Assembly: GCA_014281115.1 (NCBI GenBank)
Contig: JACONQ010000009.1
Coordinates: 930,001-994,000 of the forward strand
Reading direction: 5' to 3'
DNA from: Laburnicola sp. R22_1
Lineage: Eukaryota > Ascomycota > Dothideomycetes > Pleosporales > Didymosphaeriaceae
Length of the DNA: 64,000 bases
Shown: one piece after another, positions 1 through 64,000 of the stretch
Position numbering within the stretch: position 1 is the first letter of the stretch
Layout: each line of letters starts with the position of its first letter
Translations under genes and position numbers: made by a program
Notes under the pieces: model-generated
Told to the model about the DNA's origin: nothing
Databases searched by the model: none
What the model saw: only the letters and a program-made list of their open reading frames with translations

Positions 1-2212
1 TGTCTGTCTGGGTGTGGCTGCTGGTGCATCTGCGAGGGCTGGTGGGAGTCGGATGGCGTCGTGGGCTGCGCTGCGTGCGTTGGGGTCGGATTAGGTGCGG
101 CCTGGCGTGTGCGCGGCCGCGACAGGTGCAAGGAAAGGAAGCAGCACGTAAAGCTGGGGAGGGTAACGAACGACAGAGGGCCCTTGGGCTGCGACGACGC
201 GAGACAGAGGCAGAAGGCCGTGGGATTGAAGAGGACGTGGAAGGGATAGGACGCCGCCGGGCCTGGATAAGGGTGCACGCTAGCGGCCACGGCCAATCGC
301 GCTAATATAAAAACGTGCCCCAAACTCTGCGCAGACGGCGCCGGAGGGCCCAGGCAGATGGGCCAGCCGCTCCTCTATGCTATAGGTATGCCATCAAACG
401 CTCAACGCTTTCCGCACTCCGAGGCCTGCGACAGCTGCGAGCAGAGCCCCTACGCCCCTAAGGCCGCAAAGCGCGCCCAACCATCGCTCCTATCAGCGAG
501 CGGCGCTCGAGGTCAGCCTGGCTGCCAGCCCCCGCGATACTCCAGCGCGCCCAGGACCGGCAATACCGCCCTGGTTAATTATTGCCTTGGTTCGGGCCAT
601 GAGGCCAGCGGCTATTGACAGCATCCATGGCAGCGCTACAGCGCGCACTCTTGTTGATGTCGAGCGAACAAGCGGCCTGCGCTTCCAGAACGGAAACTCG
701 CCTGCGCGTTCGCAGTAGCGGTATCAATACGTCGCACCCGATTGGCTGCCGCTCGATAACGCCCTTACTCAGCAAATGGGGTGGCAAGCAGCTAAAAATA
801 CGGCTACAGAATATTGGCCCATTCAAAATTGCATGCAGCTGTACGCGCGTCGTTGCGCTCTTCAAATGCGACTTCGCCGGCCCTCTGCCTGCCCACTTGT
901 CACCTCACAGTCACCTCGAAGACGCGACGTCTGCAGGAAGCATGGAAACCCACGTACCACTGCGGTACCGAACCTGAGGTACCACCCAACCTGACATCCG
1001 CACTGCGCCTTTGTCTCCCGCTCTGATGAAACAGCCGTTTCCGCCCTGGGCCATGCCGAACGCATTTCTCCTCTTCCGCCACGTCCTCCCTTTCGCTAGC
1101 CACCGCCATGCCGACTTCTGGCTGCCTCCTGAAGCAGAAAGCCTAATCACAGCGTCGCCGCATTCTGTAACAGACGATGATCATGCATACAGCCACGGTA
1201 AGACGGTGCTAGCTACTAACGGCGCCCCGTGTGCCCTCCGCTACGCGTCGTCGTCAGCTCGCTGCGCTAAAACAACCCCGCTGCGTCGCATCCACCACCA
1301 ACCGTTGCATTGCTCTTAGAACTTGACACGAGAGCCGGCGCATTGCCAATTCTCTGCTGTCAATATCATCTCCCGTCGAAGTAGGCATATGCGCGAGGCC
1401 TTGTTGCCGAATGTCTTGCGCCGTGGTCAGCTTACTGCACTGCTTGGCACAGCACATAAAGCCCCTGCTAGCCGCGGTTAAGCTTTCGCCACAGCGGGGC
1501 GTCCGTCAGCGCTAGACGATAACGGACAGATACTGCTCGAGTGCGGTTTCGAGATGAGGTCGTGCCGCTATGGCACTCCAGTAACCTAATCGACCTGCCA
1601 TCTTTCGTTATCGCAAAGTGTATCTGGGAGGACACGTCTGCTAAGGGAAACTCGGCGCTCGTTTGTCCACTGCATAGTCTTGGAATTTCTCTCTTCGCAT
1701 GATTCAATTCGGAAATTGCGTCGTTGCCCTGCGGATGACCGCCCGTTGCGCCTCCTGAAGATCTGGGGGTTGCTGATCTCAGCGGGTGGAGATTCGGACT
1801 GCAAGTCGTCAGTACCTACCACACAATGAGTGTGTTGCCCCAGGGGACTTGATACCAACTCAAGCTGCGCCGTGTCCAGTTTTTATTGTTTGCTACGATG
1901 AAAGCTTGCGTTGGTATTACATATCCTATGTGGTAGGTAGAGTACCCCAACTATACACCGAAGCATTCGCTTTCTAACCGTCTTCCGGTCCGATTGACTA
2001 CTTACTATATCTTTTCAATAAAAGACCAGCATGCAAAGAACGCGTGGAAGAGCTGATCGAGTTTCTATCTTGAGGAGGGAATGCCATTATGCATAGGAAC
2101 AACAAACATAGCACACCGTCTCGCCAGCTGGACAGCACGCACAAAGCCAAACTACTCTTCATTCAGGCATTCATTCATATCCGTTTATAGTTAGACTTAG
2201 TCCTTTACATAT
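1..2212. other. Gene-free stretch
   Basis: I see no convincing coding region here. The open frames on both strands are short, overlap one another and lack recognisable motifs or fungal splice sites joining them. The first 1.9 kb is GC-balanced. Base composition shifts to AT-richer sequence from about 1.9 kb, leading into the dispersed repeat at 2213. The segment could include the promoter of a gene lying to the left, but nothing in the sequence proves this. Confidence 0.5.
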
Positions 2213-2567
2213 TATTCTTTTTGTGAACAAAGCTGCATCCCGCAACTATACTATGGTAAGCTTTTTTTGTGATCACCACCTTTTTTACGCTCTTTTTGAT
2301 TACTAAGCAGGGGGCTCTGCTTTTTTTGTCATGTTATTTGAGATGAAAGCCTTTGTCGTGCTACCCCTAGGTAGTTAATTTAACGCCACATACTATGGTA
2401 AAAGAAAATCTAGCTACAACCTTTTTTTTTCTGTGTACTAGCTCTGTGCAAAAATCTTGAATACATGTGATTGAGTTGATTTCTAAAATTGAAAAGTTCG
2501 TTGATTATGTGATTTGACTGTGAAGTGCCTGTGGGACTCGACCGATGTGGGTCTCGGTCGAGACCGT
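2213..2567 (+). repeat. Dispersed repeat, copy 1 (second copy at 31687-31870)
   Basis: The sequence from TTTTTGTGAA...GCATCCCGCAAC through AAAGAAAATCTAGCTA and CTGTGTACTAGCTCT to GGTCTCGGTCGAGACCG occurs again, in the same orientation, at 31687-31870. This copy is longer because it carries a 130-bp insertion at 2260-2389 and a short extra segment near 2535-2550. The right end contains the inverted pair CTCGACCGA / TCGGTCGAG. No coding capacity is visible. It is probably a non-autonomous transposon or a remnant of a larger one; the class is not known. Confidence 0.75.
2248..2401. mobile_element. 130-bp insertion with 12-bp target-site duplication
   Basis: ATACTATGGTAA occurs at 2248-2259 and again at 2390-2401. 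The 130 bp between them are absent from the otherwise collinear copy at about 31.73 kb, which has a single ATACTATAGTAA. This is a filled site paired with an empty site. One end of the insert is T-rich, so it is A-rich on the other strand. It also contains the hairpin AAGCAG-GGGGCT-CTGCTT followed by a T run. The length, the 12-bp duplication and the A-rich end suit a tiny retroposed sequence. I do not recognise its source RNA. Confidence 0.65.
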
Positions 2568-3119
2568 TTACATATTATAAAACTACTACACATGCTCATC
2601 AACCATTCATTCTGAGAACGTAGCTCACTCACCCCTAGAAATTTTCAACAACGTTTTCAAGTCGATGTTGTTAATGATCCCCATCAATTAGCCGGAGGAA
2701 TCAATCGCGTTTGAAAAGGTCCTTTGCTTTGCTTCCGAGCATTTCAAATCGGCTGTTAGTCTTCATATCTCTTGCATTAGAAGTGAAACCGAACCTAAAG
2801 GCGATTGTACATCTCCACGCCTTCTTTTATTTTTTATTTTTCATATATATAGGAAGTTGGCGTACGGCCGCCTCGCAGCCTTCCATCCAGGCATCACAGT
2901 GACAAGACAAGTGCAGAACCCCAACCCACGCGCAACAGACGGACGCTGTGTTCATGAACAACGCCCGATGTGATGTGGTTGCAACTTGCACGACTGGATG
3001 GGGTGGATGAATGGAGGGTTGGAAGCGCCAGTTGACGTTGTTAAGGCTGCTGATTTAGCGTTGTGTCGGCGAAGTGGAGATGATGGAAGGGGGATGTGTG
3101 GGGGCTGGGAAAGTTTTAA

Positions 3120-3405
3120 TGGATGGGGAGGAGGTTGCGGATGGTGATGTTGGTGGGGTGTGAGATGCGAGGGCTGATGTTGATAAGGAGTGGGTTGCGG
3201 ATACTATCGTTGGGTAATGTGGAAAGGGAGGGAGCGCGAATGGGGATATGGATGGGAAGGGAGTTTCAGGCCTCGCCCGGGATACTGATGTTCAGATGGA
3301 GGGATTTGCGAATACTAATGGTTATATGGAGGGAGTTGCGTATGCTGGTGTTGATGAGATGGCGCGAATGCTACTGACGATAGGCAGTGAGGTACAAATA
3401 CTAAT
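3120..3405. repeat. Degenerate G-rich minisatellite
   Basis: Loosely repeated units of roughly 50-57 bp contain variants of GGAGGGATTTGCG and GCGAATACTAATG on the plus strand. The repetition produces long but meaningless open frames on both strands. No start context, splice sites or domain are present, so I treat it as non-coding. The neighbouring small insertion at 3406-3468 sits at its right edge. Confidence 0.45.
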
Positions 3406-3480
3406 GTTAGGAAGAGAAACATCGCAGACCTTTTGGTATACGGTACAACGCTGTAAGGGAAAGCTGTCACAAATACTAAT
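3394..3480 (-). mobile_element. Mini-element site A: 63-bp insert, 12-bp direct repeats
   Basis: ACAAATACTAAT occurs at 3394-3405 and 3469-3480 and flanks a 63-bp insert. Read on the minus strand, the insert starts GACAGCTTTCCC and continues through GTACCGTATACC to ATGTTTCTCTTCCTAAC. It matches the insert at site D (about 40.7 kb) at 57 of 59 positions and is clearly related to site B (8559-8617). The flanking repeat is less decisive here than at the other sites, because AATACTAAT motifs also recur in the adjacent minisatellite. Confidence 0.6.
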
Positions 3481-4668
3481 ATAAAATAGCAATAAGACGC
3501 GAATACCATTTTGAATAGAGAGTTAGTCATGAATGGTAAATTGGAACCTGTAACAGGGCATCTCGTATACTGATTACTGATTACACATCACGAAGTCGCA
3601 ATGCAAGGCGGACGGTATAAGCCACCAGGCATTTATCTCAGAGGTATAAGTGCCCGCTACAAACCTCACAATACAACATTATACCCATCATCAACAACAT
3701 CAACACCACCCAATCAACTCAAAAAACTTCAAGATGCCTTCTACCTAAGCAATCAGTACCGTCCTACTCGCCTTCATAGCCGCAGTACTACCTCCTCACC
3801 CCCCTCAACGCTGAACCAACGAAACACTAACACCTACCGACAGAACTCGGACAACCCGAGCGGGACGCAGGACCTGGATGATGACCATCAAATGACGTGG
3901 CTCCGGGAGGAGAGCGGACAGGTCGTCATTGATGTTTTTCGAAAGAGCGATGGGCCTACGGGTGGGGGTTGTGTAAGTGCTTCGCTGGGTTTGGGGTTGG
4001 TTAGGGGTGGTTGGGGGTGGTGCTAATTTGTGGGTGGTAGGATACTACGCAGACGCTATTTGGGGCTCAGGGGTAGAGCGTGGACGGGAGAGTGGTGGGA
4101 GAGTGATGAGAGTTGGGGGGGGGGGAGGCTACGTCGATGTCACGTTAACTTTATCTCACTGGGCAAGGACTCGAAGGGGGTCGTAGAAGCCGGTTTCAGA
4201 CACGTAGATAATGTATTCGCCAGTAACAAGTGCATTATCTTGATGCATGCCCCATCCTAGCACAAGAGCAATACTAGCATATATATACCATACCGCGCAC
4301 AGGGGGGAGTTAGTATAATTCTTATATTCTTTTGTAGCCATTTTTGATAGGTTCATAATATTATACTACACGTTTATGACCTTTTTCTAATTAGACGTAA
4401 AAGTTATTAGAGGGGTAAATTATTTTAACATCATATTAAGGAGAAGGCTTAACCCTGACAGCGATGTAAGAGCTTTCAAGGAGCACCGATATTACATTTT
4501 TTGCGGTGGGCAAAGAGAGCTTTCTTTCGTACCGATCTAATGTCTCCGACCAGCTTTTTCCTTTGGCCTGGCATGCGGGCCCAACGTGCATCCGTTTCCG
4601 AGAGAAGTTTTGCGAAAGGACCATCTGTTATCTGTTCGCACACAGCTTGGCTTGTACACATCCAGTAA

Positions 4669-4702
<34 letters not shown>

Positions 4703-4786
4703 ATGCATGATTGTGTTTACTTTTGCTGTGTTGATTTGACAAGTGTTCTGATTGTGGAATGTATGATATGCTCTAGATCTAGGATT
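3481..4786. other. Gene-free stretch with a ~28-nt poly(A) run
   Basis: No supported gene. An open frame starting at 3601 is Ser/Thr/Pro-rich, and a neighbouring frame has a short hydrophobic stretch (about 3750-3790) resembling a signal peptide but interrupted by stops. It might be the wreck of a small secreted protein gene. A run of about 28 A at 4672-4699 could mark the 3' end of a retroposed sequence or be simple slippage. I found no matching target duplication around it. Confidence 0.4.
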
Positions 4787-7152
4787 TCATCTGAGCATTG
4801 CTGACTTCTGGTCCTCATCATTGAGTTCCGTAAATGCATGATGTTCCAACTCTTCCCTGTCTTTCACAGGCAGATTTGATAACTCGGGTTCCAGTATATC
4901 TGCGCAAGTGTAACCACTGCGGCAGGAAAGTGCCAAATATAAACATTTCCAAAGATTCACTTGCTGAACCCATCCCTTTGCCATCTTACTTAAGGATCTG
5001 CTGATTTTCGAATATGCCTTTTGCTGCAGGAACATTTCCACGCTGATTTGATCCGATCCCAAGAATTGATTGAGCCAATCCAATAACTTGCTCAAGCGGT
5101 TCTGATCTCCGAAGTTGTAACAATCACCCGGCATGTTCCCAGAACCAAGGGCTCTCCTGGTAAGAGCTAGCTGTCGTTCTTGGGTCAAATTATAGAAGAG
5201 CCTCGAGATGGTTGGTATATCGGCGATCTGTCTACCGTCCAGTGTTTGAAGAGATGCTTTTTTCCATCTCTTGAGATCTTGCGGTGAAACTTCCACTTGT
5301 GTTTTCGTGACAGAGGTGCCACCTGAGATGTCTGACTCGCAGTTAGAGTCGTTTCCGCTTTCGTTTCCTGTATCTGTGTCAAAATCCTCTGGAACATCTG
5401 AGTCGCGATCAGAGTCGTCTTCGCTATTTGTTCGTGCGTCTGTTTCAATACCCTCTGTCCAGTCCACATGACTGCCTTCACTGTCCTTTGACTGCCAACT
5501 GATATCGCTATCTTCTTCTGTGCCCGGAAATGGACCTTTATTCGAGTCTTCACTGTCGTTGTCGCTACTTGCAGCCCTTGAGCTGAGGTTGTTATTGTTG
5601 TCCTGTTCCGTGCTTTGGAGCACACGGGATGAGCTTCTGCGATCACATCCAGATTCTTCCAGTTTAGTAGACTCGAGGGATTTTGTGATGAGATCAATGT
5701 TAGCTTGTTCATCGAGCGGAGCATCCTGAGCCTGATGAACCGTTGGAGTCTCAGAGTTCCTCTGAATTCCTGGACCAAGTCTACTGAGAGCTTGGAAGAT
5801 AAAGGCTTGAATCTTTGGTTTGAGAAGTCGTGAAGCCCATACGTGGGCGTTCATGATGATTACGCGAAGGGCCGCAACTCCCCACGTCAATTCGACAGTG
5901 GCAGACCAAATGCAAGTCATGCGCTACGATACGTTAGCTCTGTATACATTGCTTGCACATGGAACTGACTCGCTGTCTAATCCCGGACGAATCCACTGTT
6001 GTTTGGAACGCCAGCCACACCTTGACGTTGGGACCTATGCACGTGAAGACGATCACAGGTGGTAAGTTGAAGGAGCCGCTACAATCATGGTCGAACAATT
6101 GTGCTTGAAGCTCAAGTGCTAAAGCTGACGCATTAGCAGCTTGGCAGTAACACTTCTCGACGGTAGTCTTCAAATTTTCAGCATCTGGCTTCATCTCGAC
6201 AACAGCCCAAGGGAAGCAAGTGAGCCTCGAGGCACTAATTCTTGCTTTGGTCTTTGAAGCTTTCATCCATTGTTGTAGCCCAGTCGTATGCGTGCAAAGC
6301 ACGCCGTTGCTGTTCAATTTCCCGAGCGCCGGGAGCGAAAAGCATTGTCTAAACTCGTCTCTGTCGAAACCATGATAGCAGTCTTCTTGATCTTTCAGTT
6401 CATGTAACATTGGAAACGCGTAAGTTAGATCAGGTTTCGGTTGAGTAAGGTTCGATCGGGATGACTTTGGCCTCCGCGGACCTTGAGACCACAAATCCCA
6501 TTGGAGATCTTCGTAACTGGGCATACATATCAGCTTTATGGACAGATGAAAGCGGGAATGGATTAATTACAGTGACCAAGTATCTAAAGCTGGACTTCCC
6601 CACGATTAGCATATGCATATGTGTTGTATGGTGCTCCTAAGGCTCGACATACTCAAATCCCGGTTGCATGCAAGCATCATCGCTGGCAAGTGTGAAAACC
6701 TTCTGCCTCCAAAAACAACTCCATCCGGATTCTGGATCGTTCAGCAATTTACGGGCGTTCTCTGCTGTCTTCTCATCTCGGTCCAGCTTGGCTGCAGCAG
6801 CCTGACATCCCGCATGAAGATCTGCATTCTGGAACCTTTTTAAAGCTATGATAGCAGATTTCGGTAGGTTGACATTGGAAAGCGGGTCAGTCGACTTGGG
6901 CCGAAATTCTGCAATTTGTTCTTTCAGATGGATCTCCCAACCCCCTGGTGGCACAATATTATTGAATGTCAAAAGTATCTCGCGAACTGCATCAACGTGA
7001 TCCGGAATTACGCAAGAATTTGTCGATTGAGACGGATCATAGACCTCCGTATCGTAGTGTATTCCATCCCGTTCGAGGTTTTGCCGCGTGAGGTCCCTTG
7101 TGTGGTCGTTGTTGGCCATTTTGGGTGAGACGTCTGCTAGACCACAACCCAT
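4787..7152 (-). CDS. PD-(D/E)XK nuclease-like fungal protein
   Basis: I model three exons on the minus strand: 7152-6653, 6516-5970 and 5923-4787. The total is in frame at 727 aa. The second intron (46 bp, GTCAGT...GCTAAC...TAG) is well supported; the first (136 bp) is less certain and might hide a small exon. The centre carries PDLTYAF, then FPWAVVEMK, then YCQAANASALAL and VIVFTCIGPNVKVW. The D...E-x-K pattern and the strand-rich order are those of the restriction-endonuclease-like fold seen in large fungal families of unknown role. After this comes a long acidic Ser/Asp-rich low-complexity stretch (encoded about 5300-5650) and a more ordered C-terminus. Actual nuclease activity is unproven. 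Such genes are often found near repeats, as here. Confidence 0.6.
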
Positions 7153-8198
7153 GAGCGCGCAATCTTTTGTAGTTATGTGCGGGCCGAAACTTCAGGCGAG
7201 CTAGTATGTGCTGCGGCACAGTCTGTGGATCCAACACTAAAACAGTCCTTTTAATCTAGAGACCCTTGCACCTGCATACAACCGACCAAGCTTGATCAGT
7301 AAGGAGCTCTTGACTGTAGTTGTAGTTTATGATACGAATGTACGGCCGCAGGGCATTATGGGCGAAATTGCATGCGTGCGTGCGCTCGATGCGATTGATT
7401 ACTAGAATCGCCAAACGCTTCTCCCTGGTATTCCTGATGGTTGTTCCTTCCCTTATGACAAGGGTTTAGATAGGCCAAAACGGCTAAGGTCAGCCACCAA
7501 GTCTCAGCGCCTAAGTGCGAGCTATCATTCGTCCATCAACAGGTGCATGTGATTATTCTGCACCCTCTTTTGATCTCCATTCCTCCGTTTTAGTTGAGGT
7601 CCTGGTGGTCTTTTTATAGTCTTCTTGGAGGTACTCAAGGAGAATTGTATTAGGAAACGCTACGAGGTTAGTTAGATCGCCAATTATGATGATAACTTTA
7701 TCCCGCCCGCCCTGTAAAGCAGCGCATCCAACGTATTGTAGTACAGGCCGTACTACAGCCTATAGTACAGCTCTTAAGGCGTAAAGATATAGCTATCCTC
7801 TAAGCTATAGCGTAGCTGTATTTATATATATTTTAGCTTATAGTACAGCTCTATAGTAGCCCCCCTTAGAGGGTTACTTTTTTTACTTAAGGGCTACTTA
7901 ATCTAGTTATATAACCTAATTATATAACCTAATTATATAACCTAATTATATAACCTAATTATATAACCTAATTATATAACCTAATTATATAACCTAATTA
8001 TATAACCTAATTATATAACCTAATTATATAACCTAATTATATAAATAAATTATATAATATCTATATATAGTATATAGGTTACTACAAACTATACTATAGT
8101 TATAGACTGTAATTTATTATTTTCAGGGGCTCTTATACGTACATAACGCCCATACAAACTATAGCGTATTACGCTACGGTGGAAACCCTGCTGTAAAG
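7153..8198. other. Intergenic AT-rich island
   Basis: There is no gene. From about 7700 the sequence becomes strongly AT-rich, with many TATA/TAGTAC motifs. The 14-mer TATAGTACAGCTCT occurs twice (about 7759 and 7838), and TAGCCCCCCTTAGAGGG follows. This looks like a decayed transposon fragment mutated toward A+T, consistent with RIP (repeat-induced point mutation), but the parent element is not recognisable. A tandem 13-bp satellite occupies 7904-8042. Confidence 0.5.
7904..8042. repeat. 13-bp AT-rich tandem repeat, about 10 copies
   Basis: The unit TTATATAACCTAA is repeated head to tail about ten times with almost no divergence, inside the AT-rich island. It has no coding meaning. The near-identity of the units suggests recent expansion, in contrast to the decayed surroundings. 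Confidence 0.9.
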
Positions 8199-8929
8199 TC
8201 ATCCCTTCAACCGCCGTCTTTTTCCTAACATTAGGCACCTTATCCTGCTCCTACATCGCCTGCAAAGCCACTCTTCGTCGAAATATACGCAGAATTGACT
8301 AACTAGATAGCTGTATTGCTCCACCTCTTCGACCGAGCTATAGACTGAGCCTTCGCCAGGCGGGTTTCGGAGCTCCTTGACCCTAATACTTCCATGCTTA
8401 AATCTGATATGCAACGAGTTATCGCCTTCGAGCGAGTCTGTGCGCATATATCCAGGAACAGTCCTTCGTGCTATGAGGATAAGTCTGTTTTTATCACTAA
8501 AGAGCTCGCAATCCAGAATAATTTTGTTGAGAGACGAATTTGACTTGCTACGCACAATCTGAAAGAAGACTTCGCGCACTCTCGGTACACGGTATAACGC
8601 TGTTATGGAAAGCTGTAGCTACGCACAATTGCCGTCAAAAAGGACGAGCCTTCTAGCACATCGCAATACGTGAGATCAGTTATCTAATAAGCTATGTTAA
8701 AGCTGGGTCTATAGTTACTAGTTCTACATCTACCCTTTATACTTAGAGAGGCTGTTCCTAGGGAGCAAGACCGACTCGCGCTATCGCTTCCTCGTAGGTA
8801 TTGTGCTCCGGTCTCGTCTAACTCGATGTCGCTCCTTCTCTTGCGCTGGACAATTGCTGCATTTCCTTTGTTGAAAATTCTAGACATCTTCTCAACCTGA
8901 CTGAGGTCCTCGTAAGTTTCCGTTGTCAC
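8199..8929 (-). pseudogene. Orphan gene interrupted by a mini-element and one stop
   Basis: Two open frames, 8929-8684 (starting MTTETYEDLSQVEK) and 8579-8199 (ending in CRRCRSRIRC...RRRLKG), become one frame if the 59-bp insert plus one 12-bp repeat at 8547-8629 are discounted. The numbers agree: the frame offset between them equals 71 bases. Only one TAG codon (about 8683) then separates them, and it could be a CAG mutated by a C-to-T change. The protein of about 240 aa is not one I recognise; its C-terminus is basic and has several cysteines. Either it is a pseudogene, or the insert is spliced as an intron and the TAG is the only lesion. No function is proposed. Confidence 0.45.
8547..8629 (-). 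mobile_element. Mini-element site B, a candidate introner
   Basis: GCTACGCACAAT at 8547-8558 and again at 8618-8629 flanks a 59-bp insert. Read on the minus strand, the insert begins TACAGCTTTCC and ends CTTCTTTCAG. A GT-AG intron can be drawn at 8626-8559 (68 bp): the donor GTGCGT lies in the duplicated target and the acceptor TTCTTTCAG is the end of the element. It falls between codons and changes the host frame only by one extra ATT codon. The last 37 bases are identical to the insert at site C (19479-19515). Confidence 0.75.
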
Positions 8930-10255
8930 TGCCTTTTATGTTCCTTTCCCCCACTACTCCTTGAGCATATGTGCCATCATCATCCTCTTTATCAAGACCG
9001 TTTGGGGACATGACTGGGCTTTGGGCACATCCACCTTAGCTGTTATTGTTGGCCCCAGAAGAGGAACTTGGGCTGTTGGGGGTCGGCAAAAGTGTTGGTT
9101 TGAGTGTTGGCTCATGATTGGGTATAAAGCTCTCTGCCTGTTCCTTAAACAGCCTTTACCGCTTTACTGAGTGAGTGTCTTCTAGCTATAGTCCTGATGT
9201 AATGACCAACAGCTCTCCCGAGGAGGTGATCGTGTCACTAGATAAACGGCGTGTTCTTTACGTGTTAACAGCGGCCTGTTCGTCACGTCGACGTTAATAA
9301 ATGGCTCATCCTCCACTGCACGAGGGTCTCGTTCCACACAATATCTAGTAATATCTAGTAATGGACAGTGTTTGACTAGGTAATAGGTGTCGAATGTTCC
9401 ATCGGACTTGAATGCTGGCTCGATCTCGGCTCAGATTTATTCTCGTTAAACATCCATCATGGGTACTTGTTTGATCTGCCTCATACACTCATGTAGCCCT
9501 GCTCGATAGCTATCCATTGTAGCCTTGAACTTGTCACTCTGTAAAACAACGGTCACTGAGTAATCAGAAGAGCGAATCCATTCACAGAACGTTACAACAG
9601 AATAGCATAGTGTCTATGGGACTGAGAAGGGCCAGCCTTTTTATCATATATGATGACGACAGTTGCCTTCTCAATGATACACAAGACTCTACTACGAAGC
9701 GATGTCGCCATGTCTGAAACTCCCGGGATCTGCTTCAGCTGGTGATCCAGCAGCCATGTCTGAGCTGGAGATACCAGGTGTGCGACCGCCCCGAGCCATG
9801 GTCATCGTGTTTGCAGACAGGTTGGCCGGGTCGAGGACGGCGGCTAGACAATTGGACGTGTTCGTTGGGGCTGAATAAACTATTGCGTCACGTTCCGTGG
9901 CCGAGTATCTGGTTAGCAAGGGGGCTGTGCAACCGGCATGCTTTCCCAGGCGTCAACCGGTTATCTATATGCAGCATCTCCAAGGCTGAGCGTGTGATCG
10001 TGGTGCAGTGCATGTGATGTGGCGGTGGCTTCCGGCGAGCTAGATTAGGCTTTACCGAAGTTGGTTAGTGCAATTGTTTGGGGAGGTGCGGCTGCATACG
10101 ATCTCATGACACTTAGACACGAACCTTTCAGCCTGCTCACCGCGATGCCACTTTCTCTCACTGCTACGCCCACTGCCATGACATTTCTAGCCTTCGCGTT
10201 AGGATGTTACTTCTCATCTCCTATGGTTTATCGTCGTATCTCTCTTTTTTAAGCT
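8930..10255. other. Intergenic stretch upstream of the HET gene
   Basis: I see no supportable gene. The short open frames between 9690 and 10020 on both strands are mutual shadows with no motif. The last few hundred bases before 10256 presumably hold the promoter of the HET-domain gene; the run CTCTCTTTTTTAAGCT just before its ATG is a pyrimidine-rich leader typical of fungal genes. Confidence 0.4.
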
Positions 10256-11932
10256 ATGTCGACGCTTCCAGCTGCACCTGGCGCTGAACGCCGCGCCCAG
10301 AAATGGAACTCTATGTATTTCGACGTGGGCCTTGTGAAGAGCTGGATTGCCACTTGCGAGCGAGTACATGGCAATGTGTGCTGCGGCCTTAGCACACCTC
10401 TTCCTCCAGGGTTTCGACTACTGGACATTAGCAAAATGTGTGTCTTTGAACCACAGGAGCCGCTTCGGTTTGTGGCTCTGAGCTACGTGTGGTACACACC
10501 CCTCGACAGAAAAGATCTTCAGCTCAGGGTCAATAATTGCGATCATCTTCAACAACCTGGCGGAATACAGATTTCAGAACTACCTGATGTTATATCAGAC
10601 TGCATAAACCTATGCAAAGCACTCGGAGAGCACTATGTGTGGGTCGACAAGCTGTGCATAGTCCAAGACGATAGTTCCTCTAAGCATGGACAAATAAGGG
10701 CTATGGACCGAATATACAGCATGGCTACCCTCACCGTTGTAGCTGCTGTGGATACAGAACTGTCAACTGGACTTCCGGGAGTTTCTGGCCGTCCACGTCG
10801 ATCTTCCTTGTACAACACCCTCAGCTCGAATGGTTATCCGAGCTTAAGGAGGGCTATCGAACAATCATCATGGAATACTCGTGGCTGGACGTTCCAGGAG
10901 TCTCTTTTCTCCTCAAAATGTCTTTACGTTACGGACTTTCAAGTTTACTTTGGCTGCCGTAAGTGGTATTGTGCAGAGGAGACGGGCGTAACAGCAAGTG
11001 CAGATCAGGGACTCCGACCTGACATACTGCTCGGATCTTGTAGTCTGACGTCAATACTAGACTACTGGCACCTTATAGAGGTCTATTCGACGAAGGTGCT
11101 TACGTATGAGAGCGATATCCTCAATGCCTTTGCGGGCGTAATGAACACCTTTTCAAACACTCTAAACAGCCGATTTCTTTTCGGGGTCCCAGAAGCCTAC
11201 TTCTCACGTACGCTGCTCTGGAACTCTCACTCTGTCAAGAAGAGAGAATTAGTGTCGGAAATACCTTCGTGGAGTTGGGCTGCTTGGAACGGGAGGATTG
11301 GGTTCACCGACCCCGATGATGATTTTGGCGATTTGGTGCAACCTTACGTTTACGAAAATGAGGAAAACGAACCTCGATGTCATCATGCGCTAGAAGATTG
11401 GTTTGCACATGACGGCGACTGGACCGACGACGCTTTCCGTCGCCCGCTTTCCCGTCGAGGGACAAACTTCAGTCTGTCATGGCCGCATGAAACCGTTGAG
11501 ATATGGAAGGCATGTCCTCAAAATCCTTGGAGTAGCGAAATTTACGCCCCAATTGCAGCCAGATTCCAGGAACTCGGTCGGAGTCACCCAGGCTCTGTTT
11601 TGTTCAACACAACTGTAGGACAAGTACGGCTCGATTGGCAGTATGCAGAATTTTATTCCGAGTTAGAAATACTCGACAACTTGGGTGAACCGATCGGTTA
11701 CACGAGTTGGATATGCTTCTCGGATGATTTGGGGGAGCTTGGAGCTCGCGGGATACACACTTTCGTTGTTTTGTGCGGGGCATTGCTAAAGATGCGACGG
11801 ACTCCTTGGTACTTAGGGGGACTGCTTGTTGAGAAACGGAATGGAGTCTATTACCGACTGGCGGCCGGATATATACAGACATCGCTGTGGCATCTCGCCA
11901 AGCCGAAGTGGGAGACCGTTGTTCTCGGTTGA
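10256..11932 (+). CDS. HET-domain (heterokaryon incompatibility) protein
   Basis: This is a single-exon gene of 558 aa. It has the HET signature blocks in order: RFVALSYVWY at residues 71-80, YVWVDKLCIVQDD at about 127-139, a YSMATLTVVAA-type block near 155-165 and WNTRGWTFQESLFSSK around 207-222. HET domains trigger cell death or growth arrest when incompatible hyphae fuse, and many are thought to act in non-self recognition more broadly. The conserved glycine that usually follows LSYVW is tyrosine here. The C-terminal half after about residue 300 has no domain I recognise. The gene stands alone between repeat-rich intergenic regions, a common setting for HET genes. Partner and specificity cannot be inferred. 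Confidence 0.9.
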   Translation: MSTLPAAPGAERRAQKWNSMYFDVGLVKSWIATCERVHGNVCCGLSTPLPPGFRLLDISKMCVFEPQEPLRFVALSYVWYTPLDRKDLQLRVNNCDHLQQPGGIQISELPDVISDCINLCKALGEHYVWVDKLCIVQDDSSSKHGQIRAMDRIYSMATLTVVAAVDTELSTGLPGVSGRPRRSSLYNTLSSNGYPSLRRAIEQSSWNTRGWTFQESLFSSKCLYVTDFQVYFGCRKWYCAEETGVTASADQGLRPDILLGSCSLTSILDYWHLIEVYSTKVLTYESDILNAFAGVMNTFSNTLNSRFLFGVPEAYFSRTLLWNSHSVKKRELVSEIPSWSWAAWNGRIGFTDPDDDFGDLVQPYVYENEENEPRCHHALEDWFAHDGDWTDDAFRRPLSRRGTNFSLSWPHETVEIWKACPQNPWSSEIYAPIAARFQELGRSHPGSVLFNTTVGQVRLDWQYAEFYSELEILDNLGEPIGYTSWICFSDDLGELGARGIHTFVVLCGALLKMRRTPWYLGGLLVEKRNGVYYRLAAGYIQTSLWHLAKPKWETVVLG

Positions 11933-12194
11933 AAGGGATTTCTGTAACTCGATCCGGCCTGCCACATCACCGAAGTCTCCATGATTGCAGGAGAAGGTTG
12001 ATGATTTCTGTCTGTTCCAATGTTTCACCTCACCATTAACTACTGGTTGAAATGTTATTCTGCGCATCCAGCAGCCACGCCTCACGTTATTGCTTTCAGC
12101 TTTGGCACAACACCACATGGAGCTGATTAGCCCATCACTCCCAAACTTTGCCCCAAACTACAAAGGTTGCTTCACCTGCTGGTGAGGAGACCCG

Positions 12195-12238
12195 TATAGG
12201 GCGGGGCCGAATTTTTCCCCGGGCGATATATGAGTCCC
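12195..12238 (+). repeat. GGGGCCGA...GGGCGATAT repeat, copy 1
   Basis: GGGGCCGAATTTTTCCCCGG followed by GCGATATATGAGTC resembles segments at 59279-59322 and 61341-61376. In those copies a T-run lies between inverted GGCCGA and TCGGCC/TCGGGC arms. As at 61.3 kb, this segment is followed about 20 bp later by a CAGT...GGACAAAAGT miniature transposon, so the two may belong to one composite unit. Confidence 0.45.
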
Positions 12239-12254
12239 AATGAGCGCCCCAAAC

Positions 12255-12347
12255 TACAGCTACTGGACAAAAGTTTAGCACAGTTGGCCTTCGTATCGCT
12301 TATCCTGGGGTAGCACATTGTCCTCAAGCTTTTGTCCTAGTACTGTA
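12255..12347. mobile_element. 89-bp Tc1/mariner-like MITE with TA duplication
   Basis: The element runs from 12257 to 12345 and is flanked by TA on both sides. The left end reads CAGCTACTGGACAAAAGTTT. The reverse complement of the right end reads CAGTACTAGGACAAAAGCTT, giving terminal inverted repeats of about 25-30 bp. TA target sites and CAGT...ACAAAAGT ends are those of the Tc1/mariner group in fungi. It is too short to code for a transposase. Related copies lie at 61391-61467 and 63107-63199. Confidence 0.7.
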
Positions 12348-12370
12348 CTCCCAATCCAATCTCGCTGCTT

Positions 12371-12750
12371 TACCTTAGTTTACTACGTTTCCCATCAACC
12401 CCGCTAGGTTCCTCACAGCTTCACCGTGTACTTGAAGTGCGCGAAGTGTCTTCTCTAAACTTTTAATTAAGATGTTAAGTGGGGCGTTTCTGCTTTACCT
12501 TAAGTTTCCTACGTTTTATAGAAACCACACTACGTCCCCTCGCAGCTTTATACCTTGTATCAAAGGTATGCAAAGTGTCTTCTCTAAACTTTTAATTAAG
12601 GTGTTAAGAGAGGTATTAATGCTTTGCCTAGTTTCCTATGTTTTCTAGCAACCACACTGCGTTCACTCACAGCTTTATACTATGTACCAAAAGTGCGCGA
12701 AGTGACTTCTCTAGACTTTTAATTAACACGTTAAACGTTAAGGGTGTTGT
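12371..12750 (+). repeat. Three ~125-bp tandem units containing the mini-element core
   Basis: Three head-to-tail units begin at about 12371, 12493 and 12623. Each has a (A)GTTTCCTACGTTTT-like start, CCACACTGCGTTC, then CACAGCTTTATAC...GTACCAAAAGTGCGCG, then TCTTCTCTAAAC and TTTTAATTAA. The middle portion (CAGCTT...CCGTGTAC...AGTGCGCGAAGT...CTTCTCT) is clearly related to the small inserts at 3.4, 8.6, 19.5 and 40.7 kb, but lacks about 12 bases present in those. No coding potential is apparent. Confidence 0.7.
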
Positions 12751-12877
12751 TAAAAATATCTTAGTATCAGGACTACAACATGTACAACGCGTACACATGC
12801 CGTACCCTCAGGTACCAACACACTACATGAACCACCAAATTTCCGCTACGTCCATAGCATCCGCATACCCATCTCAC

Positions 12878-15188
12878 CTACACATCCTTAACATCAACAA
12901 CCGTATCCCTACTCTCCGTCTTCCCCTCCCCCGCCTCCCCACCAACCACCGTCCCCATCCTCACCAACCCACTCTGCCTCCCCTCCCCCGTCGCCTCCAC
13001 CATCCTCCTAATATGCGGATGACTCACACTCCCCCTCTCACTATCCCTCCTCTCGCCGCGCCTCTCCCTCCTCGTCTGCGGCTGCACCGACCCGCCCATC
13101 CTTAACCGCATTCCCTCCTCCGTCGACAGCGTCCTATTAACAGGAGTGGGTTCGAATTTTTCGGCCGCGGCGGTGGCCGGGTCGGGGCTGGGCTTGGGCC
13201 GCAGCCAGCGGTACAGCTGCTTCGTTTTTAGGGCCCAGATGCGGTAGCCGAAGTCGGTGGAGAGGAAGCCGATGAGCGAGAAGAAGGGGACGCAGACTGC
13301 GGCGAGGGTGATGGCGAAGGGCCAGTAGGGGGAGGGGCTTTCGGGCATATTGGTCATGCCGAAGATGGAGGTTACGAAGGTTAGGGGCCTGTAGCGTCGG
13401 TCCCATGTCAGAAAAACACCACGCCACACCACACCACACCACACAGCACATGAACAACCAAGAAAAAAGAGGGGAGGCGCTCACATAAAGAACAAATTCA
13501 CAATAGTCAAGAGTTTTATATTCCGGCCCTGTTGGACCGTAATATCGGAGAGTTCTACCGACTTCCGCGACTCCTGGATGCTCGTGCCGGAGAAGAGGTG
13601 GTCTTGGAGCGACTCTATTTCGTGGCGGCGGTCGTTGTTTTCGCGCTGCAGGGTGCGGAGTTCTTGCATTTCGTGGTCGAAAAGGAGGCGGAGGAGGCGC
13701 AGGCGGCGCTTCCAGTGGTCGTTGCGGGGGGATTCTTCGAAGAGCGGCCAGAGGGTTTTGCTTTTGCCGGCCCAGACTTCTTCGGTGAAGGTGTCTTCGA
13801 AGGAGTCGATCATGGATTTTATGCTGTCGTTTACGTTACCGAGCTGTGCGTGTTTAGCTTCTTGGTGTAGGACTCAACGATGGGAGGAACTGACGGTTTG
13901 GTGGGCGTAGAAGTAGCGGCGCGTCCAGGTGAAGGTTTTGTCTTCGAAGAGCCGTTGGTCGCGCAGGTCGGCGTCGAAAATGAAACCTAGAGGAGGCGTG
14001 ATCAGGTGCGATATTCGCTTGTAGATCTCTTGATATCTCTTTCTAGCATCGCGATATTCTGTAAGCAGCGCGTGCAAAAACGCCTCAGGTCCGTTTAGAT
14101 AGCGATATCCCGATTCGAACGTATCTGTAGTAGCTCTCCAGTCGGGAAAGCACTCGAGTTGGAGCACCTGTTCGCGTCGTCAACATTCCGAAGACTCCTT
14201 CGTTCCATCCATGTTTCGTACATACCTGCCACGGGGACCAAATGTTCTGGACCCAGCCATACTTCGTTTGTGCTTTGCGACTCCTGTTTCGTATGCGCCG
14301 CGGTTTATCGTCGTACAGAGCCAATGCGACAACGGCACCACAGCGTGCCAACGGCAAGTGCGAGCCATTAGGCGCATCTTTGTCAGCGCGCTGCCAATCC
14401 ATCGGCTTGCAGTCCTCCCCCAGAATAGTGTAGTACTCAAACGAGAAAAAGAACGTCTTCTGATGCTTCCGATCCACACGGAAAGCGCGATGCATATGAG
14501 CCGACGAAGCCTCCGTCTGCACCAAATGCCTAAAGAGCTCGTCCATGTCAAAAACGTCGTGCAGAGTCAAGTGCAGGGCACCAAAGAGAATAGGCGCCGG
14601 CTCACGAGCTATGGTGATGCGGCCGACAGTTTGCTTATCCGGCCTGGTGCCGATGTTGCGAATAGCATGCCATATTTCTGTCGCCTTGGACATGGCATTC
14701 TGACTCCCGCTCGTCTCGACGAGCTCAGTGGTTCCATCTGGACCCACGTCGTAGACTTGGAAATGGGAATAGTGCGAGCGGTCGTCCGGCGGATCGGGCC
14801 CCAAGTGGAATAAATGAGGCTGCTTTGAAATCTTGCCCGGATCGGTAATGATAGGTGCTAATATTTCTCTGCCGTGCTCTTTCCAGTCATGGTTCTTTAG
14901 ATGCTCGCGGAGATGCTCGTGGTCGAACGATTGCGAGGGCAAGGGATCTTGGACAAAGTAGGATTCGTCTTCGGCGTCGGAATCTTCATCAGTGAGCGTT
15001 GCCGAGTCGGCAAACGCATGGCTGGGCCGATCTTCGCGGGTGGCGGTCCGGGGGAAAGGCGGCGTTTCCGGTGGTGGATTAAACGTCCCGGACGGGGAAC
15101 CGATAGACAGGGATTTTAGCAGGGCGTCGTGGGACCGTTGCAGAGACTCTAACTGCTTCCGAAGCTCTTCCACCTCGTTTGTGGCCAT
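12878..15188 (-). CDS. CorA-like divalent metal channel
   Basis: Four exons: 15188-14226, 14167-13895, 13843-13485 and 13388-12878, giving 701 aa in a continuous frame with introns of 58, 51 and 96 bp. The start is the ATG at 15188; upstream open codons lack an ATG. The N-terminal half is soluble, with a coiled-coil-like start (VEELRKQLESLQRSHDALL). The C-terminal part shows the CorA layout: a long charged helix (HEMQELRTLQRENNDRRHEI), the first membrane helix running into FVTSIFGMTNMP, and a second helix WPFAITLAAVCVPFFSLIGF, then a polar tail. FGMTNM stands where bacterial CorA has GMN, as is usual in fungal CorA-like proteins. Mg2+ is the default substrate, but other divalent ions are possible. 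The third intron contains a CCACACCACA microsatellite. It diverges from the amidohydrolase gene. Confidence 0.85.
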
Positions 15189-15794
15189 ACTACTTTTGTG
15201 TCCGCCCAAGAGCGAGACGCGCTAGCCGGGAGAAACAGCAGAGGGCGATTTGTAAATTCTGTAAACTGAACTTGGGGGGACAGCACAGCTTAAACGTGGC
15301 TGCTATACTAGCCGCCATGCGCCAAGACCCCCGCTTAGTGAGACTCGCGTCCCTGCATCCAGTGCTGGAGTGTCTGGAACCCAAGAGTGCGGCATTTCCA
15401 CGACGAGAGACGTCGAGATATGCGGCCGATGGTAGGTGGATGAAACAAATTACGTGGACCGCTGTGTGGCCAAGACGAGACGCGGGGTCAAGATCCCACT
15501 AGTGAATAGCTTGACCGGTATACACATTGCGCTTATCAACACGATGTCACAACGAACACAGAAGCCAAAATCATCTTCAGAAGGTCTCTGATACACCATC
15601 GCGACAATGCCATCCAGCGTGCAGACGAGCAAACCAGGCGCGATAACGAATCGCCAACACCTTCCTATTCGGTGCCAATACCGCGCCCAGCGCCCTAGTT
15701 ATCGATAAGCCTCGACGGATCGACGTCCAAGAAATTCTTCCCCACGCCGCACATCCCCTATTGCGCCTGCCAAACCTCACGTACAGGAGCCATC
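15189..15794. promoter_or_regulatory. Divergent promoter region, CorA-like / amidohydrolase
   Basis: The 606 bp separate two start codons that face away from each other, so both promoters must lie here. I see no strong TATA box. Short open frames inside it have no motif. Any shared control of the two genes is an inference from arrangement only. Confidence 0.5.
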
Positions 15795-17672
15795 ATGCCT
15801 TCGTTCGGGTGGCTCATCACCTTCTCGATCCTCGTCCTCCTTGGCTCCCTCATCTACCAGAATCCTGAGCCGCTGTACAAGCCGATTACAGATTCGCTGG
15901 CGTACAAGGTCCTGCGGCAAATCTTCGAGGAGACGCATTGCTACGTTACCGTCAGGACGAATGCGGCCGACTTGCCGCATGCGGAGTGCTTTAGTGTTGC
16001 CGATGGCAGGTTCAAAAGGGTGTTTTTGGATGAGACGTCTTTTGATGTGGTGAAGGAGAAGCGGAAGGGGCACGTGATACCCGGCTTGTGGGATGGTCAT
16101 GGTCATCTGTCACAGTTTGGAGAGTCGCTAGATTCTGTTGATTTGTTTGGTGCGAAATCGATGGCTGAGGTGAAGAAGAGACTCGTGGGATATAAGATGG
16201 GTCGAGAAGAGACGGGGACGAGCGAGCAGTGGCTGAGAGGCGTGGGCTGGGATCAAGCTTATTTCGAGGGCAAGTGGCCCGTGGCAGTACGTTTGATGTA
16301 TTTTCTTCTTGTGTCAGCCCCCACGGAACGATAATATGACATGAGAAGTTGCTAATTCGTTGATAGAAAGATCTCGAAATTGGTGCACTTTTCCAGGACT
16401 TGTATGTGATGCTCGATCGCGTGGATATGCATTGCATCTGGGTATCTGAGAAAGTGCTGTCTCTTCTTCCGAATCCTCTCCCCCAGGTCCCAGGTGGAGA
16501 AATTCCGGCAGATGGGGTTTTCTGCGACAATGCAATGGACATTGTCACGAAGTACTGCCCGAAACCCAGCAAGGCACGCAAAACAAAGTGGATCCAGGAT
16601 GCGATGTTTGAGCTCAACAAGTTCGGAATTGTTGGAATCCACGATGCTGGAGTGTTTCCCTCGGAGCTCAAGCTTTACAAAGAGCTTTCCGCGACTGACA
16701 ACTGGACTGTGCGAGTCTACGCAATGGCTGAGTGCGAAACGAGGAATGCATTCTGCCCCCACGATATCGCGAAGATAACCACACCCGATGGACGGCTGCA
16801 TATGCAGAGCGTCAAACTTTTCGCGGGCATGTGTCCCTACGCCTTTTATAATCGCCTGCTGACTTGTTGCAGATGGCGCCCTCGGCAGCTGGGGAAGTGC
16901 CATGATCGAGCCGTACAGTGACAAAGAGAGCTCGTCCGGTACATTGCTTGTCAATGCCACGACGCTCAGCAAGCTCACACACGACTGGGCACATGCAGCA
17001 TACCAAGTCAACATACATGCCATTGGCGACCTGGCGAATCGCCTCGCCATCGACGCCTTCGAGGAAGCCCTGAAAACTCTGTGCCCCGGATCAACTCTCC
17101 ACGAGTGCCAGGCCCAACACCGGTTCCGTATCGAGCACGCTCAGATCATTCACCCAGACGATCAACGCAGGATGAAGGAGATCGGCATCATCCCATCTAT
17201 CCAGCCGACGCATGCCACTTCGGACATGCCGTATGCAGAGATCCGGCTGGGGAAACGCCGCACGGAGGACGAAGCCTATCGCATGCGCTCGCTGCTCCCG
17301 CTCAAGCCGGTCTTCGGAAGCGACTTCCCAGTCGAGCCAGCCAATGTATTCGAGGGTATCTATGCAGCCGTCACGCGACGCAGTCCCCGCACAGGCCTAG
17401 ATGCGGACGGCAAATTGAAAGGCTGGTATGAGTCTGAGAGTGTGACGCTCGAGGACGCCCTGGAGGGCTTCACCGTTAACCCCGCTTATGCGGCGTTTGT
17501 GGAGGGCGAGGCCGGCGTCATTGCGGCAGGTGCCTATGCAGACTGGATCGTTCTGGATGAGCCGCTGGAGATGCTCGACACGGAGGCTCTGCGCAATATC
17601 AAGGTCAGGGAGACGTGGGTGGGTGGCAAACGCGTGTATAGACGGGCGGGTCCACCTGAGGCTCCGTGGTAG
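15795..17672 (+). CDS. Membrane-anchored amidohydrolase (YtcJ-like)
   Basis: Three exons: 15795-16286, 16367-16826 and 16873-17672, 583 aa. The N-terminus has one hydrophobic anchor (LITFSILVLLGSLIY, about residues 8-22), placing the enzyme at or in the secretory membrane system. The metal-binding blocks of the amidohydrolase superfamily are present in order: PGLWDGHGH (about 96-104), KLFADGALGS (about 315-324), NIHAIGD, RIEHAQII and FGSDFPVEP. These enzymes hydrolyse C-N bonds of amides or related compounds; the substrate is not predictable. Intron 1 is 80 bp with a GCTAAT branch site. Intron 2 is 46 bp and must start with GC (16827) to keep the conserved KLFADGALGS motif, making it a GC-AG intron. 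The gene lies between a metal channel and nicotianamine synthase. Confidence 0.88.
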
Positions 17673-18197
17673 CTTCCACGGTCCGTAGTCCGTTTAAGAC
17701 TTGCAAAGTTGTGTATAGACTCTCCGTCAGTGTACAATAGATGATTCGGCTGGCTTACATTTCCGATTACCCCACAGCATACTGTCGTGGGGGTCTGGCA
17801 GAGACTGGCACGCGCGGCATGCCAATATATACCATATAACGGCCACCCACGAACCGGATGCAGTTAGCCAATTTCACGTAATTGCCGCATCGGGCGTAGT
17901 TTGTACTCGCCAGTGAAGCTCTACGTCCATCACGGTGCTCGCAGCCTCGGCGCGCCAACCACGAGCACGGCATTATCCAGGTATCCCTCCACGTTGAACT
18001 TTGCCACATGCGTGGAATAACTCCAGGGCTAGTCTACGTGGGGACCACATGGGAGCGCCTGCCCCGCCTTGCAGAAATCAACTTCACCATGCATATAAGA
18101 AGTGACTGGCGTGCGATCACCCAAGTCAGAACCCCCTGCCCCAGCCTTTATAAACCAGCAAGTCAAACAACGTTTCTAAAAACCCAGCAACGAAACC
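17673..18197 (+). promoter_or_regulatory. Upstream region of nicotianamine synthase
   Basis: This 525-bp gap holds the promoter of the next gene. A TATAAA lies at 18149-18154, about 45 bp before the start codon, and the leader is rich in C and A. I did not find a clear GATA-type (iron regulator) site. Nothing else is recognisable. Confidence 0.4.
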
Positions 18198-19395
18198 ATG
18201 GAACCTTCAACCACGCCAGCACACAGCACGCAAGCAAAGGCTCCCCCCAAGCCCTACGCCCACAGCGAAACCCTAATCGCCACGCCCGTCGCCACGCCGC
18301 CTGCCACGCCCACCCCCGCAGCCGTAGCAGCCCACAAGCTACACTCGGAAATCCGCGCCATCTACCACGACCTGCGTCACCTGTCCAGCCTAGCACCCTG
18401 CGACGTGGTAAACACGCGCCTCACCCGCCTCGTCGAGCTCTGCATCGCGCCCCACACCCCCGACACCGTCGACCACTTCGCCCGCATCGACGGCGTGCAC
18501 TCCCTCTCGCACGCCCTGCAATCCATCTGTGCAGCCGCAGAAGGTGAACTAGAAACGTACTGGGCGAACAGGATAGTAGACTCCACGGCGACGACGTCTC
18601 GCACGGGTAGGTAGATAGACTCACCCCATTCCCGACCCCACCCTACTTTTTCACGCATCCATTAAATCTAACGCAAAGCCAGTAGTACACCCAACCAACA
18701 ACAGCCCCCTCCAAACCTTCCCCTACCACGCAAACTACACCTCCCTCACCCACCTCGAAGCCACCCTCCTTACCGCCTTCCTCCCCCACCCCCACACCCC
18801 ACCCCGCGCACTCGCCTTCATCGGCTCCGGCCCCCTCCCGCTAACCTCCTTCTGCCTGCACGCCATATGGCCCACCGCCCGCATCCACAACATCGACCGT
18901 GACGCCGCCGCCGTCTCGCTGTCGTCGCGGCTCGCGCAGACGCTCGGTTTCGTCGACGACGCGCGCATGACGTTTGCGTGTGAGGAGGTGGGCAAGGACG
19001 CGGACGACGATGAAACGGACTGGATGGGCTTCGATGTCGTGTATCTGGCTGCGCTGGTGGGTATGGCGTCGCGGGAGAAGATTGGCGTGTTGGCGGGGTT
19101 GGCGGGGAGGTTGAGGGGTGGGACGTTGGTGGTGTGTAGGAGTGCGAGGGGGTTGAGGGGTGTGTTGTATCCGGTGAGTTTTTTACTTTGCTTCGCTTTG
19201 TTTTGCTGTGTCGGGGGGTTTTTGTGCGGTGATGCCATGTGTATGCTGGGGCGTGTGACTGACTGACGGGGGTGATAGGTTCTGGAATTGGGAGAGGAGC
19301 TGCAGAGTGTGGGGATGGAGGTGCTTGCTGAGGTGCATCCTTGGACGAGTGTTGTTAATTCTGTGGTTGTGTTGAGGGTTTTGGAGCGGTCTTGA
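18198..19395 (+). CDS. Nicotianamine synthase
   Basis: Three exons: 18198-18606, 18683-19173 and 19279-19395, 338 aa, with both junctions keeping frame. The N-terminal helical part has HSEIRAIYHDLRHLSSLAP and VNTRLTRLVELCI. The C-terminal Rossmann-type part begins LTHLEATLL and has ALAFIGSGPLPLTSFCL, the S-adenosylmethionine-binding region typical of this family, followed by IHNIDRD. The enzyme joins aminocarboxypropyl units from S-adenosylmethionine into nicotianamine, a chelator of iron, zinc, copper and nickel. About 320 aa is usual for the family, so the length fits. The 3' splice site of intron 1 is a tandem CAG-TAG, allowing a one-residue length difference. The adjacent CorA-like channel suggests a metal-homeostasis setting, though co-regulation is unproven. 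Confidence 0.88.
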
Positions 19396-19465
19396 TGGGC
19401 GGGGGGCGGACGGTGTTGTTGGAAGTGAGTGAGGGAGGGAGGGATAATACCATGATAGGGGTTTG

Positions 19466-19528
19466 AGGGACTGTAAATCTGAAAGAAGACTTCGCGCACT
19501 CTCGGTACACGGTATAGGGACTGTAAAT
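19466..19528 (-). mobile_element. Mini-element site C: 37-bp insert, 13-bp direct repeats
   Basis: AGGGACTGTAAAT occurs at 19466-19478 and 19516-19528 and flanks exactly 37 bp. That insert is identical, base for base, to the last 37 bases (minus-strand sense) of the site B insert, ending at the same ...CTTCTTTCAG. Compared with B it lacks the first 22 bases, a truncation at one end only. It lies in the gap between the convergent nicotianamine synthase and SNF2 genes, in the probable 3' untranslated region of one or both. Confidence 0.85.
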
Positions 19529-19704
19529 AGGAGGGTATCAAGAGGAATAGAAGAAGAACATGCCGGATTTGCACGAGCGTGGAAATCTGTCCGTCCAAGT
19601 TCCCGAACATCGTGAATGCGACGTCGTCGTAACACCCCCTGAGGAGGGGAAACGAGGCTCCGATATGCCAACCATCACCATCTCATCTCATGCCTCCTAA
19701 CTCT

Positions 19705-22700
19705 TCACTTCGCCCCCTCAATCTCCTGCATAATCTCCCGTCTCCGCGCACGATAAAACCGCTCCAACATCTTCCTCCGCTCCCCCTGCGTCATATCCTC
19801 GACCAACAACGCAAACTCCACCGGATCCTCATACCCCCACATCCTCGCCATCTCGCAAAACTGCCGTCTCCTAATCCGCTCCTCAGGCCTATATCGATAA
19901 TTAATTTTGAACTCTTTGCCTCCACTCCTAGCCTCCCCAACCATTTTGACATCGTCTTCGGACTCGTCGCCGCTGAAGCGTATGTCGTCGTCGTCCAGAG
20001 GGTTGGAATGGTGCTGGGACTGGGACTGCGATCCTGCGAAGACGCGTTTCTGGCCTAGGTCGGCGTCGTTGCGGAGTTCCATTGCTTGTTTGCCTAGGCG
20101 TGCTTCGATTTCGCTGCGGCCGATGACTTCGCTGTTTTCGTGCGTGTATTGGACGCCTGCCTTTGCGAGGATGGCGTTGATGGGGTTGGATGCTGCGCGT
20201 TTTGTGAGTTTCTTTTTCCCGAAGCCCGATGTGCTGCTCGTGGTCGATAGGAACGAGTCTGCCAGCCTTTTTATCTGCTTAGGCATGGAGATGTCGTCTT
20301 CGCCAAGACCGAGGGACTTGTTACTCAGGATCTCATCATCGTCGTCCGAGTCAAGCTGCGGGCTGTCAAAGTCGCAGGGCAGGGCGCTGACGCCGGCTTT
20401 GGTTTCAGCGACGTTGGTCTTGGTCATAATGTCGCGAAGCAAGTGACTGTCTTCCTGGAACGTGAAGAGATTTTCGAGTCCAAAGAGCTCGCCCTTTTTA
20501 CCAGACTGGTCCATTACGCCTTTGAAGTAGCGACGTTCGTCAGAAGCAGTGTAGGCAATGTTGGCTTGCTGCTGTTTGTAGATTTGTCGCGCGTAGACAA
20601 CCTCTTCGATTGTTCCCGAGGAAACAAGACGGAAGACCTCGACATCGCGCGTCTGCCCGATACGATATGCGCGATCTTGCGCTTGGAGATCGTAAGCAGG
20701 GTTCCAGTTCGGATCTACGACAACGACCTTGTTGGCCGAGGTGATGTTGAGACCTACGCCACCTGCGCGCGTGGAGATGAGGAAGACGAATTGGTTCGGA
20801 TCCGAGTTGAAGTCCGCGACGGCTTTGGAGCGGTCTTCGTAGCTCATGCTGCCGTCCAAGTAGGAGAAATTGTACTTGGTGCCATCGACGTCGAATAGCG
20901 TCTTCATTAGTTTCAGAAGACGCACAGAGTGGGAGAAGACGAGGACTTTGTCGCCATTAGAATGCCACAAATCGAGCAACCGTTTGAGAACCTTCCATTT
21001 CCCGCAGAAATCGCGTTGAGATTGGTGTAGGATGCTACCGCGTATCCTGTACATGTCCCTCCAAGTTTCAGGACAAGCGATCTGTAGGTTTTCGAGATCT
21101 TTTGACTGTTTCTCGTTCTCCTCGGTCGAAATTGGAAGCAAAAGTGCGAGATGGTTGGCTAATTTTTGCAAGGTCACCATACATGGGAACATGAATTTGG
21201 ACCATTTCTCTCCTGAGTTTGGGATGTCCTGAAAACAGCACCAGCCTCGTGATTTTCCTGATCCGCAGTCGCATGGTTGCTTGGCCAGGCGGATGTACTC
21301 GCACTTTTCGCTTTCGAGGAAGGTGCGATAAGCGTCCGATTGCGTCTCTGTGAGTTGGCAGAAGATTACACGGTCGCTTTTCTTTGGCAGCTGGTCCGCG
21401 ATGAGTGTCTTCATGCGGCGAAGGAAAACACTAGGAAGAATGTTCTTGACCAAATCTCTGGCTCTGCTGCGTGCATCAGCAAGCTGCGCGTGGCTTGCAT
21501 CATGCGCTTGCCCCATTTTCAGCGGAAGGCTGATCATCTGTTTCCACTCCTGAGCCGAGCCGTAAGCACCAGGTCGCGCCCAGTTGAGTAGGTTCCACAG
21601 TTCTTCATATTTGTTTTGAATGGCCGTGCCCGTAAGGCCGATACGACAAAGAGCATTGACTTTGTTCATAGCTTTTGTGATCTCGGCGTTCTTGTTTTTG
21701 ATCTGGTGACATTCGTCTGCAATGACGCAGTCCCAGTCGATGGTGTTGATCTCACCCTCGTTATTTCGATATGTGTCGTATGTGGTGATCATAATCTCGA
21801 GCATGCCTTTTCGAGCAGCTCCAAGTACACCTCTTCTGTCCGCTGGAGGGCCATGAAACTTGTAGACCTCCCACCAGCCCCATGTCTCCAGTTCGTCCTC
21901 CCAGTTTCTCATCAATGTGCCGGGACATACAATCATTACTCGTGGATACCACCGGTCGTCTTCGCATCGACGAATCTTACGCATGCATTTAGCGTCGCGC
22001 TTTGTTCCGGACTTGCCGAACGCAGCAGTGAGGAAAGCAATGACTTGGATGGTTTTGCCTAGACCCATGTCATCCCCGAGGATGGCGCCAGTCTGCTTGA
22101 CAAATCGCTCGTGGAGAAACTGCGCACCCTCGACCTGGTAGTCTCGCAGCCATTGCGCGATCGGGGCAGGAATGGTTGCTCCTAAGTCCTGTAGCCTGAT
22201 GTCCTTTTTCGCGCGCTGTGGCTTGATTACTTTACTGAGAACGGGCTTCTCTTCCAATTCGGTCTCAGAGAAGTCGATATCCTCATAGCTTGGCGGATAT
22301 CGCAACCCGGATTCATGAAGCTTCTTCAGTTGTACTTTACGCGCTTCGATATACTCCGGAATCGGCTCATCCAGGAAAGTGTCTTGAGCATTTGTCTCCT
22401 CTGCCACCGAGTCTGTGCTGAAGATAGCATTTTCTCCATGAGTCTTTTTTCGCAGAGGTTTCCGACCAACTATACTTGTTGCAGCGGCAGCGCGGGACTT
22501 CTTCTGGGCACGAAGTCTGTTCGTTTCGGCAGCTGCACGTTTTCTTTTGATTGTACGGCGGTTTTTGAATTCAGTGTACGCCGCCGTGCCATCGTCTTCC
22601 GACCAGTCTGAGAAAGAAAACGAGTCACTTTGTCTATCGTCCGGCATCATCTCTTTTCCAGACGATTGTTTGCTGCGAGTGGAATTGCCGGGGCGTTGCT

Positions 22701-22994
22701 TGATGCGCGCAGTCGGAATGTCTGGGGCCTCATCATCGGTGTCGTCGTCCATCGGCTCTCCCGCGTCTGCATCCTGCGATTGGGTTTGTGATTGCGTCAA
22801 CTCTGTGTGAAGGTCAGTGTGACGTGTGAATGAGACCGGGCTAACGAACCTTCGATGTACTGTGAAAGATCGAGCCCTTTACGCGTCGACTGAACAATGT
22901 CAAGGCCGTCTTCGCTGTCGCTACTTGCTTGACTTTCCGCAATTGCCCGTAGAGCCCTCTCGTGCTCCTTTTCTTTGCCTTTGTAACGCGACAT
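19705..22994 (-). CDS. SNF2-family ATPase, ERCC6L2-like
   Basis: Two exons: 22994-22850 and 22802-19705, 1080 aa. The 47-bp intron joins QYIE to ELTQSQ in frame. The ATG at 22994 is the first real start. The acidic, Lys-rich N-terminus (about 1-240) precedes the double RecA-like motor: GDDMGLGKTIQ at about 291, ADECHQIKN (Walker B with DECH), GLTGTAIQNKYEELW, then STRAGGVGLNITSA and QAQDRAYRIGQ in the second lobe. Near the C-terminus VQYTHENSEVIG and a block from RRRQFCEMARMWGYEDPVEF to RFYRARRREI resemble the conserved tail of ERCC6L2-type proteins. These are DNA translocases linked to double-strand break and transcription-associated repair in the nucleus. Assignment to ERCC6L2 rather than to another Rad26-like group is probable, not certain. 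It is divergent from RRP41. Confidence 0.9.
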
Positions 22995-23340
22995 GGTGGA
23001 TGATACCTTTGCCACTGCCCGATCGCTTGGGCTCGAAGAAGTTGAGCGCTACTTCGAGAAGATTATGGCGGCAGGAGCGGCCGGTAAATATTTATGTTGC
23101 TATCACTATCAGAAAACATCCTTGGTGATTCCGTATTAGTGGCAACAATGCTGTTAATGTGAAAAGAAGCCGCGCTTCGGACGCGTGTTGGCCGGCAGGT
23201 GCCCTCACGTCATCACGTGTAGCGCGGGGAAGCGCCAAGATCTCTGCCAAAATAATCGCGTAACATTCCATTGCTCGTTGCGCAACCAACACAATTACTT
23301 CCCGACACTGCGGATCCTAGCGCCCCACATCATTATCATA
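22995..23340. promoter_or_regulatory. Divergent promoter region, SNF2 ATPase / RRP41
   Basis: The 346-bp gap between two start codons pointing away from each other must hold both promoters. TCACGTG-like motifs occur around 23208-23219 (CACGTCATCACGTG). No TATA box is evident, which suits two housekeeping genes. Confidence 0.5.
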
Positions 23341-24135
23341 ATGCCGCTCGACACGTCTACATATTCGCTCGCGCTTCTGCGCTTGGACGGCCGCAGGTGG
23401 AACGAGCTCCGCAACATACACGCGCAAATAAGCACGCAAGCCGCTGCCGATGGATCGTCTTACCTCGAAATGGGCAACACCAAAGTGCTTTGCACCGTTA
23501 CCGGACCAGCAGAGGGCCGTCAGTCGGGACAGCGTGGCGGGAAGGACAATGAAGCGAAGGTCGAAGTTGAGATTGGCTTTGCAGGCTTCAGCGGCTTGGA
23601 GAGGCGCAAGAGGAAGAACGACAAGTGAGCGGCTGGGCCATTGAGGCATCACTAAGGTGCTAACAATTGGCGCAGACGAACGTCAGAGATGCAGCATACA
23701 CTCGAGACCGCTTACTCTTCACTTCTCCTCACACACCTCTACCCGCACTCGACCATAACCCTCAACATCCACATTCTCTCACAAGACGGCTCGCTCCTCG
23801 CCGCATGTCTCAATGCTGCAACCCTCGCCCTGATAGACGCCGGCGTGCCCATGACCGACTACCTCGTCGCTTGCACAGCTGCATCGTCAGCCACCTCTGC
23901 AGATTCAGACAACTCGGATCCTCTACTCGATCTCAACAACCTGGAAGAACAGGAGTTGCCTTTCTTGACCGTGGCTACATTAGGCAGGAGTGACCGGGTC
24001 TCGGTGTTGATCATGGAGAGCAGGGTGAGAATAGAAAGAGTGGAGGGCATGTTGGCTGTCGGAGTTGATGGGTGCAAGAGAATGAGGGAGATTTTGGATG
24101 GCGTAGTCAAAGGGTATGGCAAGAGGTTCTCTTGA
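23341..24135 (+). CDS. RRP41: Exosome core subunit RRP41 (SKI6)
   Basis: Two exons: 23341-23624 and 23676-24135, 247 aa, with a 51-bp intron (GTGAGC, GCTAAC branch, CGCAG). The protein is a single RNase PH-type domain: LALLRLDGRRWNELRNIHAQI at the start, GSSYLEMGNTKVLCTVTGPAEG, then TLETAYSSLLLTHLYPHSTI, SLLAACLNAATLALIDAGVPM and a C-terminal block RIERVEGMLAVGVDGCKRM. This order and length match RRP41, one of six ring subunits of the eukaryotic exosome, which routes RNA for 3'-5' decay and processing in nucleus and cytoplasm. In eukaryotes the ring subunits are catalytically inactive. An acidic loop (DSDNSDPLLDLNNLEEQE) is inserted before LPFLTVATLG, as often seen in fungi. Confidence 0.93.
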
Positions 24136-24688
24136 GGTGTGAGTGTGGAAGATGGAACCATCAACAACGGTGTACACAACCGGTATGGTGCGGTCTTTCA
24201 GCATGCATCTTTGCCAAACAAAGATGGCCTCAATTCTGCGCGCGCGACGGCGCACTACCAGAGCTTCGGCCCTACCTTCACAAGCGATCAAGACCAAAAG
24301 CAGGCGACGTCCATGCATCAGCCACGAGCCAATGTGGCAACTCGTTGCTCGTTTGGATCACCATATTCGGCCACAAAAGAAAGCCATTTCAGCTTCATGA
24401 AACGGGTTTCGCCCATGGAAGCAACCATGTCTCAGTGCCGTAGCGGTAGATCGAAATTTCAAGGAGCCACCACACAAGGTGTGTCATGTTTCATTCAAGT
24501 CAAACATCCACAGGGTATACAACCAGAGTGAGCCACCTAATGCTAGTTCTTTAACATCCTGAAGAGATGTATGCACACACCCGATCTCCAGGCCTCATGT
24601 AATGTTCTAAATACCACACTCCATAACCATATCTTCAAGTTGCCCCCAGAAGTACAACAATCCAGCAAGACAAACCAAGCCGTGTCAC
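24136..24688. other. Convergent intergenic gap
   Basis: The space between the 3' ends of RRP41 (+) and the secreted-protein gene (-). Short open frames on both strands have no motif and read through presumed 3' untranslated sequence. I see nothing else in it. Confidence 0.5.
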
Positions 24689-25469
24689 TTATCCAAGAAT
24701 CGGAATCAAGTTCTCGTTGGTCTTGCACTCCTCACCGCACGTATCCTTGCGCGGCAACCCCCGCCTCGCCCCATCCTGCCGATTCTTAACCATCGTCTCA
24801 GCAATCTGCTCCATCAGCTCGTTGCCCGTGCTCTTCAGCCCCTCAATCAGCGCATCAACCGTCGGCTGATCCAACCCCAAATCCGTCACGCTCATGATAT
24901 CAACCCCATCCGGCGTTCCCGAAGCCTCGGCCGCCGTGGAATACGACATGTAGTACGGGAGCCCATTGCCGTCGCACCCCCACGCAAGCCAACTGTACTG
25001 GCTCGTCGCATTCTCAAGGATGCCGGTGCCGCGGTAGTCCTGCACGAGAACGTAGTTGGGGTTGGGGGTCGCGATGCCGTAGCTTGTGTAGATGGTGTCG
25101 TTGCCGGGGATCTGGAAGGAGGAGAGGTCGTTGATGGGGCCGGCGGGGGAGGAGGCGTCGACGGACGTGGGGTCCCATTGGAAGTTGCGGAAGGCGGCGA
25201 CTTGGGTGTTGGAGGTCCAGATTTGGTGCCAGCCGCGGAACAGCCAGCCGGTGGCAGGAGGGTCCCAGTAGGTGGCGGAGGTGTTGAAGGTGGGTGGGAT
25301 GCGGACTTGTACGCCTGGGTTTGGGGGGGTGTTGTTAGTGGTGGTGTTTCAAAGGGATGCTATGGTTGAAAGGTGATGGCTTACCTTCAGGACCTTGCTG
25401 GTCAGGGCATGTATCAGCAGTGGCAACTGCAACAAGCGCGCAGAGCGGGATGGACCAGTGGACACCCAT
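24689..25469 (-). CDS. Small secreted protein, unknown function
   Basis: Two exons: 25469-25385 and 25314-24689, 236 aa, joined by a 70-bp intron whose 3' part is rich in C. The start MGVHWSIPLCALVAVATAD is a clear signal peptide, so the protein is exported. The mature part is rich in Trp, Tyr, Asn and Thr (WDPPATGWLFRGWHQIW, FQIPGNDTIYTSYG, YVLVQDYRGTGILENATSQ, YSWLAWGCDGNGLPYYMSY) and has two sequons. This aromatic beta-rich pattern looks lipocalin- or calycin-like, but I cannot name the family. The C-terminal 75 residues are helical and charged and end with a Cys pair (CGEEC). Four cysteines in all could form disulfides. Secretion is confident; function is not proposed. Confidence 0.7.
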
Positions 25470-26678
25470 AATTATGTGCAAAAGGATATTGGGGAATCGC
25501 TGTAAGGCTCCCTCCAAGTTGATGTTGAATTAATGGGATGGTGTTGAGTTGAGCCTTGTGGTGTGCAGCGTAGCAACTATATATCTGCGTCTGAGTACTC
25601 CAGCGTCCTTCCCTGTGATCAGTACCATTTGCCCTTGGCCCAGTGAAGTCGGTAATTGAAAGCAGACGCCTACGAGCCCAAAATCATTGAAATCGGGGTG
25701 AAAAAAAGCAGAGGGCGATGGAAGCGTTTGCAAGAATGAGCGTGAGCGAGCGCGCTGTGACCTTGGATAAATTCAATTCAAGATTTCTTCTGGAACGCAA
25801 GCCACTTTTTACACGTACGTAGCGCTCGCCTCTGAGGCTCGTAAAAGCGCAAGGCAATTCTTGGCGCTGCGGGATGGATGAAGACTACCTAACTACATGA
25901 AGAGATTAAGGCGCGGGGGTTAGGAAAAAACGTGGGGGATGATAGGGGCGCGGGGCGTTGTGCGACGGTGTCGTTGGAACTGGTGTCCTTAAACGTGCAT
26001 CGATAATTCGGCTTGGGGAGGGTCGGAACGATATCGCATGCGTTGAGGCCGAGTCGCGTTTAAGCGCGCTGGCGAGTCAGGGGTGACTGGTAACGCGCGC
26101 TAAGTAGTAACTTCCTAGAAAGGAAATCAGTTGACTTGAAGTCTGCCCAGGTGGACACGGCATGGTTATTATCGAGGTATGTAGGGTTTTGGCGGGGAGC
26201 GTGGCATTTGTGAGGATAGGGGCAATTGTTGAGGAGCGAGGAGGCGCATGCATGGCCATGCAGTTCCATCCGATAGTTGTCGTCTTGGCTTTTTGTCCCC
26301 TGTCCTGCGCTTTTCTGTGCTTTTCTTAAGTCATTATTATCGGGATTCTGTTTGGCGCTGGGATTTGTAGCATCTAGGCGTTATGACGTCAAGGTTTACT
26401 TGAGCTGGCAACTTCGTCTCGTGAAGGCGCTTTGAACATGGCGTAGCTGCATCGTTCCTCCGATCCATGTCGCGAAGGCACAGCTAATGTAGTGTAGATA
26501 CTAGACGAGAGTTAAATACACGAGCAGGAACTAAGGTGTTTTATTACCGTGCACCCTTAGCTCACACTGTACAATGTATTAATCAAGAATGCTTGCAAAA
26601 GATCTATACCTACGTAGGGGCGGAATGTAGTGTGCGAAGGTTTCTTCTGGTGTAGGCCTGGTGTGGAAACCGCCCACT
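25470..26678. other. Intergenic stretch
   Basis: 1.2 kb between the start of the secreted-protein gene and the stop of the R3H-associated gene. TATATAT at about 25578 lies 110 bp upstream of the secreted-protein ATG and may be its TATA element. I found no coding region, RNA gene or clear repeat. Confidence 0.45.
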
Positions 26679-27765
26679 TTAAACAAGACCCCACAACGGC
26701 CGAGGCAACGGTCCGCAGACACTGTCCCTCCCCGTCCGCATTTTTGCCTGCTTCAACCCAATATACGCCTCACGACGCGCCGGATCTCCAACAGTGACAG
26801 ACCACGTCTTCAGCCCGTAATACACGCCGATGTGATGCACAAGCCATCTTCCGAAACTGCCGCCCTGGTCGTCCTCCGGCGTATCAAAGAGCATCATCTC
26901 CCGCCTAACACGCAAATCCTCGGTTGGGCTCCTTAGATCGCTCATCTTGCCGTTGCGACCCACAAACACGATCTCGTCATCGCTGCTGTCAGGATCCACG
27001 GGGAGCCCGTCGTCAGCGGCCCTGCTCTCCTTCTCCTCCCATTCTTCAACGAACTTGCGCACTTCAGCCTCGAGGTCCATGAGCAGGCCCTTGGCGCCGC
27101 GCGAGCGCTTGAGCTTCTCGCGGAGCTCCTTGGGGACGACGCCGGGTGTGGTGGGCTTGTTGGCCACCGTCTTGGACCGCGACTTCGCCTTTGCGGCCAT
27201 GGCCTTGCGCTCGGCTTGCTGGCGGGAGAGTCCGGCATCCCACAGCGGGGCGAGGAAGTACGGGACGTGGTGGACGGGGTGCGTAGGGTGGACCTCCCAG
27301 TCCTTGGGCTGTGGGGGCTCGACGTAGGGATTGTTGAGAAGGCGGTCTAGTCATTTGTCAATGAGGAGAGACAAGCAGCAGATGGACTTCGAATGGGCGG
27401 GAGACGCGCATGCGATAGACGGTAGTCAGGGGACGCATACCTTTCTCCCACCGTAGTCTGCGTCGACTGCCCTCATTTCCCTTGAGCAGGGCCTCGCGAC
27501 GCTTCATACTATCGCGGCGGACGGGCTCTTTGCGCTTGTAGTTGCTGCCCTCCTTTGCGGCTGCGGCGGGCGTGGGTCGGGCCCCAGAGGTAGCTGAAGT
27601 TGAGACGTCATCAAGCGGGATCTGGAGGCTGACGGTCGCGCCCGGGACCATGTCTTCGGGCGCTGAGATAGTTACAGTGCTCATAGTAGCAGTGGCCTCC
27701 TGAGTCCATGCCTCGATGTCGACGAGTGGGGATTGAGGAGCTGGCTCGGTGGTCAAGATGGCCAT
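26679..27765 (-). CDS. R3H-associated N-terminal domain protein
   Basis: Two exons: 27765-27441 and 27346-26679, 330 aa, with a 94-bp intron (GTATGC...TAG). After an acidic, Ala/Pro-rich start comes the block YKRKEPVRRDSMKRREALL and GNEGSRRRLRWEK, continuing across the intron into RLLNNPYVEPPQPKDWEVHP and VPYFLAPLWDAG. This is the R3H-associated N-terminal domain of fungal proteins. The C-terminal part FGRWLVHHIGVYYGLKTWSVTVG resembles a degenerate R3H single-stranded nucleic-acid-binding domain followed by REAYIGL. A nucleic-acid-binding, probably nuclear role is likely from the family; no pathway is known to me. A Lys/Arg-rich middle (AAKAKSRSKTVANK) may be a nuclear localisation signal. 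The gene has no obvious link to its neighbours. Confidence 0.8.
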
Positions 27766-28892
27766 TGTCGCGGGTGGTGATGTGAATGCGATGACGAATA
27801 TCAAGTCTACAGAAGGGAGCCTGCGCGACAGGTATGAGAAGCTCCTAATAGAAGGATGCTGAGGTGATGACTCTATGCAGGCGTGGCGACTGTAAGGAGG
27901 CAGCGCGATAAAGCTCCGCGGTCCGCGATAGCGAGTGCACTTAGTCTGAGCTAGCCGGCCAGCCAATCACAGACCAACGTGGGGCTACGTCTCCGAAACA
28001 CCATCATCATCGCCCTCTCCAGGCATTGCGTGATTATTCTAGAAGATATCGAAGGAAAACGTACAGTCTTTGATTATACCTGTACATACGCGCTCTCACC
28101 ACGACCACCGCGTGGGCGCTTATGCGAGCTTCACACTGTTCCACTTGGCAACTACACCTGATGCACGTCGTCTACCATCTACCTATCGCGCATTGCACGA
28201 AGACGTCAGCGTTTATCGGCTTCACGGTATTTCGGCATCTCGCTCGAGACACAACTATGCATAAGACATTCTGTACTTAGGCTTGCATGGTTTCCAAACA
28301 GCAATCATGCGCTCGGTACTTGGGTCGGCTTACACATTAAACACTCGTCCCACAGTTCTTGAACCATCTCAAACGGCGCTATGCATTCCATACAACCTCA
28401 CCACCTTATTCGAGACAGGCAACAAGGCCATGAAATACCACCTGAGCCGCTTCAGACACCGTGCGACGTCGTGACACCTAGTCTGACAGGTTAAAACAAC
28501 CTACAGTCCATCATCTTACGCATTTTCTGCCTCTTGGCTTACATGCTGAGAGCTCAACCCGAGTTTCATGTATCCGCTTGGTTCCGCCTGAGGTCTTGTC
28601 AACTCTCAAAGCATAGCTGCACTGGGCGCAAAGCCTGGTCTGTGGACCCCGTAACATGTTCTTGCTCCACTCTGCGCCGTCTATATACAATGCTGCTGAG
28701 AACCCTCTTGTGGAGTCTCATCCCCGGCTCACCTTCGCTTCTTCCTCTCGTCGTTCCTTCTAGCTTCTTTTTCGGTGGTACAGCTATAGAACAGCTTTTA
28801 GAATCATTCTCTTCACTTGCCGTTGAACCGTATCACTCATTGCTCTTATCACTCGACCTCTTGATCGGATTTAGACGGTTTCCACTTTTACC
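27766..28892. other. Intergenic stretch, divergent promoters
   Basis: 1.1 kb between the starts of the R3H-associated gene (-) and the cupredoxin-like gene (+). A pyrimidine-rich run (CTTCGCTTCTTCCTCTCG at about 28733) precedes the cupredoxin start, as in many highly expressed fungal genes, and CTATATACAATG lies near 28680. Small open frames here have no support. Confidence 0.45.
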
Positions 28893-29778
28893 ATGAAGTC
28901 GTTCTTGGGCTCACTTCTGCTGGCTGCATCTGCCAGTGCTATTCCTTATACGAAGCCAAGGATTCTCCATGGCTCTGGTCTTCGAGGTACGTTGAGATCT
29001 TGCTACTAGAATACTGTGCAATGACTAATGGGAATAGCCAATCTTCAAGCTCGACAGAACTCTGTCATCCCGGTGGTAGTAGGAGGGCCCCAAGATACCT
29101 TCGCGCCCAACTCTGTGGTGGTAAGCAACACTGACGTCCACAATGTATTTCAGGAAAGACTAACCAGTCCTCAGGCTGCTGTCGGAGACATAGTCCAATT
29201 CCAATTCAGTAATGGAAACCATACCGCAACACAGAGCACGTTAGAAGCGCCATGCACGCCTTTAGACGGCGGCGTCAACAGTGGCCACATCCCATTCCAA
29301 GACGGCCAGACCGACGTTGGGACGTTCAATATGGTGGTCTCAAACACTGATCCCATGTTCATCTTCTGTTCGACGGGACCTCACTGCCAGGAAGGCCAGG
29401 TCATGATCATAAATCCGTACGTTGCTCCTAGCGTTTGCATGTCTCAGTCACTAAACCAATCCACAGTACCAGCGCACAACAAGTCGTCGACTTTGTCAAA
29501 GCAGCCCAAGGTACCAACGCTTCAGTAGAAGGGTCGGCTATCGCTGGTGGAACTACAGGTCAGATTGAACTGGACAACGCTGCGTAGGCACACTTATCTC
29601 TGCGTGATGGATAGGGACTAATTTTGTATACAGATTCATCCCAGCACCGCCGGAGGCTGAAGGTGGTGGTCCACCGCCGCCCGCTGCCGCTCCCGCACCA
29701 GGGATGAATGCTACCGAAAAAGCACCGCCGCCCGCTGCCTCTCCTGCACCAGGGATGAATGCTACCGAAAAAGCTTGA
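28893..29778 (+). CDS. Secreted cupredoxin-like protein
   Basis: Four exons: 28893-28986, 29038-29416, 29467-29583 and 29634-29778, 244 aa. Introns are 51, 50 and 50 bp and all keep frame. MKSFLGSLLLAASASA is a signal peptide. The mature N-terminus has a plastocyanin-type fold signature: AVGDIVQFQFSNGNHTATQS, CTPL, then DPMFIFCSTGPHCQEGQVMIINP near the end of the domain. The His of GNHT, the Cys of FCS and the His of GPHC are the expected copper ligands; the usual fourth ligand, Met, is replaced by Gln-Val around EGQVM, so metal binding is plausible but not certain. Related fungal proteins are extracellular or wall-attached. The tail is Pro/Ala-rich and holds a direct duplication of APGMNATEKA. 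No GPI signal is visible. Confidence 0.85.
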
Positions 29779-30403
29779 GCGCCCTTTACATAGCTCGTCT
29801 CAATTGGGCATGTCGAGGTGCATCGAGTATGATGATGGATTGCGTGAAACAAGCCCATCTCGTTATCGAAGGCGCGGAGGTCGGCCAATAGTGAACGTTG
29901 ACGTGCCCTGGAAATGGAGAGCGGTATTATTCGAATTCACTCTGCAAATAGTTTTGATACCCTCACACTTCCTGTACCGTTCTTATAACAACTTTCTATT
30001 TTTTTTTCAATAGACCAATGTTGTTCGTTCGATCGCATCATTCGCACCATGGTCCTACCCTCACCCACCCTCACCCACACATGATCGTATTTCGTTGTCA
30101 GCGTAGCCTACGGGATCAATGCAGCATTGCATATGCCAGACATGAACAGTAACATTACATCTAATCATCTATCCAGTGAGGTGACTCACGGATATCGTCA
30201 TATTATGTGTGAGTCGCTCTTTCCCTTCGTGCTCTGCGGCTTCCACATGAGCGCGGCTTCCCGGCTTCTATAAACACGACACCCGGGCTTTCCTCGTCTT
30301 TCTTTGAACACGCCCTTTCTCTCATCTACATCGTCTTCTCCCGTTGCATCCTCCACGCAACCTTCTCTCGTTTGCCGGTTTGTTACTTTCGCGGTTCCCA
30401 AAC
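29779..30403. other. Intergenic stretch
   Basis: The 3' flank of the cupredoxin-like gene and the upstream part of a decayed gene. It holds a T run at about 29999-30008 and a CCCTCACCCACCCTCACCCA run near 30057. No gene is supported. Confidence 0.4.
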
Positions 30404-31623
30404 ATGGCCGCAGCGGCGCAACAGCCGGATCGATCGCATCCACAGTGTATTGCTGGAAGCGCTTGAACCGGTCGAGAGTGCAGGTCCCTTTATAATCACC
30501 GACCTGCTGCATGTAGCACTCAAGTTTAATGATCATGGCTTCACCATCGATGGCGTGGGTGAGATTAATGCACCCCTCTCTACCGTTGGTGCGCAGAGCT
30601 TGGTGAAGACCGGCCGCCTTCCGCTGCTTGATGACAGCGACGAATTGCTTCTTCGTGGAAAGAACTGCAACACCTATTTACTTGACCCCTAAGATGTTCC
30701 ATTCGTCAAGGACAGCCTTTGGAAAACAGTTTAAAAGTTTCCTCGGATCAGTGCCGGAGCTGAAGACGTGGCAGTTGAAATGGCTTCGGGAAATCAGCGT
30801 TGAAACTGGGACTACAGAGCCTTCAAGTGGAGACGGCGGTCAACCAGCGGGCTTGCCACTACTCTCCAAATACCCCAATCGTAGTGCAATGGCTCAGTGG
30901 CTCTTTACCGGGTGCGTCGATCTATTGAAGCAACTGCCCCAGGTCTCAGGGTCGAACGTCTCATTATGGGGCAACCTGACAATATCCGATGGCCGGCTTA
31001 TCTTTGCGATGTCTTCAGGAACTGGTTGAAGCGTGCAATGACCTTGATAATGCTACGATTAGGTGGCATATCCAACGCATCGTCAACACTGTTGTAGAGG
31101 TTGGCGGTAGCAAGTGCTGCGTGCCATCCCTGACCAGAGAATCGTTCAGCTAAGCACTAAGCTCGAAATTGAGAGTCTGGCCCTACTCGTCCCTCTCTTT
31201 CAACCGATGGTCATTGATCTGCGCTTGATCATCGACTTCCTCCGCCATGCTGTTGACATACTTGCCTGGAAATCTTCACTGTTCTCAACAGACTTTCGCA
31301 CGGGAACAATCGAGCCGGCTATTGCCCTCATCTCATACATCAAAAACAAGTCCCACAATGTCTTTGGTGTGGCGCCATTGTTAGAGGATAATACTGTTCG
31401 TATTTGCGCACATAACACGCAATGGGGCCTGAGAGTTTCAGTCGCCACTTTGAAACAGCTCATCTTTCAGTTGCGTAGGTTCGGCTTGAAGCGCTGCTTC
31501 AATGCTCTGTTCCGATGGGTGACTCAATTTAAGGAGCTGTACCTCCATGAACTACGTTCCGTATTGTCCAGGGAGGAGTGGGACGAGTTGCAGAAAATCC
31601 CCATCAAAAAAGAAACAGCATAG
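30404..31623 (+). pseudogene. Decayed gene, N-terminus like fungal 2OG-Fe(II) oxygenase
   Basis: The plus strand shows coding-like sequence that changes frame several times. About 30430-30690 reads LLEALEPVESAGPFIITDLL, then GFTIDGVGEINAPLSTVGAQSLVKTGR. This is the pattern of the N-terminus of large fungal 2OG-Fe(II) oxygenase proteins (leucine-rich start, hxVDGVGxIxxPL, then AxxLI). It then meets in-frame stops (TAA near 30690 and 30744). A separate frame at 31114-31623 encodes a helical, motif-free stretch of about 165 aa. The expected HxD...H iron-binding motif is not visible. The locus sits directly beside a dispersed repeat. A pseudogene fits best. A spliced gene of unknown type is possible but I could not build one. 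Confidence 0.4.
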
Positions 31624-31686
31624 AAGTACGATGAAATGGGAAACAATGGAATTGTGTCAGTAAGGAAGGAGTTTGAAGGACGGATT

Positions 31687-31870
31687 TTTTTTTGTGAATA
31701 AAGCTGCATCCCGCAACTATACTATAGTAAAAGAAAATCTAGCTATAACCTTTTTTTCTGTGTACTAGCTCTATAAGATACTATGTAAATAAATACATGT
31801 GAAAGCGAACAGTTTATGAGCGCTCATGTGATCTGACTGTGGAGTGCCTGTGGGTCTCGGTCGAGACCGG
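31687..31870 (+). repeat. Dispersed repeat, copy 2 (first copy at 2213-2567)
   Basis: Collinear with 2213-2567: GTGAA(T/C)AAAGCTGCATCCCG, then AAAGAAAATCTAGCTATAACC, CTGTGTACTAGCTCTAT and finally GTGCCTGTGGGTCTCGG. It lacks the 130-bp segment found in copy 1 and has only one ATACTATAGTAA at that point, so it serves as the empty site for that insertion. The middle (about 31800-31830) is diverged from copy 1. Confidence 0.75.
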
Positions 31871-34800
31871 CAGATTATTTCTCTACATGTCTAGGGGCAC
31901 ATATTATGGGCGGAGACGTAAATTATATGCTAACACTGATAGTTTACAATGGCATGGGGGATATGTTTTGAGGCACGAAAGACTTGGTATGGGTCCAGTT
32001 ACATGTAGTTACACGCTACATGAACGCAAAAGAATCCTCACTCTAGCTTGATCTAGTACTGCTTCACACGCACGTCTACCTCAAATAGCACACTTCGAGC
32101 TTCCACGTACTATTAAGATATAGCCAGCCAAAGAATCCTTCCTCCAACGAAGCCCGTAGTCCAAATAACCTTTCCCCAACGCCAAAAATCCAGTCGGATA
32201 TTTTTCCACCTCGCCAACGCACACTCCACTGCGTCCACTCCCCCCTCGCACGTCCCGACACTCCATTCCAGCCCCTCGGAAAACCAGGTCTAGAGCGTAC
32301 CAATGAGTCTTGCTTTTTAATCAGGGGAGCTGGGGGCGTCTGTCCAATGGGGTGGCATCGCAGCACGTGCGTGCATGTGTGGTGTGGGCACGGCTCGGCT
32401 TTTTGTTAGCGCCGGAGACCGAGCATCATACGAGCACGGAGATAGCGTGTATATGGGTTTTTGGTGCGTGGATGGGGGGCTATATGTATACGCTGGGACC
32501 TTGGGTGGGAATGGGCTTTGCGTGGGAAGGATGGTGAGGGCTGGGTTTTTTCAGTGTGGGTTTTTGAGGTTGTAGTTGGGGATGAGGATGGTGACACAAG
32601 AGGAGGAGGTGGTTGGGTGTAGGGGCGGGTTTGGATTGCTTTGAGCTGGAAGACGGAGGGTGGAGTCGAGAGTGCTGCGTATCTTTGGGGGTGGGGAAGT
32701 GGCGCTGAGTGGTTCGTACTGCCGGGATTGAGGAAAAGCGATGGAGCGCTAACTGGGAAGTTTTAATATTTGCTGCAGAACTTCGATACAATAGATCGCC
32801 GCTTCTATTATGCCTCTTTGATCGTACGTTTATCGTTCGCATATACGTTGTGCTCGTCGCTTTGAGGGGAGCTAGCTGCTGGTGATTGGGAGGGCTGGGC
32901 TTGCATATATGTTGGGTTGAATGTGTTGAGTTGAATGTTAGGGAAGAGTGATATGGCGTGCTGAGGAAAGAAGCTATGGGATGTTAAAATCATCCCAGTT
33001 CGGGTCCTAGAGATAGTTGTAGTGACAAGTAGAGAGGAATTAATACTTTTGGACAGCCATGTGGATCGTCAACGCGCCATAGACGGATCTATGTTTTCTT
33101 GAGCTGAACAACAAGTTAAACGTTTGAAGGCTGTTTAGCTATGGGCTCTGTTTCGGCTTGGATCTGACGAAGTAGTTCACGTACCTCACAGTGATTTAAT
33201 ATGGCTCCCTTTTTATTAAGATCGAGGGACCTAATTCGCTCCTCACGCTTAAGGACTTGAACGGAACTACCTCTTAAAAACAACGCAAGGGGTCTTACTT
33301 TACTTACTTTGAATTAGACTTGGACGTTATTCTTGTGATCGCCTTCTTTCTTCGGCCCATTCTTACTGGGTATTCCGCAGCGATGGGTGCTTACGCGTTT
33401 ACTCCTGAATTTGACAGCACACTGCTTACATTTGGCTCTGATACTGCTACACACCGACCCTAAAGACTAGTATGTGCCCCGCACATTGACCTCTACTTTA
33501 AATATGGAAGCAGCTGTTCGCTTCTGAGTAGAGCCGCCTAGTGGACTCTAGAGGTGCTATACGCAAATTGAAGAGAAACTTTCAAACAACGTGTGCGTGT
33601 GATGAGTCAGTGGTTCTGGATAAGATTTTGGCTCCTGGTGTACGTCGGCGAGACTGCATGGCACGCATTAATCTGGTGCGCGGCACGTATCCCTAGCTGT
33701 ATACAGTTAGATTTTGGAGATGCCCTGCTAGGTGGGATTTGCATGTAAAATAATATTATTGTTACTAGATACTTACTATATAATTATACAGTGCCGCTAA
33801 CAATAATAGGTAGTGTTAAAAATTAAAATACGTGCGCAGATTATATTAAATTAAGGACTATATAGCAACAACACTAAAAGGTAGCACACGCACCTATGTA
33901 TTACTTAGTAATTAGAAATAGGTTGTTAAATATATACAAATTTAGGTAAGCAAGCTATTCTTTAAGCCCTAGTAGCTGTATATAGTTAGGAATGCGTGCT
34001 GCGCAGCAGATTGATGCGTGCTATATAGTCTCGCCGGTGTACGTAGACTACGACCGGAGACCGACCGACCGACGCCGCCCGACCTTTCATTTCAGTTGAA
34101 ACAAACGGCTTCATGTTCCGAAGAAGGGCTGTCATTGTCAAGGACCGAGTGCGTACGCTACGGTGGTAGGTAGTACTCGATGAAGTAATCAACGTAGAAG
34201 AGACATAGTTAATAGGGATAGGTGAAGGTCAGATACATGTTTGTATAATTTGAAGTGCGCGCGCGACCCTATTCCACACCATCACGCACCCTCCAAACAA
34301 AAATAATCGTACAAAACAAAAGAGCGAGACCAGCCCCCTGTACCGGCCCCGTCCGCAATTCCACCGCATCGCCGCGCGCATCCGTACCTGCATTGCGCGG
34401 CTCCCCGCAAGATCAGCAGAATTCTCCCATGTTTCCAGCTGAAAAAGCGCAAAAAATGACGTCGCACTCCGAGAGTTCGGGTTACGGGAACTACCGGTAT
34501 GGTATGTAAGTCCTCTATCTCGGCCGCGGTGCTTTTCCAGCACGTGCCCGGTGTTTGTGTCTACGCCGCAAACCCTGCCATGTGGGTAGCGCCCGGATTT
34601 TCCCGGCCTGCCCTGCCCTGAGCCCGCGCCCAGAGACACGCCCTACAGGGAGGGACCTTGTAGGATCCCTAGGGTTCATCATGGAGCCTGAGGCTGCTCG
34701 GAGATGGAGCGGTGAACATTTAATTATCGTATGCTCCTTTTGGAGGCGCGAGGGAGGACGTGGTGCGTTCGCGCTGGGACCCCTATATTTGAGCGACGAG

Positions 34801-37800
34801 AAAACAAAAGGGCGAGGTGCGGAAGTCCGACTGCTCGTCGTCTTGAGGGGCCCTTGTGCAGCTAGATTGACGAGCTTCGATCGCTTTTCTGGAAGACGGA
34901 CTCGCTTGTTTGACAAGCCGTTCGTTCCACGTGCACGACGAGGTGGCCACGCGGCGAATCGCTTCAGCCTTGCGAAGGGCTGACATCAGAACCTTACCTG
35001 CGCTCTTGGTCCCCGAAAAAAGCTTGGGAGAGTATATTGGGATAGACCGGATGGGGACTAGCGGCGACGGAGCTTCTTCCAGTGTTCATGTAGGGTAGAT
35101 ATGCGACGGAGAAATGGGGAGGGGTTGATTGGAGCGGTAGACGAGTAGACGAGGGAGACAAGGAGGAATACGTGCAAGGTAGGTATGTACCTGGTACTAC
35201 CAGTGCTCGGGCATGCAGGTGAGACATAAGGACGCGAAAGAACGACCGGTCCGATTGCGAAGTCGGAGGGGGTTGGGAATTCGAAGATACGGAGGATGGA
35301 GGATGCGACGCGGACAAAGAAGGATGGACTTGGTGAGGCAGTTAACTGTAGTAGGTATGTACCATGCATGCTCACCGCAGCACTTCTACCGGTCGCTTGT
35401 TAGCTGGCTTGAGACAGTCGCTGCGCAGTAGGCAGACCACTTGTCACGACCGACCGACCAAATGACCGGCCTTAAAAGTCGGGCCTCACAAGACAGGCCT
35501 CCGCGATGTCCGATGTACTGCGCCCTTTGATTGCACGGCAGTGATCGGCCTCCACGCTACGTGAAGGCGTGGGTAACTGGAAATCCGAATCAGCGGTTCA
35601 TCCACGAGGGCGCCCCATTTGTACCACGTCTGATTTATAGACTCACCAATGGTCCGGCCTGTTTGATGGTTGCGCAATGAACCCCGCAGTCGAAATCTTG
35701 TGGAGAAGCCGGATCTATGACCGGATTTCGACATACATACGAGCAGCATTATCGTATGGGTGAACTTTCATGAGGAAGGGCGCTGGCGGCTACTATTATG
35801 GTACAAGGGTTCACCGCTACTTCCCCATCCATCAGCCGGCGAACCCTCAGCCCAACCGAACGCACGTCGAACCATACCCAGCTTTCTAGAAACGCGTTAG
35901 AAATAGCAGGCCCGCCGCTGTGGTTACCCCCTGCCTCGTTTCGGGGACCGAGTTGCTGATAACATTATCCTATTGCGGACGGAATGGTAGTTAATTCTAC
36001 GCTGAAGGGTAAGCTTTGCGGTTCAGGCGTGCTGTCTCAAATGAAAGCCATATCAAGTGGCGCCCAGGCTGACTGCAGGGCGCAGGCAAGACCCGCTCAT
36101 TAAACCTCATGAAGCCTGGTGTGGTTCGCATACAGCATGTGCTCCAAAAGAGAAGTTTACCGGACGGCGGGCGGGTGCGAGTCAGCGCGAAGCCAAAAGC
36201 AAATCAAGCCACAAAAGGTCATCGGCATACGGGATGAGCCGTCGAGAACCTGCGCCTTTTCCGCACGACCAGTCTTGCCTTGAGATAACGGCACGCCATG
36301 TTGACCCAGTAGACTGGCCATTGGACGCCGTACTCAAGATAGCCCATTGAACCACTGGCCGAGAGAGAACTTGCAAACCACGAAGGAAGAGGAGTGCGTC
36401 TGCGCACGTCTTCCGTTCAATTCAGCAAATTGCCTTACATCAAGGCGGACACGCTGGCGTGTGCAAGCTTTCGGCCGAGTGGGCCGTATCTGCAGGATTA
36501 TTGAGGTGTATGCGCCGCTGATGGAGAGAAGACGCCTCTGGAGTGACTGTGGGAAGGGCGCGGGGGATCGCTCGGTGGAGGCATTGGGGGCCATGGCAAA
36601 GAGCGGTATAGGTACGTACATGTGGTACAGTAGGCGCATGCACGCACTCCACAATGTCTCTCCCTACGCAATCTGGCACGTTCTCGCTAATCTACCCGGT
36701 TCGTGGACCAAAGATAGCTGAACGCCCGCGACGGGTCAGAGTATCAGATCGCGTTAGATCCGGTTAGGAACCAGTTTGCGCATACTTGCTCAGCCTATGG
36801 TATGTGGGTACCACTAGGTGGAAGTTGGAACCTCTGATGGTGCATGGAAATCGAGTTTGGCTGCTGTTCGAAGTGGCACATCGAAGCCTTGCGGGGGATG
36901 AACGACACGTGTGGACTCCACTTGACCACGAGCATGCATCCACAACACTAATTGGACCCTCTGCCGTTCGTCCCAGCTCGTTCGCATGTCTGCCTGCCGC
37001 TCATCACCATGGCTGTGGGTCTGCGATTCTCACGATAGCCCAACGACACCAACATCGCCGTAGCGACTTCGGAACGGAGACAGCAATGTGATGCATAGCC
37101 GCTTAGCCCTATGACCCTGGCTCTGTTTCTGGGGATAACGCCCGTGTGCTGAGGTCAATGCCTCCCTTCCCACAGTGACGGGTCCCATACCTCAACGCAC
37201 TACCAACCGACCGATAACGTGGTTCAACCCACGGCCGTGTATGACGGCCAGGCGTCCGACTATCTCGTGTAATTGCCTTACCGCCTAGCCCTACGGGGCA
37301 GCTGGATGTTCGGTGGTTTTTGTCCTACGCGCCCGAGACGATAGCAATTGGGATGAAGTCATCCACTTATCCTGTCGGCTAATTGACCAACCCAGCATCC
37401 TTCTAAGGCCATGCGGATCCGCTCCACACTGCCGAGTGATTGGCCCTGGATGCCTGCTGTTGTACGATGGTACACATGTACACACAAGTTCGCCAGCTCC
37501 TACGTCGCCAGTCGTAGTTCTTGAGACTCACATACTCTCATCAAGCCGAGGTCACAGCTTCCGGAGCCAAGCTCGTTCCCCGATGATCGGAGGAGCATGC
37601 TATACGCTGCACGTAAATCCTGACGCCGAGGAAGAGGCATAATACCTGAAGCAAGTGAGCAATAAACGGCTCGGTCGGACTCAAACTAGCCATTGTTCGT
37701 GAGACACAGCCACGGCCTGCTTTGGCGACATCAGATAATCAAGAAGCGTTCCAGAGTGTCGGGATAGTGTCGTCAGAAGCGTAGCAATGGCGTGCCGAAT

Positions 37801-38943
37801 CCCCGATACTCGGATGCTCGCAAGATGATTGCTTCAAGGAATGGTAGCCGAAAAGCGAGTAAGAAGCGTGACAGCTGTCAAAACAAGTTTAATGGTACAT
37901 AGCAGTGATAAAAAATCACACCCATTGGCGCACAATGCCCCGCAGTATGTGATACGCGACGCAGGAAATGCGTATGTACATGGATGGGCTCACCTGCTTA
38001 CAGTAAGACGAAAGTGGTCGCCGATGTTCGAGACCCGCTCTCAGTAGCGGCGCATCGGGGAAACAGGGTTTCGTAAGTAAGTCGTGCTATCAGGCTCCGA
38101 CTACATCTATTGCACCAGCATGAACCCCAAGCAGAACTAGAGAGGTAGCGCAGTGGCTACGTGCTCATCTAGGACATCTTCCGGAAGGAAGCTTAGCGCT
38201 TTTGCAGGTTTGTTGTTGCAAGATGCTGCAGTCACGTATGGGACCATCAAATTAGAGAGTAAAGCGAGAAAACCAATGTAGCAAGGCTATGACGCGGGAT
38301 GTACCGGACGGAGTAACTATCCGCAGTTATTGGTGGAAGCCATTCTCCATTCCTACCATCTTCATGCACACGGCATTGACAACACGCGCGACGAGATAGA
38401 TCAAGAAAGCCTTGTCTCTTGGGCATATCTATGCGATACTTCCAAGACCGGGTGTGATGAGTTGTTACTCCGCGTTCCTTCAAAGTTCAAGTCATCTGAA
38501 AAGTCGGAGCGAGAGGCAAGTCATGGGGCGCACCCTTGTCTCGTGTGGAGATCGCTTAGATGCGTGCGTGGGATGAGCGCAGACTAACGGGTTCGGACCA
38601 GGGCGGGCGGCGACCGTTACGAAGGACCCTTCCGTCGTCATTGGGCACGTTGCTGTTTCCCGTGCGAACAGGGAGGCTCTCGGCGCTTGTTACAATCGAA
38701 GGTGGACGAACTGTGAAATCACCGATTCCAGTGCTGGTGCAAAACCATAGCGGGGTGTTGTAGTATTTTCCACGGTTGACAAAGATGACATCAACTATGT
38801 TGAAGTTGGGAACTGCAGTATGGACATTGCCGTAGGTGTATTTAATCCAGGTCTGTACATCCGTGTCCCCAATTCCTGTCGCAAGCCATGCCACGTGGTC
38901 ACGAAGTCGTGCCCTAGAATACCCCAAATAAGATATTGAAAAA
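31871..38943. other. 7-kb gene desert with one AT-rich island
   Basis: I could not support any gene in 7 kb. Open frames are short, overlap on both strands and show no motif. 33.69-33.98 kb is strongly AT-rich (ATAATATTATTGTTACTAG and similar) and looks like a small RIP-mutated transposon remnant. It is bordered on the right by ACCGGAGACCGACCGACCGA near 34050. The rest is of ordinary composition, unlike typical RIP-decayed DNA. It may be old, diverged mobile DNA or subgenomic spacer; I cannot tell which. Confidence 0.45.
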
Positions 38944-40187
38944 CTACGAGGCTCGCGCAGGAACTTCTGTATGTTCCTGTGCATCTGCATCCACATCGTC
39001 ATTCCACTCATCGCCACCGCTTACTCCACTTACATGTGTCGTGTTTGCCGCTGGCGGCGCATCCAGACCATCATCGCTCTCGTCGTCTTCAAAAGCGGCA
39101 GGATCTGCTAATGGCTGGGCTTCTGGATCTGCATTTCCGGTTGCAGGTGTCTTGTGCCGAGGGGCACCATGCACGTCGTCGTCGGCCGAAACAGAGATAC
39201 CCCGGCGTCCCCACGCATTCTTGGGACGACTATCCGGGGCAGTTGGCCGGGCGCTCTCCTCTTCGTCGAAATCAAAATCCACACTCTTCCGGCCCACGAA
39301 GCGTCCCACAAGCCAACCGCGTCCTAGATCCTCGGAATCGACAACGCCGCCGCGCCGGAGCTTCACGCGCTGCCGGCTCCAATACACCCAGGCGAAGTCG
39401 ATTATGAGTGCAGTCTGGATGGTCCCCCACACCCACGATGTCGGGTCCTTGTAGTTGTCCTCTTTGGTTGCGCGGTATATCCAATTGAGAACATAGAGGA
39501 AGCGGTAGGATCCGAGCGCAACCAGGTAGAATGAGTCAAGCACGGTAGGCACGGTCGTTTGGCGTAGAAGCAGCAGCTGCGGGACAATGCAAGTACATTC
39601 CAGGATTTCGGAGAAGACCCAGAGAAACTGTCCACGCGACCTGTCAGTATTGCACAAAACCACGTCCGCTAGCGTAGTATATCCAACCCACCTTCAAAAA
39701 GCTGGGTTTGCCAACCCCCGTATTCTGAAATAGCCAGTACCAGAATGGCGCGATGACGATGGGTGCCAGGAAGCAGTACAGGCCAAACTTCCATGCTTTT
39801 TCGCGTTCTCGCGTGCGGGCATACACGCTAGTCATTATGAATATGATGTAAAACGAAGACAGGGTGTAGAAAATCTGTCTGCCTTCAGCCACATGTGGGC
39901 GGGGATGGTACGCGTCCATCTCACCTTCAGTGAGAATCTCCATGTGTGGCCGAAGTCACTTGTGGCCGAGGTGGTGAAGACATCGAGGTACCGCGTGCAA
40001 AAGACAACGGCGTACAGCACCTGGGTGATGAGGGAGACACCTGGAAGCGTGTCAGCGGGGGTGCCGTGGCCGCAGTTGGGCCGCGCCTACCTTCGGCGCT
40101 GCTGTTGCTGTGAATGGCCCATATCAGGATGAGCTTCGAGATGGTGTGCGAGACGTCGCCGAGGATGAGGAAGGCGTTGGAGCCCAT
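38944..40187 (-). CDS. ERD2: ER lumen protein-retaining (KDEL) receptor
   Basis: Four exons: 40187-40091, 40040-39925, 39874-39692 and 39627-38944, 359 aa, with introns of 50, 50 and 64 bp. The seven-helix KDEL-receptor pattern is clear: FLILGDVSHTISKLILIWAI, then SLITQVLYAVVFCTRYLDVF, FYIIFIMTSVYA, FGLYCFLAPIVIAPFWYWLF, WVFSEILECTCIVPQLLLLR, YLVALGSYRFLYVLNWIYR and TALIIDFAWVYW. The protein cycles between Golgi and ER and returns escaped ER proteins with C-terminal retention signals. The usual length is about 212-220 aa. This one has an extra cytosolic tail of about 125 residues that is acidic and rich in Asp, Glu and Ala (DDESDDGLDAPPAANTTHVS). The tail has no recognised domain and may belong to an ERD2-like subgroup of filamentous fungi. 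Confidence 0.92.
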
Positions 40188-43100
40188 GGTGCTTGTGCGG
40201 GGCGAGTGCTACGCAGCACGCGTCGAGCGCCGCCCGCGTGTGCACAGTAATCTGGCGTTGCGGTACCGGTGTGGGACGGCGGGGGTGTGGGATTGGCCGA
40301 GGGAGGCGGCTCGCTCCTGTGAATCAGTCTGGGTCGTGAATGTCGACAACGGGGACACCCGTAGACGTCGAAGGGCTCTGGTCCGACCCGGGCCTTGGCG
40401 GCTGACGACGCCCTAACCGCCTATGGCTAGCGCATGCTGACTGCACCAGTGGATGCAGGACCTCCGCAGGACCTCGCATCGTGAACGAGCAGCTGAGAAG
40501 CGCACTCGGCGGCACAAAACGCCTGGACCCGGACATGCTCGTCCCACGCTGCCGCGCTGAGAGAGGAGCCCGTACCAAGACGTCCAGCTAAGACTTCTGC
40601 AGCCTACGCCGGAAAGCACCTCCCAACACATCACCCCATGGCCCAGCTTGCAGGGACCCTTGGCATCTGCATGCTCGGTTGTCTGCCGGTACCGATCATC
40701 TAATCGACTCAGCACACCCACAGCTTTCCCTTACAGCGTTGTACCGTATACCAAAACGTCTGCCATGTTTCTCTTCCTGATCATCTAATCGACGCGCCGC
40801 ACCCGCCTGTGGCCCGCGGGCTCCGACTAGTCACGGGTTACTATGGTCGGACCTTCCTGAACCGCCAGTCGAGGCCAAGTATCTCAATGCTCTACACACG
40901 GAGTGCATCCGAACTGCTTCTGTAGACTGTCCTAAGGATCAATTGCATCCGACACCGCTCGTCTTGGTCCCCGGCAAGGCAACCATCCATCCGGTAGCTA
41001 CGTTGTTGTTACGCAACAGTGGTCAATGGGAGCCTTTGGGTCCACACTTGCAGTCGTATTTGCTGATGGCTGAAACGGATGCCCAGAAATCTGAGATGGG
41101 ACACGACTGAGCTGAGCCTGAAGCTCAAGAGGATTGCAAAATCCTTAGCTTCAATGTCGGTGCAGTCTGTAGCAGCTCGGGAGACGCGGATATCGACAAC
41201 ACAACAGAGCCGTAATGGCGGTACTACAGGTGAGCAGTACGCTCCATCGCTCATGCTTGGCCGTACTAAGCCCATGCAGATTGCGGCAAGCCCTCATCTT
41301 CGCTTGGTTCGCCCGAATCCAGGGCTTACGCCATGAGGATCTTCAGAATTTCCTGTCAGAAATGACCAGTCTCAGCCACCCAGGACCCTGGATATGCAGT
41401 ATGCAGGGTCTGTTCGGGATGTCATGCCTATCCAAACGCCCATAATGTGGGACCTTCACGAGTCCATGGTTCGTTGAAACCATCCAATCCACGGCGGATA
41501 GTGGACTCTAACCACTGGTACGTTGCAGGTCATGGAGCAATTGCAGCGGCGAGATGCGAATACCGGTGCGGTCCCCCGCCACAAGGCATGATGATTCCCG
41601 CCAGGATTCACTGCGAGCATGCCAGGCTAAGGACGTACAGCAAACATGGTAGACCTCGCACGGAAAGAGACCAACAGGCGTCCCAGTGGCGAATGCATTT
41701 GTTCTTCCTCCAAAGGCAGCCCTTTGATGTTTCAACACCGGGCGAGAAACTCTGAACGATGCCCGATTATCACTAAGATACCCTCCGGCGCTATCCAGTG
41801 AATTCTTGTTCATATGATCACCGACCAGTGCAGGAATGCATCTGCATGAAATCCACGCATGCTATCAAAGCTGAGAGCTACTGGGTGGCTTCTCGCTATG
41901 TCGACCATGGCAATTCGCAGGATAATATTGCCACCTGACGGTGCGACTATCACGAATGGTAGTCGATCGACAGTATGGTGCTCATTTTGCTTCAAGCCGT
42001 ATTGGCGGAGCTGCGCATGTCGACTAGATAAGGTCATACCAAGGCCACGATAGGATTGGACGGGCCTGCCGGGCCTGATGTGTCCCGTGTCCCCCCGTCC
42101 GACCATCTGCAAGTCGCTTACTTCATCGTGGCTTGTCGGAATTCGACTGTCGAAAATAACAAAGGAGGCGAACGTCAGCGGTTTTCCGATAACGGCCGGG
42201 TGAGACATGCTCAGAACAACCGATCGGAGCACGTGTAGATGTTTCGGATTGAACACCGCCGACACGGAGCTTGCATAGGCGAACTTTGGTTAGTCACATT
42301 TCAGCACCGGGGACCAGCGACAGTGCAGCCATCAGAATAGTCTCTTCGCAGGATGAGGCAAAGCAGCCGGCCAACCGTATTATGAAGGCCCCTCTTAGCC
42401 GCCATAGCCAGAATTGTGGTCCTTGCCTGGATGATCAAACGGTTGCTTGACAGCGCGAGTCATTCTGGGGCTGGCTGCAGGTAGATGCAAGCACGGCTTT
42501 GCAGTTGCAATGAAGCGTCGCTAGACAGATGCAGAGAGTTGAAACCGTCGCTGGCGGCCCAGTGACTGCGGCAGTGCCTTATCTGCTAGGGCTGATGGAC
42601 AAACTGGTGGTGCTGGATTGGAGTTGATACGGTCGAGGCGTACCCTGGTCGGACTCCGGTAGACTGCGTAATGGTAAGACAGGATGAACATGTCACTAGC
42701 TTGAGCACGTGGAGCAGGCGAAGATCGTATCGTGGGAATGGGACTGAAACGATGGATCACTGACCATGATGCGCGATCGAGAGGGCAGGGAGCCCACATG
42801 GCGGTGGCGCGCATCGGTGGAGGATGGCGAAGCAGCCTCACTGGAACTGAGCATGTCGCTTGAGGGCCGTCCCTCGACGAGCTGGACAGGGAGGCTGAGG
42901 CTAGTCGTAGCGTAGCCGTCCCGTACTGTGTAGTAGAGGGCGTGGAAGAGCTGAGGTCGGACGCGAGCGCGGCACCGGATACGGCGAATTAGTGGCCTTT
43001 GGCCTGCGGCATGGCGCCGTGGCTGTCTCAACGGCCATTACGACCGTGGTACGAAGCGCCCTCCGACCGCGAGCCCTTTCTGGGTATTTTGTGGCCATTA

Positions 43101-43959
43101 TGCGCCCCTAATTGACCGATGACGGCGACTTTGGCTCGGAAGCCTCGCTCGAGGGGTGCGCGAAGGATCATACGGCCAGCGACATGCTAACCGCGAGCAG
43201 CGAGAGGCACAGCACAGACGGACACGTCCACACATTATCCATCAGCAAGCAAGAGTGCCGGGTGCCAATGTCTCGTCGTCGACGTCGAGAGAGCCGGAGC
43301 AGCTGTCGTGGGGATGCCCAGGGGTGACATGTCGCTCGACGCTATCGCCGCCCTACTGGGCAGTGACATTCACCTCGCACCGTACAGGCGCCGCGTCGCG
43401 GACGACACTCCCCGCCAGATCGGCACGCCAGCGACCCTCAGACGGCACAAGGCTGCCCGAGTCTGTCGCCGACCGATGCCAGTCTCCCAGCATGTCGTTC
43501 CTGGTGGGCAGGCCCAGGCCGCAACTGGGCCGGCCGCAGCCGTTCTGCAGGCCAGGTCCCGTTGACCACCACGCGGCTCCAGCGCGCCAGCCATGATCCA
43601 GGACCCCTGTCGCTCGTGGGGCATGGATGCAGCAGCCTGTACGCGTCAAGGTGCAGGCGCAGGGCCCTGGCTCACCTGTGCGTCGTGCCCATCCTTCAGA
43701 ATCCGCGAACCGGGGGCATCGATAGAGTTGTCGCACTAGAGCCCTCTCGACAATTCCCAGCTAGTCCCACCGCTCGGCCCTGCGACCATGGCTATGAGTT
43801 GATATATCCGCATCACAGCTCCTCGATCTCGATCATCATCTTCAGAGCCAACCTTCCACGCCTTACCAAGCCCAGTCTCAACACACTGCGCCCGGCTCTT
43901 CTCTCTCTCCCTTCTTCCAACTAGTCCCATCTGTCCCTCACCCGGCACAGTCAGTGGCC
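40188..43959. other. Gene-free stretch
   Basis: 3.8 kb with no supported gene, apart from the promoter of the KDEL receptor at the left and that of the Myb-like gene at the right (a pyrimidine-rich leader around 43880-43930). It contains mini-element D at 40694-40793. Long open frames at 41810-42265 and 43156-43736 are matched by others on the opposite strand and show no domain. Confidence 0.45.
40694..40793 (+). mobile_element. Mini-element site D: 70-bp insert, 15-bp direct repeats
   Basis: GATCATCTAATCGAC occurs at 40694-40708 and again at 40779-40793 and flanks a 70-bp insert. From ACAGCTTTCCC to CTCTTCCT the insert matches site A (3406-3468, opposite strand) at 57 of 59 positions. It has about ten extra bases (TCAGCACACC) at its left end that A and B lack. 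A perfect 15-base repeat this close together is very unlikely by chance. Confidence 0.85.
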
Positions 43960-45315
43960 ATGCCCGCTATACTAGAGAGGAGTGCTGTGCCACAACCGCC
44001 GCATCTACATCTGGCTACAACGTCGACGTGGCCGCCCTACAACAGTCACTGCTACGGCTCGTCCGCCTCTTCACCTACACCGATGACACCAGAGTCTCTG
44101 ACCACCTTTGTCCCGCCCCTGCACGACAGCCCGCTCCCCTCTCAGGAAGCTGGCGCAGTTTCTTCGCATTGGTTTGGCGCTTCTGTTTCGGCCCCAGACG
44201 CTCACAGCGAGGTATGTCAGGTGCTCACTTTCTCCGCTAGCCCCGCTAACTCGATTGACATGTAGACGTTCGGTGCGTTTTCTTATAGCCAGGCTTTCGT
44301 GCCATCACACCCCTCGACTGCTGGCCCATATTCACCCCACCACCAGTTCTCACAGGCGTCCGACGTTTCAATCTCCGCACCAACAAGCATCGAGCACCCA
44401 GCAGGCAACTTCTCTCCAGTCTCCCGGTGTTCACGAAGCTCAGAAGGTCCACAACCCGAGTACGTCCGCCAGCCTCAAGAGCCTTCTCCAGAAGCATCCA
44501 TCCATCATCTCTCGGGCGGCCCATCACCAAATCGCCCACGAAGCACTCCGCTGGAGTATCCTCCCTGGACCATGAACCCCCTAAACATTTCTGGATCGAC
44601 CATGCACCAGCACTTCTACCCCAGCCCGACGTACCCAGCAGTGAGAGACCCCAGCCCCCGTCTGAGCGAGCCAGCTATGGAGCTTGGGGGCGATCTATCG
44701 AACGGACGCCGCCTCTACGCACCGATCGCTCCTCACCCAACCGGTCCTCGCACAAGCGCACCGAAGCGATCTCGCCAGGATGACGATGACCAGTCGGATC
44801 AATCTAAGAGGCGGAAGCGATCAGACTCGAACACCTCTGCCACGATCGAGCTAGGCGAGGAAGACCGCCTCCTCATCCAGCTCAAGGACGAAGAGAGCAT
44901 GCCATGGAAGGACATTGCCGCCCGCTTCCAGTCAGATCTCGGCAAGACCTACCAGATTCCCGCGTTGCAGATGCGCCTCAAGCGACTAAGGGAACGCATG
45001 CGCGTGTGGACGGAGACCGACGTAAAGGCACTCCGCATGGCCCATGAGTACTGGGTCCAGAGCAAGTTCGACATTATCGCCCAAAAGGTGAGCATCGCAA
45101 CCTTCTTTCCTCCGATCTATAGCTAACCTCACCAGATGCTCGAGTACGGTGCTGCAGAGAAGTGGACTGCTCGTCAGTGCGCACGCAAGTGGACCGAGAT
45201 CGATCCTGGCCCAACGCCATACACTACCTTTGAGCATCAGATTCCGGCGTATGCTGCATACACGATGAGCCCGGCGGAAGCACATCACTTTATGCCATAT
45301 GCACACATCCAGTAA
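43960..45315 (+). CDS. Myb/SANT-like DNA-binding protein
   Basis: Three exons: 43960-44211, 44266-45087 and 45136-45315, 417 aa. Introns are 54 bp (GCTAAC branch) and 48 bp (GCTAAC branch), and both are phase 0. The first ATG in frame is at 43960. The first two thirds are Pro/Ser/His-rich and look disordered. A basic patch KRSRQDDDDQSDQSKRRKR follows, probably a nuclear signal. The C-terminal third is a helical DNA-binding region: EEDRLLIQLKDEESMPWKDI then ARFQSDLGKTYQIPALQMRL with tryptophan spacing like one SANT/Myb repeat, and WTETDVKALRMAHEYW then KWTARQCARKW like a second. It is likely a transcription regulator of unknown targets. It is isolated between two gene-poor regions. Confidence 0.72.
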
Positions 45316-48300
45316 ACCTTCCTTCTTGTTCGATACCCCTTCCTTCAAAGACAGTTCGCTGTTGTTCTATATCTAGTCTTGTTCTGTTTCTAGCCTTGTT
45401 TGTTCGTGTAGAATTCTTTTGCAATGTCACGGAGGCGCTTCTTTTTTTATGGCCCTACCGTACACTTTGGCGTCGCGGCGCATTTGATGAGTGTGCCTTA
45501 TTCTTATGGCCATAATGATGATGGTTCTTCTTCACTTTTACGCTTCATACCCAAATCATGAATATGTTTGTTCAAATTCCGAAGATTTCGCTTATAAGCC
45601 GGCCGCTGCTGTATGTACATATTTTACCCACTAGTGTCTGACTGGCAAGTAAGGCTCATCTTGGGCTCTCCGTCTCGATGGAAAAGCTACGCCAGACCTG
45701 GAAAAGACGTAAAACAATACCAATGGATAGCTACATCACCCGTGGGCCATCCATCTTCCACGCACGCACGCACCCTCGGCGCATTCGCATTGGTGCCACG
45801 TTCTGTTCTGTTCTGCCTCGCTCGTAGAAACCACCTCTCCACTTGTTTGCACGCATCCAAAGCCCCCGTGGTCCCCGTCCCCCAAGCGCAAGGCTAAAAA
45901 ACGCTACCTAGACGAACGTACCCGTCCCAACGGCTGAGCCGCGCTCCCTCTTCCCCCAGCCTTCTAGCTCGCTCCCTACCGTACGGGTATCCATCATTAT
46001 CCCCTTTTGCCCTCGTGCTTCTTCAGCCTTCCAGGACCACAATTCCAATCTCAACGAATTTACCATGCGGCGCACTCGGGGGGGAGAAAACCCAACCCTG
46101 ACGCTGAAAGCGTACGACGAAGCACGTCCAAGTCCCTATTTCCCGCCGCGGCGCCAAGTTGAGAAGTCGACAGCGCGCCCACGCCTTTCCCGCGCCCATC
46201 CCCGCGCTAGCACGCACCCGCTTCGCCTCGCCGCCTTTGCCGTGATTGGTCCATCCAGCCCTGAGGCGGCGGCGGCCGGGCGGCGCAACCGCGCGCTGGC
46301 CCCGAAAAAGTAAAGCGAACCATGCACAGCACAAGCGATGAGATTAAGGAGAGAGAGAGAGAGAGAAATTAGAGTAACGGCGCGACGGAAGTCTGACTGC
46401 GATGTGGGTAGGTAGGCACTAGGTAGGTTAGTCTGCCTAGGAATCGGATAGTTACGGAAGGCGTACCTCCCGTCCGTCCGCAGTTCGTTCGTTCCTCCTG
46501 TTCTTTTTGCTGTTTTCGCGCGAGATTGTAATTGTGGGTGGGAATCCTGGTTGGGCGTTTGGCGTGTGCGGCTTTTTCGTTTTGGGGGTGAGGCACGACG
46601 AGGGGGAACCCTTACCTGGTTTTTGGGTGTGGGCTTCAAGGTGGGTGGATGGCGCTACCTACTACTACTGGCTTCCGAATGCGGGTTTAGGGTACGCACG
46701 CACGCACGCACGCACGTACTCGACTGGGCTAGATGGTGGAGAGGAGGATGGAGGAGAGCGAATCGAGGGGTTTGTGAGGATTTTCGTACGAGGAAAAGGC
46801 GGAGAGGAGGACCGGGGGGTTGGTCGATTACCTGGGCCAAGATCGTTTTTTTGTGAATATTCTGTCTGCATACTAATGGGGATATTCACTTCAGGCTGGT
46901 GGGTGGGGTTGTGGTGCACCGTGTAAACGATGCCTCTGAGAGAGTGAGAGCCTCTGATACGATACCGTCATACTGGCTCGCCGCCTTACAGTACGCCCTG
47001 CTCGCAGCCCTTACTTCCTTGCGATTGTGCTCAACGCCCGAGTGAGTTATCGTTCCCCGAGAGGGCAAGCCGACTAGCGTGTCGTTGACGACAGATAGGT
47101 AGTCGGAGAGTGGTGTAGCTGTGTAACGCCTTCCCTCGTCGAGGACAGATAGGGTTGTCAGAGAGTGGTATAGCTGTGTAACACCTTCCCTCGTCAGCGC
47201 ATATCGCATCCCTCTGTTTCAATGCCCTTACGCTGATTGGCGCATGCTCTTTCTGCCGGTCCTATTGTTGGAGGTCTGACGGCATGCACATCGGACGTCT
47301 CGAGCTGCGACTTCGGGGGCCGGGGGGTTGTCAGCCTTCAGCCCTCCGATTCCGACCACCGACCGCAACCCGATTCCAAAACACATGAAGCGACGATGCC
47401 TCGCCTCTCAGGCTCCTTCGCACTGTTCATGAATCTATATCATCAGAGATCTCCTCTCGTGCGAGACTTTGCAAGTTTAGCCAGCGGTTAAGCTGCCAGC
47501 AGAAGAGGACCTCAGGGAGGGAGGCAGCTCCACTGGCCAAGTTCCAGCCTGCCATTGAGAAAGCGGTCGACGGGCTACTGAGAATCCATTCAGAACCTCG
47601 AATCGGGTTTTCAGCCCGCTGTGCTGGGCCGGGGGCGTGCGGCTTATTGGTCCAGGCGGCACAGCACTGTCACCTGCGCACTGTTGGAATGACTGCCAGG
47701 TACGCCACACCATTCGCCAACAGCTTACGAACTGTACCACATGCAATGAGTGACGTGCATATAGAGTGTCGACAGTGGGGTGAGATGGTGGATCGGTGAG
47801 ATGGGCAGACTGGGAGATTGCCACGCCATGCCGCTGGTGTGGCGCGGGAGAAGATCTGGCGCAGCATTATGGTCCCCGCGATACGAGTTGTGTCGCAACG
47901 CTACCGTCGACCTCCTTTCAGCCTGTAGGTGACACAGAGAGCAGCACGTTCTATGTAAAGACGAAAGTCGGCTTGGTCTGGTCGCCGCCGGGAAATTCCG
48001 CGCCAGAGGTACGACTATTGCGAAAGCGCTGAACCAATACACTGGAAATCCTCTATGCCGCCGGTATATGCATTTTGCTAAATTCAGCCGGATCAGATAA
48101 TCCCAGATGCAGCCTTTGGGGCTATATTCCTCATACGGGAACCTATCCACTGCTAATTCAACACCATTTTCGTGTCGACTGGCGCTTTGGAAGGGGTAAG
48201 CCGTGGGTCGTAATGTTTGATCGAAAATACACAGCCGCAGAAGGCGCACATGCAACCTCTCGGTCGGCCTAGATGTACTGTGGTAGGTCTCGGGTCAACG

Positions 48301-50623
48301 AGGAAGCCTGAATTCAGAACCCGATCTCGGAGGTAGATGGATGGTATGTTGCGGTCTCAGGCATGTTTCAACGTAGAGAATAAGGCCCGTTACCATGACA
48401 GGACTTGTAAGTGACACTTACACCTCTGGGCCATTGAGCGCGTTCAGTCACATGCTCGCCGAATGCAATGTGAACGGTCAGAAACTGTATGCGCTAAGTT
48501 ATGCGTGCATCGTAGTAAGGCGGTTTGAGGATCCGATGTCTCTGCTGCGCCCGCAAGTCGAAAAAGGGATCCGCTCCATCCGAGACCATCCAGGTGTGCA
48601 AGCTTTGACATTCGACAATTGTGTTCGGTTGTTATCTTGGGCATATTCGCAAGGCGGATATTGGCACAGGTGCGAGGCTGGAAGCGATCACGTACGAGGT
48701 TGCTTTTCGTCCTTGTGCAAGCGAGCTACATTGAGCGAAGTCAGTTTCCTACACTTAACGGCGCGTTTCATAATCAAGGATGCGTTTAGTCGAGCATCGC
48801 TAGGGATCAGGAATGAGCCTTGCATAGAGGAACAGTATCTCACGTGGGGCAATCCAAACGTCTACACTTACCATGCTGATAAAGTACGATAACGCCGGAG
48901 GAACAGGCTATTACCGACTTGAGGTTTCACCTGAGCTGTACATGGAAGGCAGCCTATGTCGTAGACTATACCAGGTTCGTTGTGAGCTGCAATTGCCCCT
49001 GGGGCGCAGACCGGACTTTTCGTTTGAGATGATATCAAGCGTATAGGATCAAGGCAGTCTCTTCTTAGGCAGTCCCATAGCACTACGCTTGAGCGGGTCC
49101 TGGTGGAAGATGAATATCGTATCTAATTAGGCGTCTTGCGAATCGGCGTACGCTAGCACGGCGTTGGAGGGGATGTGGAGTAAAGTCATAGCTTTCAACA
49201 ACACTGGAACGCACAACCTTATCATCGACTCGTCGCTGTGCGCTATCCATAACATTGTATCTGCAATCGCGCACTCAAGAGTTTGCTAAGTGTGCGATTA
49301 AGCCAGGCAGAGGTGGCCCAGATGGCGGTAAAAGCCGCGATGCTAGCGACGAGGAATTGATAGCTATTCCTCAACAATGCATATTGGTTGGATGATCCTG
49401 GTTCTGGAGGCTCCTACATATCCTCGCGCGCATTGCTGTCTCATTCTGCGGCTTTCAAGGTTCTCCCTGGAGTCGCATGTTGACTGTAGTCGAGCGGTGA
49501 GTTACACAGCATTCAATTCTCGCGCCTAAATGACGTGACAATGGAACTTAGCGTGACTGCGCCTCGATTGTCCAGCATCAAGTGCGCCGTAGCTCCGGAT
49601 ACCTCCATTCCGAAATGTCCGAAGCGGGCTTGGGGCGGGCTTGGGGTGAGTTTACGATGGACCGATGGTCGACGTGCGGTGGCACAGTGAGATAGGCGCC
49701 CATGTCACCGATGACCGTTTTTGCATACCAGAATAGCCAAAATGTACAGCTCAGTCTCCTATCTCTTTGCGCTAGACTTCGCCTTTGGCGTACTCCGTTG
49801 CGCCACGTTCATCGCTGAACCCGACCTACGATTGATGGCGAATACTGTTAAGACGCAAGGTACACCGCTAACTCGTGCTCGACAGGCATCACATCGCAAG
49901 AGAAGAACCACTCATACGCGAATACCTGTAAGGTACCTCCCATGTTCCTAAGGGATATTCCGTGACCCGTCAGGTAGGTCCATGTCGCGTGGTCTGTAGA
50001 TCGAAAATCATGCACCGCTTCTGGAAGCCTCCTCTTTTAGAAGAAAGTCCGTGGTGGAGGGCCTGGAAAGCACAGACCGGAATACAGGGCCTGTGCTAAG
50101 AGCATGGACACCCAAGCGCCTCCTCTCCTTTTAACTGAAGAAATATCGTAAGTTTTCTCGCGCCGACTTATTACCACATACTGAATAGACGATTTCCACC
50201 TCTATCTGTGCGGCTTGACCAGTGCGTGTACATCGAATGGTGCAATTTTACGCAGTGACTGTGCCGGTGACATCCATGTGCACGGAGCCGCATCTGGGCA
50301 GAGATTTGACTGCTAAATGCGACTGTCTGGGTGATTTATGGAGAAAGTGCCTTGGTCCGGTGATCTTCGTAGAAGAAGCTGGAATACGGATGCACTCGTG
50401 CTACCTAAGGGTGAGTGATGAAAGTGAGTGTATCGATCTTCAAATCGTCCAGATGAAAGCCGTTTTCGCCGATCCTAGTTCACGTGACACGCTAGCCGAA
50501 AGGGGTTACAGAATCGGAAATTCTCCAAGCCCCGGCCTCTTGTTCGGACTTTAGAATAACTCCGTCATATAACCATCCATCACCTTCAACACAACATTCA
50601 CATCCTTCGGTTTACAAGTTAAT
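45316..50623. other. 5.3-kb gene desert with simple repeats
   Basis: No supported gene. Microsatellites include GAGAGAGAGAGAGAGA near 46350-46366 and GCACGCACGCACGCAC at about 46697. A two-unit 54-bp tandem repeat lies at 47088-47195. Long open frames at 48395-48892 (+) and 47725-48255 (-) lack motifs, start context and splice partners. Base composition is ordinary, not AT-rich, so RIP is not the explanation for the lack of genes. Confidence 0.45.
47088..47195 (+). repeat. 54-bp tandem repeat, two units
   Basis: ACAGATAG at 47091 and 47145 begins two units sharing GAGAGTGGTGTAGCTGTGTA and CCTTCCCTCGTC with a few substitutions. The spacing is 54 bp. There is no coding sense. A weaker third similarity may lie upstream around 46930. 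Confidence 0.75.
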
Positions 50624-51657
50624 GTGTGTTGGAACTCTGCATCTATGAACATGAGGAGAGTCTTTTCAAGATTGACACGCCTACAAAACCAGTTTCCTTC
50701 GAAGGCCCCTCGGCGGCTCGCTCATACGTCATCGCCCGGCATGGCAAAGCTGTCTCTCACTTCTACTCTTCGGATGCCGTCAGGCTACGACATTCCAATA
50801 TTGGGATACGGTGTGTATCAGACGCCCGCCGACGTTGCTGCAGAAGTAGTCGAGCACGCGTTGAAAACAGGATATCGCCACGTCGATTCAGCAGTTGCCT
50901 ATCGCAATGAAGCACCATCAGCGGAGGGCATGAAGAAGTCTGGTATCCCACGCGAGCAGCTCTTCTTCACAACCAAAATACCTCCCAAGGAGATGAACTA
51001 TGATAATGCCAAGAAACACGTTGAAAATTCGCTCAAAGAGACGGGATTCGACTACATCGATCTGTACCTCCTTCATTCGCCATATGGTGGAGAAGAGGGT
51101 CGCATCGGTGCTTGGAAAGCGCTCGTCGAGGGTGTCGAAGCTGGAAAGATCCGTAGCATCGGCGTGAGCAACTACGGCGTGCATCACTTGGAGGAGCTCG
51201 AGGCTTACATCAAGAGTACGGACGAGAAAGAGGGCAAGGGCAAGGGAGGTGTCTTGAGTGTGAACCAGGTTGAGCTTCATCCGTGGTTGGCGAGGAAGGA
51301 CATTGTGGACTGGTGTAACAAGAGAGGGGTAGTCATGGAAGCCTATAGCCCTCTTGTGCGGGCAACTAGGACTGAAGACCCTCTTCTTGTACCGCTTGCA
51401 AAGAAGTATAAAACGACAACGAGTCAGATCTTGCTGCGTTGGAGCTTGCAGATGGTATGCACACCCGCCCGTAACCTTCCACCACATCTACTCATGTCTT
51501 ACAGGGGTTCGTGCCACTCCCGAAGTCGGTAACGAAGTCGCGCATCGAGGAGAACGCTCAGATTTACGACTTTGAGCTTACGAGCGACGAGATGAAGAGC
51601 TTGGACACTGGGGTATACGAGGTTTGCGCCTGGGATCCTACCGTCAGCCATGATTAG
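50624..51657 (+). CDS. Aldo/keto reductase
   Basis: Two exons: 50624-51454 and 51505-51657, up to 327 aa, with a 50-bp intron. Three in-frame starts are possible (50624, 50645 and 50738). The first two give an Arg-rich, acid-poor leader (MRRVFSRLTRLQNQFPSKAPRRL) that looks like a mitochondrial presequence; the last gives a cytosolic form of about 289 aa. AKR blocks are all present: PILGYGVYQTP, GYRHVDSAVAYRNE (catalytic Asp and Tyr), FFTTKIPP (catalytic Lys), YIDLYLLHSPYG (catalytic His), IRSIGVSNYG, VNQVELHPWLAR and, in exon 2, PLPKSVTKSRIEEN for NADPH binding. It reduces aldehydes or ketones; the substrate is unknown. Dual targeting by alternative starts is possible but unproven. Confidence 0.9.
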
Positions 51658-52827
51658 GTGAAGTACATGAATATGATTATTTTCCAACACGTTCGGTCAC
51701 GACACAACACATTGCGTATCGCTATATACTTACGCACCTCTTAAAGCCTAATTCTATGAGATTGGTATCAAGCAATGCATCTGATAGCGCTGTTGTCAAT
51801 TTTTGAAGGCAACATGAATCGCTAGGAGAGGAATACGTTGTGAGAACGCCACTTACGTAAGACCGAGAATTAGTCCTGTGGGTAACTGAACGACCAAGTG
51901 TTTCCAGATTACAATTCCCGTGCTTCTTCGTGGGATTGGTCGAACTAAGCAACGAACTAAGAGCCGTGAGATAGGCTTTCGAAGCTGCATGTAACCCCCG
52001 CAGTGTTGTGTTGCAATGTACGTCGCCTGCCTGCACGTTTTCCCGACCTCGACCCCAAAAACTGCACAACCAGTGATTTACCAGTGCTAGCGAAGAGAAT
52101 GATTAGCCAACAAAGTTTCTAATTCCAGATGTCATCTCCACGCTGGACAGTATTCAGTACCATATGCGCATCGTCACAGTCATACCAGTCTTCCTGTACA
52201 ACAATGTTCGTCCTACTTATGAAATTGAGCGCCACACCCGGTGGCATGCTATCGAGCGTTCATAGGCCCGGTTCAAATGGTGCAAACCGCTTCCCAGGAT
52301 CACCGCTACCCTGGGGCATGGTTAACGCTGCGCTCCGTCTGTGTATATTATCAAGAGGCTGCGTACTCTTTTTATCATGAATGGTATTGTTTCTGGGAGA
52401 AAGCCGTCGCACTTCATATGTCTCAACTTTGTTTACTTTGAACCACCTCTAACGATGACAAGAAGCACACATTCCCCTTTCCGGAAAGCCGACTTTTCGG
52501 AAAGCGGGAAGGTGCAGGGGCTAGACAATTCCAAATCTTTGACACCGTCTATCGTGGTACTGTGGGAAAACACGGGATACCGTTCGTACACCCAGCCACC
52601 GATGAGCAAACCTCTCATTGGTCTATACCTGGCACGATGGGTCTGCTGTACTCACCCGGTTCCGCGCAAGGCGGTGCGTCGTACGTTGCCGATAAGATGA
52701 GCCACACCTTCGCCATACCGTAATTTCATTCTCCTATGAATTATTCTGCGAAGAGTCCTTTATGTTAGAAATCTACTTGCAAAACAGGCAAGAAAATCTA
52801 CTACAAAACAAAGTCCCAGCATAGAAC
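51658..52827. other. Intergenic stretch with one long hairpin
   Basis: No supported gene. At 52474-52508 an imperfect inverted repeat, CCCCTTTCCGGAAAGCC then GACTTTTCGGAAAGCGGG, can fold over nearly its whole length. It might be a miniature transposon end or a regulatory hairpin; I see no second copy in the window. Confidence 0.4.
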
Positions 52828-53157
52828 ATGATCCATCTTTCCGTGGAAGTGATCACGACCATCATCATCGGCGGCCCCTCTTTGGTCGTCGCGACCCTGA
52901 CATGGCTTGAGTCTAGGAGGAGACGCTATTCAGGTACGCATGACAAGTCGGCAGCTTTCGATGACATCGAAAGGGGTGTCAGGCACCCATCGTCACACAA
53001 TTACGACCAAGCCACTCTACCCCGCTTCTCTGTCACACCGCAAGACGAGATATACGAACTCCCTTATTCTCCTCATCTCGCTCCTGCACATCGCAACTCT
53101 TCGGGCTTCGTTTCCATCGCGAGGGCTCAGACGTTTACGCACTTTATGCAAGGGTAG
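52828..53157 (+). CDS. Possible small single-pass membrane protein
   Basis: A single open frame of 109 aa. It begins MIHLSVEVITTIIIGGPSLV and continues through a hydrophobic segment ending at TWLESRRRR, a plausible N-terminal membrane anchor with a positive-inside flank. The rest is polar with several aromatic residues (YDQATLPRFSVTPQDEIYEL). Small fungal proteins with this layout exist but have no known role. A gene with a further downstream exon cannot be ruled out. The evidence is the membrane segment and a reasonable start; no domain is recognisable. Confidence 0.4.
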   Translation: MIHLSVEVITTIIIGGPSLVVATLTWLESRRRRYSGTHDKSAAFDDIERGVRHPSSHNYDQATLPRFSVTPQDEIYELPYSPHLAPAHRNSSGFVSIARAQTFTHFMQG

Positions 53158-54153
53158 AAGCGGAGGTATGCTTGCACGAGGAGGTACTTGGAAAGGCAAG
53201 CCAATTAGTCCCACTGTGGCCTTGTCTTTGGTATTAATACCTTGCAGGACTCACGCATCTGTTGGACGACGACGAAACTTATAATCATCACAGCATCTTA
53301 CTCGCTTGAGAATAGAGGTATTCCAGAAAAAAACCACAAAACGGCGCAGATATATCTATCGCAGGCCTATTTAGGCCCTCTCCTTCAATCAAAAAACAAC
53401 CAACGAAGATACGACGACCACACACAACGCCTTGTGAGGCTTCATTCACAAATGCATCGTGGTACAATCATTGCATGAGGAGGCGACCACATGTAAATGC
53501 CCTTACCATTTTTTATAATGTGTAGTACACTTATCCACATATTTGGTATACCACCGGACTACTGTACGGCGGTTGCTTCACCGCTAGTGAAGAGACCAGT
53601 ATGCCGTGAGTAGGACGGGGTAAAACATAATCAATCAGAGTCTCTGCGTTCGCAGAGGCAAGATAACTGCCGTGTCCTGTCATTGTGCATGCAAGAGCGT
53701 AATCTTCGATACCTTGATCATACCTCATCAATGTCTAGAAGAGAGATTTTAAGCTGCGATCCAAGATATTCGGCGATTCATATGATCCCATTGAATGGTA
53801 AGGCTGCATTACGGCACCAGGGAAGCTTGGAAGTAATAGGAAAGAGTTGAGTTTGCTTAACTAGCCAGCAGAAGTTGAGGTTTGTTGATTGGTGGAACAG
53901 GCACGCAACTTGTAGGATATTTGGCGAATGCGCATGTCAATAGTTATGGCAAACAAAAGTTTAAGCTGATAGATATAACCGTTCCTTCCTAAGTTAAATT
54001 GAGTATTAAAAAGAAAGCGACCCCTTGAACGAGGAGTCGTCGTATCACGCGCGCTTAGCAGGCACGTGGTGGCGCCCCGCCCGCACAGTCTTCTAGCCTC
54101 GCAACACTCTCAGAGCGGATAGGCAGCAAAAAATAAAGGCAGTTATCAAATCC
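53158..54153. other. Intergenic stretch
   Basis: Nothing coding is supported. A short perfect inverted repeat, CTCTGCGTTCGCAGAG, lies at about 53640-53656. The sequence becomes AT-richer toward the tRNA gene. Confidence 0.4.
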
Positions 54154-54163
54154 CAAAAAAAAA
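54154..54163 (-). terminator. RNA polymerase III terminator of tRNA-Leu
   Basis: A run of about nine T on the minus strand begins just past the 3' end of the tRNA, the standard stop signal for RNA polymerase III. Confidence 0.8.
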
Positions 54164-54168
54164 TATGA

Positions 54169-54249
54169 TGATGAGAGTGGGATTCGAACCCACGCGTATT
54201 TCTACAATAGCACCTGAAGCTATCGCCTTAACCGCTCGGCCATCTCACC
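54169..54249 (-). tRNA. tRNA-Leu, anticodon CAG
   Basis: The minus strand reads GGTGAGATGGCCGAGCGGTT... and folds into a complete cloverleaf. The acceptor stem GGTGAGA pairs with TCTCATC (one G-T), the D arm is GCC...GGC, and the anticodon stem ATAGC/GCTAT encloses TTCAGGT, giving anticodon CAG. A long variable arm GTA-GAAA-TAC is typical of leucine tRNAs, and the T arm is GTGGG-TTCGAAT-CCCAC. It has no intron. The discriminator base is A, as expected for leucine. Length 81 nt. Confidence 0.96.
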
Positions 54250-55203
54250 GTGATTCATTTGATGGTAATTTTTGGATTATTTTAAATATATATAGCTTAC
54301 AAATGTACCCGCCAAAAGGCGTGAGTCATCCTTTATGGAATTGCGGGGCTATCACGAGGTACCCTTGGTGCAGGTGGGGTAATCACTAGCTCACCAACTT
54401 GAAAATTTTGTCGACGCAACGAAAGACCCTTACACCCTTACAGTGCTGACTATTACCCTTGCGCAAACGAGCATCCACCAGGAGATCATAATTTTACATT
54501 CAACCATCGCACTGTCGTGTTATACTGTCTAATCATAATCAATGTTAAGCGCTCTCATAAATGTCCCGGACACGACTAGCTACGAAGGCTGGAGGAGCTT
54601 CGTCAACCATGGTGCGCACATGGCCGTGCTCTGTACACTGTACGTCTTAAAACCAACGCACCCTATACTGTAACTATTCAGTTCGCACAAGATGCCTAGG
54701 TGCAGATGTACGCGGGTATAACGTATCTCATAATGAGGGTTAATACATCACGTGCGGGTGCAATCATGCGCCTTGTTTTCTGAGCAACTATTCCGAAAAA
54801 TAGGTCCTAAGAGTGATTTGCTTTTGTACAAGTGTGCTCAGCAGAGCACTAATCCTCGTAACTTGCTTCACCGTGCCTATTAAGAATAACACTAGCGACT
54901 ACCACTGTTAAGAGAGGTCTGCGACGAATGTTCGTTAGGACAATGATCCAGGAGCCGCATTGAACAGCACTTGCGCATATTTGAAAATGCTGGCAAGGCG
55001 CACTTGTTATTCTGAGATGCTCTGTCACAAATATGTAGTTAATTATGGCATGCTACATCAAGTGAAACCATTCAGAAAACGTTTCATGCTTCGACACGGC
55101 TTGAGTTCAAGGAGCAGTCATCCGAAGCATAGTGAGCAAGTCTACAAGGACCGCTAATTCATTTTAAGCCAACCATAAAGATTGCATACAGCACAAACAC
55201 AAC
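54250..55203. other. Intergenic stretch
   Basis: No gene, RNA or clear repeat is visible. It separates the tRNA gene from the minisatellite block. Confidence 0.4.
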
Positions 55204-56110
55204 ATGATTTCAATTTCAACCCCATCGTTCAACCCCATCGTTCAACCCCATCGATCAACCTTATCAATCGACCTTACTAGTCAATCCGACCAATCAACCT
55301 TATTGATCAACCTATCAACCACCTTAATAATTGCCTTATCGATCAATGTCATCACTCAAACAGTCATTGATCAACCCTATCAACCAACCCCAGTAAACCT
55401 CATCAATCAAACTATCAACTCTTCTCAACCAGTCTTATTAATTAACCATATCAACTAACCCATCAACTAACCCATCAACTAACCCATCAACTAACCCATC
55501 AACTAACCCATCAACTAACCCATCAACTAACCCATCAACCAACCTACCAACCAATCCCTTCAACTAATCCCTTCAATTAATCCCTTGAACCAGTCTCTTC
55601 AATTAACCTCTTCAACCAATCTCTTCAATCAACTCATCGCTTAACCTATCGCTTAACCTATCGATCAACCCTCATAAACCTCATTAATTAAAATATCAAC
55701 TCTTCTCAACCGGTCTTATTAATCAGCCTCTTGATCAACTATCAACTATATGCCAATCACCAAATTGGTCAACTAGATCAGTCAACCAAATCGGTCGACA
55801 AGACCAGTCAACCGAATTTGTCAACCCAATCTGTCAATCAAATCAGTCAATCCAATTAGCTAACCAATATTCAACCCCATAGTTTGACCAGATCAATGGA
55901 CCTAGTTGTTCAACATCATCCACTAAATTCGTCTACCAAATCAAAAAAACAACCGTATCAATTAACCGAATCAGTCAACAAAATCAGTCAACAACATCGT
56001 TCAACGAAACCAACGGATCTTGTTGTTGAACATCATCAACCATGTTCGTCAACCAAATCAATCAATCAAATCAATCAATCTATCTCGTCGTTTAACTTCG
56101 TCAGCCAACT
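55204..56110 (+). repeat. 0.9-kb ATCAACC-type minisatellite
   Basis: Almost the whole segment consists of variants of ATCAACC / TCAATCAACC. The cleanest part is at about 55446-55543, where AACCCATCAACT is repeated head to tail some eight times. Outside this core the units have drifted (CCAATCCCTTCAACTAATCC, AACCGAATCAGTCAACAAAATC). Open frames on the plus strand encode only Asn/Gln/Ser/Thr/Pro-rich strings and are by-products. It has the CTAACCC flavour of telomere DNA but the period is 12, not 6. Confidence 0.85.
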
Positions 56111-57112
56111 TGCTAGTTGATACTTGCAAAGATGGAATGAACGGTGCATCTACGAGCCGAGTGAGCTGCTGGAGCTATATCAGTTGTCAAGCGGACCGCT
56201 AGATTTACAAAAGCCGCCACCCCTTCTACCTTGACTATTGGCAAAGGAACATTCAAGACGCATAGTGTTACCATTTTTAGACCACAAGACCAATCGTGAT
56301 CTCTGTTCTCAGTTCGCTTACCGGGATCTCGGGTTGGGTTACCTTTTTCAAGGGTCGCTTTCAAGGTTGCTCAGCTGATATGCGTCCTTCAATCCTACCT
56401 AAGTATGATATGACTCACATGTAGAGACGGAGACCTCGGGGGTTCTTTGGGACAGGCTTTCCGCGAAGTGTAGGTAGTTAAGGTAAGAACGTTTCGGTAA
56501 ACTGCTGCTGCCTGCCTATTCATTGGAATGCAGTTTCCTCATACTAAATAAACAAATAATCAAACAAACGCCAATACCAATGCTCTATATGTTACATTCA
56601 TATATGTCAGGTTCATTGAACTTCCGAAACTGGGCGACGAGCTGATGTTTGGGCTTGTCACATCTCTTCTTATTGGAAGTTCTATGAAGCGCACAAAGGC
56701 AGATTGAGCTAGCTAATCTGCGTATTAGATCTGGCATGCAGCGCACAAAGACATTTTCTAGGTAGCTATTTAGCTGCTGCATTCAAATTCGTTGCATTGT
56801 TAGAGTTGGGTATTATGGTACTGGATAGTCAAGTTCTAGCAGCCGCGCATGAATACAAGGTGTTGATATAGAGTCTTCCAGCAATGTTATGAATTTTACA
56901 ACAATCGCAGTATCAATCCACACTATCACGTACGACAATTGAAGAAGGGGGTGAAGTTCACTCAATCACACGTCTTCCAGCAGTTCACGCCGCACGACTT
57001 CACACCCTCACCTTCAATCACTCAACCTTTTTGTTCCGCTCTCTTACATACGTGTCCCTCAAACATTCAGCTCCCCACCTTCCCCTTAGTACAACAACTC
57101 ACCGTCCCCATC
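56111..57112. other. Intergenic stretch upstream of the F-box-like gene
   Basis: There is no supported gene. The last 150 bp before 57113 are very C-rich and pyrimidine-rich on the plus strand, as in many fungal leaders. Confidence 0.4.
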
Positions 57113-58076
57113 ATGCTATCCCTTCAATCCACCTCATTCCACCACGCCACCGACTCTACCCTCGCGCGCCTAAAGCCCCGAATGAAGCGACAAAAAACCG
57201 CAATGCGCGTCCGAGCCATGAGCCTCCAATCCAATTATGGCCACCTAAAGAACAAAGTTCACACAAAGAAGCCACCAATAAGCTCTGCGACTACCTTTCC
57301 CTTCCTGCGCCTCCCGCACAACATTCGCGTACGTATTCTGACGACAAATTCACCACTTCAACATGCTGACTCCCACGCCCACACAGATTATCATCTACAA
57401 GCAACTCTTCAAACACGTAGTCCCCACCCAAATATTCATCGACCCAACACGCATCGCCATCGACACCACCTTATCCACACTTCTCGGTCCCCCACTCCCA
57501 GGTATATGCCATGCGAATCGACAGATCTACAGTGAGTGCACGCCGCTCGTACTCTTAGACACAGAAGTGCACCTCATAGATATCATGGCAGTAAAGCGCC
57601 TTGCCGACTTCCTACGTCAGCGGTTCGCCTCCGCGCTTCTTCCAGGCATTCGAACGCTGTGCTTCCACTCTGGCATCACGTGGCGACCTTACGCTACGCA
57701 TACGCACAAAGCGCTGCTTCACACGTGTCGCGCGGTGCGACATGTTAAGATCGAAGTGAGGCCTACGGTTTGCATGGATGAAACGAAATTGCGGATGTGG
57801 TCGCGGAAGGAGGTCATTGCCCAGATGGATTTGTGCTGTTTGCTTGATTGCGAGGGGTTGGAGATGTTGACGCTGGTGTGTAGGGGTGGTGAGGTGTTCG
57901 CGAAGAGGATGAGGAGTACGAGGGAATTGGTGTTTAAGTCGCTGATTGTGTGGGTGAGAAAGAATATCTGTAGAGATGGGACGCCGAGATTGGGGGTTGA
58001 GTATGCGGATGAGAGGGGTGTGGTGGAGGGAAGATATGGAGGGGGCCTTTGTGAGGTACCTTGGTGGTTTGTATGA
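57113..58076 (+). CDS. F-box/2EXR-like fungal protein
   Basis: Two exons: 57113-57328 and 57387-58076, 301 aa, joined by a 58-bp intron in phase 0. The junction creates TTFPFLRLPHNIRIIIYKQL, the classic fungal FxFLxLPxEIRxxIYxxL box that starts F-box- and 2EXR-like proteins. GICHANRQIYSECTPLVLLDT then matches the second block (LLxxCRQIYxEAxPLLY). The remaining part is helical and ends VWVRKNICRDGTPRL. Such proteins are numerous in Pezizomycotina. A link to SCF ubiquitin ligases is possible, but most are uncharacterised. The N-terminal 60 residues are basic and poorly ordered. The start could also be further upstream in the same open frame, but the first ATG with a good leader is 57113. Confidence 0.7.
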
Positions 58077-58213
58077 GGTAGTGCGGGTGTTTTGTTATAT
58101 CTAAGGTATCAGTAATTTTTTTCGGGGTAAACGGATAGTCTTAGATTATCAATTCTTTTCGGCAAGTAGGATGAACACATCAAACTCCCTATCCGCCAGT
58201 GATTGGCACTTCC

Positions 58214-58909
58214 TCACTCCTTCACACCCCACCCATCCCCCTCCCCCCTTCTCTCAAATTCCAAAATCTCCCCAGCCCACTCACCCGCCTCCTTCCCAGC
58301 GACAACCTCCGTAATCCAAAGGCTCGCATCAATCCCCGAACTCACACCCCCAGCATTGACAATCCTAACACCCTGCTCCGTCTTCCCCGCATCCACCCAG
58401 CGCTTCCTCACAACATTGATCCCAGAATCGCCACCCGCAGCTTCATCAGCAAACGTCTTCAACATGTCGTAGGCAATATGATGTGTCGTCGATGTGCGAC
58501 CCGCCAGTATACCCGCCGCAGCCAGAATCAACGCACCAGTGCAAACACTCTGCAAGATACGATGCCCCGCCTCCTTTCTGGGAGGGAGACCCACGAACCG
58601 TTTGAGCAATGCGATAGTCTGTTTGCCATCCTCGCTGCGAACGTATTCCTCGACGGTTTCTGGCATGGCACCCGGAACGACGATAATATCGTAATTTTCG
58701 AGGTCTTTCTCGACGTCGTGGAAACTGGCGCCTGGCACATAGACGAGCACGCTTTGTGCGCCGGGTACGGGGTTCTGGTGCGCGAAGGAGGTCACGGTGA
58801 AGAGTTCGGGTTCGTTGGCCGGGGGTGGTGTGCTGTAGACTTCGGTTGGGCCGGTGAAGTCCATGATGTCGGCGCCGGGGTAGATGAGGATTGCTACGTT
58901 GAGGGCCAT
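58214..58909 (-). CDS. DJ-1/PfpI family protein
   Basis: A single-exon gene of 231 aa. It begins MALNVAILIYPGADIMDFTG, the usual first strand and loop of the family, and has IIVVPGAMPETVEEYV and the nucleophile elbow LQSVCTGALILAAAGIL, where Cys is the reactive residue. ITEVVAGKEAG and a C-terminal helix follow. The spacing resembles isonitrile-hydratase-like or ThiJ proteins of fungi more than peptidase PfpI itself. The exact reaction (glyoxalase, hydratase or redox sensing) cannot be told from sequence. GGVSSGIDASLWI is the conserved block near the second half of the active site. It lies head-away from the aminotransferase gene, with a repeat-rich gap between. Confidence 0.88.
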   Translation of the reverse strand: MALNVAILIYPGADIMDFTGPTEVYSTPPPANEPELFTVTSFAHQNPVPGAQSVLVYVPGASFHDVEKDLENYDIIVVPGAMPETVEEYVRSEDGKQTIALLKRFVGLPPRKEAGHRILQSVCTGALILAAAGILAGRTSTTHHIAYDMLKTFADEAAGGDSGINVVRKRWVDAGKTEQGVRIVNAGGVSSGIDASLWITEVVAGKEAGEWAGEILEFERRGEGDGWGVKE

Positions 58910-59054
58910 GGTAGGATTATGGGTATAGGGGCGGTTGGAATGTTTCGCTGTAGATGCACGACAAGTGGGACTAACAGGTGGGACTATATATTAACAAAAG
59001 GATCGGATCGGGTGCATTGTGTGCTCCGGCCCGACTGGGGCTAGTAGCGCGGGG

Positions 59055-59102
59055 GTGTCCGAAAAGGCCGTGCTAAAAAACACGACCTTTTCGGAGAAAC
59101 AC
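59055..59102. repeat. Long inverted repeat (hairpin)
   Basis: CCGAAAAGGCCGTG at 59059-59072 and CACGACCTTTTCGG at 59081-59094 pair with one mismatch around an 8-base A-rich loop. GTGT and ACAC extend the stem with a small bulge. It lies about 150 bp upstream of the DJ-1 gene start. It may be the end of a miniature transposon or a protein-binding site; no second copy is seen. Confidence 0.6.
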
Positions 59103-59223
59103 TGAGCAGCAGTCGCGAGGGTCCGAGTCTTCCGTTTTCACTAATACTAGAGTCGATGATGTTGTACGATATTGCAACTGTAATATGCATGAGAAAGCAT
59201 TCTTGCTTTTCGCTAATACGCTG

Positions 59224-59416
59224 TCATTAAAGCCGATGAAGCATGTAGTAATTGTTGCAACCGACACGATTTTGTCGGTGGAAGGGGCCGAAATTTTTTT
59301 TTTCGGGCGATATGTGACTCACAAGGAGCCGAACCAAAGTTCAACACAACTATACTTCCATCACATGCGACTAGGTACGTTATACTTTATCATTAAAGCG
59401 GATGAAGAATGTAGTA
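59224..59416 (+). repeat. 27-bp direct repeats flanking a T-run hairpin segment
   Basis: TCATTAAAGC(C/G)GATGAAG(C/A)ATGTAGTA occurs at 59224-59250 and 59390-59416 (25 of 27 identical). Between them, at 59255-59320, is a copy of the GGGGCCGA-T-run-TCGGGCGATATG repeat also seen at 61.3 and 12.2 kb, preceded by the small inverted pair CCGAC...GTCGG. The arrangement suggests a short mobile unit with direct terminal repeats. Confidence 0.55.
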
Positions 59417-59567
59417 CTGTCTAAGCAAAAATCCCGAAGGAGATAAGCGCAATCAAAATGTAGGTTTAGAAGACGATCGGCACGTATAAGTAAACCAACA
59501 GGTTATTCCTGCGAGGCATCACGACAATGATTGATTCTCTCACCTGCGATCAGACCGACCTTATCCC

Positions 59568-60899
59568 TCATGGCAAAACCTTCTTTAATACCTCCACAAG
59601 CTCCCGAATTTCTTCCTCAGTGTTGTAATGCACCATACTCACCCTGACCACAGCCTCCGGGCCCAACCCCAGCACCTCATCACACAACCTCTTCGAGTAG
59701 AAATGTCCCCACCTAAACCCAAAATTCCCCACCTTCTCCGCTTCCTCCACTACCTGTTTGGAATTCTTACCCTCTACTACGAACGAAATGGTCGGCACCC
59801 TGACAGCCGAGTCTGCAGACGTAGATCCAAGCACAGTGATGTCTTTGCGGGAGTTGAGAAAGTCGAGGAGGACGGTTTGCAGTTTTCCCTCGTGCGCGGC
59901 GATGGCGTCGCTTTTGCCGGCGAGGTAATTGACAATCTGGGGGATGGACTGCACGTTTTCGTAGTTTGAAGCTGCAAACCCCATTTTGTCTTCGAGAGTC
60001 GTGGTAGGGTTGAAATAGTGCGGGTGGGGCTTTACGTGCTCTTGAGCGGCGTTACTGGCGTACAGGACAGCCATGTGTGGGCCGTAGACCTATTCATGTT
60101 TATTTTTATGTACCAAAGCGGATAGGAAAAGACAACTTACCTTGTACCATGAGAACGCGTAAAAGTCCACTCCAAAGGCCTTGACGTCGACCCTCCGATG
60201 CGGCGCAAAGCTCACGCCATCCACACAAAACAGTGCCCCAGCTTCATGCACCACGTCCGCAATAGCCTTCACATCATGAATCGAGCCCAAGATGTTGCTC
60301 ACGTGCGTGCATGCAACAAACTTCACCTTCGGGCCAAGCAAAGGCTTGAGGTTCTCAGGCGTGAGCTTTAGCTCTGGCTTGGGCGACTCCCACCATTTCA
60401 CTGTAAGCTTGAGACGGTCTGCAAGATGAAGCCAGGGCGTGACATTGGTCTCGTGCTCCATCTTTGAGAGGATGATTTCTGAACCCTCGGGGATCTTGAG
60501 CGCGGAAGAGAGGTTCATGAAGAGCTGGGTTGTTGAACCGCCGAGCACTGTTGGACGTTAGCTACTACGAGCATTCATATACGCGTCATTTCTTTACCAA
60601 TTTCATCTCGTCCAGCGTTCATGTACTTCGCTGCAGCCTGGTAGCCTTCTTCGTACTTCGTGTTCGAGATCTGTCCCGTGTGGTACGACGCGCCGAGTTG
60701 GACATTTGTTTTCGAGAGGTACTGCGTGATGCTAGCTTACTGTTAACAAAACTCGTTCCACAGGAAGACTGGCTCAAACCTACGAGTCAATCACGTCTCC
60801 AAGGGTCTGACTTCCACCCGCGTTATCTAGGAAAACTTGATCCTGCTTTAATGCAGGGAAGCGCTCGCGCACTTGTGTAACATGGAAGGCTTCAGACAT
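59568..60899 (-). CDS. Class V aminotransferase, cysteine desulfurase-like
   Basis: Four exons: 60899-60784, 60731-60598, 60547-60141 and 60089-59568, 392 aa, with introns of 52, 50 and 51 bp, all keeping frame. The start MSEAFHVTQVRERFPAL leads to VFLDNAGGSQ, the substrate-binding start of this group. GGSTTQLFMNL and MEHETNVTPW are the cofactor-phosphate and NifS-like blocks. VDGVSFAPHRRVDVKAFGVD precedes FSWYKVYGPHMAVLY, where Lys is the pyridoxal-phosphate-binding residue. The C-terminal domain is complete. It most resembles the cysteine-desulfurase-like subgroup that lacks the sulfur-transfer cysteine loop, so true desulfurase activity is doubtful. It is a fold-type I PLP enzyme of unknown substrate, probably cytosolic since no targeting signal is visible. 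Confidence 0.9.
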
Positions 60900-61771
60900 T
60901 TTGAGTGCGATCTCCGAAGTGAAATTGGATGTCTCCTTGAAAGGTCAAGTCCAGGGCTCACTGGTTATATACCGCATAAGCTATGCAGCGTAACAGATAG
61001 CTAGCAGGGGGCTGATATGATCAACGATCATTTCCGTACGAAGGTGGCCTGTTTATGTTGTTGAAGTTGCGGCAGCACGATGCACGACATTTGCGGGCAA
61101 TGAGGGGTATGCCGAATCGGGAAGGTACGAAGCATCCAGCTAGGCGTCCTGCGCCCTACCGACTACACGCTCGCTCTATGCACATCGCTAAATATTACAT
61201 CACCTCTTTATCCGACATCTCCTCTATGATATCCGAGAACAGAAACCAGATGGGGTGATATTTCCCCTATAAAGACGGCTTACATCCACTTGAATTATGT
61301 ATTCGGACAAGCGTTACAACCAACATGTTTTTGTCGGTGGAGGGGCCGATTTTTTTTTTCGGCCGATATGCGACTCGTGAATAATGTCCACAGTAATAGG
61401 ACAAAAGTCTGAGCACAATTTGGAGTAAATGCAGGCAAATTGTACTCAGACTCCTGTCCACTAACTGTAACAGTGTTGGATACCGCATCAGGTCGTGTTT
61501 ATCACAGTCACATCGACATCGGAGTAAAATCGGCACCAACATAAGAAGAGGGCTGAATTCAATTGTAAGAATTCTATGTGCCCATTCACAGTCGGCTACT
61601 CCAGCCCAAGTAAAGCTTCATGGATCGATAGAAATCGATGGTGTGTTGTGATAGCAATGGTATAGCACGCCATGTGTGTTCAGGGAAAAAGGGTTGTTCC
61701 GACAAGTCGTATCAGCGACGCTGGATAACAATTCACAGAATGCAGACTGAGTCTCAACTTGACCAGAATCT
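60900..61771. other. Repeat-bearing intergenic stretch
   Basis: Holds the 3' side of the MYND gene and the promoter of the aminotransferase. It contains the GGGGCCGA-T10-TCGGCCGATATG repeat at 61341-61376, in which GGCCGA and TCGGCC are perfectly inverted, and a 77-bp MITE at 61391-61467. No other gene is supported. Confidence 0.5.
61391..61467. mobile_element. 77-bp Tc1/mariner-like MITE
   Basis: The left end is CAGTAATAGGACAAAAGTCT, and the reverse complement of the right end is CAGTTAGTGGACAGGAGTCT. Both continue GAGCACAATTTG / GAGTACAATTTG, giving inverted repeats of about 32 bp around a 13-bp centre. TA follows the right end; CA precedes the left end, so the TA duplication is slightly decayed. 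It is the same family as 12257-12345. Confidence 0.75.
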
Positions 61772-62884
61772 TCATGTCGCAGATTCTTCGGATTGAGAGA
61801 ATTGAGGACTGGTAGCAGATCCTTCTGGTTCAGAGGATTGAGGACTGATAGCAGGTCCTTCTGGTTGATAGGATGGAGAACTGGTAGGGTCGTCCGCGTG
61901 CTCTGCAGTAAGACTTGCCGCCAGGTAATCCTCATGCTCTGCAGTAAGACTTGCCGCCAGGTAATCCTCATGCTCTGCAGTAAGACTTGCCGCTAGGTAA
62001 TCCTCATGCTCTGCAGTAAGACTTGCCGCCAGGTAATCCTCATGCCCTGTACTATGACTTACCGACACGTCTTCGGGTTGAGTGGATTGAGGTCCACTAG
62101 AAACTTCCGTGTGCTGTGAACTAGAAGACTGAGAGAGCTCAGACGGTTTAGACGGTTTAGGAGTGAGATTTTCATCCAAATGCTCTTTACCAAGACTAGC
62201 CAACGGGTCATGCCCTTCCACAGGCGGCGTCCGAAGCCAATCAATGATAAACTGTGCCGACAAAGTATCCAGGTCGAACAGCGTATGTACCGCCTCTTTC
62301 GGGAAGTCGAGGAACTCGTGGAGCCCGTAGAACGTCAGCCACCCTCGTAGGAACCTATTGTGGGCCTGGAAACCAGGTAAGGAAAGTAGTGATCGATTCA
62401 CCTGGAGCTTGCGTTTAGTCTTCTGTACCTGAGACATCCCCATGATCATATATTCGCCGAGTTGAGATCCGATGGGAAGCCAGAACAAAGGCGCTGCTCT
62501 GACATCACCGCTCGCGAGCGTCTCCAATATGTCAATCCATATGAAATGCGGTTTCGTGGTTTGCACTGAGAATGTGATGGCGCGGACGTAATGTCTGGAA
62601 TCAGAGAGTTCAGGGAGGGGTCCAAGTTTGAGGAACATCTGGCAGAGGTCCTTGTGGAGCTTCCAATCCTCTTCTTGACACTCGCGTGAGCAGTAGAGAG
62701 GCCCGTCGCAGTGGTGGCAGCGTGAAGTTGCAGGCGATTTGCACCTCGTGCATGTGCGATCTACCTTCGGTGCGCGCTCGGTCCGTTCCAAGTTCTATGA
62801 TCAAGTTAGCAAACGTCCCACACAGGTCGTGCGCATATATACGTAGTTCGGCTCCTTTGCCAAAAGGGGTTGAGAAGACTCCAT
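61772..62884 (-). CDS. MYND zinc-finger protein with internal repeats
   Basis: Two exons: 62884-62843 and 62794-61772, 354 aa. The first exon is only 42 bp; the 48-bp intron (GTATAT, GCTAAC, ATAG) is needed because the long second-exon frame has no ATG start. Residues about 27-65 form a MYND finger: CTRCKSPATSRCHHC then YCSRECQEEDWKLHKDLC, with the expected Cys/His ligands. MYND domains bind proline-rich partner proteins. The middle (about 70-220) is a mixed domain with W and F residues of unknown type. The C-terminus has four near-identical 13-residue repeats (HEDYLAASLTAE-type) and then three looser 12-residue repeats (QPEGPAISPQSS-type), all Ser/Glu-rich. Confidence 0.85.
61897..62060 (-). 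repeat. 39-bp coding minisatellite, four units
   Basis: CTCTGCAGTAAGACTTGCCG and CCAGGTAATCCTCATG repeat every 39 bp, almost unchanged over four units, with a diverged fifth. The unit is a multiple of three, so copy-number changes would not break the MYND gene. Confidence 0.9.
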
Positions 62885-63311
62885 AGTCTCCTTGGTGGTG
62901 GTGTGGTTGTTGTTGTAATCAAAAATCTGCGACGCTATAATTATTGAGTTGCCATTGTAAACGGTGAAGAGTCGAGATTATGTTTTGAGAGCTCTTGCCG
63001 TAAGAGCTGGCTACGACTTCTCAGAACCGGTCGAAGCCCACCGAGGGAGTCGTGCTTGACACTGTTGCTCCATTTTGTCCTAACTCGCTTTGGCTGATGA
63101 ACCGTACAACTGCAGAACAAAAGTTTGAGTTCATTTGGCCTTCGTATTGCCTATCGTGGGATAACGCATAGTACTCGAACATATCCCCTAGTCCTTAGTT
63201 TGCGCTATTGAGTTTTTTATGATCTGTGACGTGATTGGGGTGACTATAAACGGACATGATTGAACAAATTACATTCGCAACGCCAGTGTAAACCAGGGGA
63301 AAGCCCTCCAA
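62885..63311. other. Intergenic gap with a diverged MITE
   Basis: Contains the promoter of the MYND gene, the 3' flank of the beta-lactamase-like gene and the diverged miniature transposon at 63107-63199. Nothing else is visible. Confidence 0.45.
63107..63199. mobile_element. Diverged copy of the Tc1/mariner-like MITE
   Basis: From AGAACAAAAGTTTGAGTTCA through TTGGCCTTCGTATTGCCTAT to TAGTACTCGAAC this follows the full-length copy at 12257-12345 position by position, with many substitutions. TA precedes it. The right inverted repeat is badly decayed (CCCCTAGTCCTTAG). Confidence 0.55.
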
Positions 63312-63973
63312 TCACAAAAATGTCTTCCAGACCGCCGCCTCAAACTCTTTAATGAGTACATTAGTCTTCTCGCCGCCCCATGGAATGACCTGCGTAGCAA
63401 AGAAACAGGCCAGACCCTTCTCACGATTAGCATTCCAGCAAAGGTTTGCCATCCCATGCCAACCGAGTGTGCCTTTCGGCTTGAAATACCCCTCGCGTTT
63501 GATGTCATGTGTCGATATAAACCCACCCAGTCCATGATTCGGGTTGACGCCTTCCATGCTATGGCCCACGAGCGGCGAGCACGCACCGTCCCACATAGAC
63601 TTCTGAAGCTTGCTACCCTCCTCGAACTGTGGCGTAAACATCATATCCATAGTCTCTTTCTTGAGGGTGACAGGTGAGTCCTTGAGCGTGTCGGACAAAA
63701 TGCGCATGTAGTCATCAACGGTAGAGAACATCCCAGCGCCACCACGCTCCGCCTCGGGCTCGTCCCAGATGGGGGTTTTACTCGCCACAAGCGTTCCGTC
63801 TTCCTTCCGCTCACTCATTTGCATAAGCTTCTTCGCCACTTCTGGTTTGCGGGAAAGATGCCAAGTCCAAGACTTGATGCCTAGCGGCTCAGCGATGTTG
63901 TGTGTGATATAGTCTTCAAACGCGGTCTTCGTAATTCGTTCCACAAGCACGCTCGCCCACTCAAGACTAGGGC
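63312..63973 (-). CDS. Beta-lactamase-fold serine hydrolase, C-terminal part
   Basis: The last exon of a gene whose upstream exons lie beyond the right edge. It probably begins at an acceptor TTTGCTCAG just above 63973, since PSLEWASVLVERITKTAFED fits the family there. The segment of about 220 aa has NIAEPLGIKSWTWHL, AERGGAGMFSTVDDYMRIL, NHGLGGFISTHD and LGWHGMANLCW near the third active-site element, corresponding to the C-terminal half of class C beta-lactamase/esterase-like proteins. The SxxK nucleophile motif would be in the missing part. In fungi these are mostly esterases or acyl transferases, often in secondary metabolism, rather than antibiotic-degrading enzymes. The substrate is unknown. 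Incomplete at the window end. Confidence 0.85.
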
Positions 63974-64000
63974 CTGAGCAAATGGATGTTTGGTGAGCAA

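Follow-up and report, generated by a model that had tools for sequence, protein, structure and literature searches.

Fungal SINEs such as Foxy and Mg-SINE are tRNA-headed retroposons. Target-primed reverse transcription by a LINE-type enzyme leaves copies that share a fixed 3' end but are ragged at the 5' end, at nick sites rich in A/T and between flanking repeats of variable length. 5'-truncated copies of LINEs of the L1 and Tad kind are 3' fragments that sit at such a nick site between duplications some 10-18 bp long, and the RIME and SIDER elements of trypanosomatids are internally deleted LINE derivatives, in which a 5' leader is joined to a 3' tail and a coding middle is missing.

The element considered here, first seen as four short inserts (sites A to D) in a 64-kb window (the whole stretch of DNA that was analysed), has something in common with each of these. 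Like SINEs it is dispersed, apparently non-coding and 5' truncated, with a fixed 3' end and variable target duplications, but unlike them it has no detected tRNA-like head, reaches 1.3 kb in full-ended copies of variable middle, shows marked clustering of truncations at 61 nt and carries no poly-A or simple-repeat tail that could be seen. Its 3' fragments, duplication lengths and A/T-rich nick site are those of truncated LINE copies, whereas its truncation points are clustered rather than smooth and no reverse-transcriptase gene was found joined to its ends. With RIME and SIDER it shares the joining of leader to tail with no apparent coding middle, although a parent LINE with the same ends was not identified here. 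Very probably sites A to D derive from a SINE-like, non-autonomous retroposon that is copied by LINE-type enzymes, and have lost their 5' parts by truncation. Copies this short are easily missed, and their ends would record the positions at which a LINE-type enzyme nicked and stopped.

Four insertion sites in the window

Three of the inserts read on the minus strand. At site A an insert of 63 bp (3406..3468), of subfamily 1 and with its 5' end at ACAGC plus one extra junction G, lies between the 3' copy (3394..3405) and the 5' copy (3469..3480) of a perfect 12-bp target duplication, ATTAGTATTTGT. Site B holds 59 bp of subfamily 2 (8559..8617), with its 5' end at (T)ACAGC, between the 3' copy (8547..8558) and 5' copy (8618..8629) of the perfect 12-bp repeat ATTGTGCGTAGC, and site C 37 bp of the same subfamily (19479..19515) between the 3' copy (19466..19478) and 5' copy (19516..19528) of the perfect 13-bp repeat ATTTACAGTCCCT. 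Site D reads on the plus strand, and its 70-bp insert of subfamily 1 (40709..40778) begins TCAGCACACCC, upstream of the ACAGC point, and is enclosed by the 5' copy (40694..40708) and 3' copy (40779..40793) of the perfect 15-bp repeat GATCATCTAATCGAC. Truncation is thus at ACAGC in A, at the same place of subfamily 2 in B, and leaves a shorter copy in C and a longer one in D. Inserts and repeats were recovered just as the earlier note had described them. Its remark that the 3' junction is followed by ATT in A, B and C can be refined: the G before ATC at site D is common to element and target, so that D also fits the '...CTG|AT' junction, which the note had seen in A to C only.

A search of the window for perfect direct repeats of 12 bp at a spacing of 45-95 bp gives 14 places, namely the four sites, eight places within tandem arrays, a dispersed pair at 7761, and 12922. 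In 20 mononucleotide shuffles of the window the count was 0 in 18 and 1 in the other two.

Short inserts with target duplications recall introner elements, insertions that create new introns, and the 3' ends of B and C, a pyrimidine-rich run followed by CAG, do resemble a 3' splice site. However, none of the four inserts has both a GT start and an AG end on either strand, and in A and D the sense-direction end is not AG; an introner origin seems extremely improbable.

Copy number and the larger parent element

The genome-wide search that the earlier note had proposed was made in the 63.9-Mb assembly of 26 contigs, in which the window spans C26:930001-994000. The 62-mer of site A gave 424 candidates, 40 of which were scored and listed. 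The core 20-mer ACAGCGTTNTACCGTRTACC has 172 exact matches (90 on the plus and 82 on the minus strand) against 0 for its reversed control, and so the core common to sites A to D is shared far beyond chance. The 3'-end patterns of type 1 and type 2 have 122 and 116 exact copies respectively, again with 0 for either reversed control; core and 3'-end patterns alike pass over mutated copies, and these counts are therefore of exact matches.

In the flanks of the copies fetched, the 60-mers prove to be the 3' ends of longer sequences, and stepwise reading upstream ends at a constant 5' end, (C)CCTCCT(G/A)GG(C/T)A. The 3' ends are fixed by subfamily as ...CTTCCTG, ...CTTTCAG or ...CTTGATC. Eight copies were read from end to end, a non-random sample in that they were picked for having both ends: L119 (308 bp), L078 (378 bp), L073 (450 bp), L068 (1239 bp), L091 (1300 bp), L092 (1315 bp), L093 (1311 bp) and L095, the last of 2752 bp including a foreign insert, taken for another transposon, whose frames look transposase-like by eye. 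Direct repeats surround the whole copy perfectly in seven of the eight and imperfectly in L092, as judged by eye. In eight pairs a 5'-end match and an inner match are on one strand with 0.90-0.96 kb between them; listed for this were 40 of the 343 candidates for the 5' end and all 22 for the inner part. L091, L092 and L093 are similar throughout, at about 84-86% of aligned positions; the middle of L068 and of the short forms differs from theirs and both ends are kept.

The earlier note had presented the inserts as a family of tiny elements in their own right, far below SINE size, and had held that this would be refuted if all four were fragments of one larger known transposon. As far as size goes, that is what was found: the inserts of 37-70 bp come from the 3' end of an element that is 308-1315 bp long in its full-ended copies and so does not fall short of SINE size. 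Measured against SINEs, which are non-coding and usually under about 700 bp, the copies of 308-450 bp fall within the range and those of 1239-1315 bp above it. In the seven uninterrupted full-ended copies no stop-free run exceeds 153 aa, and at 308-1315 bp these copies have no room for a complete reverse-transcriptase gene. Pfam gave no match over the cut-off, and two weak ones below it, for three stop-free pieces of L068.

Search for a partner LINE and a promoter head

Near the 5' end of the element stand the TATA-like GTATAAAC and CACGTGACGTCACGTG, which we take to be suggestive of a Pol II-type leader. Such a leader would suit a parent that is an internally deleted LINE derivative, made up of a 5' leader and a 3' tail, in which case sites A to D would be LINE and not SINE fragments, and so would the way in which full-ended copies of 308, 378, 450, 1239 and 1300-1315 bp keep both ends around a differing middle. 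Of 662 reverse-transcriptase candidates in the genome 150 were listed, and the 22 with a span of at least 740 bp were taken as LINE-like. By eye, the 10 kb upstream of each of these 22 contain, on the same strand, none of the 40 5'-end matches listed (from 343 candidates), which argues against a deleted LINE, as does the lack of a Pfam match over cut-off in the L068 pieces. We regard this origin as possible though doubtful. The 3' flanks of three of the 22 (L096-L098) hold no similarity to the tail, and among the first 100 places of each of three lists of 3' ends none is within 8 kb downstream of 20 of the LINE-like matches; the remaining two, at C23:2292336 and C26:314890, fall where the 3'-end lists stop and are outside the 20.

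The sole reverse transcriptase read near a 5' fragment belongs to a gypsy-type LTR element on C14, which was taken as a partner and then rejected.

As to a promoter head of the SINE kind, ARAGORN gave 0 tRNA genes in eight long copies, and four long copies had no Rfam match at E<=0.1; the B-box-like GATCGACTC is visible by eye only. Judged from its sequence, the element appears to behave as a SINE does, or as some other element carried by LINE enzymes would, though it is a putative SINE in which no tRNA head was detected.

Target duplications and target preference

A sample free of selection on 5' length was drawn by searching with the last 20 nt. Of the 122 type 1 sites it takes in the first 31, which are all of those on C1-C5. 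Among these 3'-anchored copies 20 of the 31 have a duplication score of at least 10, a score that shuffling of the 3' flank gave in 6 of 620 trials, and 22 of the 31 reach at least 8. The nine copies without a clear duplication comprise four (L106, L108, L109 and L117) that extend past the 185 bp fetched, two with a nested insert (L105 and L114), one with an imperfect repeat (L041) and two (L102 and L110) in which no repeat is visible. The duplications vary in length from 10 to 18 bp, and the 3' end of the copies is fixed and their 5' end variable.

Target preference was read from 40 copies with a repeat score of at least 11, out of 63 analysed. Here the 5' repeat starts at T|ATA, with T at −1 in 27 of the 40, A at +1 in 33 (a figure partly forced by the search pattern), T at +2 in 31 and A at +3 in 33. 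The repeats in these copies are 11-18 bp long, 14 bp being the commonest length (12/40).

Being short and non-coding with direct repeats at their flanks, the inserts might also be thought remnants of a DNA transposon, a MITE or a solo LTR. Against this, the duplication varies over 10-18 bp and the 5' end varies whilst the 3' end does not, and the inverted-repeat score between the first and last 40 nt of seven full-ended copies is 5-6, where 200 shuffles of one copy averaged 5.0 and reached 9 at most. Neither terminal inverted repeats nor a duplication of fixed length was found, and we give this class of origin hardly any credence. As in SINEs, the copies are dispersed, all end at a fixed 3' point and have duplications that differ in length.

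The fixed 3' end, ragged 5' end, A/T-rich nick site and variable repeats together point to target-primed reverse transcription, which the earlier note had proposed from the window and which the truncation, the 10-18 bp duplications and the T|ATA preference across the genome now favour further. For the SINE-like retroposon the likely pathway is as follows. The element's RNA, with its fixed 3' end, would serve as template, and a LINE-type endonuclease, presumably acting in trans, would nick the target at T|ATA. Reverse transcription would then be primed at the nick from the 3' end of the RNA and would usually halt early, in particular near 61 and 96-101 nt from that end, after which joining to a staggered second cut would create the duplication of 10-18 bp.

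Truncation hot spots

Copy lengths, counted from the 3' end, were compared in the 22 copies with a duplication score of at least 8. Ten are 60-62 nt long and five are 96-101 nt, and those outside the two clusters measure 34, 40, 46, 78, 168, 174 and 183 nt. Ten copies within 3 nt were never obtained in 20000 uniform or in 20000 exponential simulations; with the other 12 copies, five within 6 nt were obtained in 99 of 20000 uniform simulations. The 60-62 nt cluster is tight and that at 96-101 nt looser.

A count that needs no choice of loci leads to the same place. ACAGCTTTCCCTTACAGCGTTGTACCGTATACC occurs exactly 46 times in the genome, and the CCC of longer copies precedes it in 28 and is absent in 18. 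Twelve of these 18 were read, and 11 start at ACAGC or at most 2 nt from there, the other (L011) being a longer copy with a point change; in one of the 28 with CCC (L005) the C's apparently come from the target. With these corrections roughly four in ten of the exact copies start at the ACAGC point, site A (window 3435-3467) being one of them.

Such a pile-up of 5' ends at one point, in 10 of the 22 copies and again among the CCC-less exact copies, is what would be expected were the 61-nt form a discrete mobile unit, a 'micro-SINE', in which a processed or separate small RNA with the 5' end ACAGC is copied whole, so that the majority of short copies would be complete and not truncated. This is made unlikely by the many other lengths that have the same 3' end and duplications, by the second, looser hot spot at 96-101 nt, and by the lack of any matching Rfam family in the four long copies searched. 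The fuller proposal, that a stable 61-nt RNA starting at ACAGC acts as its own template, so that a tiny independent retroposon has been born from the larger SINE-like element by way of a fixed truncation point, we consider a shade less likely still. Were it true, the genome would carry an exceptionally small retroposon, spreading independently from a 61-nt template.

Returning to truncated copies of the SINE-like retroposon, the hot spots could come either from a reverse transcriptase that pauses or from RNA cut beforehand. Both are possible, and pausing is favoured because copies of other lengths share everything else. Unusual RNA structure does not explain the stops, since the 3'-terminal 169 nt of L022, folded as RNA, have a z of 0.03. 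The tail does contain two imperfect repeats (GCTTTACC... and GCTTTCCC...), with the two hot spots at similar points within them; the alignment score of the repeats was matched by 15 of 1000 shuffles for stretches picked by hand, and this placement is suggestive only. With stops at 61 and at 96-101 nt, random fall-off of the enzyme, a stop that depends on sequence or structure and the copying of cut RNA become testable against one another.

The idea that short copies escape RIP was also considered and found no support: RIP-like changes, counted as C-to-T and G-to-A in 36 copies, track AT-rich surroundings by eye, and not copy length.

Other content of the window

On the plus strand at 12351..12740 lie three tandem units of about 127 bp (CTAAACTTTTAATTAAG...), diverged relatives of the tail that continue past its 3' end and are probably part of the same element. 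An Rfam scan of the window returned one tRNA and nothing else. The genes of the window include a HET-domain gene and an ERCC6L2-like SNF2 gene, which are consistent with the fungal origin that the earlier note had assumed.

Tail relatives, nested inserts and inverted tail pieces

Within the window, three tandem units of about 127 bp each on the plus strand (12351-12740) are by sequence comparison akin to the tail, the fixed 3' end of the retroposon, and extend beyond the point at which that tail ends. Possibly these units are an older relative or a source locus.

Copies of the retroposon elsewhere in the genome are themselves interrupted. At L093 (contig C24, 3220720-3222160) the tail of a second copy is broken by a copy having both its 5' end and tail, with the repeat AACTACCTCTAGC, and at L095 (contig C20, 1148330-1151160) such a full-ended copy holds a foreign insert of about 2 kb. 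The ends of this insert are inverted (CACTCAACGCCC), and its opposite strand carries broken, transposase-like frames, which we take to be pogo-like. Two of the 31 sampled 3'-anchored copies, L105 and L114, carry at an identical point a different insert of 34-42 nt (CCTTGGTTAGAAT...ACGACGAAGATCTTCA), around which a 12-14 bp duplication is seen by eye in each; the window holds no match to this insert, even with as many as 3 mismatches allowed.

Two other loci hold inverted or opposed tail pieces. At L069 (contig C11, region of 1124516) a piece of the copy's own tail lies inverted inside it and one 11-bp duplication (TGATAGGCAAT) encloses the whole, an arrangement which, from its sequence, resembles fold-back or twin-primed copying. 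At L047 a stretch of about 130 bp holds antisense and sense tail pieces head to head. A candidate insert near position 2937 of L056, just about 20 nt long, has the subfamily 2 tail at its end (GCGAAGTCTTCTTTCAG) and adjoins an imperfect GTGATGGAA repeat.

Other short repeats in the window

An 84-bp insert of another repeat family (12163-12246, within region 12151-12258) lies between two CCCCAAACTACA copies. Its left end is common to seven other genome matches and the right end is variable, as if truncation had occurred in the opposite orientation. A MITE-like repeat of about 93 bp, its inverted ends (AAAGTTT.../...AAACTTTTG) judged by eye, occurs at 12253-12350 and, as a diverged copy, at 63105-63195, and accounts for 35 of the 43 matches listed in the genome search. 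Tandem repeats of 36 bp (61779-62064) lie within a MYND-finger open frame.
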